This document shows, piece after piece, positions 1 to 64,000 of a stretch of DNA of 64,000 nucleotides. Both the position numbers and the translations under genes were made by a program. The stretch is from Citrus sinensis. Taxonomy: Eukaryota; Streptophyta; Magnoliopsida; Sapindales; Rutaceae. The notes below the pieces were generated by a model. The model did not search any database, was not told the origin of the DNA, and was given only the letters and a program-made list of their open reading frames with translations. How positions within the stretch are numbered: position 1 is the first letter of the stretch; each line of letters opens with the position of its first letter. The DNA is taken from positions 31,947,501-32,011,500 of the forward strand of contig NC_068560.1 in the NCBI RefSeq assembly GCF_022201045.2, given 5' to 3'.

Positions 1-3000
1 TTTCTTTCCCATGATAATAATACTTCTCCTTCCAAGTATGGTATTAGTGAAAATGGTTTTACTTCTGATATTTTCAGCTCTGGCACTCCGAGAAGCCGGC
101 AAAACTTTACAATGCTATTTTTGAAGTTCAGTTTAATTGCGATTGTTTTTCTTGCCCTTACTGGATCATTTTGGTGGACAATTTCAATTTCAACCTCATC
201 TAGAGGTCACATATATCATGGCTATAGGAGACTTCAAGAGCAACTTGTATCCGATTTATGGGATATTGGGGAGATTTCTCTGGGTTCTTCAAGGTCGAAA
301 GATTTGGAGTTTTGTTCTGAGGACTTTGAAAACTATGTTCCTTGCTTCAACGAATCTCGGAATCTTGCTTTGGGTTATTCCAATGGCGATGAGGTTGATA
401 GACATTGTGGACAAGAGCTGAAGCAACATTGTTTAGTTCTTCCACCAGTAAAATACAGAATTCCACTTAGGTGGCCCACTGGAAGAGATGTTATCTGGGT
501 TTCTAATGTTAAAATTACTGCACAGGAGGTACTTTCCTCTGGCAGCTTGACCAAGAGGTTAGCAATGCTTTCTTTTCTTATCAAGCTCTCTTTTTGAACT
601 GTACATTTCAGTCCATTTATTAATTTCATGTGGTTGCAGGATGATGATGCTGGAGGAAGAACAGATTTCGTTTCGTTCAGCCTCGCTAATTTTTGATGGG
701 GTTGAAGACTACTCACATCAAATAGCGGAAATGATTGGGCTGAGAAACGAATCTAATTTCATACTGGCTGGGGTAAGTGCTGATTATGCAATGTTGGAAC
801 CACAGAAGATATAGTCTTTTCAATTCGAATTCATTTCATATTTCTAGGCTCATTCCTGCCCATTATATTTATATGCCTTAGGTCGTAGCATTGTTACTTA
901 ACTTACTTTTAAGCTCAAAAAGGAGTTTTACCAATTCTGGCTGTCTTGCAAATCGAATATCCAATTGTTCCTTCAGCCAGAATCTGTTGTAGCTATTACC
1001 AACAAAACTTCATAACACAACATAATCTGTTTGACTGCATTAAATGATTTACTGAGTTGCTTTGATGTCCAGATCATGTTGTAGATAGATAATGTCTATG
1101 TTACTCGGAATTCCCTGAAGAAAATTTTTGCCAATCAATCATGATATTTGGACATCATCATATTTTCTATTCGCCAAGACAATTATTAAGTGTTAAAAAT
1201 TTTTGTAGGTAAGAACCATCTTGGATATAGGATGTGGATACGGTAGCTTTGGAGCACATCTCTTTTCCAAAGAGCTCTTAACAATGTGCATTGCAAATTA
1301 TGAGGCCTCAGGTAGTCAAGTTCAACTAACTCTTGAAAGAGGGCTTCCTGCGATGATTGGATCTTTTGCGTCCAAACAGTTGCCATATCCATCACTTTCT
1401 TTTGATATGTTGCATTGTGCACGCTGTGGCGTTGACTGGGACCAAAAAGGTAAATGTCAAAAGTTTTTGGGAAGTGATACTTGATATAATCTGGGGTGTA
1501 GTAATTAAATATGTAATTTCCCATCCATTGTGTTGTTTGTTATTTTATTTGCGAGTGGTAAATCTACTTTATATTGATCACCACAGCAAATATACATTTA
1601 AATGATGATATGTGTGACCTACCGACCATATCACTTCTGCACTTAACTACTAATCCAAGGGTTATCTTTTTATTTTATTTTTAAAAATTTAATCTTCCAT
1701 TTGTATATCCTGAAGGTACCTTATGAAATTATACTTGCATTGTAATGTAATTTATTTTCTTCTTATGGATTTTCTGAGTGGAGATTTATAACAAGGTTTT
1801 GCTGTCCTTCACTCAGCTGGCTGAAAGCAATTGCAATCAGTTCAGTATCAAGGAATTTACAGAAGTCATATGTGAACTTTGTTTTGGGCTGCGTTTTATT
1901 AAGTGACAGTCAATAAATATGTTTACTTACCACCTTGTTTTATTGCTGATATTCATTCTCCTTTTTGATGGCTTAGTTCTGATGGCAACTGATGCAAATG
2001 CCTTCAAGATGATATTTAGAAAAATATCTGTAGTGTGGATCATAAAACTTAGTTGTTTGGATGTACATGGTCAAAAGTGAGGTTATCCTTATTACAGAGA
2101 GGATATTGTTGTCCTTAAAATGTATTCTAAATTAAGCTTTATTATAAATTAATTTATTATTTAGAAGTTCGATGTTGGATTCTGTAAATGGTCTACCTTC
2201 GAAAAGCTTCATTTCGGGTTTTTGGTTCACATAGTGTCTTTGTGTAGATCTTTGAACTGAATTTATCTTTATGCAATGTGGGACAGATGGAATTCTCTTA
2301 CTTGAAGTTGACAGAGTTTTGAAGCCTGGTGGATACTTTGTTTGGACTTCGCCACTCACCAATCCCCAGGCTTTCCTTCGTAACAAGGAGAATCAGAAAA
2401 GGTGGAACTTTGTTCGTGACTTTGTGGAAAATCTCTGTTGGGAGTTAGTATCACAACAGGATGAAACTGTTGTGTGGAAAAAGACGAGTAAAGCTAGTTG
2501 TTATAGTTCTAGGTGAGGGAACAACCATATATTAATTCTGTGTATTTTTTATTTTTTATTTACTTTTTTCCATGCTGCATAATCTTTCAAAAGTGTTTAA
2601 TTATGCTGAATCAATAATAAATGTTGTACACATGTGGATCTTTCATTACTTGAGAATATTACTGGTCCTAATTTTGGTACCAACTGGTTGTATGTTTAGG
2701 AAGCCTGGTTCTGGCCCTTCTATCTGCAGTAAAGGCAATGATGTTGAGTCTCCATATTATCGACCTCTCCAACCATGTATAGGAGGAACACGTAATCGCC
2801 GATGGATTCCTATTGAAGAAAGGAGAAATTGGCCGTCTAGGGCTAACTTAAACAAGAATGAACTTGCAGTATACGGTAATTATGGTGCTCTTCTGTGAGA
2901 TGGTTAAAAAAAAGGGAAAAAAAAAAGCTTTTTTTTTTGGGAGTACATATTTTCGCCATACCCCAAATCACGGAAATCAATCAACCCAGAAAGTGCTGTC

Positions 3001-4271
3001 AAAATCAACCTGCTTTTAAATTGATAACAAATGATTGTTTCTTTTATGCTCTTTCCCATTATATTCTCTCCCTTGTTTGATTTTATATATCCATTTAAAT
3101 ATTTTAACAGGTGTACATCCAGAAGAGTTTGCTGAGGATACAGAAAATTGGAAAACGGCAGTTGGTAACTTTTGGTCTCTTCTGTCACCTCTAATCTTTT
3201 CAGATCATCCAAAGAGGCCTGGAGATGAGGATCCTTCACCGCCTTATAACATGGTTAGAAATGTGCTCGACATGAATGCTCATTTTGGTGGCTTTAATTC
3301 TGCACTGTTGGAAAAAGGGAAGTCTGTGTGGGTCATGAATGTGGTCCCAACTATTGGAACCAACTACCTTCCAATGATTCTTGACAGGGGATTTGTTGGT
3401 GTATTGCATGACTGGTAAGTTTGTTTTTCTTCTGCTCCATTTTTTTTTAATTTTCTTTGATATATCACATTCCTGTTATGATTTCCCTGCATTAGCTGGA
3501 ATCTGAAATTCATGACAGTCTATTTCTGTTATGGTTTCTTGCTTAAGCTGAAATCTGAAATTCATACTGTCTCGTGCCCTGTTTTTCTGTCATTGGGGTT
3601 TCTATTGTAAACAAAGATATGATTCATGCCCACTTTGTTGATAAATCAGTGTTGGAGAATGGAGATTGATCTAGGCTACTTGTTTGCATTCCATTTGGAG
3701 GGATATTAAACATGAAATATAGTATTTTTCTAATTGGAGAAATATTTGAACTTTGGATGCACAATAATTTATGGTGTTCACTTCCTGCAGGTGTGAAGCA
3801 TTCCCAACATACCCTAGAACTTATGATCTGGTGCATGCGGAGGGACTTCTATCACTTGAATCAGGTCATCGGCATCGGTGCTCTACCCTTGACATCTTCA
3901 CAGAGATCGATCGTATACTTCGTCCAGAGGTATCCAAATCCAATTGTCCTATTTCTACATGTCATATATGCTTGCTGTGCCTGTTCACCTCTGTCCTCAA
4001 AATAAATTGTTAATGCCTGTGAATTGTTGCAAAGTACACTTAGTACGGTTGTTTTGTGTGATTGAAATCTTTTTGTGCTTTTTTGATTCATTGACAATGA
4101 TTTTTGCAACAGGGTTGGGTTATCATCCGTGACACAGCTCGTCTTATTGAATCAGCAAGAGCTCTAACTACTAGGCTGAAGTGGGACGCGCGAGTCATAG
4201 AAATTGAGAGTAACAGTGATGAGAGACTTCTTATCTGTCAGAAACCTTTTTTCAAGAGACAAGCAAGCTAA
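1..4271 (+). CDS. QUA2: QUA2/TSD2-like pectin methyltransferase, 5' partial
   Basis: Putative S-adenosylmethionine-dependent methyltransferase of the plant QUASIMODO2/TSD2 group, which methyl-esterifies homogalacturonan in the Golgi for cell adhesion. Eight exons read in frame: 1-557, 640-772, 1209-1449, 2287-2512, 2700-2875, 3111-3414, 3791-3929, 4113-4271, ending in TAA and giving 644 residues. The frame is open from base 1 and family members have a longer basic N-terminus, so the start lies outside the window. A single type II signal anchor is at window residues about 38-60. SAM motif [12 protein letters not shown], is at about 235-245, followed by the family blocks [25 protein letters not shown] and, near the C-terminus, [11 protein letters not shown]. 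Introns are 82-837 bp. The family match is very strong; QUA2 rather than a QUL paralogue is inferred from overall resemblance and from the neighbouring LRR gene. Confidence 0.93.
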
Positions 4272-5356
4272 TTCAGAGTTCTCGAAGAAAGCCTGATAAG
4301 TTATTTATATTCATTTTAAGGATGTTATTAAATCACCATAAAGCTCCACCTTCAGGAGGGGAGAACAAAATTTTGAACAGAAAGAAGAAACAGAGGAAAG
4401 CCAAACAAACAAATCTTGGTGGAACCAACCACAGCTCCCATGGAGCCGCAAGGCGTAAATGGGGCCATGTAATTACTCAAAAATTAAGGCGCTATTGAAA
4501 TGAAAAGTATAGGATTAGATTTAAAGATTTTTCTTCCTGTTGTCCCATTATATAACTGTACAACTACATGATTAAGATTGTGAAGATAATTACAAATAAA
4601 GGTTATTTACTGTAGTATATAAAAGAAACCGGTGAATGAAATTCTTTTCTTCATTTTCTCATGTCATTTTCTTGCATTTGCTGAGCATTTATTCTGTAGA
4701 GTTTGATGTGTTTATGCAAGAATTTAATCAGGTTCTTTGCAATAGAGAATCAAAAAGTGAATGGGGTATTTGGGTACCCATGCCATTCTACACAACTCCT
4801 GTTTTATTTACAACAACATGGATGTCGTACCTTCTCCTTTTTTAGAGTAGTTTGGTAGCTTTTTTTCACTTTCCTGGAGAACATGATAAGGTAATCTCAT
4901 GTTGATTTCATGATCATAGCAAGTGAAAAAAACTTAATGATCAAATGAATTGTGTGCTTCTTCTAACGGACGGTGCTTCAACTTAAAATATTTATAAAAC
5001 ACCCATTTATGCTTGCAACAATCCAACACTTACTGTTCATAGTCACTGATTGCAGTAAGAAGCTAAGCATCCGTTTTGAATTTAAGGGGAATATCCCCTA
5101 TAATATAGGGTGGGCAGCTGCCCCAAACGCAGCCTAAGAGCATATAGGGGGCAATTATGTTTCAGTTTTGCTTTGAAAGTAAACAAAGTGTTTGGCAAGC
5201 ATCCACTTCTGTTTGGTAGAAAATAATTAGACAGCTAATGATTACATTAAAAAAAAAATGAAATTTCTGAATCAAAACCTCAGAACTTTATTGTGTTTAT
5301 TACGCCGAGCATTTTCTGTAGATAAATTTATAAACACGGAACATGACCATCAGCAT
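4272..5356. other. 3' UTR and spacer between QUA2-like gene and tRNA-Tyr
   Basis: The first few hundred bases after the stop are probably 3' UTR of the methyltransferase gene. The rest is AT-rich spacer. No reading frame here resembles a known protein. A short segment around 5068-5136 has loosely inverted ends (GCATCCGTTTTG and CCCAAACGCAGCC), like the termini of many small plant DNA elements, but I could not define a target-site duplication. Confidence 0.5.
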
Positions 5357-5450
5357 CCGACCTTAGCTCAGTTGGCAGAGCGGAGGACTGTAGTAGCTTA
5401 AAATCCTGAAAGTTATCCTTAGGTCGCTGGTTCGAATCCGGCAGGTCGGA
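5357..5450 (+). tRNA. tRNA-Tyr (GUA anticodon) with intron
   Basis: A complete cloverleaf can be drawn. The acceptor stem CCGACCT (5357-5363) pairs with AGGTCGG, with discriminator A at 5450. The D-arm contains AGCTCAGTTGGCAGAGC. Anticodon stem GAGGA pairs with TCCTT (5416-5420), and the T-arm is GCTGG-TTCGAAT-CCGGC. Anticodon GTA is at 5390-5392. An intron of about 21 nt (5394-5414) sits one base 3' of the anticodon, the standard eukaryotic position; tRNA-Tyr is one of the two plant tRNA families that normally carry introns. T residues at 5451-5457 can serve as the RNA polymerase III terminator. A-box and B-box are internal and intact, so the gene looks functional. Confidence 0.95.
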
Positions 5451-5457
5451 TTTTTTT
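5451..5457 (+). terminator. Pol III T-run terminator of tRNA-Tyr
   Basis: Seven T residues directly follow the discriminator base of the tRNA. That is the usual RNA polymerase III stop signal. Confidence 0.7.
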
Positions 5458-5599
5458 AAATCTTTTTAATCAGCTGTTCAAAGCCTTTGTATCCAGCGAC
5501 GATCATCTCCAATTAAAAGTCCTAATCCGACGACAATTGCGCCATTAATCGTTTTTGGCGCCGAACGCCCGATCACCGTTGATAATTAACCATGTACAC

Positions 5600-5607
5600 T
5601 ATAAATA
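5600..5607 (+). promoter_or_regulatory. Candidate TATA box of PORR gene
   Basis: TATAAATA lies about 100 bp before the ATG at 5706, in the short spacer after the tRNA gene. Spacing suits a short 5' UTR. No transcript evidence is available, so this is a motif-and-position call. Confidence 0.4.
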
Positions 5608-5705
5608 TCCTTCAGCATTGGAATAAAACAGGAAAATGGTGAATCTGCATTGCGCAGTGTAATGAAGTGATTAGCTTCAATTGATCAATTCCCAATTCGA
5701 TATTC

Positions 5706-6887
5706 ATGGCTTGGCGCCTCTTCTTAACTAAAATCCTGACACCTACCCTTCCGAACCCTAATTTTCTCAAAACCTCTCCATTCTCCACCTCATTTCTCGT
5801 CACTAAAATCCCCAAAAGGCTTCGAAAAAAACACAAAAAGCCCGATTCTCCCCGAACCCGGCCAGTACAACCCGACTCGGCTCGAATCCCTCACTTCGAA
5901 TCGATCCTCAATCGCGACTCCGTCTTCCGATTCCTCACGAAAACAAAAGAATTCCTCTCCAAACAGCCCGAACGCGTCCTCCGCCTCGATGACGCCGGCA
6001 AACTCTACCGCGAGCTCGGGTTTCCTCGCGGCCGCAAAGTCGTCAAGTCAATTCAACGCCATCCTTTAATCTTCGATGTCTACCGCCACGTGGACAACAA
6101 AATGTGGCTTGGCTTCACTGATTTCGTGGAGCGATTGCTGGAGGAAGAGAGGTCGATCATGGAGTCGATGGAAACCGATAGGGTTAATAAGGTAAGAAAA
6201 TTGTTGATGATTTCAAAAGAAAAGAGGATTCCTTTGAGCAAAATTTATCATAACAGGTTACTGTTTGGAATTCCTGAAGATTTCAGGGACCGAGTTGCAA
6301 AATTCCCTGAATATTTTCGGATTGTGGTTGAAAATGATGGCAAGAGGATTCTTGAATTGGTTAATTGGGATCCCACTTTAGCTGTAAGTGAGTTAGAGAG
6401 AGAGTTTATTGTTAATGAGGATAAGGTCAAGAAAGCATTTAAGTTCCCGGTGAAGTATGGGAAAGATTTGGGATTGGATGAGAGCGACACGAGAAAGCTT
6501 AATTTGTTGAACACATTACCGTTGGTTTCTCCATATAGCGATGGGTGGAAGTTTGATATGTGGAGTTTGGAGGCAGAGAAGTATAGGGTAGGTGTTGTAC
6601 ATGAGTTTTTGAGTTTGACTCTAGAGAAGAGAGCGAGTATACATAATATAGTGGAGTTTAAAGAGGAGTTTAGCTTGACTAGGCGGACGTATGAGATGCT
6701 TAAGAAGCAGCCACGGACTTTTCATTTAGCTGGAACGGAGATGAATTGGGCAGTGTTTTTGAAGGATGCTTATGGTGAGAATGGGATTTTAATTCAGAAG
6801 GATCCACAGGTTGTTTTCAATGAGAAGTTGCGTAAGTTTGCCCAAATGCAGGAAGGGGAAGTGGTTTCTGGTGTTGGGGAGGAATGA
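5706..6887 (+). CDS. PORR-domain organelle RNA-binding protein
   Basis: Single-exon gene for a 393-residue protein of the PORR family (plant organelle RNA recognition; WTF1/WTF9/RPD1 group), known for roles in group II intron splicing in chloroplasts or mitochondria. The N-terminus (residues 1-45) is rich in Arg, Ser, Thr and Pro and poor in acidic residues, as in an organelle transit peptide; mitochondrial targeting is likely but unproven. The PORR domain covers about residues 70-380, with hallmarks such as RHPLIFDVYRH, KFPEYFRIV and WSLEAEKYRVG. ATG at 5706 is the first in frame and fits the transit peptide. The 5' half has more C and G than the 3' half. Within the family, the closest match in my memory is the group near At4g08940, next to CRY1 and an APRL gene in Arabidopsis, but I cannot assign an orthologue or target intron. 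Confidence 0.88.
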   Translation: MAWRLFLTKILTPTLPNPNFLKTSPFSTSFLVTKIPKRLRKKHKKPDSPRTRPVQPDSARIPHFESILNRDSVFRFLTKTKEFLSKQPERVLRLDDAGKLYRELGFPRGRKVVKSIQRHPLIFDVYRHVDNKMWLGFTDFVERLLEEERSIMESMETDRVNKVRKLLMISKEKRIPLSKIYHNRLLFGIPEDFRDRVAKFPEYFRIVVENDGKRILELVNWDPTLAVSELEREFIVNEDKVKKAFKFPVKYGKDLGLDESDTRKLNLLNTLPLVSPYSDGWKFDMWSLEAEKYRVGVVHEFLSLTLEKRASIHNIVEFKEEFSLTRRTYEMLKKQPRTFHLAGTEMNWAVFLKDAYGENGILIQKDPQVVFNEKLRKFAQMQEGEVVSGVGEE

Positions 6888-8160
6888 TATGGAGATTGGC
6901 AGTTTTGGGAGTGGAGTAGCACTCCGGAGTTTTGCTTGAGGGAGAAGGAGATTTAGATGAATCAAGATCAGCGTTGTGTTGCACATATGTAAGGTATTTC
7001 TGACTGATAAATTACATCTTAGTGTATGATTTAGAAAATAGAACTTTGTAACGCTATAAATGATATTAATCTATATTGGCCTTGCTTAAAATATACTAGA
7101 TAAACTGACATTAATCTGTTGTAAAATAGATTACATTACCAATAGCATATGTGAAAATGGCTTGTTAATTATTTTACCAATTGTTTTTCCTTTTGACCTA
7201 AGGCGAATTCATTTTTACTGGATGTACCCAATATGTTGGCAGTCCTGATGTCTTCTATGCTGACATTAGATAGTTGCTGCAAGATTATTGTTTTGCCTGT
7301 GATGTCAAAGCACTTACCACTACTAAGAAAGTAAAAATTTGATTAGAGCAATCCAGGAGTTTTTCTGTTTACTATTTTCTTGATTCTGTAAATGCCATTA
7401 TATTGAAACCAATTTTACTTCATATTAGAAGTAATTTCCTCTCTCTGTGTGTGATCATCCTTATTTATTTCCCCTTTTTTTGTGCAGTGTGGTTGCATAG
7501 GTCACTGAGAACCTTGCTGAGCACAGTATGACCAGTGGAGGGGGGAAGTTATTTAAGTGTTGACTAAACATTTTATGGTTAATTTCACTGCATTTGTATG
7601 TCTCATTTTGCTTTCGGATCATTAATTTGCTGAATTCCTCTTGTTTTTCCCAAAGTCAAACTATCATGACTTTAGGATAAACTGAAAGGTGAATCCCTTT
7701 CACTGCCTTTGATTGAACCACCCTCTTGCCTGCCTACGTTAGGCTTGCCGGCTTTGAGCTTTCCCTACCCTAGTCCGGAGTGAAGAGTGGTAGGGACGTG
7801 GGGACATGGATTACGAAATCCATACGATAGATGTATGAGGGTTTCTTTGGCAAATGGTCCTTAACACTGGGAACATAATTTAACGTCTGACTGTATACAT
7901 GGTATGTGTGAAATTGTAGTTACAGCAATGGACGAATTTGATTCTTTAGTTAAAAAGATCTGTTTTGCAGTTAATTAGTTCTTTCTTCTTTTTAACTCTT
8001 CAATTTCATTCTTTTTTCTTTAGTTTTAAATATTATATCATTTTAGTTCGTCTTCATTAAGCTTTGCTGTATGTATCTATATACATACAGTCTTTTCTAC
8101 TTTGTCTTTTGTCTCTTTCGCAGCCTCTTTTTCTCTTGGGATAACAGATTAATGCTGTAG

Positions 8161-8161
<1 letters not shown>

Positions 8162-8192
<31 letters not shown>

Positions 8193-8193
8193 A
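8162..8193. repeat. Compound (TA)n(TG)n microsatellite
   Basis: About six TA units run into about ten TG units. Length is likely polymorphic. Confidence 0.9.
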
Positions 8194-8861
8194 TTTTTCA
8201 AAAGAAATTGGGGACACATTTGAGATTTCACTTCCAGTAACAATTGTACGTCTGTATGTTGAATCCAATCCAAAATGGTCTCCGTTAGTATCTACAGCTC
8301 TACTGTATCAAATTGAGGAACCAATTTTACAGATCTACAAATGAACCAAAAAATTCAAAATCTCGTGGCCTCTATGGTCACAGGACCAGGTGCATTCTCG
8401 ATGGAAGACAAGCGAGGTCCCATTGCATTAATCCACCGATAACTGCTGCTGATGATTTTGATAATGTTGTCGTTGTCAAAAGTATACGTCTTCGAGTTGA
8501 TAGGCTGTCAGATGTATGATTGTAATCTTTCCCAGAAAAAGGGGAAATTAGAAATAGCCTATAAGTTGCTCAGAAAGATTATTAGTTGCGTGCCTCGAAA
8601 ACCATTAGCCTCTGTCTGGAGACGCAAAAGAAGCATGCCAGGGTTAATTGGGAGAACACGTATGAGATATGAGTTGTCTTGTTTACAAGAGCAGAGCAGA
8701 CGTGTGACGAGAGTGGTCCATTTGTTCACAAGAGGAAGGTTAAGGGCTCAAGGCATACACGTATTCCAAATATAACGCCATGTCTTCCAAATAAACGCCC
8801 GACCGATATTCAGTCTTTGGTAGGACAAGAGCTGTAACGGAGATCCTATTAGATTAAATAT

Positions 8862-9108
8862 GTATTTGGAATTGAGGTTAGACAATTATAGTTTTAAAAA
8901 TTATAATACTAAAATATTTGTTAGAATATATTGATATGATGTTTCACTTATATAATGAGAAAATTATTATATCTTTAATAATTTTATTAAAATTATTATT
9001 TAAAATTTTTTTAAGATATACTATTAACTTTTGTTTCATAATTGTAATTTTTTTATATAATAATTATAATTTAAAAACTACAACACTTTAATTTCAAATA
9101 GACCCTAA
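8862..9108. mobile_element. AT-rich MITE, copy 1
   Basis: Short non-coding AT-rich element with imperfect terminal inverted repeats: TATTTGGAATTGAGGT at the left, and at the right a segment whose reverse complement reads TATTTGAAATTAAAGT. The interior (about 8930-9030) closely matches 43265-43385 in the same orientation, sharing GATATGAT..TTTCACTTATATAATGA and ATTATATCTTTAATAATTTT. Flanks TAGATTAAA and TAAGATTTA may be a decayed target-site duplication. It has no coding capacity, so it would have been moved by a transposase in trans. Confidence 0.7.
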
Positions 9109-9589
9109 GATTTAGTCATAATTAATAGCTTGATTCAAAAGCTAGTGATAAACCCTGCTTGTGGTAGTTTATTTTTTTAAATCATAATGAGGGGATTTAA
9201 GCACATCTTGTAGTATATATATATTTTTTAAAATCATAATGAATGGATTTGAGCACATTTTTTTGGTCATTGATTATAATATTAAGTTATTACTTAAAAG
9301 CTGATTGGCGAATGCTCTGTTCAAAGTGATAAGGCCATTGGATGTTCTTAACTATTGGCTTGCCCAATGAATCATTACAATGAAGCCTTAAAACACTATC
9401 CCCACATTAAATCATACCATAACGAACGCAAATTGATTAACCAAACCAATCCAACCATTAAACGAAAGGGAAAAAGAATAAGATATTTTCCTTAGTCTCG
9501 AGGTGAATAAGAAGAAAACTTGAGCTTTTAGGCAGTTTACTCAAGGATGCAAAACATCAAGCCGTAAAAGAAACATGCAAGGTGACACA

Positions 9590-12033
9590 CTACCGAGATG
9601 AAGAAGCTTGTGCAGATGATACCATCTTTGAGACTACCGTCTTCGAGGCCAAATGGCTATGATTTCGGGTCTTGGACTTGCTCCTGCTTCTCTGCCCAAT
9701 GCTCGTACTGCTCCTTTGATTGCTGGAGGGTAGTGATCCACTTCGGCCTGTTCTCTTTACTGCTTTTCTTTGAGAGCTCTGACTACTGTTTCCAAGTACA
9801 GCTTTGGCAATGCTATCTGTGAGCAACTCTCGTGCTCTTTGTGGTTTGATGGGCTGCTTGTTTAGATACACAAGTTTAGGAAGGAGACTACAGACTGCCT
9901 TGCGCAGCTGGTCGTCACTGATGTTGCTCTGAATGGGATTACCCAACAGGTTCAGAGCTAGCAATGACTGGTAATTAGCCACTAGCTGACCAAGAGCTTT
10001 TGTAGTAGTTATCTTGTTGAAGCTCATGTCTAGGACAGTCAACTTCAAAAGCCTATGCAGTCCCTCAATGTCACTAATCTTGTTCCCAGCAAGATAAAGT
10101 TCCTTAATTAGTGTACAGTTTGACAAGCCTGACGACATCAGAATGCAGAATGTGATTTAGAATTATACAAGTTGCAGGAGAGTCTCTTGCAGTTGGGAAT
10201 TATAATAAGAAATTCAAAAAGCTTAAACGAAAGCCAGAAAACAGGTTTACTAAGGATATTACCATGCCCAATGCGAAAAATACGGTTATAACTAAGATCA
10301 AGGACTCGCAATCGGGTCAGTTCTCGTAGTCCTTCAATAGTGTTGATCTTGTTTCTTGACAAATTGAGTGTGTGAAGGCCCTTCGGCAGTGATCCTGTGG
10401 GTATGTGGACTGCAAATAGATAAAGAAGATCAGTTAGCATTATAAAAAATATTTATTTCTAGAAACAGGAGTTGTTTTCCCCATTTTTTGGGGCCAAAAA
10501 CATACCTATAAAGTTGTTCGACAAGTTGACAGACCGGAGACTGGAGAAATGCGAGATTGTGGGAATGGCTTTCAAGCCTATACCCGCAATGTGAGCCACA
10601 GCTGAGGAAGAATTTAGAGACCGAATGACACTATTGGCGTGTAAAATTTCCTCTGATAGATTGATTTCTGAACGACGGGTCAAATGGGCAGTGCTTCTTG
10701 CCGGTGATTTACCAGTTTCAGGTGATGGTGGGAAAATGACACCTTCAGCAACCTCATCATCTTCAAATGGAGTTTCCATCCCAAGATCTTTCACCCATTC
10801 ATCTACTCTTTTGAAGGAGGATGATTCTGCTGGAAATGCAACCCATTGTCTCTGAGGCCATACAGCAGAAACTTCATTCTGAAAACCATCCCAGCTCTGC
10901 CTGTCCTCGTTGTAACTACCATTACAACCTTTGTTCAAGGATTCTCCAGTGCATGATCCAGGTGATTCTGTCTTGCTTAATTTCGTTGCTTGATTTGGCT
11001 CAAGGGTATCTGAAGTGTACCCACCTTGCTGGTTCAAGACAACAGCACGATGTGGTTGTGGCTTTAAAATCCATGGTTTGTGCAGATTCCTGTGGCTCCA
11101 AAGAAACAATTTCCACCACAACCTTCTACTCCTTGAAGGAAGAATTTGGCTCGAGGAATGCTTCTTTAGCATTACTCTATCAGCACTGAAATGGCTAGTC
11201 ACAGACATAGGACTGCCAGAATGATAATTCTCTCTTACCTTCTCAGAGAGTTCCTGCAATGCTTCAAAAGACTGAGATTTTGAAGGAGGCAATCGATCCG
11301 TTAATTTATTCAGCACTACCCTCGATTCCAGGTTAGAACAAGAACGTTTAAGCTTTGGTGAACCCCAGAACTCAGTCCTCCCAACCCCCGGATCACTAAG
11401 ATGTCCACTTTGGATCATATCAATGCCCTTCTTCTCATCTTTCTCAGCACCGTTCACTGATTGTGCATTCACCTCTGGACTAGCTGTAGTAAAATAATCT
11501 GATTTTGTGTTTCTAAGATCAAACTCCTCTTTACCAACATTCGCATCATGGGCCTGAAGATCCAAGTCAGAGAAGTCCCTCTTGATTGATGTGGTATCTT
11601 CATGCTCATCCTCCCCTTCGTATGCTATCTCAGCTGGTTCAACCCCAATAGGAATTACAGGACTCTCATGACTCATCACCTTTACATTGCAGGGGGAATT
11701 GTTCTGGATGTCATAAGGTACCGAGATGCTAAAAGATGTTGATTTTGACTCATCATTCTCAAAAGGTTTCACTGGGTGTTCAAGCTTTATTTGCAGGGCT
11801 CTAATCTTTTTTGTGTATTCAACAGATGTTGAAGATCCCTCGACTCCCTACAAGCAAAAATTCAAGGTGAAAAACTACAAAAAGGCAAAATGATGTTTGT
11901 GCTGGTGTCTGAGAGATTATAGAAGTTTGTGACTCCGTTTTGTGCAACAGTATATGCGAATATCAAGATCGATTCTTACCTTATCTTTCTTCTTCCTCCC
12001 TCCACCTAAAAAGAAGCAACTGAATTTTGCCAT
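9590..12033 (-). CDS. Leucine-rich-repeat protein (dynein light chain 1-like annotation)
   Basis: Four coding exons on the minus strand: 12033-11980, 11847-10506, 10409-10263, 10128-9590, giving 693 residues. The start MAKFSCFFLGGGRKKKDK is a small exon with a Cys-Phe patch and a basic run, typical of this plant family. Residues about 19-430 are low-complexity and probably disordered, with many Ser and charged residues. SDS22-like leucine-rich repeats follow at about 435-600 (LRSVNLSNNFI, LHTLNLSRNKI, LRVLDLSYNRI, IKELYLAGNKI, LTVLDMSFNKI, LLALNLLGNPI). The tail is Ser/Arg/Lys-rich. Databases often call such proteins 'outer arm dynein light chain 1', but flowering plants lack axonemal dynein, so only a protein-interaction scaffold can be claimed. 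A 5' UTR intron is likely, with donor at 12718. Its partner next to QUA2 in Arabidopsis is, from memory, At1g78230. Confidence 0.88.
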
Positions 12034-13262
12034 ATCTTAAGATCAGCAAACTCAAACTTCGAAAAAAGAGCCCCAAAATAAAGCAAATTTCTACTTCTTC
12101 TACCTCTTCAGTTTACAAATTTATGCTACTGGTGGTCACATCTCCGATGGTTTCTGCTTTTGGTTCTAACAGCAATGTATTCATTAAACAGCAGGATCAC
12201 ATTTGAAAATAATTTGAGGCAACATTAGCCATAATCAATGGGAAGGCGCCAAACCAAAGGGCGTGAGCCATAATGAAATGACGACTGAGGTCTGGAAAAC
12301 AGAGAACCAAATCCTCCTCCGGCAAGCGAGGGTATCACCAGAGTGTCGGCCAGAGTTGAAATTGCTTCAGCTTCTCTCCAGAAGCTTTACGGAATCTAAA
12401 TTGTCCAAGGCCAAACCTGCTTATTCATTCACACAACACACAATCCAAACCCAAGGTAAGAAAATTCCAAAAGCCACTCTGATTATTTGTTAAGCGTTGT
12501 CTGATCAAAACATGTGAACCACACCATCCGCTTTAGATATTTTTCAAAAACACACCAAACCAAGCAACCCCACACTCCCAGATTACTAATTTATCAAGTC
12601 CGAGTCAGAGCAAACAATAAGTCCATTTTTTTTCTTTTTTTTCTTTAAATTCAAGATTTAACAAACTCCATTACAAGAAAACATAAAATATAACAGTTCC
12701 TGTAGAGAAGAGCCGTACCTATTAAGGCCGAGCTTCGCCAGGTTGTGTTAAAGGGTGAGGATTTAGAATTCTTGAGCTCAAACCTGAAGATATTAGATGA
12801 CGAAGAGAAGGAACTGAGGCCGTGAGTAGTTGGGTGAAGAGTTGGGATTGATGGGACGGAATGTGTTTTTTGAGAAATAGGTGCGACTTATTTCAGAATT
12901 ATATTCTTTTAAACGACATACGCGCTTGAAACACGGCACCATGATTGTCGTGGGTTGGGTTACCTTTTACAATTAATTAATTCTATTTTGCCACCATGCG
13001 CATGGCAGGCCAACGACAAACTAAGCTTTAAAAATTAGACATTATTATTACTAACATGAAATATATTACTGGAATTTAATCAAATATCTGCCGCTTAAAA
13101 AAATGAAATTGGCAACCACATAAGCCAGCGTGACCGTTATTGTTGTTGACCTCTTTAGTTTTCGGGGCAGACAGTGTGTATAATTTTATTTTTCTCTATA
13201 CTAATTAATTAAGAACGTAGCACAAAAAACATAAAAAAAAATTACCCTATATTTATTATTAG

Positions 13263-13446
13263 AGTAATGATATAGTCACAAACTCTTGTATAAATTTATT
13301 TTGTATAAATTGATGTGGCATAATAAAATTAGTTAAATTAAATATCTCTTAGTCCACATGATTTATTTTTATTCAATCAATAAATTGATACTATATCAGT
13401 ATGTACAAAATAAATTTATATAAGAGTTTGTGGCTGTACCATCACT
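13263..13446. mobile_element. 184-bp MITE with long terminal inverted repeats
   Basis: The left arm starting AGTAATGATATAGTCACAAA and the reverse complement of the right arm starting AGTGATGGTACAGCCACAAA match over about 45 bp, both continuing into ACTCTTRTATAAATTTATTTTGTA. The centre is AT-rich and non-coding. Flanks are ATTATTA repeats on both sides, so the target-site duplication cannot be set exactly. The transposase superfamily is not assigned. Confidence 0.85.
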
Positions 13447-15850
13447 ATTATTATTATTATTGATTAAAGGGCATTAAAATGAAATAAAAAAAAATTCACG
13501 TCGCTCGAGAAGAGGCTGGGTCAGGTCGTACGAAATGTTCTATTTTAGTACGAAATTTGAATTGTACCTGCCTGCATGGTGAATGATGATGTATGTCTTT
13601 GGACTGTTACTGGTGACGGTTGCGGTTCCCTGTGCGGTCGTGCCATCAGTTGCCACGTATGAATTATGATCTCCAACACAGCAACGATGATCGTGTCCTA
13701 TCACATATTACCATCTCCATATCAACAATTTGATTTTATCGGTTAATTTTGGGCCGTTGTCGCGGGCGGCGCATAGAGGAATCTAGCCACGGGATTAATT
13801 TCCACACGGACTGTGCATGTCGGTGCAAGTAGACAATGACACCCCTCTCTCTTCTGTAATTCGCTCGATTGAGACTCAAGTAACCCTTGCGCGTTCTAAT
13901 CAGTTATAACTTGCGTTACTTATTCTCTGTCACGAAAATAAAAATTTTGCAAAATCAATTTTTAGAATATTTATAAAACATTCAATGCATCAATTATTAT
14001 CGTATGTTTACTTTCCGAATTAGAAAATTAGAATTTAAAATTAAAATTATTGACAATATTGCGGAAATCGAAATCATAAATCTTACCTTAATTTGTAAAT
14101 AACGAATCAGAGATTGATTCTCAAAAAAGTTGGAAATCAATCTCTCAATCCTAAGAATAACGATTCTGCTCCATTAATAATTTAAAATTCTAAAAATACC
14201 TCTTATAAAAAAAAAGTGCAGCCAATGTCGATGAAGGTTCTGGTGGTCTCATACTGCGATTCGTAGTCGTCGGTTGGACGCGTCATGGTTTCAACACACA
14301 CTTGGGTGGTGCATGCTGCTTCACCAAGCCTAATCGAATCGAATTTATTGGGAAAGCAAAAGCAATCCCAATCGAGTAACCCACCAAAAGGGACCCAATA
14401 CTAATGCCAAGCCCTCTCAATCTTTTCCCCTGTTGCTTGTGATGCCACTTGTCTCCTAATCGAATCGAATTATATTCATGATGCCCCACGGAGCCCAGCG
14501 GATATGGTAACAATTTTTTTTTTTTTTCTCTTGAAATGTTAAACACCACTCGGACTTCGATGGCAAATAATGCTCTCTCTTATACATGATCATGCGGTCT
14601 AATGCTGGCCGCTTGTAATTTCATCTATTAGCGATATTTAAATCCTTGTTGTTGCCTACTTACATCTCATTAATTATTTTGGTTTGCTCGAAACGACAAG
14701 AAAAGATAAAGATAATGTTTTCAAACTTAAGTGGGACTAAAATGCCTTAGTGAATTAGATTCGTGGACCCAAGGATGAGAATTTTGAATTGGTTATTCTT
14801 TATTGACATATAATTAAGTTGCTTTTGTGAAATAATTTTCCTACCTTTAATGAGATAAACTATTTTAAGCAAATTTATATTCAAAGAACATATATTTTAT
14901 TTCAATTTGTAATGAGCATGATACATGCTGTGCATTATATATTATAATGTGTTAAAAAGTTATTTGACTTATTAAACAAAACCACCTTTTCCAGAAAATA
15001 ATTTTGGTCTCAATAATGCATGATGATCTCTTTGCTTAAACATGCATCATTTATATGTTATGTACTAGGCGCGTAGCCTTCATGTTTGAATTAATTTTAC
15101 AAAAGTGCCTTTCAGAAATTGAAGAGCTAGCTGTTAGTGAATCCAAGAGCGACTCCTACTAGTAAAGGCTAAATAATCAACATTGTATTGGATGACGATT
15201 TAATTGGCCACGCCAACGCTTCAAATAATAAAAATGCACCATCTTTAACATCGCCTCTATTCTTCAACAACAACAACGACGACAGCACTATTAATAATAA
15301 TAAATAATACAAAAAAGAATAGATTAATTGATTATGTAAAATTGTAAATTGCTATTGAATACATCTAATAATATGTGAGAGAAAAGATAGATAATACTAG
15401 TTGAGATTTTATTCGTAAGATATTAATTATCAAATTTTAATTCATTAAATAATAAGTGATAAAATTAATATCTTAACGACAAAAAAAAACGTTTGCCCTT
15501 TCTTTTTCCCAAAGAAAAATTGGTGACTTTAGTTGTACGGAGGACACGTACAATTCATGAATTTTATAGAACCTTGCCGGCACGCCGCCACTGTCATGCC
15601 ACGCAGACCTACGCTCGCGTTGTACGGAGTACCATGCATGTCATCTTTTCAGTGTCGCTGAAGTCATCGCTGACGTCATTCGTTCATTTAATTCCCTATT
15701 TTAATTTACTACCACTAGTCTATTGCGTGCAAAACGCAAACTTGGTTCAGCAAGAGCCAGCGAGTGCCTCAAATTCTTTATTCATTTGAGACTCACAAGA
15801 ATATTCCAATATATTTTTTTTTCTGACATGGACGCGTTTAGCAGGAGAGT

Positions 15851-15972
15851 AGTGCTAGGTGTAGAGAAGTACGAGAGAAATTGATCCTCTTTTTTTATCC
15901 ACTCACTTTTTCTCTACTATTTTCTTCTTTATTTTTCTCTTATTTCTCTCGTACTTCTTTTCACCAAGCATT
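15851..15972. mobile_element. Small inverted-repeat element (MITE)
   Basis: The left end AGTGCTAGGTGTAGAGAAGT and the reverse complement of the right end, AATGCTTGGTGAAAAGAAGT, both run on into ACGAGAGAAAT. Terminal repeats are about 30 bp in an element of about 122 bp with a pyrimidine-rich middle. It could fold into one hairpin. No coding capacity. Confidence 0.8.
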
Positions 15973-18149
15973 TTTTCTTAATAGAATTAATTATGATGGG
16001 TTAATTAAATGTATTAAAATATTTATTGAACTCACTTTTAAATAAAAAATTATTTTCTTTAAATTGTCCAAGACGTAAAGTCGTAAACTATTATTACAGG
16101 CAAGACAATATAACCATCAATTACTGAAGAAAAATATATTATTCACTCCCATCTTCAAGCCATTTGTTTTCTATGAACAGTTCCTATGTTTCTTTGAATT
16201 TTTACCCATTTATTGAATTTATTTTCTTACATCTATGCGTCTGTTAGTTCATGGAATGAAATTTCAAGGAATTTTTAAATATTTAAATTTGGCTAAAAGT
16301 TTGTCATTGATAAAACTCCCTCTTGATTTCAATCCTCATTCTATTCCCGTCAAACTTTTTTTATAATATTGAACAACAAATTCTTTCTACGTTGAAAGCC
16401 TTCCGAAAAAGTCCATGCAAGACCCGTATCCATTGAAAATGTGATCTTATCATCCATTTATTTCTTGAATGTTAAAGATATTGTTTCATGCACGAAATAT
16501 TAGCAAAAAAAGCTACTTTAGAAAGAAAATTAAATGATTTGGGTCTGAAGCTGTGATGGATAAAGCGCTAGAGGGAGAAATGGAGGAAGGAATGAAAAAT
16601 CAGTGAAAAAAAAAGGAGTAATTACAATAATTTAACTTAATTAGAGTATTTTAAGTATTAATACCTTTACGCAACTAATTATTACTTTCATATCAACTTG
16701 GGCGCCATTTCAGTTTCATTAATTTAGTTACGGGCTGATGACAAATTATCACGCCCGCAACTTTATATGCACACACTCACATATATGGACAAACACACTA
16801 CTCACAGCGCAAAATGAGATAATGCGTCTCAGCAGATTCGAATGAAATCATTCGTCTTTTTCAAAAGTTTGATATACAGCAGATTTGATTCGTGTTAGCA
16901 CCTAATCCTTTTCACGATTTGCTCCAATCATTTTGATTTTAGATGACCCCGCCGAGAATCACATGCAACGGTGGACATTACATACAAATGCATCTAACGA
17001 TGCATATTGTTTGTTTTTCTAATCAAATTATCTTTACGTCTTGATATTTTTGTTATTGGCAGAGCCTTCAAATTACCCTTACTTTTAAGCTCAAACATGC
17101 ACCGTATATTTTTAATTATCTAATCTAATCACAACGTCCCAATCCCAATGAGAGAGCCTGATCGTGAATGCAAAAGACGAAAAACTTGACACGTGAATGA
17201 GACACCCAACTTAATTAAAAACTTGACACATTATACAAATCGATTTAATATCAAGCCACTGGGGACACTCTAGCTATCTGTTGATTGATATATTCATGAA
17301 TCATACTATCGTGACGGCATTATACAAGGAAGGCTTTCTTTTGAGGCCATTGAGATTGAACCTGAACCACATGTGAGACCTTTGCTCGTTTGTCCTGAGT
17401 TTCTCTGTTGTCATTTTCTCCTGATGTGTAACCATTACCACATACGTACGTACGTACACAAAAGCAGGCTCTTCAGTAATCCAAGAGCCGGCTATTATTA
17501 ACTGAATCAAATAAAGACTCCTTTCTCCAAGGGCATCTATATTATACAAAAGCTTTCCAAGGGTTTCAATACGCATGTCAGCTGCTTTATTTTCTTGAAT
17601 TGGGTAGTTCAGGGTTTGCTTTCGGAATTAGAATTCAACGTTGAACTGAATTTTTTTGTCTTTCTAACTAAACCATAATCTATATTCCATACTTTTTGTA
17701 TATAAGAATTTTTTTTTCTAAATATTTACTAGCTTTTGTGGTCAGTCAAATTAATTTCTTAATATTTATTAACTTTTATTGCTGAAAAAAATTTGGTGAT
17801 ATTCATTTTTGAATGATGGGTTTTGATCCTCTTAGCTTATGATAGCATATAATGAAACTAATTATTTACACTTCGTAACTAAAAGAAAATATATGAAGGA
17901 ATTGATGAGAATTGAAGAATTGAGAATGAAAAGAGAAAAAATGCTTAATTAAGCAATTATATAAAAAATTATTCTAATAATAGAATTTTTAATTAAAAAG
18001 AGGGTGTAGAGAGAAAATTGATGGGTTTAAATAACATCACCCTATATTTTATTAATATTTATATTTTTTTCTATCTTTTTTATTGGCCTCTTTTCATTAA
18101 AATGAGGGCTTCGGTCGTTGAAAGAATACTATATGCATAAATACATATT

Positions 18150-18307
18150 AAGGCATTCTTATTTTAACAAAGGATGCACACTACAATATAAAAAATATAA
18201 ATTTCAATACATTGAGAATTGTATTTTTTTTGTCTGTTACTGTATTGAAATTTGTGTTTTTAGTTTTTTGGTGGCGTCCTTATTGTAATAAAATGAGGAT
18301 GTCCTCA
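18150..18307. mobile_element. Inverted-repeat element (MITE), ~158 bp
   Basis: The left arm (AAGGCATTCTTATTTTAACA onward, reaching ATAAATTTCAATA) pairs imperfectly with the reverse complement of the right arm (GAGGACATCCTCATTTTATT onward, reaching ACAAATTTCAATA). The match covers about 60 bp with small gaps, nearly the whole element, so it can fold on itself. No target-site duplication could be fixed. Confidence 0.7.
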
Positions 18308-18654
18308 CTAAAGAATGATTATGTGTGTGTATAGACAAAGTTTTAGAAAGATCATAAATTTATATTAGATTAAATTCACACAACTCAAATGATTTTCAGT
18401 CTTCAACTAGATGAGACAACCCCTAAATTTGTCACTCACATTCTTAATGTTTTGAGGTATAAGTTGGAATCAGTATCATTTCAATTTATTTGTGATAAGG
18501 TTGGACAATATATCTCGTCGAACATTAATGGAAGTAAATTTTTGAGTTAATACTCAAAAGTTTTTGGATATGCTACAAAAATAAGAATTTCAGATTATAA
18601 CATATTCATTTAAGAGAGTCGGTGTTTGGATAGGTTACTAACAATACTTTCGGC

Positions 18655-18951
18655 TAGAGCTGGCAAAACGGGTCATCGGGTCGTGTTCGTGTCGTGTCAG
18701 CTTCGTGTCGTGTCAAATTTAGGTCGACCCAAACCCGATCCATTTAATAATCGTGTCAAAATATTGAGACCCAAACCCGACACGGAAAAATAATCGGGTT
18801 ACCCAATAACCCGTTTAATATCTATATATTAAACAAAAGTTACATCAAATATTTACACACTATCATACATACGTATGTACATACATACATAATTTATCGA
18901 TATTATAAAATATACATATCTACCAATATATTACACATGTACACTATTGAG

Positions 18952-19005
<54 letters not shown>

Positions 19006-19384
19006 TTTATCAATATTATAAAATATACATGTCTATCAATTTTTACACATTTACACTATTGAAGCTCTAAATGTATGTAAAATTTTATAAATAAAACATT
19101 GTGTTTATATTCACCCTTTTAAAGAATAAAAAAAAAGAAAATCATCTCTAATATTTGAGTTTTAATTATAAGAATATGTAAATTATTTTAAAATAGAAAA
19201 TATAATCGGGTCATTGATCGGGTAAATGGGTCAAAAATTTTAACCCAAACCCGACACGGAAAAAAATCGTGTTGACCCGGACCCGACCCATTTAATAATC
19301 GTGTTAAATTTGACGACCCATACCCATTTATTTATGTCGTGTTCGTGTCGGGTAATCGGGTCGTGTCAAATTTTGCCAACTCTA
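18655..19384. mobile_element. hAT-type non-autonomous element with 8-bp TSD
   Basis: The ends are TAGAGCTGGCAAAA and TTTTGCCAACTCTA, an inverted pair. The direct duplication CTTTCGGC lies just outside both (18647-18654 and 19385-19392). An 8-bp duplication and T/CAGRGNTGGCAAA-like termini are hallmarks of hAT transposons. Subterminal zones are dense in GGGTCGTGT/GACCCG motifs in both orientations, likely transposase-binding repeats. The interior is AT-rich, includes a long TA microsatellite and has no transposase frame. The perfect duplication suggests a fairly recent insertion. Confidence 0.92.
18961..18999. repeat. (AT)n microsatellite inside hAT element
   Basis: About 19 uninterrupted AT units lie in the middle of the hAT-type element. 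Probably highly variable in length. Confidence 0.95.
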
Positions 19385-20006
19385 CTTTCGGCTGTTGAGC
19401 GAAGTGGGCCAAATATTTAAGGCCTGTTATGTTCTTTGGATGATCTATCGGCTTACTTAGCTAGGTCCAGTTATTTTATTTTATTTTTTTGAGTGGTGCT
19501 GTTGGCACTTACTTAAACCTGACTTGAAACCCTTTTTTCATGTTTATAGCTTCGTTCATAGTTAAAATTACATAAAATGATAAAATAAATTCAATTAAAA
19601 TCAAACATAATTTCTTTTTTGTTACAAAATCTTCACACCCAATCAATTATTTTATTGGGAATTTTGTAATTTTGCCTTTAATTTCTGATTATAGTTTTTT
19701 TGAAAAATAAAATAATTGTCCACTTAGTGAAGAAAATTCAATAGATTTGATAAAGTTTGTTTTTTTAATAAAATTTTGATAGACTTAAACGTTTTCTCTT
19801 AATCGCTTCAAAATCATTTTGGAATAAAAAATGAAAAATTGAATCCAATATGTATTAGATACTGGAAATAAGGAGTTTATGAGGTGTGGGTGTGAACTGC
19901 GAAGAGATTATATTAAAAAGAAAATATATTAATTGGGGTAATTAATTTTGTATTTGTAGTTTTACGTAATCGTATCTTGTAAAATTCTATTCATGTAAAA
20001 AAGAGA

Positions 20007-20025
20007 GGGGGGGGGGGGGGGGGGG
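20007..20025. repeat. Poly-G tract
   Basis: Nineteen consecutive G residues, preceded by AGAGA, about 260 bp before the start of the MBD gene. Long homopolymers are also common assembly or sequencing weak points, so the length is uncertain. Confidence 0.9.
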
Positions 20026-20288
20026 AAAGAGGACCTAGGTCCAGATGAATTTGATAACTATCCCAATACTATTTTTCAAAACACAAACACTAATACATTT
20101 CACAAATTAGGCGGAGCACTAAAAAAACAAAAATACACGTGTCACCCGTACACTTGAACCTGATGCAAAACACACGATCTCTCTGGTTAGAGTAGCAAAG
20201 CTATAGACTATAGTCGACACTCCTAATCCTAACCCTTGGTCGTTTCTCCGATTCCGATTTCGCTCAAAATTTCAAAACTCTAAATCCG

Positions 20289-23200
20289 ATGGCCACCGCC
20301 ACCGTTGACCACCACCATCACCTCCACTATGACTCCCTCCCTTTAATCGATCTCCGCCTTCTCGCTCAATCAGAACTTCTCTCCCTCTCTCTCTGTTCTT
20401 CCCGCGTCTCCACCACCACCTCCTCCCAAAACGAAGACGAAGACGAAGTCTCCACTCCCAAAATAGACCGCTCCGTCTTCAACGAATCAGCTGGCAGCCG
20501 CAAACAAACCTTCTCACGCCTCCGCCTTGCGCCTCGCAATTCCCCCCAAATTCCACCTCAAATTCCCTACACGGCTGCTCGCGCCGAAACCCTCGACGAA
20601 GATAATCCTCAAATCGTAGGCCTATTAGAGTCTCTTTTCAATATTCAATCTCACTCGTCAAGCACAATCGTAAATGACCAGCAGTTAGTCCCTGTCCAGG
20701 TTGAGTATAAAGCTTACTTGAATGATGTGAATGTGAATGTGAATGTAGACGAGAATTTGCATGATGTTCCAATTAGTGTAGTTACTTATAGTGCAAGAAA
20801 GAGAAAGAGAGGGCGGCCGAGGAAAGATGAGATGACGTCTAGTGATAATTGGTGGTTTATCGAGAGTGAGAATAAGGTGAATGTGGTGAGCAAAAGCTCA
20901 CTTAATATTACAGATAATGTTAATGTGGTTCCTTGTAAGATAGGAAAGAGGAAGCGAGGGCGACCGAGGAAGAGTGAGAATAGAAATAATAACTTTAAAG
21001 TGAATGCGGTGAGTGAGAGCGCACCAAATGTTGGAAAGAGGGGGCCAGGGCGGCCGAGGAAAGGTGAGGGTAAGAATGGAGATAAATCTGTCAAGAAGGA
21101 GATTGTGGTTAGTGAGAGTAAAGAGGATTTGGTGAATGAGGCATTGATGGAGAACGGGGATGGGATTGCTGTGAATTTGGTTGCATTGGCAAACACGGAG
21201 GATCCTTTTGGGGAGGAGTTGAGGAGGCGAACAGGGGGGAGTGAGAAGAGAGAAGAGTTGTTAGGCTTTTTGACGGGATTAAAGGGAGTGTGGGTGAGTT
21301 ATAGGAAGAAGAGGAAGATTGTTGATGCAAGTGAATTTGGGGATGTATTGCCAAGGGGGTGGAAGCTCATGCTTTGCATCAAGAAGAAAGTGGGGCACAT
21401 GTGGTTAGGTTGTCGCCGATATATAAGGTTTCTCTCAATTATGTCTTTTACCCTGTTGTGTTCTATTAAATGCTTTATTTCCAGCATTTGCATATTTTAT
21501 TTTTGGTTACATCCACTTGCATATATGCAATCAAATATTGAACAAGTATTCTGTTTCTTAAAGTCAATTCCCCTTACTTTATTTGATGGGAATAAGAGCT
21601 ATTTGAAAATAAAAATGCTAGCATATATTATTTGGAGTCTTTATGGAATTTCTGTTTGCTGTTAGTTCACTTGTAATGCCTTATGTTTCTTCTTTGAGTG
21701 ATTAGACCAAAATTCTCATAAAACAAAACCTGTCAACACTGCTATTGAGTATGATATGGAGTTTATAGACAGCTTTTGCTGAGTCATGATTTTACCAATT
21801 CACTTTATGGGGTTATTCTGCTGGTATGATACAAGATAAGTTTCCATCCAACCAAATAAGCCAAGATTCCTATCACAACTTTCGAGATGCCATAAGTTCA
21901 GTATATGCCATGTTCCTTCCATGTTCCTTTAAGAAAAAGTAATTCTAAGCATTTAAATCAATGCTAGTGGCAGATTAACTGCTTCTGTTTTATGGAATTG
22001 TACTGAATCTTAAACATTGTAAGTGACAAAGAATACTTAGGACGTGTGGGAAGTAGCATGCTTGGCTTACCTTGTAGCATTCTAAGCAAAATTGTTTGAT
22101 TGAAAAAGTGAAAAAAGGATCGGTCGAGTTTATGAATTTTGTTATTTTCTAAATCAATGCCTTGGTGAAGAAACATAACAAGTACATGCTTGTTGAGCTG
22201 GTCGATCAGCGACCTAACTTGCCTGAAGGTGCTATAATCCTTCAGATAAATACATGATATAGAATCTACGCATTGCTCATTTGGACTGCTATATATTAGG
22301 TCTTAAGTATCTGTTGCATTTACTTGAGATTGTTATCAAACTATTATTGCCTGTTTCCATGATCATTATCATTATTAGCCAAACCCAGTTACTTTAGAGA
22401 TCTATTACTAAATCTGTGCAGACTCTGCGATCTGCATCATTCTATCCAAAAATCTACTACATTTGTTGTCTACTTTTGAACTGAGCCCTAGATACTTTGG
22501 AAGCACTGAAGTAATAATATTCAACATTATTTATTTAGTACTTGTAAATCAGAGCAATTTCCTGTATTGTAAATCAGAACAATTTCCTGTATAAGTTGTG
22601 TATTTGAAGTTTTTTTCATCAGTTTGTCTGCCCGTCGTTAGACCTCTTACCGAGTTTATCTTGTTAGGAAAGGCCATGGAAAAGATGAGGGCATAGCATG
22701 CATAATGAGACTTCTAAGTGATAATGCTTTTCTATAAACCATGCTGAAAAATATGGGTGTAAACAGAATGAGTTATTTAGACCATTGTTCTAGTAAAAGA
22801 ATTTTCTACCACAGCTGTCTTTTAGTTTATCTTCCACCACCGCCGCCTTGCCCTCCCCCCGCCGGGGACATATATTGTGTTATTTTTCAAGAATCTCATC
22901 TCATTTGGAAAAAAGTTACAAATTTTTAAGTCATCCTGATAAAGGCGTAGGGTTGCAGCTCTATCTGCTGAATTAGGATCTACATAACCCTATTTAAATG
23001 GGAAGAAAATAAGTTTTTGAATGCTGTGGAGTTATTGCTTATACTAAGAAGCCTTCTTCTTTATAGTATATACCTTTCATATCATTTATTTCATGACTCA
23101 TGTTGTGATTCTATTTTTGTGTTTGCAAAACTACATTGTTCATTTAGTGGTGAGTTGAGGCTGCAACACTATACTTACAAGTTTTAATGGTTATTTTGAA

Positions 23201-25417
23201 ATTCTATAGTCTTAGCTGTGTGGTTCTTACACTATTTTCCCTAATTCAATACCATCCAGCCCTAATGGGCGGCAGTTTGTGTCCTGCAAGGAAGTTTCTT
23301 CATACTTGCTCTCCCTATCTGGACATAAAGTTGCAAGTCAGCCAAGTGCTGCTCATACTGGTGACTGCATTCAGTTGGATAACAAAATGACTTTTGGAAA
23401 TGTAAGTCATCCATCTTTTTTTTTTTTTTTTATGCATTGCAAGTTTTTGTGTGGTTTCCATATACAAGCTATATTGCATACAGGCTGTGGATCCTATACT
23501 CAAGGATGACAAGAATGGGGCTGACCTGGTTTTCCATTTGCCATTTCCTGCTTCTTCTGTATCTACTGGGCATGAGAAGCAAGCCACTTTACCGAAGATA
23601 ATGAGTCCAGGGGAAGACAAAGGACAGGAAAATTGCAATAAGAAGTATAGTGTTTCTAACATAACTGATGAGAAAGTGGAGAAGATGAACGCGGCCACTG
23701 AGGTCACTGCTGCTAAACTCGATGTTAGTTTTGGTGCTAAAGCAGTCATGTGTAATCATCAGAATAATAAACATTTTGGATCCTGTAGTGAAAGAGATGT
23801 TCCCAAGAACACCATTAGTAGTAGTAATAATATGAGCGGACAGGATCAAGTTTTTCAACCACTGATACTTGACAGTAGTGGTAATGGTGTTTATTTTAGC
23901 TCAGTGGAGAAGCAGAAGCAAGAGATAGGTGATGATAGTGGTTTTGTTTCTCCAAATGCCAAGGATGAAATATCAAGTTGTCAAAATCTAGAGAAAGGAC
24001 TTTTTACTAGCTCCATGGAACATATGAAAGTTGATGTGGATAAATGTGAGAGAAATGAGGCAATAGCTGGTTCTGTATATGGTTGCTCCAGGTTGGTGGA
24101 TACTATGACGTATGAAAAGGGGCGTGGAAGTTTTGAAGGTTGTTCAGTTGTTCTGTCTGGGAGTGAGCTAAAATGTGGTTCCATGAATGCTGTGAACAAA
24201 TCAGGGAGGCCAGAGGATTCTGAAGATGGCCTGCTTAATTTGTTTGGGAGTGAAAAAATCTTTGGTTTTGATAATAATTTGACCAAGGTTTCTGTTGATA
24301 AAATGGAGGTCCCCAAATTTGACGAAGTCAGGAACTCGAGCGAACATGCTGACGGCCTTAAAAATAATTATAGGGTTGACACATGCACAGTTCAGGGGTC
24401 CAGGTTAGAGGATTCAGACAATGCTAGGAATAATGAACTAATGTCTGATATAAGCAATCACAACCGATCTGGTGTGGATTTCGTGACTCAGCTTTTGTGG
24501 AGAACTGATGAAGAAAACATCTTGTTGAGTAGTTTAACAGATACTTCATCTCGACTGTTGCAGTCATCTGCATTTGGAACAATGTCGGATAAGGTATGTG
24601 GTTTGTCCGTTCTTTAAGTTGTAGTATGTTGATGTCAGGAAGCATGGGATTTTCTGGTGCATGATGAAGTAATGTATTATTCATGCCGCATGCCTGTATG
24701 TAGCATATTACTGCGAACAACTTAGTTGACAACTGCCACACTTTCGTTTTTTTTTCCTTTTTTCTTGATTTCTTATCTTCTAGCACCATAAAAAGATTTT
24801 GTGTATGTTTTCAATTGCTGTTGTAGTGTATTCCATGTCGAGTTTGCATTCCCAATATATGCTAATAGAACTCTCTGTTGAATTTTATTACCGCTGCTTT
24901 ATTAGAGGAAACTGAAGCCCTTGTTAGTGATCGGTTAGTGATGGATTTCATGAATAAATCCTTTTTGATTACTCAAAATTGCTATGCACATAAACTTCTG
25001 AATGACATGAAAAAAATATAATGTGGAATTTCTAATTTTGATGGACAGGGTGTAAGCGAACTCTTTGATGAGAAATATGACAGTATATCAGGTTTTGAAG
25101 GGATGAGAATGGGCACCACAGAACATCTGGAATATAATTTTCTGACTACTCAACCAGGCCGTCATTCAGAGGTTTCCAAGGTCCTGTCGTATGATGCAGA
25201 GATGTCGCAAGGGTTTGACTCCTCTGTTTGGCTTGAGAAGGAAGCCTTGCCTTTGTTGCCAAAGATAGGGAGCAGGCATCGAGTCACTACCGTGTGTGCC
25301 TGGTGCAGAAATGAGTTCCATCATGAGCCTATTGACACCGGAGGTGAAACTGGCTCGGTGGGTTTTATGTGTCCCACGTGCAAGGCTAAATTCTCTGGCA
25401 GCCACAATTCAGTGTAG
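20289..25417 (+). CDS. MBD8: MBD8-like methyl-CpG-binding-domain protein with AT-hooks
   Basis: Four coding exons (20289-21427, 23260-23401, 23484-24593, 25049-25417) give 919 residues. The N-terminus has the family block DSLPLIDLRLLAQSELLSLS. Three AT-hooks (core RGRPRK or PGRPRK) lie at about residues 171-179, 221-228 and 250-258 and would bind AT-rich minor groove. The MBD-type domain is at about 351-410 (LPRGWKLML..KKKVGHMWLGCRRYISPNGRQFVSCKEVSSYL), split by the first intron of 1832 bp. A long Ser/Asp/Asn-rich, probably disordered region follows. The C-terminus has CxxC pairs at Cys880/883 and Cys905/908, spaced like a zinc-binding knuckle. A nuclear chromatin protein is expected. Plant MBDs of this class often do not bind methyl-CpG, so binding is inferred from family only. 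The assignment to MBD8 rests on domain order. Confidence 0.85.
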
Positions 25418-26759
25418 AACGGTTTTTCTACGAAGAACTCAGCTCTCGTCCCTTGAGGAGCTGCTTCTCATCTGCTCTATTTTAATCAAGGATAATCGGG
25501 AAAAGGTAGATCCGCATCCGAGGAAGACCATCTTTGGCTATAGGGCAGCCAATTTTCTCAGTTTGGCAGGGATCCAGTTGGTAAATACCAATGTTCTGGA
25601 TCGCGTATAAGTTGTCATATATTTCAAGTGGCATACTGAGAATTGATTCCTGCTAATTGTCTTTAACATAACCAGATCAGCTGAGATGCTGTCGGTGTAT
25701 GTAACAAACTGGCTATTTTCCTTAATGAAGTTTTTTGTTACTAGGGTTTCTTTTGTTTCTTAGATACTATTTTATGGGTTTTATCTTAGTTCTTGTTTTC
25801 TCCCCCTGTTTGAGGCGTCGCACAAATATTAAGTAGCCAATTGATCAATATATTGCCAACTTGGTAGTGTTCAGTGTTCCTTTCGAATGTTCAAATTCAG
25901 TTGCTTTTAGCAGAGGATTGGTACTCATTTTGTTTTAATTTTGAGTTTTGTTAATAATATAATTCCATTAAACGATCGTATCACTTCGCTACCTAGCATT
26001 AAAAAACCAAGGCAATAGTTTCGTTTGTACAGTTGTTTTTCCCTTTTGTTTTTTTTCTTACGGCGTTTGTTCCCACATTTAAGAAAAGGGTTACTAGAAA
26101 CAAGAGACACAACGACAGGCACAACCCAGTGGCGCATCATCATAATATCAACAGCAAGCTGCCTAAAACTCTTGTTCCCGATAATCTTTGCTATTTATAG
26201 TATCGCAAACACTACAGGTGTAATCTTTTCTGTGGTAAAATTAGCCTCATCCGAAAATTATTTGCATTATAATATACGCATTTAAATATAAAAAAATATA
26301 AAAGTCAATAGCCAACGTGGTCAGACTTACGCACGTGTGTACCAAATGCTTGCGACTGGAGGACACATTTTAATTTTAATTTTCACCATTCGCTTATTTA
26401 TATAGGCTTTTGCAAATTGCAAGGATTGTGTTTGGTGTTAGCACTTGCAGACAGCACCCACCCCTCCAGCATTTACAACCAAACGACACCGTCGACAACC
26501 CAAACGCCAGCCGTGCGCACTGCGCACTCCCCTTCGCTCCCTCCTCTTCCAATCTTGGGATGAACCAAAACAACAAAATCCGTTTTTAATTTAACAACCG
26601 AAATTAGCATTTATCTAGCAATTAATAAGATCACAACATCCTTTTGCTCTAATGACCCGGGCCCCTCTTATCTTCTTCTATTATTCCTAAAGCTTTGATT
26701 TTGGATTTGTTTGTGATTTTGATTTTGCGGTGGGCACGATTTGGTGGTAGCTATTGACG
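25418..26759. other. MBD8-like 3' UTR and APRL promoter
   Basis: The proximal part is 3' UTR of the MBD gene, with an AT-rich tail. The distal part, 26300-26759, is the promoter and 5' UTR of the next gene and becomes more C-rich near 26440-26560. A 60-codon minus-strand frame at 26394-26576 shows no family features. I see no other gene or element. Confidence 0.5.
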
Positions 26760-28974
26760 ATGGGGTTGAGATTCTGGGAAACGGGGATCCTGATGCTGGT
26801 GCTGTGGGGAAGGCTGACGTGCGCTGTCGTGGCAGTTAGATTTCCATTATGTCCGACAGAATCCGTTACGGACTCGATCTTTAGGTTTCAAGATTCTTTC
26901 TGTCCAATTAGCTGCAATGACTTTCAGGATATCGTCGGTGTTATCGAGGTACGTATCCAAGCTTCTGTATTCATGTCAATTGAATTTTGAGAACTGGAAT
27001 TTTTTATTCATTTTTTTCTTTTTAGCTGTTTGTGGGACAGAATCTGTTGTTCGAATTTGGCTGTTTGAAATTTAAAAATTGGAAGTCTGATTTTTGTTTC
27101 TAATTATATAAAAAAATTGGAGTTAAATTTAGAGGATTCCGTATTCAAAATTTAGCAATAAACTTCGATTAATGATCATTTTGGAAAAAGAAATTAAAGG
27201 ATTTTTGGGCAAAAGAAAAGGATTGATATTCTAGTGTTTGTATTTTAGCTGCTTTGTCGCTTTAGAGTTCTGTAAAGGTACAAGCCTTTTGGAAGTAGTT
27301 TTGAAGCTTCTCATGGTAAATTTTCCTTCCTAGCAAAACCAACCAACTTTGACTAAACATGCAGGGAAGAAAAAGTTCTTAGATAATGATTTTTTGCCTG
27401 GATTCTTAAAATGTCACTGAATATTGATATTCCCAAGTTCCAGTGGGACATTGCTAATCAGATACATGGGAAAAGTTGTTGGTAGAGTTAATTTTGGTTT
27501 TGGAAAAACTTACTATCGTGGTTAATAATGAGAAAAGGACGATATACTTGGGTGACATAGATGTTGATCAGTTTTATAATTTTATAAGATTTATTTGCTT
27601 TATTAATTTAAGTCTGTTAGTATATTTGATGGGAAGTGTGCAATTTGGTTTTTGTGAAGGGGGATGAGGTTTCACTGCAAATGGCTCTGAATATGGTTCA
27701 GAAGAATAGTCATGAATATGTAGCTGTTCTTTTCTACGCATCTTGGTGTCCTTTCTCTCGGAATTTTAGACCAAGTTTCTCTGTCCTTTCCTCTTTATAT
27801 TCCTCCATCCCCCATTTTGCAATAGAAGAATCAGCCATCAGGCCAAGGTATGCAAAGGATTATCCATCTTTCTATATCTACAATTTTGAATGAATCTATT
27901 TGGCTGTTGGATTAACTTTTGGATTGATTCTACAGCATACTTTCAAAGTATGGAGTTCATGGGTTTCCAACTCTTTTTCTACTTAATTCATCTATGCGTG
28001 TGCGATACCATGGCTCCCGGACTCTTGATTCACTTGTTGCTTTCTATAGTGACGTCACTGGTATGGCATTTTATTTTTGGAGTTACTTGTCATGGGATAC
28101 TTTGGACCATAAAGATGATTTGCTGATTTTTTTAATGAGAGTTGCTTCTTATTTACAAACAAATTCTTACTCTCTTCTTTTTAAACTGAGTATATCAACA
28201 GATGATTAAACATGCGTTGGTGTGCTTTAAACATGGTTTCTTATTGTCTTATGTTGTAGGATATGCCTTGTTTAGTTCCATAATTTTAATATTGTTCCGA
28301 AGTAAGAGACTGTTCACACATGCATGTGACTGGGAATGGGGACAGATAAACATATTTGATTGTCCCTTTAGTAGCAAATATCTGTTGGCTATTATATTGT
28401 TTTATTTATAAGTTAAAAAAAAAAGAATTTCTGTTGTTTTCTCCATGTAATTTTGTAAGAGAGTGTTCATTAAATTTTCTCTTATGGGACTTGATGAATT
28501 TCATGCATTATAGGGATGAATACAGCATCACTGGATAAAATATCCCCAGACAAAGTTGGGAAGGCATCAAATCATGAGAAGCACAATAACACAGAAGAGG
28601 AAAGCTGCCCATTCTCATGGGCAAGATCACCGGAGAATTTACTTCAACAAGAGACATACTTGGCTCTGGCTACTGCATTTGTGCTTTTGAGATTGGTTTA
28701 TATATTCCTTCCAACTCTGCTTGTATTTGCTCAATTTACTTGGAGAAGGCTCATCCGAAATCTTAAACCGGGGAGCTTGTTGGAGCATCCTCGGACTTAT
28801 TTGAATCGAGCAATACAGTTGTTTAAAACTCTAAATGAGCCTTGCAAGAGAAGCAACCTGCAGGAAGGAGCGTTAAATGCTAGAGCATGGGCTTCCAAGT
28901 CTCTTGCCACGGTTTCAATTGGGGATGCAAGCAGCAGCCGGGGTGCATGTGTGAATGAATGCCACTTCCATTAA
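26760..28974 (+). CDS. 5'-adenylylsulfate reductase-like (APRL) thioredoxin-fold protein
   Basis: Four exons (26760-26948, 27660-27847, 27936-28060, 28514-28974) encode 320 residues. ATG at 26760 starts a signal peptide (hydrophobic residues about 7-25), followed by a Cys-containing lumenal segment. The thioredoxin-like domain (about 64-170) has the site YASWCPFSR, a single Cys with Ser at the second position, as is usual for APR-like proteins and unlike true APS reductases or PDIs. It also has the cis-Pro region [10 protein letters not shown] transmembrane helix lies near residues 205-235 ([20 protein letters not shown]), followed by a basic tail. It lacks the N-terminal reductase domain of APR, so sulfate reduction is not expected. 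An endomembrane thiol role is inferred. By neighbourhood it groups with APRL4/APRL6, from memory beside NSE3 and CRY1 in Arabidopsis. Confidence 0.9.
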
Positions 28975-30172
28975 TATGGGATAGATATTTGGATGTCCTG
29001 TGAAAGCTTTGGCTGCCGATTCTGTTATGGTAGAATTTTCTTTGTCTTCTTTTCAGGATAATTTTGATAGTTTGGATTAGGGTCCATCTTTGTATGACAA
29101 AAGTGATATTGATGCTGTATTATTGGTCCATTTGTTATTTGTCTATATAATTAAGAATTTAATTGATTTTGCACTTCTTGGGCCACGTTTACTTACTGAT
29201 TTTGCATTTTTTTTTTGTCTCTAGTGCTACTTAACTTTCAAGTCTTGATTATTAAGAGCGTATTTGAGTTTGAAGTGCTTTTACTTTTAATATACAATTG
29301 TTCGAATAAAATTACCGGCTATCAGGCGAGGTGGGTGGATGGTAAAAACTGTCTACAAAGAGAGAGACTGCAACTTCGAGAGTAAGTACAATAGTTACAA
29401 GCATGCTTAAAATTAGAAATTTTAGAATTAGGGGATCGACCTAATTGGACTGAAATGCTTGAAAATTCATCCTAAGCTGTTGATGACCAAGGAGAATAAC
29501 AGTCCGGCCTTCCATTGATATTGCAGTTTGTACAAGATTTTTTGTTCAATGTAGTGACAACCAGAAGCTTACGTTTGCGGTTGTCTCGAGTTAAAAATTC
29601 ATTACACTTGTTATTGAAGGAGAGGTTGGGGATTGATTTACAGGCAGAAATGTATATGATATCCACTAAAAATTTTTATTAGGAAGCAACCGGTAGCTGA
29701 CAATTTTCATTTATCAATCATCAGAATTCAGACAGGCTAAAAGATATCCAATTGAAGCCTATTTTACTTGACTCATTTTGCTCCGACAACTGCTCTAGCT
29801 TGTCCCAAAAATCTGTAGTTACTCCAAGTCTGAAAACATCACTGTTTGTACAAACCATTCTCAGGTCAGGCTACATAATTCATAGATACAATATTGGCTA
29901 TTAGTGCGGTGCAGCAACCTCTCTTACATTCAAATTCTAGAAATGAGATTGGTGATTTAGGCCATTGCCTTCCCTAATCTGCTAGCTTCCCCATATTTAC
30001 ACCACTGCTGTCACCCGATATCAGAAACTTTTAACATGCCCAGTCTGCAAGGGTCAGTAAACATCTGATATGAGCATCTGGACTTCCAGCAAAAGAGTCA
30101 AGATCATTTGAAAACAATTTAACACCGACAAAACATACCTCTAAAAAGTTAATGAAGATTAGCATTACATAA
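28975..30172. other. Spacer between convergent APRL and NSE3 genes
   Basis: Mostly 3' UTR sequence of the two convergent genes. Near 29320-29400 a stretch with GGCGAGGTGGGTGG and ACTTCGAGAGT loosely recalls a tRNA-derived SINE head, but no poly-A tail or target-site duplication follows. No gene is seen. Confidence 0.5.
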
Positions 30173-32251
30173 CTACTCAGCTTCATCAACATCCACAGGG
30201 ACAACGTCTTTGCTAACAATCTGAAACATTAGTTAATAACAGAATACCTAAACTCAAAATCGTTATGTAATAACATAATGCCTAAACTCATTAATCACAT
30301 ACAGAAAATGCATTTTACAGCCCTCCAAAGTTTAATTTTTCCCTGATATTAAAGCCGAGAAAGAAGCTTGTGACAAAACAGAAGGGAGTTAGTATTTGTC
30401 TGTTTGGTGGGAGAACCCAACCCAATAATACCAAAATCCCTTGTTATGCGCGGGGCAAATTGCTATAAAGCAATAAAAAAACATGCTTAAAGAGAATAAA
30501 ATGCGCTTGGTGGTATAAACCGAGAAAACATCTGAGAATGGATCGCATGCCATTGTTCTTCTCTATGATAATACATAAATTCATTAGAATTCCATGTTGC
30601 TTTCCAAGTAATTTCATTTGTGTAATGCTGTTTATAGGGAGTAATTGTCCCTAAAACCTTGGCATTCAAAATTTTAGACCGTGTGTGCAGTACCAAGAGG
30701 GTCTACATAAAAGCTCCTGAGCAGCTACATCAGTTTAAATGCCTACACTACAACAAATTTCAAGGTAATATATTTGTTAATCAGAAAAGAGAAAAAAAAT
30801 CATTTTACCAAATATGATTAGTAATACCCTTCCAAGAGAGCTCAATATGCAGATGAATGAGATTCATAACATAAGAATGACAAAATGGCTATCATCTCTA
30901 AAAAGTACCTCTGATATATATTCTTTCATTTTCTCACTAACTGGTCCGTCCAGAGCTCTCTCAGCAAGCTCATAAAACAAAGTATTGCCTTCAGGGCCAT
31001 TAATCTTATCCTTCTGCAAATATCTGGAAAAAGAGAAAAAAATTAGGGATAAATGCTTGTAATCTGTCTAGAAGAAGCAACTCTTGTGGATAAAAGAACC
31101 AGAAACAAATATTCCATGTCATAGAGAAAAGCCGACCTTTGCTGGACCAGTATCTCCAACGCCTGCTTGGCATTTCCAAACACCGGATGGCTTACATCAG
31201 TTTCACACAATCCCATACGTTTCAAGTGACGCCAAAGGATATCTACAAAAGAAGCAAGTATGACTTATGCAAGGAAAGAACATGAAACCAAATCATGATA
31301 GAAAACAGAAAACCTGCCCTCACAAATTCTCATTAAGTCAATCACTAAAAACAACCTCCTGTAGCTACAATAACACCTGATTAATTGCACTTCAAGCATT
31401 GAATTTAAGTTCATCAAACTGACATGAAATTCTCTCACCAAAAGGTTACTTCAAATCCAAAATTTTTATCCACAGGATTTTATCTAAGCATAACTTTGAA
31501 CAACCAAACCCGAAAGCATACCTTCTGGGATTTTACCTCCAGCAAGATGCACAATGCTAATTACAACAAATGTAAAACCAGATAGATGTGCTGAATTTTC
31601 ATCTTCTACATATTTCTTGTACACCTCAGCAGGTAGCTGACTTATGAGAACATAGGACTTTGCCTCGGCAACACCTGAAAAAATTATCATTAGAACTACA
31701 AAATTAGCCAAAAAATAATAATAAAAAACCAGTATATGAAATGCCCCAAGGAAATGAGTGAGTTTTTACTAAACATTTTACTGTTGTAATTTCACAATTA
31801 ATCTATTAATTGTGTGTGTACACGTATATATGAAGAAAAGGGCAATAGTTTTCACCAGTTTGCTGAGTAGAGCGGCCCTGAGTAGCGGATGAAGGGCGGC
31901 ATCTCAGAAGCTCTCTCAATTCATAGCCAAAAGCATTAGAGAGCTTCTCTTTAGCCGCATTGATCACATGAGCAGGAAGAGCACGCTGGCTATAGTTTTT
32001 GGTAACCAATTGAACAAGCTCTTCTCTCTTGATCGGACACCCGGAGTTCTGGTGAGTCTTAAAAAGGACATACCGTACAACTTCTGCAACAAGCTTATCT
32101 ATTTCCTATAGCAACAACAATAATTATTTTTAATACCAACTGGACAATACTTAGCTTCCTCTCAACTTGTTAGATATTTAAAATAAGTAAATAAAAAGGT
32201 CACCTCTTTCGATATATCAAATTGAGAGAAATCTTGGGTAGCGCCGGCCAT
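30173..32251 (-). CDS. NSE3: NSE3, MAGE-domain subunit of SMC5/6 complex
   Basis: Six exons on the minus strand (32251-32204, 32105-31856, 31674-31522, 31242-31137, 31023-30909, 30220-30173) give 239 residues. The MAGE homology domain covers nearly all of it: EIDKLVAEVVRYVLFK and IKREELVQLV form the first winged helix; AKSYVLISQLPAEVY, GFTFVVISIVHLAGGKIPE and ILWRHLKRMGL form the second. Plants carry one MAGE protein, NSE3, which pairs with NSE1 and NSE4 to bridge the SMC5/6 heads in DNA repair and chromosome segregation. Length fits a single MAGE unit with a short N-terminus. The acidic end DVDEAE closes the frame. The last coding exon has only 16 codons and lies 688 bp downstream of the fifth. 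Only the start at 32251 gives the first exon. Confidence 0.92.
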
Positions 32252-33036
32252 CCTGAAGCGTGTACTACTTATTTCTGAAAGAAGAAGGGAAATAAAATAA
32301 TTACCTTGTAGTGAACCGGGGTGAGTAAAAGTGGAGGCCGGTTTAATTTTATTTTTTCAGAGAAGAGAACCCTAGACTTAGATTTTTCCAAGGAGGGTAA
32401 ATGAGAACATGTGGCGGGAAAATCAGCCATATCCACTCGTGTGAATGTTTATCTTTTTTATATTTTCCAAAATTCTAAAACATAGTAGTATTTGTTTTTA
32501 AAAAAAAAAAATCTCTGTACTCACGTTGAGGAAATTTCTTACAAAACCTTGACTGCCCCTGAACCTGCTGGTGAGCCTTATCAGTGGATATCACGCTCGT
32601 CTCTTCTTACGGATGAACTGAGCATCGGACGCTTGCGGGCGGGAGGTCCGGTGGCGTCCCAGTACCCTTCGGACGGTACTCCAGCACTCTTAGTCTTAGA
32701 TGATGCTGACTTCAAAGCCCGAGGAAATTTCATTCCCTAACTCTTTACAAAATCACATCCATATTATATTAGAAAGTTAAACAAACAGCAGAATTTATCT
32801 AGTTTGGTTTTCATTTAACTAGTATAAATAAACTTACCGATAAAATGATTTATGAGTATGCTAATCGCAATACCTTGTTATGTTATTGGATTTTCTTATT
32901 AAAATTACTTTATAATTTTGTAAAATGTGTTTGTAGTATTGCAGGAAGTATTAAATAAAGTAACCAAACACAATTAGAAGTTATAAGCCATGAGAACAAT
33001 TTCTCTTATTAGTTAGTTCAAAAATAGATTTTATGT

Positions 33037-33177
33037 AACCACTCGGCTCAATTAATTGAGTGAAGATAATCTTCTTTCTTACCTATGAGTGAGTAGTAGA
33101 CATCCCTCGAATATTTGTGAGGGTTAAAATCTGGACAGAGCTCCATTAGCATTGATGTAAGTTGGTTAAAAAAAAAA
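33037..33177 (+). mobile_element. SINE with poly-A tail and 11-bp TSD
   Basis: A 141-bp unit ends in a run of about eleven A residues and is flanked by identical AGATTTTATGT copies (33026-33036 and 33178-33188). Its head starts AACCACTCGGCTCAATTAAT, and GGGTTAAAATCTGG at about 33120-33134 resembles a tRNA-type B-box. Poly-A plus a long perfect target-site duplication shows reverse-transcription-based insertion. A degraded tRNA promoter makes SINE the best call. Confidence 0.8.
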
Positions 33178-34272
33178 AGATTTTATGTGCCAATTCCATC
33201 AATAGTTGGGATTTAACTCCCCTCATAATAGGATATCTCTTACAAATCTTGCTTCAGTATTAAGTAAGAGTATATCAGTATATAAATAAATAAAAACAAA
33301 AAAAAAGAATTTTACGTTCAAGATTACAAGCAATTGTTGCTTATTTATGGTGAAACTTGGCCAATACAATCAAGCGGAATGTATGTGGGCCAAGGGAGAT
33401 GTGTGTAAATCAAACAAATAATCACATGATATAGGGAGGGCCTGACTAGAGGCTAACTATACTAGATAGCTTTGCCCTTTCGCTAATTAGCCAATATTAG
33501 CTAGCTAATGGGCTGATGAAGCAAGTAAAATGAGATTGATATCATCCGTGCAAGTGGTGGAAATCCGCCTTAAATACCATAACAAAATTCTCTGTGTTAA
33601 ATTTTTTTTACTTTAATACACTTTTTCTGTAAAATGCTACATGGGTTACGTGATATTTCTTAAAAGATAAAAATAACAAAATTTTAAAGACCAATTTACA
33701 GTTAACATAATTATAATAAAACACTATCCGGTTATTCCTCTATTGAAAAATTCTTAGATTTTATTTTTTTTTTATTTTTTTTAACCTAAATAACAAGTCC
33801 ATTTATCAAGAGACCCAAGAAAAAATTAAGAAAGGGAAAGGTAAACTTCGTTAGTGACGACGACGACGACGGGAGTGATGATCAATTAACCGAAGTGCGT
33901 AATTGCACAAGAAAAATAGGAAAAGGAACTTGACAAAACTACAATTGGAGCCTACTGTTGTGTTGTGTGTGTGTAGTCTTGGCGCTCTTATCAGAACACG
34001 AGGAAATGGTCTTTCGAGTCAACGTCGCGACCCATGTGACCAAATTTCCATCCAACGGTCAGATCTGACCCAAAGGCAAATACTCGCACGACCGGCCAAG
34101 ATACAGTTACCACATGAAGCATATTAGTGTTTTCCAATCCCCAGACTCTTTTATGACCGTCGATCTCACTATTGACCCTTATCAAACAAATCCAACGGCC
34201 TGTTTACAAAGTTCGGCATATCTAGCAACAGCAGTTATGGAGCAAAATTGAAAACAAAAAGCAACAAAGCTC

Positions 34273-34295
34273 AGAGAGAGAGAGAGAGAGAGAGA
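34273..34295. repeat. (GA)n microsatellite in 14-3-3 5' UTR region
   Basis: About 11 GA units lie some 45 bp before the start codon of the 14-3-3 gene, within a longer purine-rich stretch. GA repeats in 5' UTRs are common binding sites for plant BPC factors, so a regulatory role is possible. Confidence 0.85.
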
Positions 34296-34337
34296 AGGAA
34301 GAGAGCTAGCGAGAGAAAGAGTGAGTGACTGAACGAA

Positions 34338-37300
34338 ATGGAGAAGGAGAGAGAGCATCATGTTTACTTGGCCAGACTTGCTGAGCAAGCCGAGAGATAC
34401 GACGGTAGCGTTTCAGTTTTTTTTTTTTTTTTTTTTTGTGTGTTCAATTTGTTTGGTGCATGGCAAATTAATTTGCATATGTTCATAGATTTATGGATTA
34501 GTAGTTATAATTACTCTGATTATGTTAGTTTCTGTGCTTTAATTAGTTGTTTGATTCATGCAATTGATGAGCTTCACCAAGTACTGTTGCTGTGTTGGTG
34601 TCAGCTACTCGTTACTTTCAGCGTTATTTGTTTTACGCTTTAAGGGAGTTTATGCTGCTAGAAGAGACTATTTTTTGGGCTTGTTCCTCAATTTGGTCGC
34701 TGATCTAGAAGATCTATGTAGTGCATTCAAGAAATGAGTATAATTTCATTGTTAATTTGTGTTCTTTTGTAAATTTACTGCTATGAAGCTAGTGTAAAAT
34801 GATGAATGAGGAAGTGGCTGGACTCTTAGCTAAGGTTGAACCTGATCACTTGCCCAGAGTTTCGTGTGGAAACATTGATTTGTTGTCTTGTGTGATATTT
34901 CTAATATGGTATATGTATATGAAGTGCAGTATACACAAAGTAAATGTTGATATGACAGTTCCCCCCCCCCCCCCCCCCCCCCCTCCCAAAGTCTGATTAA
35001 GAAACCTTTAAATGTAGTAGGTTCCATATTTGAAAGATGAAATTGAACTTTTTGTTAGTGGGACCATTTTCAGTATTTTCTACTTGAGTTTTTCTCATTT
35101 ATTGTTATTTTTTTCCTTATATTAGAGATGGTTGAAGCCATGAAGAAAGTTGCCAAGTTGGATGTGGAACTGACTGTGGAGGAGAGGAATCTGGTGTCTG
35201 TTGGGTACAAGAATGTGATTGGGGCAAGAAGAGCATCATGGAGGATTTTGTCTTCCATTGAACAGAAGGAGGAGGCCAAGGGTAATGAACAAAATGTGAA
35301 GAGGATTAAGGAATATAGGCAGAGGGTTGAAGATGAGCTTGCAAAGATCTGTAATGATATATTGTCTGTCATTGATGAACACCTAATCCCATCCTCCACA
35401 TCTGGAGAATCAACCGTGTTTTACTATAAGATGTGAGGATTCTTGCCTTTACTTCTTTGTGGTTTTAAGTGTTCAATTATTCTGAAGCAAGAAATGCTTA
35501 ATTATGAGATAGAAGAAAGCAAATGTCTATTTGCAGACTTGTGAAATTTTCAAGAATAAACTTTCAGTAAATATAGCTTTAGATTATTTGGCTGTCGATT
35601 TAAAAACTATTTAGTCTAAACATTATTGTTGGAGTAAGCATAAGAAGAATGAGAAGAAATGGCATGAGATCAATTTTTGGCGTATAATTGTGCTTGTGAA
35701 GGGGATTTCAATTTCTTAACATGGTTCTTTCTTTAAATGCTTCTATCTTTCTCAACTCATTCACAACTTCCAAAACATGTTCTTTTACTGCTTTTATATC
35801 TTGTATGTGCCTTGCAGATCCATATGTTTCCTTTTCATGTGGCAGGAAAGGAGATTATTACCGTTACCTAGCTGAGTTCAAAGGTGCTGATGATCGTAAG
35901 GAAGCTGCAGATCATTCACTTAAGGCTTACGAGGTGCATTTGATTCTTTTCCTTCCTAACTGTCTCTCTTGATGTTCTTCTTCCTTTTCATTAATTATTT
36001 TGTTGTAGAATATGACACAGAGTGTTGTTTTTTCAATATTTGTAGGCTGCTACAGCTGCAGCAGCCTCAGAGTTACCCCCAACTCATCCAATCAGACTTG
36101 GCCTGGCTCTTAACTTTTCTGTTTTCTACTATGAGATTTTGAACTCACCTGAGAGGTTAACTTGCATCTTTCTCTTTCTTTCTCGACAGACCTTAATTGT
36201 AGTGATAAAATTTTCTTTTCATTTTAATTACGTTTTCAAATATGGCATACATGTCGTTGATTATTTATATATTCTTAGACAAACTGTGGCTCTGTAGATT
36301 CTATTCTTTCTGTATTCTCATACTTTGTTCTGGTTGTGTAGGGCTTGCCACCTGGCTAAACAAGCATTTGATGAGGCGATTGCTGAACTTGATAGCCTTA
36401 ATGAAGAGTCCTACAAGGACAGCACCCTTATTATGCAGCTTCTTCGGGATAATCTCACCTTGTGGACCTCGGATCTACCGGAGGAGGGAGGTGAATGCTA
36501 TAAATTTCTCTCTTCCCTCCCTTCTTGAAGCTTCTGTCAACTTTTTATTTATTTATTTTGGTTTTGAGGTTCAGAGGTCCTCAAGAATTATCCTCGTCTC
36601 AAAATTTTTTCTTTGATTAAATTATGAAAACTTAGTTGTGTTAGAAATCAAATATCAATTTGATTGCTCAAAGAGCAAGCTTGTTATACAAGGGTTGAGA
36701 GTATCACGGTTCCAATTGTGCACAGTATTTTCTTTTTTTTCTTTCTCTTATCACTGGTTTCAGATTTTTCTTTCCTGCAGTTTACTTCAAGAGGCTTATC
36801 GCAGTTTCTTATACTTCTTGTTATATCTATTATCTATTTATTTTTCTTTTAATATATGTAGTTAGTATACGGATTGGATAGAAATCTGACATCTGTGCAC
36901 AGGGGCTTTTGATGCATTGATTCTAATCTTAAAATTGATTTGGCAGGTGAGCAATCTAAAGGTGATGAAGTTCAAGCAGAGGTGAGAGAATTAAGCTTTC
37001 CTATCCTTGTTTACATTTATATTACCATTATCCAAGTAATATCTTTAGTATGATAATCAGTTTGATGTTTTTAAAGATTGTTATTATTAGTATTTTTATG
37101 GTTTTTGAAACTTTTATGGTCATTTGTGTTGCTTTCAGCTTTTTTGTTCTTAAATGAAAGGGTATTGTATTTCAGAGAAAAAAATTTCAAAGATTATCTG
37201 CAGCATGATTACACTTCCTTGAATTAAAGATAATTATTATTTTATTGTTAAAGAAAAGATATGTATTTGGTAAATATAAGGTATGTGTTCTACTGTTCTT

Positions 37301-37554
37301 GTTCTTTGGCCAATATGTTGGCGATAAATATAATTTAATAGCAATGACTTGTTCAACCAGTTTTTAAGATAACTTTGGTATTGATTTTTATAGCAGTTAT
37401 CTCCTTATCTTGTAGATCAATTTTGTGCTTCGAAGTTGTGTTTGTGTACATTTCTAAATTCTATTTTATATATATATTGAAAACTAAGTATTATGTAAAA
37501 CTTTATTAGCTGTCAATCAAACCAATTTATGAGGTTTAAATTTTGCAGAGCTAG
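34338..37554 (+). CDS. 14-3-3 protein, epsilon group
   Basis: Seven exons (34338-34404, 35126-35432, 35846-35933, 36046-36155, 36342-36490, 36947-36981, 37549-37554) encode 253 residues. The fold is complete: [39 protein letters not shown] (phosphopeptide-binding Lys and Arg), [30 protein letters not shown] and [18 protein letters not shown]. It binds phosphoserine/threonine motifs as a dimer to regulate client enzymes, channels and transcription factors. Exon number above six is typical of the epsilon group; GRF11/GRF13-like neighbours fit. The tail ([13 protein letters not shown]) ends in a last exon of one Ser codon plus stop after a 567-bp intron. That last junction is the least certain: if the intron is retained, translation runs on for 23 residues. 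The 720-bp first intron contains a 23-nt C tract. Confidence 0.92.
34961..34983. repeat. Poly-C tract in 14-3-3 intron 1
   Basis: Twenty-three consecutive C residues in the first intron. The true length is uncertain because homopolymers are error-prone. Confidence 0.9.
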
Positions 37555-40389
37555 CCGGGGATGCATGAGCATCAGGAGGAGAAATTGTGCTAGTTGGGTT
37601 CTAATATCTATTAGTATTAGTAGTATAGGGATTGAAAGAACATTTGGCTTGTATAATACTTATTACATGTTTTTAATTTCAGGTTGTTGTGCTATTTTCT
37701 GTTTACATATAAATTGAGTTTGCTACTTCTCGAGATAGGACTTGCTATGCTATTTTAGTGCTAGTTTAAAACTATTTTACGTTCTAGGTTTTGCAATTTC
37801 CACTCTCCTATTTTGAAAATTGAAGCCCTACTATTGGGCTTCTTCCGCTCTTGACTGGGGCACCAGTGATAATTCCAATTCGTACAAAATTTAATTTTCA
37901 TGAGATGTGGTATAGGAAAAGAACAATATTTTTTTGAGGGTTAGCATATTCTTTTTAAAAATACGCAAGAACAAGGCAATTAAATTGATTATTTAAATCA
38001 ACAAAAAGCCTAAATATCCGCTGATAAGTTTGATCTGCCGAACCTGCAAGGCCAATTGAAAATTCAAAATAAGCCGAGAAATTCCTGGGATAGCCTCAAA
38101 CCAATGCAAGAAGATAAGTAAGTTGGGACCGCTACCAATTAACTAACAAGCGGACATCTCCTAGCATCAGGTGTTCGTTAACTTTGTTTCAAAGAAGTAG
38201 ATAATAATGAGTGAATTTGAAAAAAGAGAAAAATCTTGCGCAACCCAGACTTCTCCTGTATGGCCAAGACATCGACATGATCTGCGCCTCCCTAACGAGA
38301 ACATTCAAGAAGCCTTTTTCCACTTTTTATGGAGGCTGTTGTCGTCAATTGATCCCAAAAATTTTTTTTATAAAGTTTAAAATTAACGTGATGTCAAATA
38401 AAGTGGCAAATTGGAGTGGGACAGACAGGATGTGCCAGCAGTGCATTGGATGGACGAACAAACAAACGGTCTACCAAAGAATGTGATATGTGTTTCATGC
38501 TCGACGTGCAAGATGCTTCTCACGTTTATTGCCGTTTAATCAATTAATCTATTCTTCCATAATTAAATTAAATAAATTTCTGATTAAAGTCCAACAAGCA
38601 TCAAATGCAATAACCCAATCTTCTGAATGCGACGATTTTAACCTTTCTGCCACCGAATTTTTGGTGATTGATGGTTAAAACTTTTGTGAAGATTTCAAAT
38701 GAAAAATTGAGGTGAAAATAGCGCCACTCCTTACTTATTGTGTATATATAATTCCTCGCTTCTGCTAAAATTACGATTTTGGGCAAATTTTGAATTACAA
38801 CCTACCCTTATTTTTTTTTCTAAAGATTAAGAAAAAAGGAAAAAAAAATAGAGGTAAATTGATTAATTTTTTTCTTTTTTTTTATCTTATTTATAAAAAT
38901 AAGGGCAAGTTGAGATTTACAAATTTATAATAAGTTGAGCAATATTTTGAAGAACATCATTACATGTGGGGATACTATGAAATTAATCTTAAGATTGCTT
39001 AATAAGCCACTAGGCTCTATGCTGGTAACCATTTTTCCTTCAGAATGAGGGCGCATGTTTGAGCTACAAACCTTGTGTTAACAGTCTTCATTTTCTTCGT
39101 AGATATAATAGAATCTTAATAAAAAAAAAAAAGAATATGGGTTCTACTATAATAAAACTGGTATAAATTAGTGTAAGGACTTGTTTGTTAAAATCTCAAG
39201 TCTGAAATTTTATTCATTTTTTTTTTAAACTTACATGTTTGTTTATTGTAACTTATTTCTAATTTTTAAATATTTTTATCTGAATAGAAAAAGTAAATTT
39301 TTATGACTTTTATTTTAATGAAAAAATGTGTGCATAAAAAGTAAATATTATATTCTAAAAATATCTCTATTAAATATACTTATTTCTTAAACTATAAAAT
39401 CTAATCTTTTTTATTTTTTACTTATAAAAACATAAATGTCAAATAACCATGTTTAATTTTTTTTATTTGCTAAAACAAACAAAATGCCACTTATATTCAG
39501 ATATTAAAAAGAGAAAAACAAACATATCATTCAAATATTTATTTTCAGACTCATTTAGACTTACAAAAAAAAAATTAGACTTGTTAAAATTTAAGAAACA
39601 AACGCTACCAAAGTAAATTTCTAATTATAAATATATTAGATTTCTAATTGCATGAACTAAAAATTGACATGATATCTGAAAAAGTCATTCTTGCTAGAGG
39701 AAGTTTTAATTTTTCCTTGGTTACTAATTTCAAAGTCCAAGTCTTTTTTTTTTTTTTTTTTTTGGTGACTAAATTATTCTAATTTCTGAAAATTCATAAA
39801 TTTATTGCGAATTCCTTAATGGTGTTGATGGTTGGTTGTCCATTATTCTTCCTGCTAATCCATTGCCCGTGCATGGCTATCAATGTAAATCACCAACTTA
39901 CTTACCTAATTGGTCAGAACTCATTCAAACTCCCTTAAATTTAACATCCAGCCCTAATTTGCAACCACTCCTCCTGCTCATCATGCAGAGCTGTTACACT
40001 ACCCGCACAAAGGTTTCTCATAATTATGAATCTTAAGATCATGAATTGACCTTGCATACTTTCACTAATAAGCTTAACCCCAAGGTATCCGACTGCATGA
40101 TTATTCAACGGTCCATCCTGAAGAGCACTTCTACATCATCTTGCTCGTTTCCACTCTTTTTAGTCTTGTCCACAAACAATAATTCACAGCCTATCTAAGA
40201 TCATTTCCTGATTCTCATTCCCACGTGATTAAAAAACAAACCCATCACATCATACACAATGTCCAAACCCCTTACTTGTTTGACTCAAAAACCCCTTTTG
40301 ATTTTTAAGACGCAACGTATTTTATTAGTAAAGCATCGACTAACTCACCAGTTAATCCCCAGTTTCTAATTCTACTCACTTCTGGAAGA
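37555..40389. other. Spacer between 14-3-3 and alpha/beta-hydrolase
   Basis: 3' UTR of the 14-3-3 gene, then AT-rich spacer. Open frames at 38211-38486, 38490-38678 and 39836-40036 resemble nothing I know and lack gene context. A possible SINE-like unit with an A12 tail lies at about 38990-39133, and a possible inverted-repeat element at about 39177-39615. The last 300 bp form the hydrolase promoter. Confidence 0.5.
39177..39615. mobile_element. Possible AT-rich inverted-repeat element
   Basis: The left end reads GGACTTGTTTGTTAAAATCT. The right end, reverse-complemented, reads GGTAGCGTTTGTTTCTTAAA. Both run into AAGTCTGAA / GAGTCTGAAAAT-like stretches and T-rich runs. The repeats are imperfect and no clear target-site duplication is visible, so this is a tentative call. 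Confidence 0.4.
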
Positions 40390-41640
40390 ATGTCAAGGTG
40401 CTTTAGCTTCACCGAAGCCAAGAACTGGTGCTTGAAGTCCTGTTTCAAAAGACTGGGATTCCGATCCTCAGTCACTGATCTTCAAGACGGCAGTGTCATG
40501 CACTGTTGGGTCCCCAAGACCCGAAACGACTCAAAACCGGATCTTGTCCTGATCCATGGGCTCGGCGCCAACGCATTGTGGCAATGGACTAACATAATCC
40601 CACACATGATTCACTACTTCAACGTGTACGTCCCAGACTTGCTCTTTTTTGGCGACTCGTTCACGACTCGACCTGAGCGTTCCGAGTCGTTCCAAGCTGA
40701 GTGCGTGATGAGAGTCATGGAGGCTCACTCGGTGAAGAAACTCAGCCTGGTGGGCTTGAGCTATGGTGGGTTTGTTGGGTACAGCATGGCTGCTCAGTTT
40801 AAGGAGAAGATTGAGAAGGTGGTGATATGCTGCTCTGGGGTGTGCTTAGAGGAGCAGGATTTGAGAGACAGGATGTTTAAAGTTTCTGATTTGGAAGAGG
40901 CTTCAAAGATTTTAGTGCCACAGTCGCCAGGAAAGCTTAAAGAATTGATGCGTTACACTTTCTTTAAGCGGCCTCCTTTGAGCTTGGTGCCATCGTGCTT
41001 GCTCTCCGATTACATTGATGTATGAGTAAATGTTTTTCTTTTCCTGGTTTCAACTGTTGTTGATCACACGACCAAACATTTAAGCATTATGTTTAAAAGA
41101 ACTATTTGGTTGGTTACTTGGGCAGGCAATGTGTACAGAGTATTTAGAAGAGAAGAGGGAATTGGTAAGAGCCATACCCAAAGATAGAAAGATCTCAAAC
41201 ATTGACAAGATTACCCAGGTAGATTTCCCTTCTATCTATGATTATATAGTTAGAATTAATTAATTAATCTACCAGAGTTGATTTCTCTTCTAAGCAAATG
41301 GCTTCACTTTCAATGGTAGCCCACTTTGATACTCTGGGGAGAGCATGATCAAATATTTCCATTAGAGTTGGGTCGAAGGCTGAAAAGGTAAAATCTCCAT
41401 ATCCAACAATGAACAGTGCATTCCTTATTTTGAACAAGTCACTTGGTCATCTCGTCTGAGCCTAGATTGTTGTTGAAACGCAGCCATTTGGGTGATAATG
41501 CTCAGCTCATAGTGATCAAGAAAGCAGGGCATGCTTTCAATTATGAGAAGCCAAAGGAGTTTTACAAGCACTTAAAATCCTTTCTACTTGATTCGCAGCC
41601 ATCTCCTCTTCCTCCCAGCAACCAATCCGCAAATGCTTAG
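40390..41640 (+). CDS. Alpha/beta-hydrolase superfamily protein
   Basis: Four exons (40390-41019, 41126-41218, 41320-41387, 41484-41640) encode 315 residues. The hydrolase fold is clear: oxyanion-hole strand LVLIHGLGANALWQW near residue 52, nucleophile elbow GLSYGG with Ser124, acid Asp251 in LWGEHDQIFP, and His280 in KKAGHAFNYEKP. All three catalytic residues are therefore present. These plant proteins are annotated as monoacylglycerol lipase- or esterase-like; the substrate is unknown. No signal peptide or membrane segment is evident, so a cytosolic or membrane-peripheral location is inferred. The last exon joins with AGC (Ser264), where relatives usually have Arg. From memory its Arabidopsis counterpart is At1g78210, next to a PP2C, as here. 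Confidence 0.92.
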
Positions 41641-41691
41641 CTACTGTACTGATTCTGGATCGATAATGTATTTTCTCATATCTCTAACTTT

Positions 41692-41714
41692 AATTAATTA
41701 ATTAATTAATTAAA
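41692..41714. repeat. (AATT)n microsatellite
   Basis: About six AATT units lie about 50 bp downstream of the hydrolase stop codon, in its probable 3' UTR. Confidence 0.85.
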
Positions 41715-43197
41715 AAGGCAGAGATGTGGTCAAGACCATTGAATAGACTTCTCAGTGATGTCTCTGTTGAGGCCGTCTGTCTGGCGCCGGCCACATGTGT
41801 GGCTTCTGTTTTGATTACGCACAGGTTTTTGAGTCCATGCGTAACAGGTTAATGGTTCTACCTGTCAAAACATTTTCCAGAAATGGATTTCAGCCACTAA
41901 TGCTCCGTTTGTGCGCAGTACTGTCATAATGTATGTGGCTGTTGTGTGTGATTTTTCAATGCTTCCATCCAAGAAAAGATTCTTTAACGATGTGAAGTAT
42001 TTGGCTGTTCCAGAAGATAAAGCAGAGTCGACTTTTCAGGAGCATGTAGAACCTTTAATCAAACTATATTATATATCTGTTATACATTAAATAAAAGATT
42101 AAAACTTGTCAAGACCTTTAAAACACACTATATATGTAAGCGATTAAGCAGTTCTAATTCACCCATTAAAGACTAAAACTTGTCACCTTTAAAACACATT
42201 ATAATTTAAATCTAAAATTAGCATAAGAACCTAACCTAAGCTTCTAATTCCCCATTAAAATTTGTCAAAAGACAGACACCAACATAGTGTAACAAGTTTC
42301 TGTCAGCAACCAGAGGGAATGACATACGGAGGAACAGAATATTGGAGATTCATGATGTACCAAAGCAAGGGGAACCAAATAAGCAAAAGTGCAAATAATT
42401 TGGCTAGAAATAATCCCCAAAAGCATCTGGGTTTGTTATATGCCTCCAGAACAAAGCCGTCAAGAAATAGACCCGAAGATCTCAACCCTTGCAGCCGAAA
42501 GGGGAGGCAGCAATATTAGATACCATCTCACGTAACAAGAAATCAGACAAAAAACCAAAAACGCACACGCAGCAGAAAGCAGAAGGTGTTGAAACTTCAA
42601 AATGTTGACGAACAAGTGCTGGTATAAATAAACGACGAGTCTCAAAACCCTAAAATTGCCTGAGCTGGCTTTACTTTGTAGTTGGGCTTGGGCTATCCTT
42701 TGGGCTGAAGGATAACTTAAGTCCTGCATGTGGGTAGGTACAACTTTTTTGGATTGGAATTGTTATTTATATTTACATGTATACTACGATCTGAAATCCG
42801 TTGGAAGTCCATATATATACACCTCATAAATTTGTTGAACAAATATTTACTCCCGCAATTGATAAAGAGATAATCTATCCCATATAAGAAAAATTACATT
42901 CTTAATGAATAAATGATGAATCAGCCGAAACGTTGTTGTTAAATGAGACAGATTGGAGCAATTGAATATATAAAGATGGTCCCCGTGTTGTCTAATTTCC
43001 ATTTTGATGGCCATATAAGTCAGAATTTAGCTCATTAGATTTTCTACATCCATTTTCTTATAGTCAAGTCAAATAATGCCACTAGACTTGTGAATGCTTT
43101 CATAACTTTCACGAAATTTTGTGCTTCATCGCATAAAAGGTGCATATCAACCGAGAAAAATAATTAATTTATATTGATTTTGTTTCACATGTTTATG

Positions 43198-43461
43198 GGT
43201 GCGTGTGTGATTAAAGTTGGACAGTTAGAAGCACTAAAGTATTTAATAAACATTAAACACTAACTACTGTAATTTAAAAGATATATTGATATGATTTTTC
43301 ACTTATATAATGAAAAATCTATTATATCTTTAATAATTTTATCAAAATTATTATTTAAAATTTACACTTACTATATATTACTAACTTTTGTTTCTAGTTA
43401 CAATTTTTTTTTCACAACAATAACTTAAAAGTTATAATACCTCAATTTCAAACACACCCTG
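43198..43461. mobile_element. AT-rich MITE, copy 2
   Basis: Second copy of the element at 8862-9108, same orientation. The core about 43265-43385 shares GATATGATTTTTCACTTATA, TATCTTTAATAATTTTATCA and ACTAACTTTTGTTTC with it. Ends are inverted: GGGTGCGTGTGTGATTAAAG at the left, and a right end whose reverse complement is GGGTGTGTTTGAAATTGAGG. No coding capacity. Target-site duplication unclear. Confidence 0.7.
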
Positions 43462-44112
43462 TATCCAATTATATTAATACATTCTACGTAAAATCCACCA
43501 AATATCTCAAATAAAAATCAAAATAAAAAGTAAAAACCACCCAAATTTTCAATACCAAAAACTCTAGCATGCTAATTTATGGGTTTTCTATTTATTTAAT
43601 TGACAATCCGGATTCTGGGGATATTATTAATTTTATTATTTCGAAGAGCCCGAAAACTCATAAAGTTTAAACTCATTTGCGCAGCTGCCATGGCATTGGC
43701 GCCCTTCTTGCTTGAAAAATCCTCGAATTACAATAAAAATCAAATTCTTCATCTACAAACAGACAGTGGTGTCTTTTGTGCAAGTTGAAGGATAACAATA
43801 TACATCAGGTCCCTAATTCACTTTCATAAAAGAAATCAAACAATATCAAACACCATAACCTAATCAATCAAATAAAAATTTACAGAAGGGGAAACTCTAA
43901 TCTTTTCTTTTTATTTTCTGTTTTTTCTCTTATCCTTGTTCCTCTTGACAAATTCCAAACTTCTGCAGAACTCTTGATGAGGATTACTTGAACAGCCAAT
44001 TGTCCGTAATTTTTTCATTTTTTTTCCTTCCTTTGGTTGGTCTAGTCAGAAATTGGCATCCCATTATTTCAGGTATATACTGCATCTGGCAGCGATTTGG
44101 TTTAAAAGGTTT

Positions 44113-47100
44113 TTATCCCCTAAATCTAACAACAACACAAGATATATCATCTTTGCTCTCTCTTTTCAATGCTTCAGCTGTTAATTGTTTGGCTGCCTTC
44201 TGTGGGTCTTTGAACTTTCTTGCAATATCCACAGCCTCTTGATTGCTCATCACCTGGTTTATTTCCACAAGAAAATGAATTCATAACGTAATTTGCAAGC
44301 ACGGGTATGCAATAGTTACACTGATGCAAGAAGAGATAAAAAGTTGAGGAAAAAATTAACTTACCTTCCAAAGACCATCACTTGCAAGGACTAGGACGTC
44401 ACTACGGCCGTCTAAGATAGTATTTTGTATGTCAGGATCTGATCGCAAATGTGATTTAAGGCTCTTGTCTCCAAAGGCACGAGAAACTGCCAGCTGCCCA
44501 TTAACTCGAGGGACATCACCTGATAAAAAGATGCAAAGACAGCAGAATTAACTATATGTAAACTGTAGCCCAATTGCCAATCTTGTCTGATCAATGCAAG
44601 AACACCAATAAAGAATTCGGTGTTGAGAGTTCAGCATAAGGAGGACACCAGAGAAAATGTACAGTTCTTCTGTTAAAGCAACAGCTTTGCAAAATATAAT
44701 GCAGCAAATCAACTAAGGAAAAATCATCACTTAATCTGCAAAAATCAAGGAGAGAAAATCTTTGATGTCTGATAAATGGGGACACATTCAAAGGTTTTCA
44801 TGGGTGTGCACGGGCATGTATGGAAGTAGAGGCACCAGTTAGCCACTAAACGGAAGTGAAAAGCATACCATCATCTATAATTTGGCCATAGTCTATTTGA
44901 GGGCATTTACTTCAAGTTCATCCCAGATATAGACATCACAATCACTTACAGAAAAGGACAAACCAAATCGATATTTCCTACCAAAATAACTTGATACTCT
45001 GACAGGTGGAATTTCATGAACCAAAAAAAAGTAAGTCTGAAAAGTATGAAACAAGGAAAATGCTCAGCAGAATTACACTTGTTTTTTTTTAAAGACCGTG
45101 CATGGGTGTGTATGGAAGAAGAGGCACCAGTTAGTCACTAAACAGAAGTGAAAAGCATACCATCATCTATAATTTGGCCATAGTCTATTTGAGGGCATTT
45201 ACTTCAAGTCATCCCAGATATAGACATCACAATCGCTTGTGGAAAAGGACAAATCAAATCGATGATTCCCACCAAAATAACTTGATACTCTGATGGGTGG
45301 AATTGAACACCAAAAAAAAAAAAAAAAGTAAGTCTGAAAAGTATGAAACAAGGAAAATGCCCAGTCGAATTACATTTTTTTTTTAACCTCGATCCACATA
45401 TTGATTAAGTACTAACTCAGACATACTAATTTGTGGTGATCATTATGATGGCTGCAATTTTCAGAGGCATTTTAAGAGATTCTGCCAAATGGCATGTAAC
45501 AATTCCTCCTAATGCCAAAGACTCCCAAAATACAAATCTGTCTTCAAAGATTTGTATACTGAAGAGCATATGTAGTTTCCTACATATTCTTCTAAATTTC
45601 CTTGTGATCTTATGAAATAATTAAGTATTCCATGGTATATCCAGACAGAGCTGTCCTTGTGACCTATAAATTCAAGAAGCCAGTATTCATTTAGGTTGCT
45701 CTTATTAAAACTAATGAAGCAGGGATACTCATTCAATCTCCTAGCGTTAAACACATTGACAGGCCTTCAAAGATCTCAGCCAAAAGCCCAAAATTCAGCA
45801 AGACGTATGAATAACATAAACAGAAATAGAAAACAGCAAGAGAGTGCTTCTCAAAAATGCACAAGAGCATAATCCTAAGTTTCATAATGAAAAGTTGGAA
45901 ATCAATGAAGTTGTCTTTCAAAACAAAGAAAAATTGTCACTCCTAAAAGCAAAATATTTCAGCACTTGATATATAATAAAAGACTGCATGGACTGCTAAC
46001 TATCTCTGATGAACTACTCCAATCCAAATGTTGCCTAGATTATTGCTAAGCTGACAATTCATTAAACAACAAATCTGGAAGATGGGAATGAGCTTATAGA
46101 AATTTCAAAAATAGTCTGAATCCAAGTAATTTTAACCAATGTAAAATGTTGCATAAACTAGAAAATGAGTCAAGTAAAATGAGGATACAAGCAAAAAGAG
46201 GATCGACAATATTTTCTAAAAATCATCAACTTTAGTCTACATGAATTCCAGAAGAATATATTTTAGTCAATAACAATAAGTAATGAACTTTCAAAACCAT
46301 GTCTGTAGTGAAAACCTGGCATATTAGAGACAAAGCCGCCTTTATCCTCAATGCTCCCTCGTTCAGTGTTCGGCTCATGGTCTGTAGTCATCTGTACTGC
46401 AACGCCAGCCGTTGAAAGAACTGCTCGAGAATCTCCAACGTTGGCTACCCATAACCTTTGACCATTTATCAAAATTGCAGTAACAGCAGTGGATCCACCC
46501 CGGCCCAAGTCAGAGCTGTGTGAGAGAATTGCTTGGTCTGTCTTCTCATAAGCTTTAGAGATAGATCTCTGGGGGTCAACCCAAAACTCTTCCTAGAATG
46601 TTAAAACGTGAAATTTCAGAAAAAAATAATCCGTAACTAAAACTCGACCTTAAAGTGTAGTTATCCATCACAATTCAAAGCAAGATCCTACCTCCTTTAG
46701 GATGTTGGAAAACAAATGCTTTTGTAGGTAGGCAGGCACAGTTTCTCCCAAATGGCCGTCATAAATAGCAAACAACCCTAATTCATGACCTTGAAGTTGC
46801 ACAAATTTTGCAACATGATAATCCTCCATGGGATGATTAGCTTTCCCTTTTACCAAGCTGAAACCAAACTTGACTAATCCAACATTGCTTCTCCCCTTAC
46901 CAGTAGATGACGAGCGTCCTCCCACAAGCTATATGGCAGAAATATGAATAAAAATATTTAACATAGTCTAGAAGAGGGGAGAAAAAGTAATTTCAATTTT
47001 AACCACCTGCATCAGACAGCTGCAATAACATTGTGCAAATGGAAAAGTAATATCAAATATAACACCCCAAGCATACAAAGAAATGAATTTAACTCCGCAT

Positions 47101-47808
47101 CTCTTTATTTCTTAATGACTGGATTTTTCTAGCAAATTTCAGAACATGGTAGACGGGTTAAGAAATGGTCAATAGAAGAATTTAAATCTTCGTACTTCAG
47201 AGCAAATCCATTATTCACTTAACTCACTATATTCAGACCAAACAGAGAAGCTTGTTAGCAAAAAGTATGCTGTTGGTTCACTTAACATTGCGAACAAGGT
47301 TAAGCTAAACTATGATTACGATGACAAAGATAACATTTTAAATTTCAATAAAGTGTGCACCGAGCTTCAGTATCTCCAAGAACACAGCACACAAGTAGTT
47401 AAAAACCTCAAAGCAGATCAAACTTATCAAATAACCCAAATCTTAACCACCATAAGATCAATATAACCTAGTTAACCCCACCTCCAGCCCAAAAATTAAA
47501 CTCAGCACGCACCACAAAGAATGATGATCAAATTACCTCAACATGCAAAAGACATAAATGGGATCAATTCTCACTTGAATCCAACAACTGAATTCAAAAC
47601 CAATGAGAATTCTCAAAACCCTACTAAAATTGAGTATCACAATATATATATCCCTCCAAAATAATACCAACTGTAGCCCCAAAGTCAATTACCTAGCTTT
47701 AAAAAGGAAAAACAGAACAAAAACAGAAAATCAGCAAAGAATCAACCCAAAAAAAAAAAAAAAACTCACCTTCGAGTACGAAGCATTAAAGCAGCATAAG
47801 CTATCCAT
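44113..47808 (-). CDS. Protein phosphatase 2C
   Basis: Five coding exons on the minus strand (47808-47770, 46928-46692, 46592-46316, 44519-44365, 44253-44113) encode 282 residues. It is a Mg/Mn-dependent Ser/Thr phosphatase with every core motif: GKANHPMEDYHVA, FAIYDGHLGE (metal-binding Asp-Gly), DLGRGGSTAVTA, VANVGDSRAVL, LASDGLWKV and SKDDISCVVVRF. It is a short, catalytic-domain-only member like At1g78200/At1g34750, with no regulatory extension, and probably acts in cytosol and nucleus. The first coding exon has only 13 codons (MDSLCCFNASYSK). Cys residues near the N-terminus recall lipid-modified forms, but there is no N-terminal Gly for myristoylation. A 5' UTR intron is likely between about 47927 and 48045. 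The large third coding intron (46315-44520) holds a tandem duplication. Confidence 0.93.
44799..45384. repeat. Tandem direct duplication within PP2C intron 3
   Basis: Two units of about 285 bp, roughly 44799-45083 and 45098-45384, read almost the same: GGCACCAGTTAG, then CATACCATCATCTATAATTT, then TTGAGGGCATTTACTTCAAG, then AAAATAACTTGATACTCTGA, then AAGTATGAAACAAGGAAAAT. Differences are scattered substitutions and a variable A-run. It is a local duplication of intronic DNA, not a transposon insertion. Confidence 0.9.
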
Positions 47809-48975
47809 AAAATAAAAATTCAGCAAAGCAGTTCCAACTAATTCAACTAAAATTTCAACATCAAACTCTTGGTAAACAACTCTACTCCAAAATTTTAAAT
47901 CAAGCCCAGCTCCCAGAATTCTCAATCTGCACCATCAAAATCAGATCCGATCATTAAGAAAAACCCTTTCAAGCATAACCCTAAAACCCTATAAATTCAT
48001 AGACTAAAAGAAAGCAAAAGCAAAAACTGGGTGGTTGAGAATTACCTCTCGTTGATCAATTCAAAGCTAAAAATCAACTGATGCTCCTTGTTGGTGATCT
48101 TTGTTCCGTGGGGGGTTTTTGATGTTTCTTCTTCTTCCTCTTTTTTTTCTAATATAATTTGTGTTTATTAGTTTGTGCAAGCAATTGAATAAAGAGATAG
48201 ATTATTATAAACAGAGATTAGAAAGGGGGGGAAAAAAAAAAAAGAGGGAGAGAGGAGAAGATTTGAAACCTTTTTGTAAAGGAGAAAAAATAAAAATTAT
48301 TTTATGAACAAGATAAACAAATTAAAGAGAAAGAAGGAATCGAGAGAGTCGCTGGTTCTTGTGATGATTTCGTATTATAAGCGTTTTGGGAGTCTTCCCA
48401 GTGAGAAAAATTTTATACTAAAAAGAAAATTAAAATTAAAAATTAAAAAAAAAATGAAAAAGGCTGCCACAATACCAGACTTCTTTCGTGTTGACTTTGC
48501 TGCTGTACTTTCTATTCTTTAGTCTTTTTGTTTGCATTTGGCCCTTTATGTTTCCAATATTTACAACATACAACCCCATATTTTAATTTTTTTTCACTTT
48601 AATCCACTCGAGTCTCTACTGAACAGTCTGAACTTATTATTATTCTTTTTTTTTTTAACCTGAAACTAGTATTCCACTCAATTCTAAAACTGGATAATTT
48701 CAGATACAGCTGTCATAACATAATACGTCGTGGTATTACTGGACATTAAACTTATGACAAAATCTAGTTAATTTCTATAATATATTATTGTAGAGGCAAA
48801 TCCCAAAATGAACTTGGATATAATAATGGGAATGATGGAATGTTAAAAAAATTAATGCATGAGTGAATCTATTCACATGCACGAAAAGAGAAGTGATTTT
48901 ATCACCGATGTCTATAGTCCGAGCCTTTAACAAGTTTGATAATTAAATTTTATTCCTAAAAGGCAGGTGATTAAC

Positions 48976-48978
<3 letters not shown>

Positions 48979-49014
<36 letters not shown>
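48979..49014. repeat. (GA)n microsatellite ending in poly-G
   Basis: About 14 GA units followed by about nine G residues. No gene nearby. Confidence 0.9.
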
Positions 49015-49943
49015 AGGCAATTAGAAATTGATTAATTTGTCAACACGAGTAGGATATTTTTGAACCGGGGCCATGTGGGTATTAGATACAAGGGTAAAAG
49101 CGACGACAAAGCATGCAGTGCTTGGCTAGCAAGTGTATTTCCTCCGAAGAAGAAGCATGCAGCTTCCTAATTCTGGTGTAATTGACAAAGCGGCTAGAGA
49201 CATCAACATATTTGTTAAAAGAATTTTTTTTTTTTTTTTTATATCTTTGATAAATTAACAAACAGTCAAAATTTGAAAATAGAATAGAAATAATAAAAAG
49301 TATATCTCATGGCTCATGGTCACATGTATTCTTAAACTATCTCTACAGTGTTTATTACGTCATGCATTTTGACCACGACCAGCCAACAAACTTCATTGAC
49401 TGGCCGGTTAATGTGTACATGCAGAAAGAGAAGATTTGACCCATAAAGCTCTATATATATATGTAAAATTGCGATTTTTGAGATTTGAGTGCAATGAATG
49501 TCGATATGAGACCAATTTCAATTTTGTTAGATTAGCTCTTTTTTTGGTCCATTTGGTCAGCATTAGCTATACTCTTTGCTATCAATCACACCGACCGTTT
49601 GATTTCTAAATTGGTATGTTTTGTTGTTCGAGGGAAGGAAAAGGATGGAATAAAGAAGACGAGTAAAAAGAAAAAAAAATCGACAAAGAAGCAACCAAGT
49701 CATAAAAACATGCTGAACAAATTTGAAAAGTGAACAGTACATTTCCTATTATTGGTTGAAAAACCTCATCTTTCCTGAAAACTTTCGTTGCTCATCCTGA
49801 AATTTATTTAATTTATTGGTTTTTGAATTTTTTTTTTTTTTTACCATACGATGATCCTAAGGCCATAAGAGTATGAAACCGTTTTCTAATTTTATAATAT
49901 GTAATATCATTGTATGTTAGGTATTAAGAATAAATTAAGTATT

Positions 49944-50100
49944 TTTTAATATTAATTACACATCAAATTACTGTATTACAATAGATCATTACACTAATAA
50001 TTTATAAATTAGATATATAATTGAGACTTACCTTATGAGTTTGAGTCCATGAAGAGTCGAACCCTTACGAAATTCACCGCTAGGCCAAAGACCCATTAGC
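49944..50100 (-). mobile_element. tRNA-derived SINE, copy 1, with TSD
   Basis: On the minus strand the unit begins GCTAATGGGTCTTTGGCCTA and has an A-box-like TGGCCTAGCGGTGA. About 20 bases on is a B-box-like GGGTTCGACTC, the arrangement of a tRNA-type internal Pol III promoter. It ends in an A run. The flanks 49926-49943 and 50101-50118 are an 18-bp direct repeat (AAGAAYAAATTAAGTATT) with one mismatch. Tail, target-site duplication and promoter together make this a solid SINE of 157 bp. Confidence 0.9.
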
Positions 50101-50325
50101 AAGAACAAATTAAGTATTAAAAGAAAAGAAAGTCTATTTCTCATTTTCCCCTTCTTTAGTATGCTTTCCTTCAAATTTGCTCTTTTTCCTCTTACCCTTT
50201 AGTCTCACCAGCAACAATAAAAGCAGGCAGGTATGCGTAACATATTCTGTTCATGGCCCCGCCAAGATGGATATCGTTGCACAAAATTTGTTTGTTAGTA
50301 ATACTACTCTTTTGCTTTTGGGTGC

Positions 50326-50588
50326 TTTTTTTTTTAATACTGATTACACATCATATTATTGTATTACATAAATATTTATAATTGTTATTATAGCAGAGAT
50401 TACACTTATATTTACAGCATAACTGAGACTTACATTAGTACATTAAACTCTATAAATTACATGTTCAGATAAATAATCCTCACAGACAAAAGATGTCTTT
50501 ACTCCACTCATATTTTATAAGAGATAAGAATTTATAAATATTTTAACCCCCAAAATAGCAGCTCAACCACTCAACCAAAGACCGCGTG
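50326..50588 (-). mobile_element. SINE, copy 2 (diverged, longer)
   Basis: Same orientation as copy 1 and sharing its 3' part: on the minus strand GATGTGTAATCAGTATT followed by about ten A, versus GATGTGTAATTAATATT in copy 1, plus a shared GTAAGTCTCA. The head GGTCTTTGGTTGAGTGGTTG recalls the A-box, but the B-box is decayed. Possible target-site duplication around TTTTGGG at 50314-50325 and 50588-50600 matches only partly. It is about 100 bp longer than copy 1 in the middle. Confidence 0.7.
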
Positions 50589-53576
50589 GTTTTTGGGCTC
50601 GTTTTTAGGTCAACGAATTTGTTTGTAGGCTACATATTTGGTTCGTGCATTAAACTTCTGGCAGTGCCTATTATTATTACTAGTTGAATGAATCATATTG
50701 ACAAATCTACAATCTTTGAAGTAATCAAAATATATCCAATACATTGCCAGTTTCCCCTTATTAATAAAAAGTCTGATGATGATCCACATGTCATATAAGG
50801 TAAGACTAGTGGACGAAAATTGAATTGGTCTAACAATTGGGGATTTTGTGGATGGAATGATGATGGATTGATGATAGCTTCTGCCGTTTTTGTGTGAGAA
50901 ATCTCAAAAGCCCGACTGTGACATTCAACGCAACAATGATAACATCCAATCCAACGGTCAACCGAATTTCCTTTGAAATTTGTCAAGTACACCAACGGTG
51001 GCGATTTGAAGAAACCGTGCATGTTTGAAGAAACCGTGCATCATTTTGAATAATGACGACCATAATTAAGATTGTGCCGATAGCCGTATTATTTTTATTA
51101 TCATTCTTAATTTTCAGGAAAATTGACCATAAATTTGAGCGCTTGCATAAAAATAGCAATCGTGAGTGCTTTGGTCTTTCTTTTTTAAGTAAAATACACG
51201 CAAAATGGGCTCCCCTTCTCACATGGGTTGCTGCTAAGCAAGTTACCTTTCTTTCACGTACTACCTCTTCTCTAGGCTTTACCGGTATAATGACTTTAAA
51301 ATTTCTGAACAGTAGGGTTCCGCCTAATAATGACACGTGATGCAATTTTTCTTTTTTCTTTTTTTTTTAATAGTAAAATTAACTAGTGATTGGTAATTGT
51401 AGAAAAGAATATAAGAGTAATTAAATCTTAATAATACAATATTAATAATAAACCCATGACATAAAATCTTTTAAAAAAAAAAAAACACTCAAAATTCTCA
51501 AACCAAGAAAAAGACCTTAATTTTTAAATATTGGAAAACTGCTACACTTGAATGATCAAGCTGTAATCTTAGTTTGTGAGAATGAATCATCAGTGGCACA
51601 CAATATTTTATCCAAATTAAAAAAACCTCTTGTTTTCGTGTAAGTGGACTTTTTTCCCCCCCTTCGTTTCTATTTTTTAAAACCATGATTCCATATCAAT
51701 CCTGTAAAGGGCCTGCATTTTCATGGTGTTTCATCGAATCATTTGAGTCTTTTATCACATTGTTCTATTTATCTTTCTTCGGGAATAAAACGGAAGTGTT
51801 GACTTACTTCTACTCAGTGGTCCCAAATCGAATCCAATGCTTTCTTTTTCCTTAAAAATTTGCAGAGCCTTTGATGCAAATTTCTTTACACAATAAAATT
51901 AAATCACTGAAATGGCCAGGCCAGTTAAACTTAATGAATTATGAAACTAGCTAGGCTTTATGCCCTATAACGGAGGTACAATTTCTACTCTCAGCATTGA
52001 TCATTCCATGATTGCCGTTCTCTCTTGCTTCTTAGTATACCACAAAAAGAGACCTTGACAAAAATTTTCAAATTTTTCTTTTAGAAAAACGAAAAAAAAA
52101 AAAAAAACTGACACAGGATTTCAAAGAACATTAAATAAATTTGAAGGTGCATTACGTGTTATTGTGTTTTGTAATTAATGATGTTTCGTTATTATTCATT
52201 ACAGGACCACCTGCATAGACTCCTATGCATTTATAATCATCATTCCAATTTCCATTTCTTTTATTTATTTTCAGCAAATGGAAGTAATTTTTTTCATTTT
52301 AAGGAATATATATGTACACACAAATATTCTAATCAGGAATTTTACTCATATTAAAGTCAGTGACAAGCCAAAAGATTAAAAAAAAAAAACAACAAACTCT
52401 AATACTACACATTTTATTTGGTAGTTTATTGAAATATGTGTTTTTATCTTTTAGTTTATCCCAAATTTTATTATAATTAAGAATCTTGATTTGTAAACAT
52501 AGATGCGCGGCGCGCGTGTGCGGAGAGGGAGGGTTAGTACTTTTTTATGGGTAAGCTGCTTGAAAGTTAAAATTTAAAGATTTATAATGCATTGCACGAG
52601 TGGTTTAAAAGTTGAAAACAATGCTGATCACAAGATTAAATTATTTGATTAATGCAATCCTCTTGCAAAAGACTAATGATAATTAATCTTTTAAAGAGTT
52701 TAATTGTAGATAAAGAGACTAGCACTAACTACTTAAAATATACATTGCAACTTAACCACTTCAAGATCAGCTATATCCACGAGCCTGAAAGTTTTAATGG
52801 GAAAAAGTAGAAGGGCTTTGTGGATTATCAAGTTGGATGATTCTTATAGGCATAGTAGTTCCAAGATTTTGAGTATCATTGAAAGATAAGCTTTCTGCCC
52901 CCTTTTTTTCTCCCTTTTTATTTTTTGTAAGGACCTGTAGTCGATGTTAAAGAGGTGCTGGGATATATGTCACTTTCACTTAGGAATTTTCATCCAGGTG
53001 AACCAAGACAGCCAACAAGGTTCCTGCTTCCTGGATTATGTCTTGTGCCGCGAACCTTTTGTGCAGGTTGGCCTAGTTAACCATGATATGCTATGAAGAA
53101 TAGACAATGTTGCTACATTTATGGTCAAAATCATTTTCAAGTCCTTGTCCTTGAATGTTTCGACATTCGATGAGGTTATGAACATCTTTCAGCACAAACA
53201 ACATGCTTATACTGATTGGATTTTAGTGCAATTGCAGACGAAGAATCTAAGGACTATTTTTATACAATGTAATTATCAGTTATCATTCTGTTGACAATTA
53301 CGTCTTCAGGCAAGACAAATACAGCACCTCATTAGTTCAAAAGCCCTTGGATGCTGCGGATTACTTCCCTCCAATTTAGATTATGCTTGATGGTTTGACT
53401 TTGTCCGGCTTTCAAATGAAAACAAGGTGCGTCCGACAACTTATGCCACAATAATTTAAACATAACATTCTTAACAAGGTTTAGGTGAATGTGCTTGTGA
53501 CAAATGCCACCAGCATATAAGAAGACTTGCTACTGCCACTTGAAATTTGCAGACTGGTTTCTAATTGCAGAAAGCA

Positions 53577-54852
53577 ATGGCTAGCTCACCTTCAGTTACT
53601 GTAGAATTCTCTCCTAAACATTCACTGCCTACGAAACAACCAGTTGCAGAAGAAGCTAAGGCTCATTGCCTAAAATGGCTTCCCAGCGACAGTGCTTCGC
53701 CGTCTCATTTCCAAAAGGTAACCCCAGTTAGTGACGTAAAATTAACCGCCGTGGCAAGCGTTGTTATGTCCTTATCATATGCTACGAGTTTTTTTCTAAA
53801 TCATTCTGTTAACAGATTGTTGCAGAGCTGATAGGCACGTTCATTCTCATCTTCGCGGGTTGCGGCTCTATTCTGGTTAACAAAATTCAAAGCCTTACAA
53901 TTGTCGGAATAGGGCTGGTCTGGGGTCTAGTGTTGATCGCAATGATATACACAGTTGGGCATATCTCTGGTGCACATTTCAATCCTGCTGTTACCCTTGC
54001 CTTTGCTGCCACTCGTAAACTTCCATGGAAACAGGTAAGCTAACATCGATAAGTAACCGCATGTAATTAAAAGAGAGTATTATTTATTCCTTTATGATTT
54101 TTGTCCATGGGACTATGTTTGGATTTGATTATGTAGGTCCCTATGTATATGTTGGCTCAAGTTTTGGGAGCAACACTTGCGAGTCTTACACTCAGAATAT
54201 TGTTTCACGAACAAGATAATATTCAGCCAACAGTGACTCAGTATAAAGACACAACCTCTGATCTTGAAGCTGTCGCATGGGAATTCATAGTAACTTTTAT
54301 TTTGATGTTCACAATTTCTGGTGTTGCTACTGATCACAGAGCGGTATGACAATCAATTATCGCAGTTGCTTTTGCCAGCCATTTTTTGACTTGAGCTATA
54401 ACTTCCATTCTTCGGAAATATGAATGTACTGACTCTCAACTTCATCCGATCTAACAGAGCAAAGACGTTGCTGGAGTCGTGATAGGTGTTACAGTGCTGT
54501 TTAATGTCGTTATTTCTGGGTAATTAACTCTTTTGCCAACCATTTCACCATTAAATTCTGTATAATTATTCCACTCATTTCTGGATGATGCAAAAGAAAT
54601 TATAAATTTGGTTAACACATATATTTCTGCAGGCCAATTACTGGAGCTTCAATGAACCCTGCAAGAAGCATAGGTCCTGCTGTGGTCTCTGGTGTTTACA
54701 AGAATCTCTGGGTTTATATCGTTGCTCCCATCATCGGAGCCTTGGCTGCAGCCATGGTATACAGCATACTCAGAGTACCCAAGCCAGTAGCTGAAAAGCC
54801 TGAGGAGACCAAAAGCACAATAAATCAATTGTACCCTCATGCCGACCCATAG
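53577..54852 (+). CDS. NIP-type aquaporin (subgroup I-like)
   Basis: Five exons (53577-53717, 53816-54034, 54137-54343, 54458-54519, 54633-54852) encode 282 residues. It is a nodulin 26-like intrinsic protein: six membrane helices and two intact NPA boxes, GAHFNPAVT and GASMNPARS. By alignment with soybean NOD26 the selectivity filter reads Trp (LVWGL), Val (FNVVISG), Ala and Arg (GASMNPAR), the WVAR set of subgroup I, associated with glycerol, ammonia, lactate or arsenite and low water flow. Tails are short: the usual C-terminal phosphorylated extension is reduced to [21 protein letters not shown]. Exon number and positions match NIP genes. The start ATG 53577 gives a cytosolic N-tail of about 46 residues. 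The closest NIP subclass is not settled. It is convergent with CRY1, stops 986 bp apart. Confidence 0.9.
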
Positions 54853-55838
54853 ATTAACCAGTCACTCTGCTCCACTGCCCATAAGCACCAGAGGAATGAT
54901 GCTGCGTGTCTAAAATTAGTTTACTTTAAGCCTCTGCCTAATGTTATCAGATATCATAAATCAATGTACTTTTTCATCTCAGCAAGCTTGTGTATGTCTT
55001 TTCACTCAGCATGAATCCATATATAATTTTCTTTCCTCTTTTCAGGAAAACATATAATAGCGAACCTCAAAATGAATTCCAAAATACCAGGTAGTAGCAT
55101 TTCAGAACAAGAACCTATCCTGCAACTCGCCAAACCTGTAATGACACAGTTAAATTACTTCTTAAATCTACCAGCTGAAACAAGGGAATGATTTGAAGAT
55201 GACATAAACAGGAACTACAATAAAATATCAGCCTAACCAATTCGCAAACCTGAGTTTATTAGAGGACTACACACCCCTACAATGACTCTTCTCTCCCTTA
55301 TAAGAACAACAAATACTATACACTAGAGCTATGTATATGGTACAACGAAAAAGGACAGCAGATCAGCCACCTGTACTGACATGGAGTTTCAGCCGCAGGA
55401 AGTGAACTATCAGTTTTATACTATTGAGATGAAAAGTGGGTGGATAAAGATAACATGTGACACTGGTTTATCATCCCTTTGGCGCATTGGATTGGGAAAT
55501 CATTTCATCTTTCATCTTCCCAGCTTCCAGTTTGTGTCATCTACATATGTACATATGTCTTACCTGTTAAAAGAAGAGAGATCCATGGTAAGAATAATCA
55601 AAACCTACTCATATCACGGAAAATAACACGTCCACTTTCAATGAAAGTTGTATTGACAAATATATCAGGATGCAGCTAGGAATTTCAGGAGTCATCAGTA
55701 CACTTAAAGATAGAGCAGCTATAAAAATCTAAAAATTGGATAGTATATAATTTCAGCCCTACGCCAAAAGGAAATGGTAGACAAAATTTGCAGTACTACA
55801 CAGAACCAAGGAACCTTGCCAAATACTTATAAGAATTC
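54853..55838. other. Tail-to-tail spacer between NIP and CRY1
   Basis: Contains the two 3' UTRs. Open frames at 55381-55626 and 55479-55679 are not conserved in any way I recognise. Nothing else seen. Confidence 0.5.
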
Positions 55839-58800
55839 TTACCCAGTTTGAGAAAGCCGCCTACAATTCATTATTTGGTGAGACTGTGGATGCCTCTGCA
55901 AGTAAGATGAACTCGTTCCAATGCCATTTTCATCACCTACTAGCTGCTCTGAGTAACTAGAAGTTGCAGGAGACCAAACTGGAACCACCCCTCCGTCTCT
56001 CTCTCTTCTACTAGTACTTGAAGATTCTGCTGTGGAGTCTTCAGCATTTGCCAGCACTATTGCGGCATTAAATTGTTGAAAAGCGTTGTTGTTATGAACA
56101 GTTTGGAGAACACCTTGGTTTAAAGTGTCCCTTCTAGGTTCTTGATTTACATTTGCATTTCTCGGCACTTCTGCTCTGCTTTCTTCTGCTGAATTTCGAA
56201 GCTCCAAAGAAGACTCTTCCTCTTCAACTCTCACCAAAGAAGTAGTCATGCTTGGGACCATCTGATCCTCATAACGCCGAGCTGTGGTAGGAAGGTTGTT
56301 CCTAGCAGGTTCAGGGATTTCCTCCATCTGTATGTCCGGAGGAAAGGCAATTGGGGCTGAGTCAGAGGAGTCTCCAAGACCTTCCTCAGTTCCATTCTCA
56401 ATTGCAGCTCTTGAAGCTGCTTCTTGCTGCCACATTTCTGAAAGTGCTTCGTCCAGCCTGCATTTTGCTGCGTCAATCCGTACTATGGGAAAAGGGTAAT
56501 TGGAACCCAGCTCAATGCCAGCAGCTTGGAGCACAGATTCTGGTGCATTCCATGGGTGGTGTATCCATTCAGTGGGCAGTCTGGCAAGTTCAGGGAGCCA
56601 CCGTCGTACATATTCTCCATTGGGGTCAAACTTGTAACCCTCAAACTGTTGAAATGTAGTAACAAATCAGAACATTCTTTGTGGTGAAGGCCAGTAATTT
56701 AAAGCCAAAAGGATGTAATGCATAAATCAAAATTTCAAATCCTCATTATTGCATTCTGAAACATTGTCTAGAAAGAGATGCATAGAAAAACTTATAAAAC
56801 AGGAAAACTTAAATTCGAATAAAGCCAGCAACGTGTGCTCTAGTTTTCTTGTTACTGCATTTTCAATATTATACAAGTGAGTATGACCAAGAACAGAAAC
56901 AGTTTAGAAAGAATTAACCGAGGTTAAGAAAAAAATAAAAATAAAAGGCAGTACCAAAATGAAACATGAAACATTGGTATACAAGTTCAGCCTACATAAG
57001 ATACTAGAATCAATGAGGGAAAAAGCACCGCTGAAAATATTTTCTACAGAAACTTGGTTGAGGGATCTTCACCTCTATTCACATCTCTGAGCACTAAAGG
57101 GACAGGTAACTAAGAAAAAGGTATCAGAAATGAGAAGAAGAGTCATGATTTCTATCATTAAGATTTCTTTTAAAAAAAGGTATGCAAGCAGAAATCCAAA
57201 AGTCAAATAACAGGACAGAGATGCACAAGAATTGTTAAAATTATCATCCACACCTGTGGATTGTCAATTCGGTCAAAAGCACGGCCATCAGGGATAGTAC
57301 CAGATATGTACTGCCAACCAAGAGCATCACTTTCTAAATCTGCATCCAAGAGGGTATCCCAAAAATATTTCATCCCCCATCTCCATGGAAGCTGTAGAAC
57401 TTTTACAAAGAAACTAGAAACTACTACTCGTATCCGATCATGAAGCCAACCAGTGGCCCACAACTCTCTCATGCCAGCATCCACCAGTGGATAACCAGTT
57501 CTACCTTGCCTCCATGCCTTAAAATAGCCCTCATCCACAACCCAAGAAAAGAACTTAAGGTGCCCAAGAAGAGGCCTTTCATGACTGTAAGGATGGTTAA
57601 AACTCATGTACCTTGAATATTCCCGAAGACCAATTGACTTGAGAAACAAGTTCACACTCTCATCACCAGCCTTGTTCCCTTCATTGGCCCATGAAACCTG
57701 CTTGATGCGGACAAGATGGAAGACTTTCCTCACACTAACCTCCCCAAAATGCAAATGTGGAGAGAGAAATGAGGTTGTAGCACTATCAGCCTTTCTCCGA
57801 TTCTTAGAGTACTCAATTAAAGGCCCATTAATGAAAGTGGTCAGAGCCTTATCAGCATTGCTCCAGCCAGGAGACCATGCTCGAGCAAGAAGTGCATTGC
57901 TTCCCTTCTCTGATTCATCTTCAAACACCAATGTATCTGAAGGACACCTGGACATATCACCTTAAACAGAGCGTGCAATGTTGAAAAGAAGATTAGTACA
58001 CCAGAGGGTTAAAACAGAGAAAGAAAAGACCACACAAATAATACAAACATAGGTCATAATAAAACAATATATTCAAAGCTAAATAGTATATGCCTTTAAA
58101 TCTTTTTTTTTTCAAATGACAAGTGACAATGTTGTCAACAACAACACTTGATATTTCTGAAAATAATACATGTTCATAATTCTGCAAGGCTACTACTAAT
58201 TGGACCCAAAAGGAAAACAGAGTTCACCCATAGAATATTTACTGCTCAAGCCTTAATTACACTGAATGTTTTTGAAATAATAATTTTTATTTTCCTTTTA
58301 TTAGATCTCTTAGAATGACTTCTAGGGAAAGTCCAGTCAGTGCAACTTCTTGTGGAGGCTAGCAAGTGGTTTATCGGACTAAACTTGTGGTACTTAGATA
58401 TTTAGACTATAAGTGTTGTAAATGAGTTTCCTGTGGATTAAATTCCACATAGAAAAATTGCCCTTTTATGCGGATGCTTCAAATGATTCTTGTAGTATTT
58501 CCTGAATTGAATTTTGCCGCAGTATGAAACTTCATTTCTCTAAAAGCTCGACATTTTGAGTAATCCAATGTTTAATAGCTTACAGTTCATGAAAGATCAT
58601 ATATTATTCAACAACAAAACCAAGCATCACGGCCACAAGAAATACAAACCTGAATTTATCCTCTTAGGAGGGAGAAGTGGAGCGTCAGGGTCAAAAGGCA
58701 TGCTAAGGCATTTCTCCCAGAAAGCAGCAAAGGTCGCGAAAGGTTGGCCTTGGGCATCATTTACATCCCACGGCTCATAGAGCAAGTCAGCATTAAAGGA

Positions 58801-59701
58801 GCGCACAGCTATTCCTTGAGCAGTTAGAGCCTCCTTAGCTCGGTGATCTCGAACCAGCGACAGGGGGTCTGAAAAACAGTTGAATGCAAAATTGTTTTCA
58901 TTGTTTACAAGGAGTCCAACATTTCATATGGGACATATTTCCTAAAATTCAATACCTAATCAAATAAAACATACTCAAATGAACTGAATAATAAGACCAG
59001 ATCAATAAAAGTTCGATCAGAACAATTGAGGTGTGACTATAACAATTGGAAGGGAATAAATTCCAAAATTATATAAGCGCCATTACCAAAAACAAATGAT
59101 CTCTATTAGTAAGCAATAACAGAACAATTCCCCGGCAATTGATAAAGGAACAGGAAAGACTTATCCAATCTATAAGAAGATACCGCTCACACAAATATTC
59201 AAGTAAAACATAATCATGCCATCCAAAAAGAAAACAAACTACAAAACAAATGAACCCAAAAGAAGCCCGGAAAAAAAAAATGAGAAAGGAAAATTAACAA
59301 CACAAAAGTCAACCCACATGATCCATTATCTGACTGCAAAGGAATAAATTAAAATGATCAAAAGAAAGTCAAAGGAAGGAAAGCCGACCATATAAATGGT
59401 TGAAGAAGAGCTGAGTAGCACCAGTAGCTTTAACAACCTCAAGAAGAGAAGAAACACTATCAGTTGATCTCTTAGTGACAAGAGAAGTACCAAGACTCCT
59501 CAAAGAAGAATCCAGATGAGACAAGCTGTGCTTGAGCCACCACCTAGACACTCTCCCAGGATAATAAGGACCCTCTTCTTCAGGTGCCCAAATGAAAACA
59601 GCAATTACAGCACCAGCTCTAACACCAGCTGCTAGTGCTGGATTATCTTCAACTCTTAGATCTCTTCTGAACCAAACTATGCTACAACCACGACCTGACA
59701 T
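55839..59701 (-). CDS. CRY1: Cryptochrome 1 blue-light receptor
   Basis: Four exons on the minus strand (59701-59389, 58868-58650, 57960-57254, 56645-55839) encode 681 residues, the same length I recall for Arabidopsis CRY1. The photolyase-homology region (about 1-490) opens with CSIVWFRRDLRVEDNPALAA and carries the FAD-pocket blocks SFLSPHLHFGEVSVRKVFHL, GYPLVDAGMRELWATGWLHD and LDADLESDALGWQYISGT. Trp residues of the electron-transfer chain sit in this last part. The C-terminal extension keeps the DAS motif: DQMVP at 540-544, an acidic stretch EEEESS, and STAES at 617-621, ending RRLSQTG. This tail signals through COP1/SPA. It acts in nucleus and cytosol, controlling de-etiolation, flowering and stress. 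ATG at 59701 is chosen over an upstream in-frame TTG because MSGRGCS fits the family. Every splice is consistent, so the gene looks fully functional. Confidence 0.97.
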
Positions 59702-60522
59702 CTCCAACAAAACTCACCACCAACCAAAAATCCAAAACAAACCCACTTCCTATAATTTATGTCTCAGTTATGTACACCATGTCTTTCATCAGTTAAATCT
59801 TATCTTTTTTTGGTCCCTCCGGTTTTTTATTTTTTTCCCTGGAGATTTTAGACCATAAAGCAATAAACTAAAAAAGAAGGAATAAAAAAGGTGTCCTTGA
59901 TGTCACAATTACACTTTTTCTTCTTCTTCAATGCCTCTCTCTTAGGTAATGATTTATTTATTACGTATTTCTGCAACGTATTTGGAAGATATTATTTATC
60001 TTTTAATGCATGTAGGTTTTTTAGTCATTTTGGACCAACAGGATCCCCATTTCCCACCCAAAAAGGCCGCGAGAGATGGGAGAGCCAATGAATAAGATTG
60101 TTTAATAGAGTGGGGAACGCAGCAAAATTGATAGGCAAATTGCAGCCACAACCTTTTTATTTTATTTTTTTCTTTTTAAATTTTCTATTTTATCTTATGA
60201 TAGCAATAGAAAACAAAACACTACCCACCCTCTAGCTCCTTCTCCAATCCGCTGTCTTTGCCAGGGTGGAAGATATGCTCAGGAGAAAAAGATGGTTTTT
60301 TTATTTATTTATGAAAAATATTATCTCCTTTTTTTAAATTTCCAGCCATATTTTTTCTGGGTGAAAAGACATTTGTATCCTCAGTAAACATGCTTTTGTT
60401 CGAACGTGTGAAGGACAATTTGGGGTTTTACTACTATATTGGTTTATAAAATATAATTTTTTTTCTTTTATTGCATCAGATTCTGAGTATTTTTCTTTTG
60501 CTACTTTGCTAATTGAATTATA

Positions 60523-60523
<1 letters not shown>

Positions 60524-60560
<37 letters not shown>
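60524..60560. repeat. (TTA)n/(TCATTA)n microsatellite
   Basis: TTA units pass into ATTATC-type units. About 37 bp. Confidence 0.85.
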
Positions 60561-60561
<1 letters not shown>

Positions 60562-61489
60562 TCAACTCGGATTGCATTGGAAGCTTGGATATTGGAGGGA
60601 GTTGGAGTGGGAGACAGGAAGTCATGGGAGAGATAAGTTTGCTGACCTGACTATATTCGGTTAATTCAACTAGTGGGCCTCGCTACAATTTCCTGGGGCT
60701 GTCAATAAAGCTTAGATTCCGTTCATTCGTCACTATTCCCCTCTTCATGCATTAGCAGCTTGCACGATTGATTTTCTGGCCCGCATAAACTAAGAAAATT
60801 TTCTTTGAATAAAATTATACTTCTTAGTTGAAAAATTATATCAATATTTAAAAACATTATAATTCAGATTTTTAAATAAGAAATACTTCCCTCTCTTTTA
60901 TTTGATAATTGATAGGGTACTTTCTCTCTCTTTAATTTATATTTTATTATTTTTTATTAAAGAGATAAGTTTTTTAATTATTGTTTAGTTTTCTTTTAAA
61001 AAATAGTTATTTAATTATAATAATATTAATTTATTTATATTTTAAGAGGATAACATTTTCGTTCTCTTATTTACCTCACAGATAAATAAATAGATATTTA
61101 AAAAATAAAACTAAGAGAGTCTTTTAGTGACAATTCGAAGCATTCATGTACTTATCAAATATAATACCATTAAAATTTAAAAGGAGCTGCTTCATTTTGT
61201 GTACTACTTAATTCATTTCTACTCGCAAATGATTCTCATTGATCCTTCTTTTATCTTGTGCTAATGTCAAACCTGGGATTTTATTTTTTGTTTTTTATAA
61301 CATCTCGGGTAATTGTTCTATATCATCTTTGTTCTTTGGTCCGCCGGTCTTTTTGGACTACCACGAAAACTTCCTCAATAAAGGCGGTCCCACAGCTTAA
61401 ATATATTAAAAGCCCATATCCACTGTTTCATTTAAAGCGACACAGTTTATTCAATTAACACCAATATGAAAATAATTAATAAGTTTGGA

Positions 61490-62095
61490 TTATAAAGTTG
61501 ATGAAATTATTAAATAAATTTAATATGGGTCAACACAATTTTCTTTCATATCAAGTTAGGGTTCAATTTTTTGAGATATTTAGTAATCAACATGATACAA
61601 TTCAATAACCCACTTAATATTTATTTAACATGATTTACTTCAAACATTATAAACCCATTTGACATAAATTGCACTCTTTTATTTATAAATAATATTATTT
61701 ATTGATGTTATAAAATAAATATGTTTACCAAAATATTATATATTTACACCATTGCAGTTTTTAAGTTTATATGAAATTTTAAAAAATGGAACACTATATG
61801 AATATTAATCACTCAAAAAAAAAAGAGAGAGAAAGTTATGTCCAATATTTGAGTTTTGATGACAAGATTTTGTAAATTAATTTGGAATTGAAAACATAAT
61901 TATATCATATAAAGATGAATTAATTTTAGTTAATTATTTAATAATATTAAATGGATGTATTGGATCACCCCATTTATTTTTTTATGCCAAGTTCAAGTTT
62001 CAGTGTTTTGACATAGTTATTAAATGGGTAGTGTTGGAGTTAGCATAAATTTGATATGATACAAACATGACCAAATGATCCATTTACCCACTCTA
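61490..62095. mobile_element. Degenerate relative of hAT element at 18655-19384
   Basis: The region 61685-61885 aligns with 19010-19190 through several anchors: TTATAAAATA, TTTACAC.ATT, a run of about ten A, and CCAATATTTGAGTTTTGATG versus CTAATATTTGAGTTTTAATT. The right end ...CCCACTCTA resembles the other copy's CCAACTCTA. GGGTC/GACCC subterminal motifs are mostly eroded. It is much older than the first copy. Left boundary approximate. Confidence 0.65.
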
Positions 62096-62216
62096 ATTAT
62101 ATGCATGCACTATATATACGATGCCTATATTTTCTTTTTCACCTTTCAAGTAAAAATGGAAAAGATTAAAAGCTCTTCTAATACATTTCCTTAACTCTTG
62201 AAACATACTATTTTTG

Positions 62217-63232
62217 TAGGGATGGCAAAAATCCTACGGGGACGGGTACCCTCGGGGATTTTTCCCATTCGGGGAGGGTATGTGGATAATTTCATACCTA
62301 ATTTCTTATTTGGAGAATGGACGGGGAAATTTTTTTATCCAATTTCTTATTCGGGGAGGGGACGAGGATGAGGTAGAATCCACACCCCCTACCCATTTCC
62401 CCATTTTAATTTTTAATTTAATTTTAATTTTTTAAAATTACTAGTAAATAAATAATAAAATTTGAATTATAAAATTATAAGTATTGGTAAAAATAAAAAT
62501 AAAAATATCAAAATATTTATATTATTAAACTTTTAGGCCTAATTAACTAATTAAAGTCCTAAATTTTTATTTAGGACATTAAAAAGACCGAACAGATTTT
62601 ATTAGCCCAAAACTTTTGTTTTAATTTTAATATTCATTAAATATTTTAAACTTAAATCTATTTTTTATTTATCTTAAATCTATTTTTATTTATTTTTAGA
62701 TGTTATAATTGCCCACATCAAATCACAATTTTAATATATAATCTAATCTAATATTTGCTATTGATTTGCTTCGACTTAACTATTGTGTTGTAAAAGGAAT
62801 AGTCCACATTTATAAAGTGCCCACGCCACCATTGAAAAGTTAATTTTGAATCTAAATTTGATTTTATTTGTAACAATTTTGTATTAGGCTATTAATTTGT
62901 TCATGATAGTTTGTATCCCTTGCATGCTGCGTTACTTACTAATTAATGTATGTGACTTTTGAAATGGATATTAATGTAAGATATATTTCGAACTTTACTT
63001 TTATTTGAATTTTTTTATTTTAATATGCTTAACTTAAAATCGAAAACAAAAAAAAAATGTATTAGTTAGATCGGGGACCCTCGGGGATCCCCTGTTATTA
63101 TTCGGGGAGGGGATTGAGATTCTCTTAAATAATTTTGATGGAGATTGGGAGGAGACGGGGATAGACGCAAAATATCGGGGATGAGTACGGGGAGATTGGT
63201 CCCCTCCCCTCCCCTCCCCATTGCCATCCAGA
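62217..63232. mobile_element. hAT-like non-autonomous element with GGGGA-rich ends
   Basis: The left end TAGGGATGGCAAAAATCC and the reverse complement of the right end, TCTGGATGGCAATGGGGAG, are hAT-like termini. Subterminal zones carry many copies of CGGGGA / TCCCC in both orientations (62238-62395 and 63072-63222), while the interior is AT-rich and non-coding. ACTATTTTTG before and ACTATTTTG after the element look like an 8-bp duplication with a T-run change. Size is about 1 kb. Confidence 0.8.
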
Positions 63233-64000
63233 CTATTTTGATGGTTGGATATGGGCATTTCAAGTAGAATTTTGTGAAATAACATAAATACCATTCAACA
63301 TTTTGCTACTTTCCACATTCCATCTACAGAATATCAAATTAAGAAAAAAAGGCATGTGTTTATTGAAAATAGAAACAAGGATACTTCTATCTCCAAAATT
63401 TAGAGAAATGATCATGTAAACCTTTAAGTTTTCAATAAGGGACACTAAGACTCCCTTTTGATTATAATACTTTCAATTAATAATAATTAAAAATTGACTT
63501 TAAATTTTTGTAATAAATATAAATATAATTAAACAGTTTAATTTGTCTAATAGAAGAATAACATTAGAATATTTTTAATATATAAACTAATTTTTAAATG
63601 TAAATTATTATCTTTATTTTAAAATATATTTGTATTTATTATAAAAATTTTAAATAAATCTTTGAGCTAAATAGATTTCACAATTAATAAAATATATCTC
63701 ATGTATTAATAAAATTAAAATTATTTTATATAATATTGAAAATAAATTAAATTTTTATATATTTATTTTAATATTGTGTTTTTATTTTTTTATAAAATCT
63801 AGTTTAATGCACTATAAGATTGTAAATTATTAAACATTTTTGAAATACTGAAATTATTTGAAAATATGTGTATACATATTGCTATTTTTGCATTTTATTA
63901 ATATTATACTTCTACTTATTTTAAAATATTAGAGTCAATTTTTTTAAGTTAATAGAGTCAAAGGGTATTTTAATATATAAAAAAAAAGAGTCTTGACATT

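What the first reader, a model, noticed from the sequence alone, without database searches (positions are those of the whole stretch)
1..59701. One window joins three Arabidopsis neighbourhoods (fractionated synteny)
QUA2, LRR, 14-3-3, hydrolase and PP2C recall At1g78200-78240. APRL, NSE3, 14-3-3 and PP2C recall At1g34750-34780. CRY1, APRL and PORR recall At4g08920-08940. Here all occur together in about 60 kb, interleaved. The simplest reading is that this genome keeps the ancestral order, while Arabidopsis lost complementary genes after its whole-genome duplications. Arabidopsis positions are from memory.
Basis: partly seen in the sequence, partly recalled or inferred. Interest (0 to 1): 0.7.

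Follow-up and report, generated by a model that had tools for sequence, protein, structure and literature searches.

The report
Ancestral gene neighbourhood, scattered in Arabidopsis
This stretch of a flowering-plant genome most likely keeps eleven neighbouring genes in an old order that poplar partly shares, while Arabidopsis appears to have the same genes spread over about four chromosome pieces after ancient whole-genome duplications; it is a clean example of a well-known process, not a new one.

Summary
The gene content is real. In order, the window holds a QUA2-type methyltransferase, tRNA-Tyr, PORR, LRR, MBD8-like, APRL, NSE3, epsilon-type 14-3-3, alpha/beta hydrolase, PP2C, NIP-type aquaporin and CRY1. 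The finding's list lacks the MBD8-like gene and the aquaporin.

The fractionation reading is supported. Poplar chromosome 5 holds QUA2/OSU1 (Potri.005G163900), an epsilon 14-3-3 (164500) and CRY1 (164700) in the window's order. Published synteny ties a nearby poplar 14-3-3 pair to AtGRF1, AtGRF2 and AtGRF4, whose loci (At4g09000, At1g78300, At1g35160) lie beside the three Arabidopsis segments named. I add a likely fourth segment, At1g22280-22310 (PP2C, GRF10; MBD8 by recall), which makes the four copies expected after two duplications.

Limits: 10 of 15 Arabidopsis assignments were seen in calls, two of them only in a listing; 5 are recalled. Order on the seen loci alone is weak (6 of 120 permutations). 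Only one of eleven genes was located in grape. Poplar's numbering leaves room for one gene where the window has three. No whole-genome comparison could be run. The phenomenon is textbook.

The parts
1..4271 (+). QUA2/TSD2/OSU1-type methyltransferase, eight modelled exons, cut off at the window's left edge
   Evidence: Open frame from base 1; model; Methyltransf_29 E 2.4e-148
5356..5451 (+). tRNA-Tyr (GTA)
   Evidence: ARAGORN; Rfam RF00005 at 5357-5450
5706..6887 (+). PORR-domain protein, single exon, 393 aa
   Evidence: ORF; PORR E 1.6e-97
9590..11832 (-). LRR protein, three modelled exons, start not determined
   Evidence: Model; LRR_4 E 3.4e-9
20289..25417 (+). MBD8-like gene: three AT-hook-like GRPRK motifs, then a methyl-CpG-binding domain; four modelled exons, 875 aa
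   Evidence: Model; MBD E 5.4e-8; the name MBD8 is by recall
27660..28974 (+). APRL (APR-like, thioredoxin fold), 5' part not modelled
   Evidence: Model; Thioredoxin E 5.4e-11
30864..32251 (-). NSE3-like MAGE-domain gene, five modelled exons
   Evidence: Model; MAGE E 4.7e-40
34338..36492 (+). 14-3-3 protein, epsilon type; five exons modelled, C-terminal end not modelled
   Evidence: Model; 14-3-3 E 5.8e-109; PDB ranking
40390..41640 (+). Alpha/beta hydrolase; first exon 40390-41025 or shorter, further pieces to 41637 not joined
   Evidence: Abhydrolase_1 E 7.8e-17 on 40390-41022; pieces
44113..46838 (-). PP2C phosphatase, four modelled exons, N-terminal end not modelled
   Evidence: Model; PP2C E 2.5e-55
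53577..54852 (+). NIP-type aquaporin, four exon pieces, splice model not completed
   Evidence: Pieces; MIP E 5.2e-55; the two PDB sequences at E up to 1e-30 are both NIP2-1
55839..59701 (-). CRY1 cryptochrome, four modelled exons
   Evidence: Model; FAD_binding_7 4.1e-42; Cryptochrome_C 2.7e-44; PDB

Best explanation
The window is a little-fractionated copy of a gene neighbourhood that existed before the last two whole-genome duplications of the Arabidopsis lineage. Those duplications made four copies in Arabidopsis (At1g22280-22310, At1g34750-34780, At1g78200-78240, At4g08920-08940). Each copy then lost a different, overlapping subset of genes: on the present assignments PP2C and 14-3-3 survive in three copies, APRL in two, seven genes in one and the aquaporin in none. 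Shown here: gene content and order in the window, and (from papers) the poplar QUA2 / 14-3-3 / CRY1 run and the published link of that poplar region to genes beside three of the four Arabidopsis segments. Inferred: that gene loss rather than gene movement made the Arabidopsis pattern, that the fourth segment belongs, and which duplication separated which segments.
For: Domain-confirmed gene set. Poplar: Potri.005G163900 OSU1/QUA2, 164500 epsilon 14-3-3, 164700 CRY1: nine gene numbers, window order; about 8e-6 such clusters expected by chance (copy numbers and gene total recalled). PtGRF1/2/4a,b syntenic with AtGRF1, 2 and 4, PtGRF11a,b with AtGRF11; PtGRF1/2/4b is Potri.005G162400, 15 numbers beyond poplar QUA2; the Arabidopsis loci At4g09000, At1g78300 and At1g35160 lie on the predicted side of all three named segments. 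All four Arabidopsis segments are monotonic along the window: 444 of 1,000,000 shuffles (using all 15 assignments, 5 of them recalled).
Against: With only loci seen in calls, order gives 6 of 120 permutations, which is weak. Poplar has one gene number between 14-3-3 and CRY1 where the window has three genes. PtGRF11a,b was mapped to AtGRF11 only, not to GRF10 or GRF13, so that synteny analysis does not by itself join the At1g22 segment. At1g35160 is about 38 locus numbers from At1g34780, a loose link. Of the eleven genes only the 14-3-3 was located in grape. The aquaporin has no partner in any of the four segments (recalled).
Confidence: 0.85

Rival explanations
1. The window is derived: separate neighbourhoods were joined by rearrangement in this lineage, and Arabidopsis keeps the older, separate state.
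For: Nothing found for it directly; the organism is unknown and its genome could not be searched (genome search did not complete).
Against: Poplar has QUA2, 14-3-3 and CRY1 together in the same order; shared 14-3-3 and PP2C genes in three of the Arabidopsis segments point to copies of one segment.
Confidence: 0.06
2. The segments are related, but much of the Arabidopsis pattern comes from single-gene transposition after the duplications rather than complementary loss.
For: The aquaporin and the differences between poplar and window near CRY1 show that local gene content changes.
Against: All 15 assignments are monotonic within their segments, though 5 are recalled.
Confidence: 0.06
3. Chance: large gene families make any window resemble several Arabidopsis loci.
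For: PP2C has 80 Arabidopsis members, and several family names fit many loci.
Against: Expected runs of four adjacent genes from four window families are 4.4e-5 (sizes partly recalled), and poplar shows the linkage independently.
Confidence: 0.02

Closest known systems
Fractionated synteny after the Arabidopsis alpha and beta whole-genome duplications (recalled; Bowers 2003 and Tang 2008 not read here)
   Same: One region elsewhere corresponds to several Arabidopsis regions, each with a different subset of genes in the same order.
   Different: Nothing in kind; only the gene set is particular.
Poplar chromosome 5 and 2 blocks with PtGRF11, PtGRF1/2/4 and PtGRF6/8 (PMC4395111, passages and sections 14 and 15 seen)
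   Same: QUA2, epsilon 14-3-3 and CRY1 together in the same order on chromosome 5.
   Different: Poplar has two copies from its own duplication, and room for one gene, not three, between 14-3-3 and CRY1; eight window genes were not located there.
Grape chr18 region around VviGRF11 (PMC6090852, passages seen)
   Same: An epsilon 14-3-3 followed by two non-epsilon ones, as on the poplar chromosomes.
   Different: Ten of the eleven window genes were not located in grape; whether VviGRF17 and VviGRF14 are the orthologues of the poplar genes was not tested.

Membership tests
Fractionated syntenic block (one region, several Arabidopsis copies) | The named gene families lie together in one region | tested here: met
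   eleven protein genes and a tRNA in about 60 kb.
Fractionated syntenic block (one region, several Arabidopsis copies) | Arabidopsis relatives sit at the named loci | tested here: inconclusive
   10 of 15 assignments seen at family level (two from the listing); At1g78210, At1g78230, At4g08920, At4g08930 and At1g22310 are recalled. Orthology by sequence was not tested.
Fractionated syntenic block (one region, several Arabidopsis copies) | Same gene order in each copy | tested here: inconclusive
   All four monotonic, 444 of 1,000,000 shuffles with all 15 assignments; 6 of 120 with seen loci only.
Fractionated syntenic block (one region, several Arabidopsis copies) | The joined order is present in another eudicot | tested here: met
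   Poplar: three of eleven genes, same order; the other eight not located.
Fractionated syntenic block (one region, several Arabidopsis copies) | A single block in grape | tested here: inconclusive
   VviGRF11 on chr18, in none of the three grape duplication events listed; other genes not found.
Fractionated syntenic block (one region, several Arabidopsis copies) | Published synteny joins the Arabidopsis segments to one outside region | tested here: met
   Through AtGRF1, AtGRF2 and AtGRF4 beside three segments; not shown for At1g22.
Fractionated syntenic block (one region, several Arabidopsis copies) | Ks of the retained duplicates fits the two duplications | not testable with these tools
   No Arabidopsis coding sequences are held.

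The most novel reading that the evidence does not exclude
The neighbourhood from QUA2 to CRY1 is kept together in eudicots by selection, as a shared regulatory domain for light- and chromatin-related genes (CRY1, 14-3-3, a PP2C of the phytochrome-associated kind, MBD8), and Arabidopsis is the exception that broke it.
Probability: 0.04. Interest if true: 0.55.

Novelty: already known. Interest (0 to 1): 0.2.

Why it matters
It is a compact example of why Arabidopsis relatives of adjacent genes can turn up in several places, and a warning that best-hit positions alone can make one intact region look like a patchwork. For annotation it gives positional support for naming the genes, such as the MBD8-like gene and the 14-3-3 as a likely co-orthologue of GRF10, GRF11 and GRF13. 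No new mechanism follows.

Tried and rejected
Joining by rearrangement and pure chance were considered and put low, mainly because poplar has QUA2, 14-3-3 and CRY1 together. The poplar paper's suggestion that its linked 14-3-3 genes arose by tandem duplication does not bear on the other genes.

Led nowhere: the genome search on the window's own assembly did not complete in ten attempts, so the organism is unidentified and its other segments are unexamined. Literature searches for At1g34780 with At4g08930 and for 'cryptochrome' with loci beginning VIT_18s0001g05 found no paper; the tomato search listed 25 of 35 papers, none of them holding the tomato loci asked for. At4g08930 and At1g22310 occur in none of the 23 papers. 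No PDB sequence matched the QUA2 model at E up to 0.001. The PP2C matched only general PP2C chains. NCBIfam gave thioredoxin-fold matches below their cut-offs for APRL. Twelve ORFs outside the modelled exons had no Pfam match (2, 10). Splice models failed for several genes and, to the end, for the hydrolase and the aquaporin.

Full report
Question.

Gene content. I translated all six frames, modelled exons with a simple splice-site score and scanned products against Pfam. In order: QUA2-type methyltransferase (+, cut at the window edge), tRNA-Tyr (+), PORR (+), LRR (-), MBD8-like with three GRPRK motifs (+), APRL (+), NSE3 (-), 14-3-3 (+), alpha/beta hydrolase (+), PP2C (-), NIP-type aquaporin (+), CRY1 (-). 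The CRY1 fragment matches 1u3c, Cryptochrome 1, best in the PDB set. The 14-3-3 scores best against epsilon chains; AtGRF10, 11 and 13 are epsilon-group members. Several models are incomplete at an end (QUA2, LRR, APRL, 14-3-3, PP2C) or unjoined (hydrolase, aquaporin).

Arabidopsis side. No Arabidopsis genome was available, so I used locus numbers in papers. Seen: At1g22280, At1g34750 and At1g78200 in a PP2C family table; At1g34760, At1g78220 and At1g22300 as epsilon 14-3-3 genes; At4g08940 as a PORR gene; At1g34780 as the Arabidopsis match of a Brassica PDI-family gene; At1g78240 in a paper titled for OSU1/QUA2/TSD2, and At1g34770 in a paper on NSE1 and NSE3 (both from the listing only). Recalled: At1g78210 hydrolase, At1g78230 LRR, At4g08920 CRY1, At4g08930 APRL, At1g22310 MBD8. 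That is 10 of 15 assignments seen, at family level.

A fourth segment. MBD8, recalled as At1g22310, would stand next to GRF10 (At1g22300) and close to PP2C At1g22280. That makes four segments, the number expected after two duplications (recalled). Assigned genes: At1g78 has QUA2, LRR, 14-3-3, hydrolase, PP2C; At1g34 has APRL, NSE3, 14-3-3, PP2C; At4g08 has PORR, APRL, CRY1; At1g22 has MBD8, 14-3-3, PP2C. With only loci seen in calls it is 6 of 120 permutations, so order alone is weak evidence. Clustering of content is stronger: 4.4e-5 runs of four expected, on family sizes that are mostly recalled or guessed.

Poplar. This test needs no memory of Arabidopsis. Potri.005G163900 is annotated OSU1, 164500 is the epsilon 14-3-3 PtGRF11b, 164700 is CRY1, and 164900 has AtMYB93 as its best match. 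Between QUA2 and 14-3-3 poplar has five gene numbers and the window five protein genes. Between 14-3-3 and CRY1 poplar has one number and the window three genes, so the match is imperfect. Locus numbers are only a proxy for gene counts. On chromosome 2 lie PtGRF11a (097500) and a MYB93 (096800). The other eight window genes were not located in poplar.

Published synteny. PMC4395111 used PGDD blocks and reports PtGRF11a,b syntenic with AtGRF11, and PtGRF1/2/4a,b with AtGRF1, AtGRF2 and AtGRF4. The latter poplar genes are Potri.002G099800 and 005G162400; the second is 15 numbers beyond poplar QUA2. The Arabidopsis genes are At4g09000, At1g78300 and At1g35160. Each lies on the high-number side of one of the three named segments, which is the side the poplar arrangement predicts; At1g35160 is about 38 locus numbers away, the others about six. 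This is the strongest support, and it is others' computation. It does not reach the At1g22 segment: PtGRF11a,b was matched to AtGRF11 alone.

Grape. VviGRF11 is VIT_18s0001g05720 at chr18:4.45 Mb and is in none of the three duplication events listed; VviGRF17 (06330) and VviGRF14 (07240) follow. The group order (epsilon, non-epsilon, non-epsilon) is that of poplar, but their orthology was not tested. Two other nearby loci are an ERF (05850) and a splicing factor (05550), neither among the window's genes.

Verdict. The process is well known, so interest is low. Open: the grape block, the origin of the aquaporin, and the identity of this genome.

Noticed in passing
44806-45383: A 292-base tandem duplication, two copies, 87% matches, inside an intron of the PP2C gene as modelled.
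   Followed up: no
5356-5451: tRNA-Tyr of 96 bases, long enough to hold a short intron (inferred from length), between the QUA2 and PORR genes.
   Followed up: no
20289-25417: MBD8-like gene absent from the finding's list; it adds the probable fourth Arabidopsis segment At1g22280-22310.
   Followed up: partly
53577-54852: NIP-type aquaporin without a partner in the four Arabidopsis segments (recalled): lost in all four or inserted here.
   Followed up: no
60001-64000: Low-GC stretch (0.25-0.28) beyond CRY1; the two ORFs scanned there had no Pfam match.
   Followed up: partly
outside the window (PMC4395111, PMC6090852): Three linked 14-3-3 genes, one epsilon and two non-epsilon, keep the same group order on poplar chromosomes 5 and 2 and on grape chr18.
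   Followed up: partly
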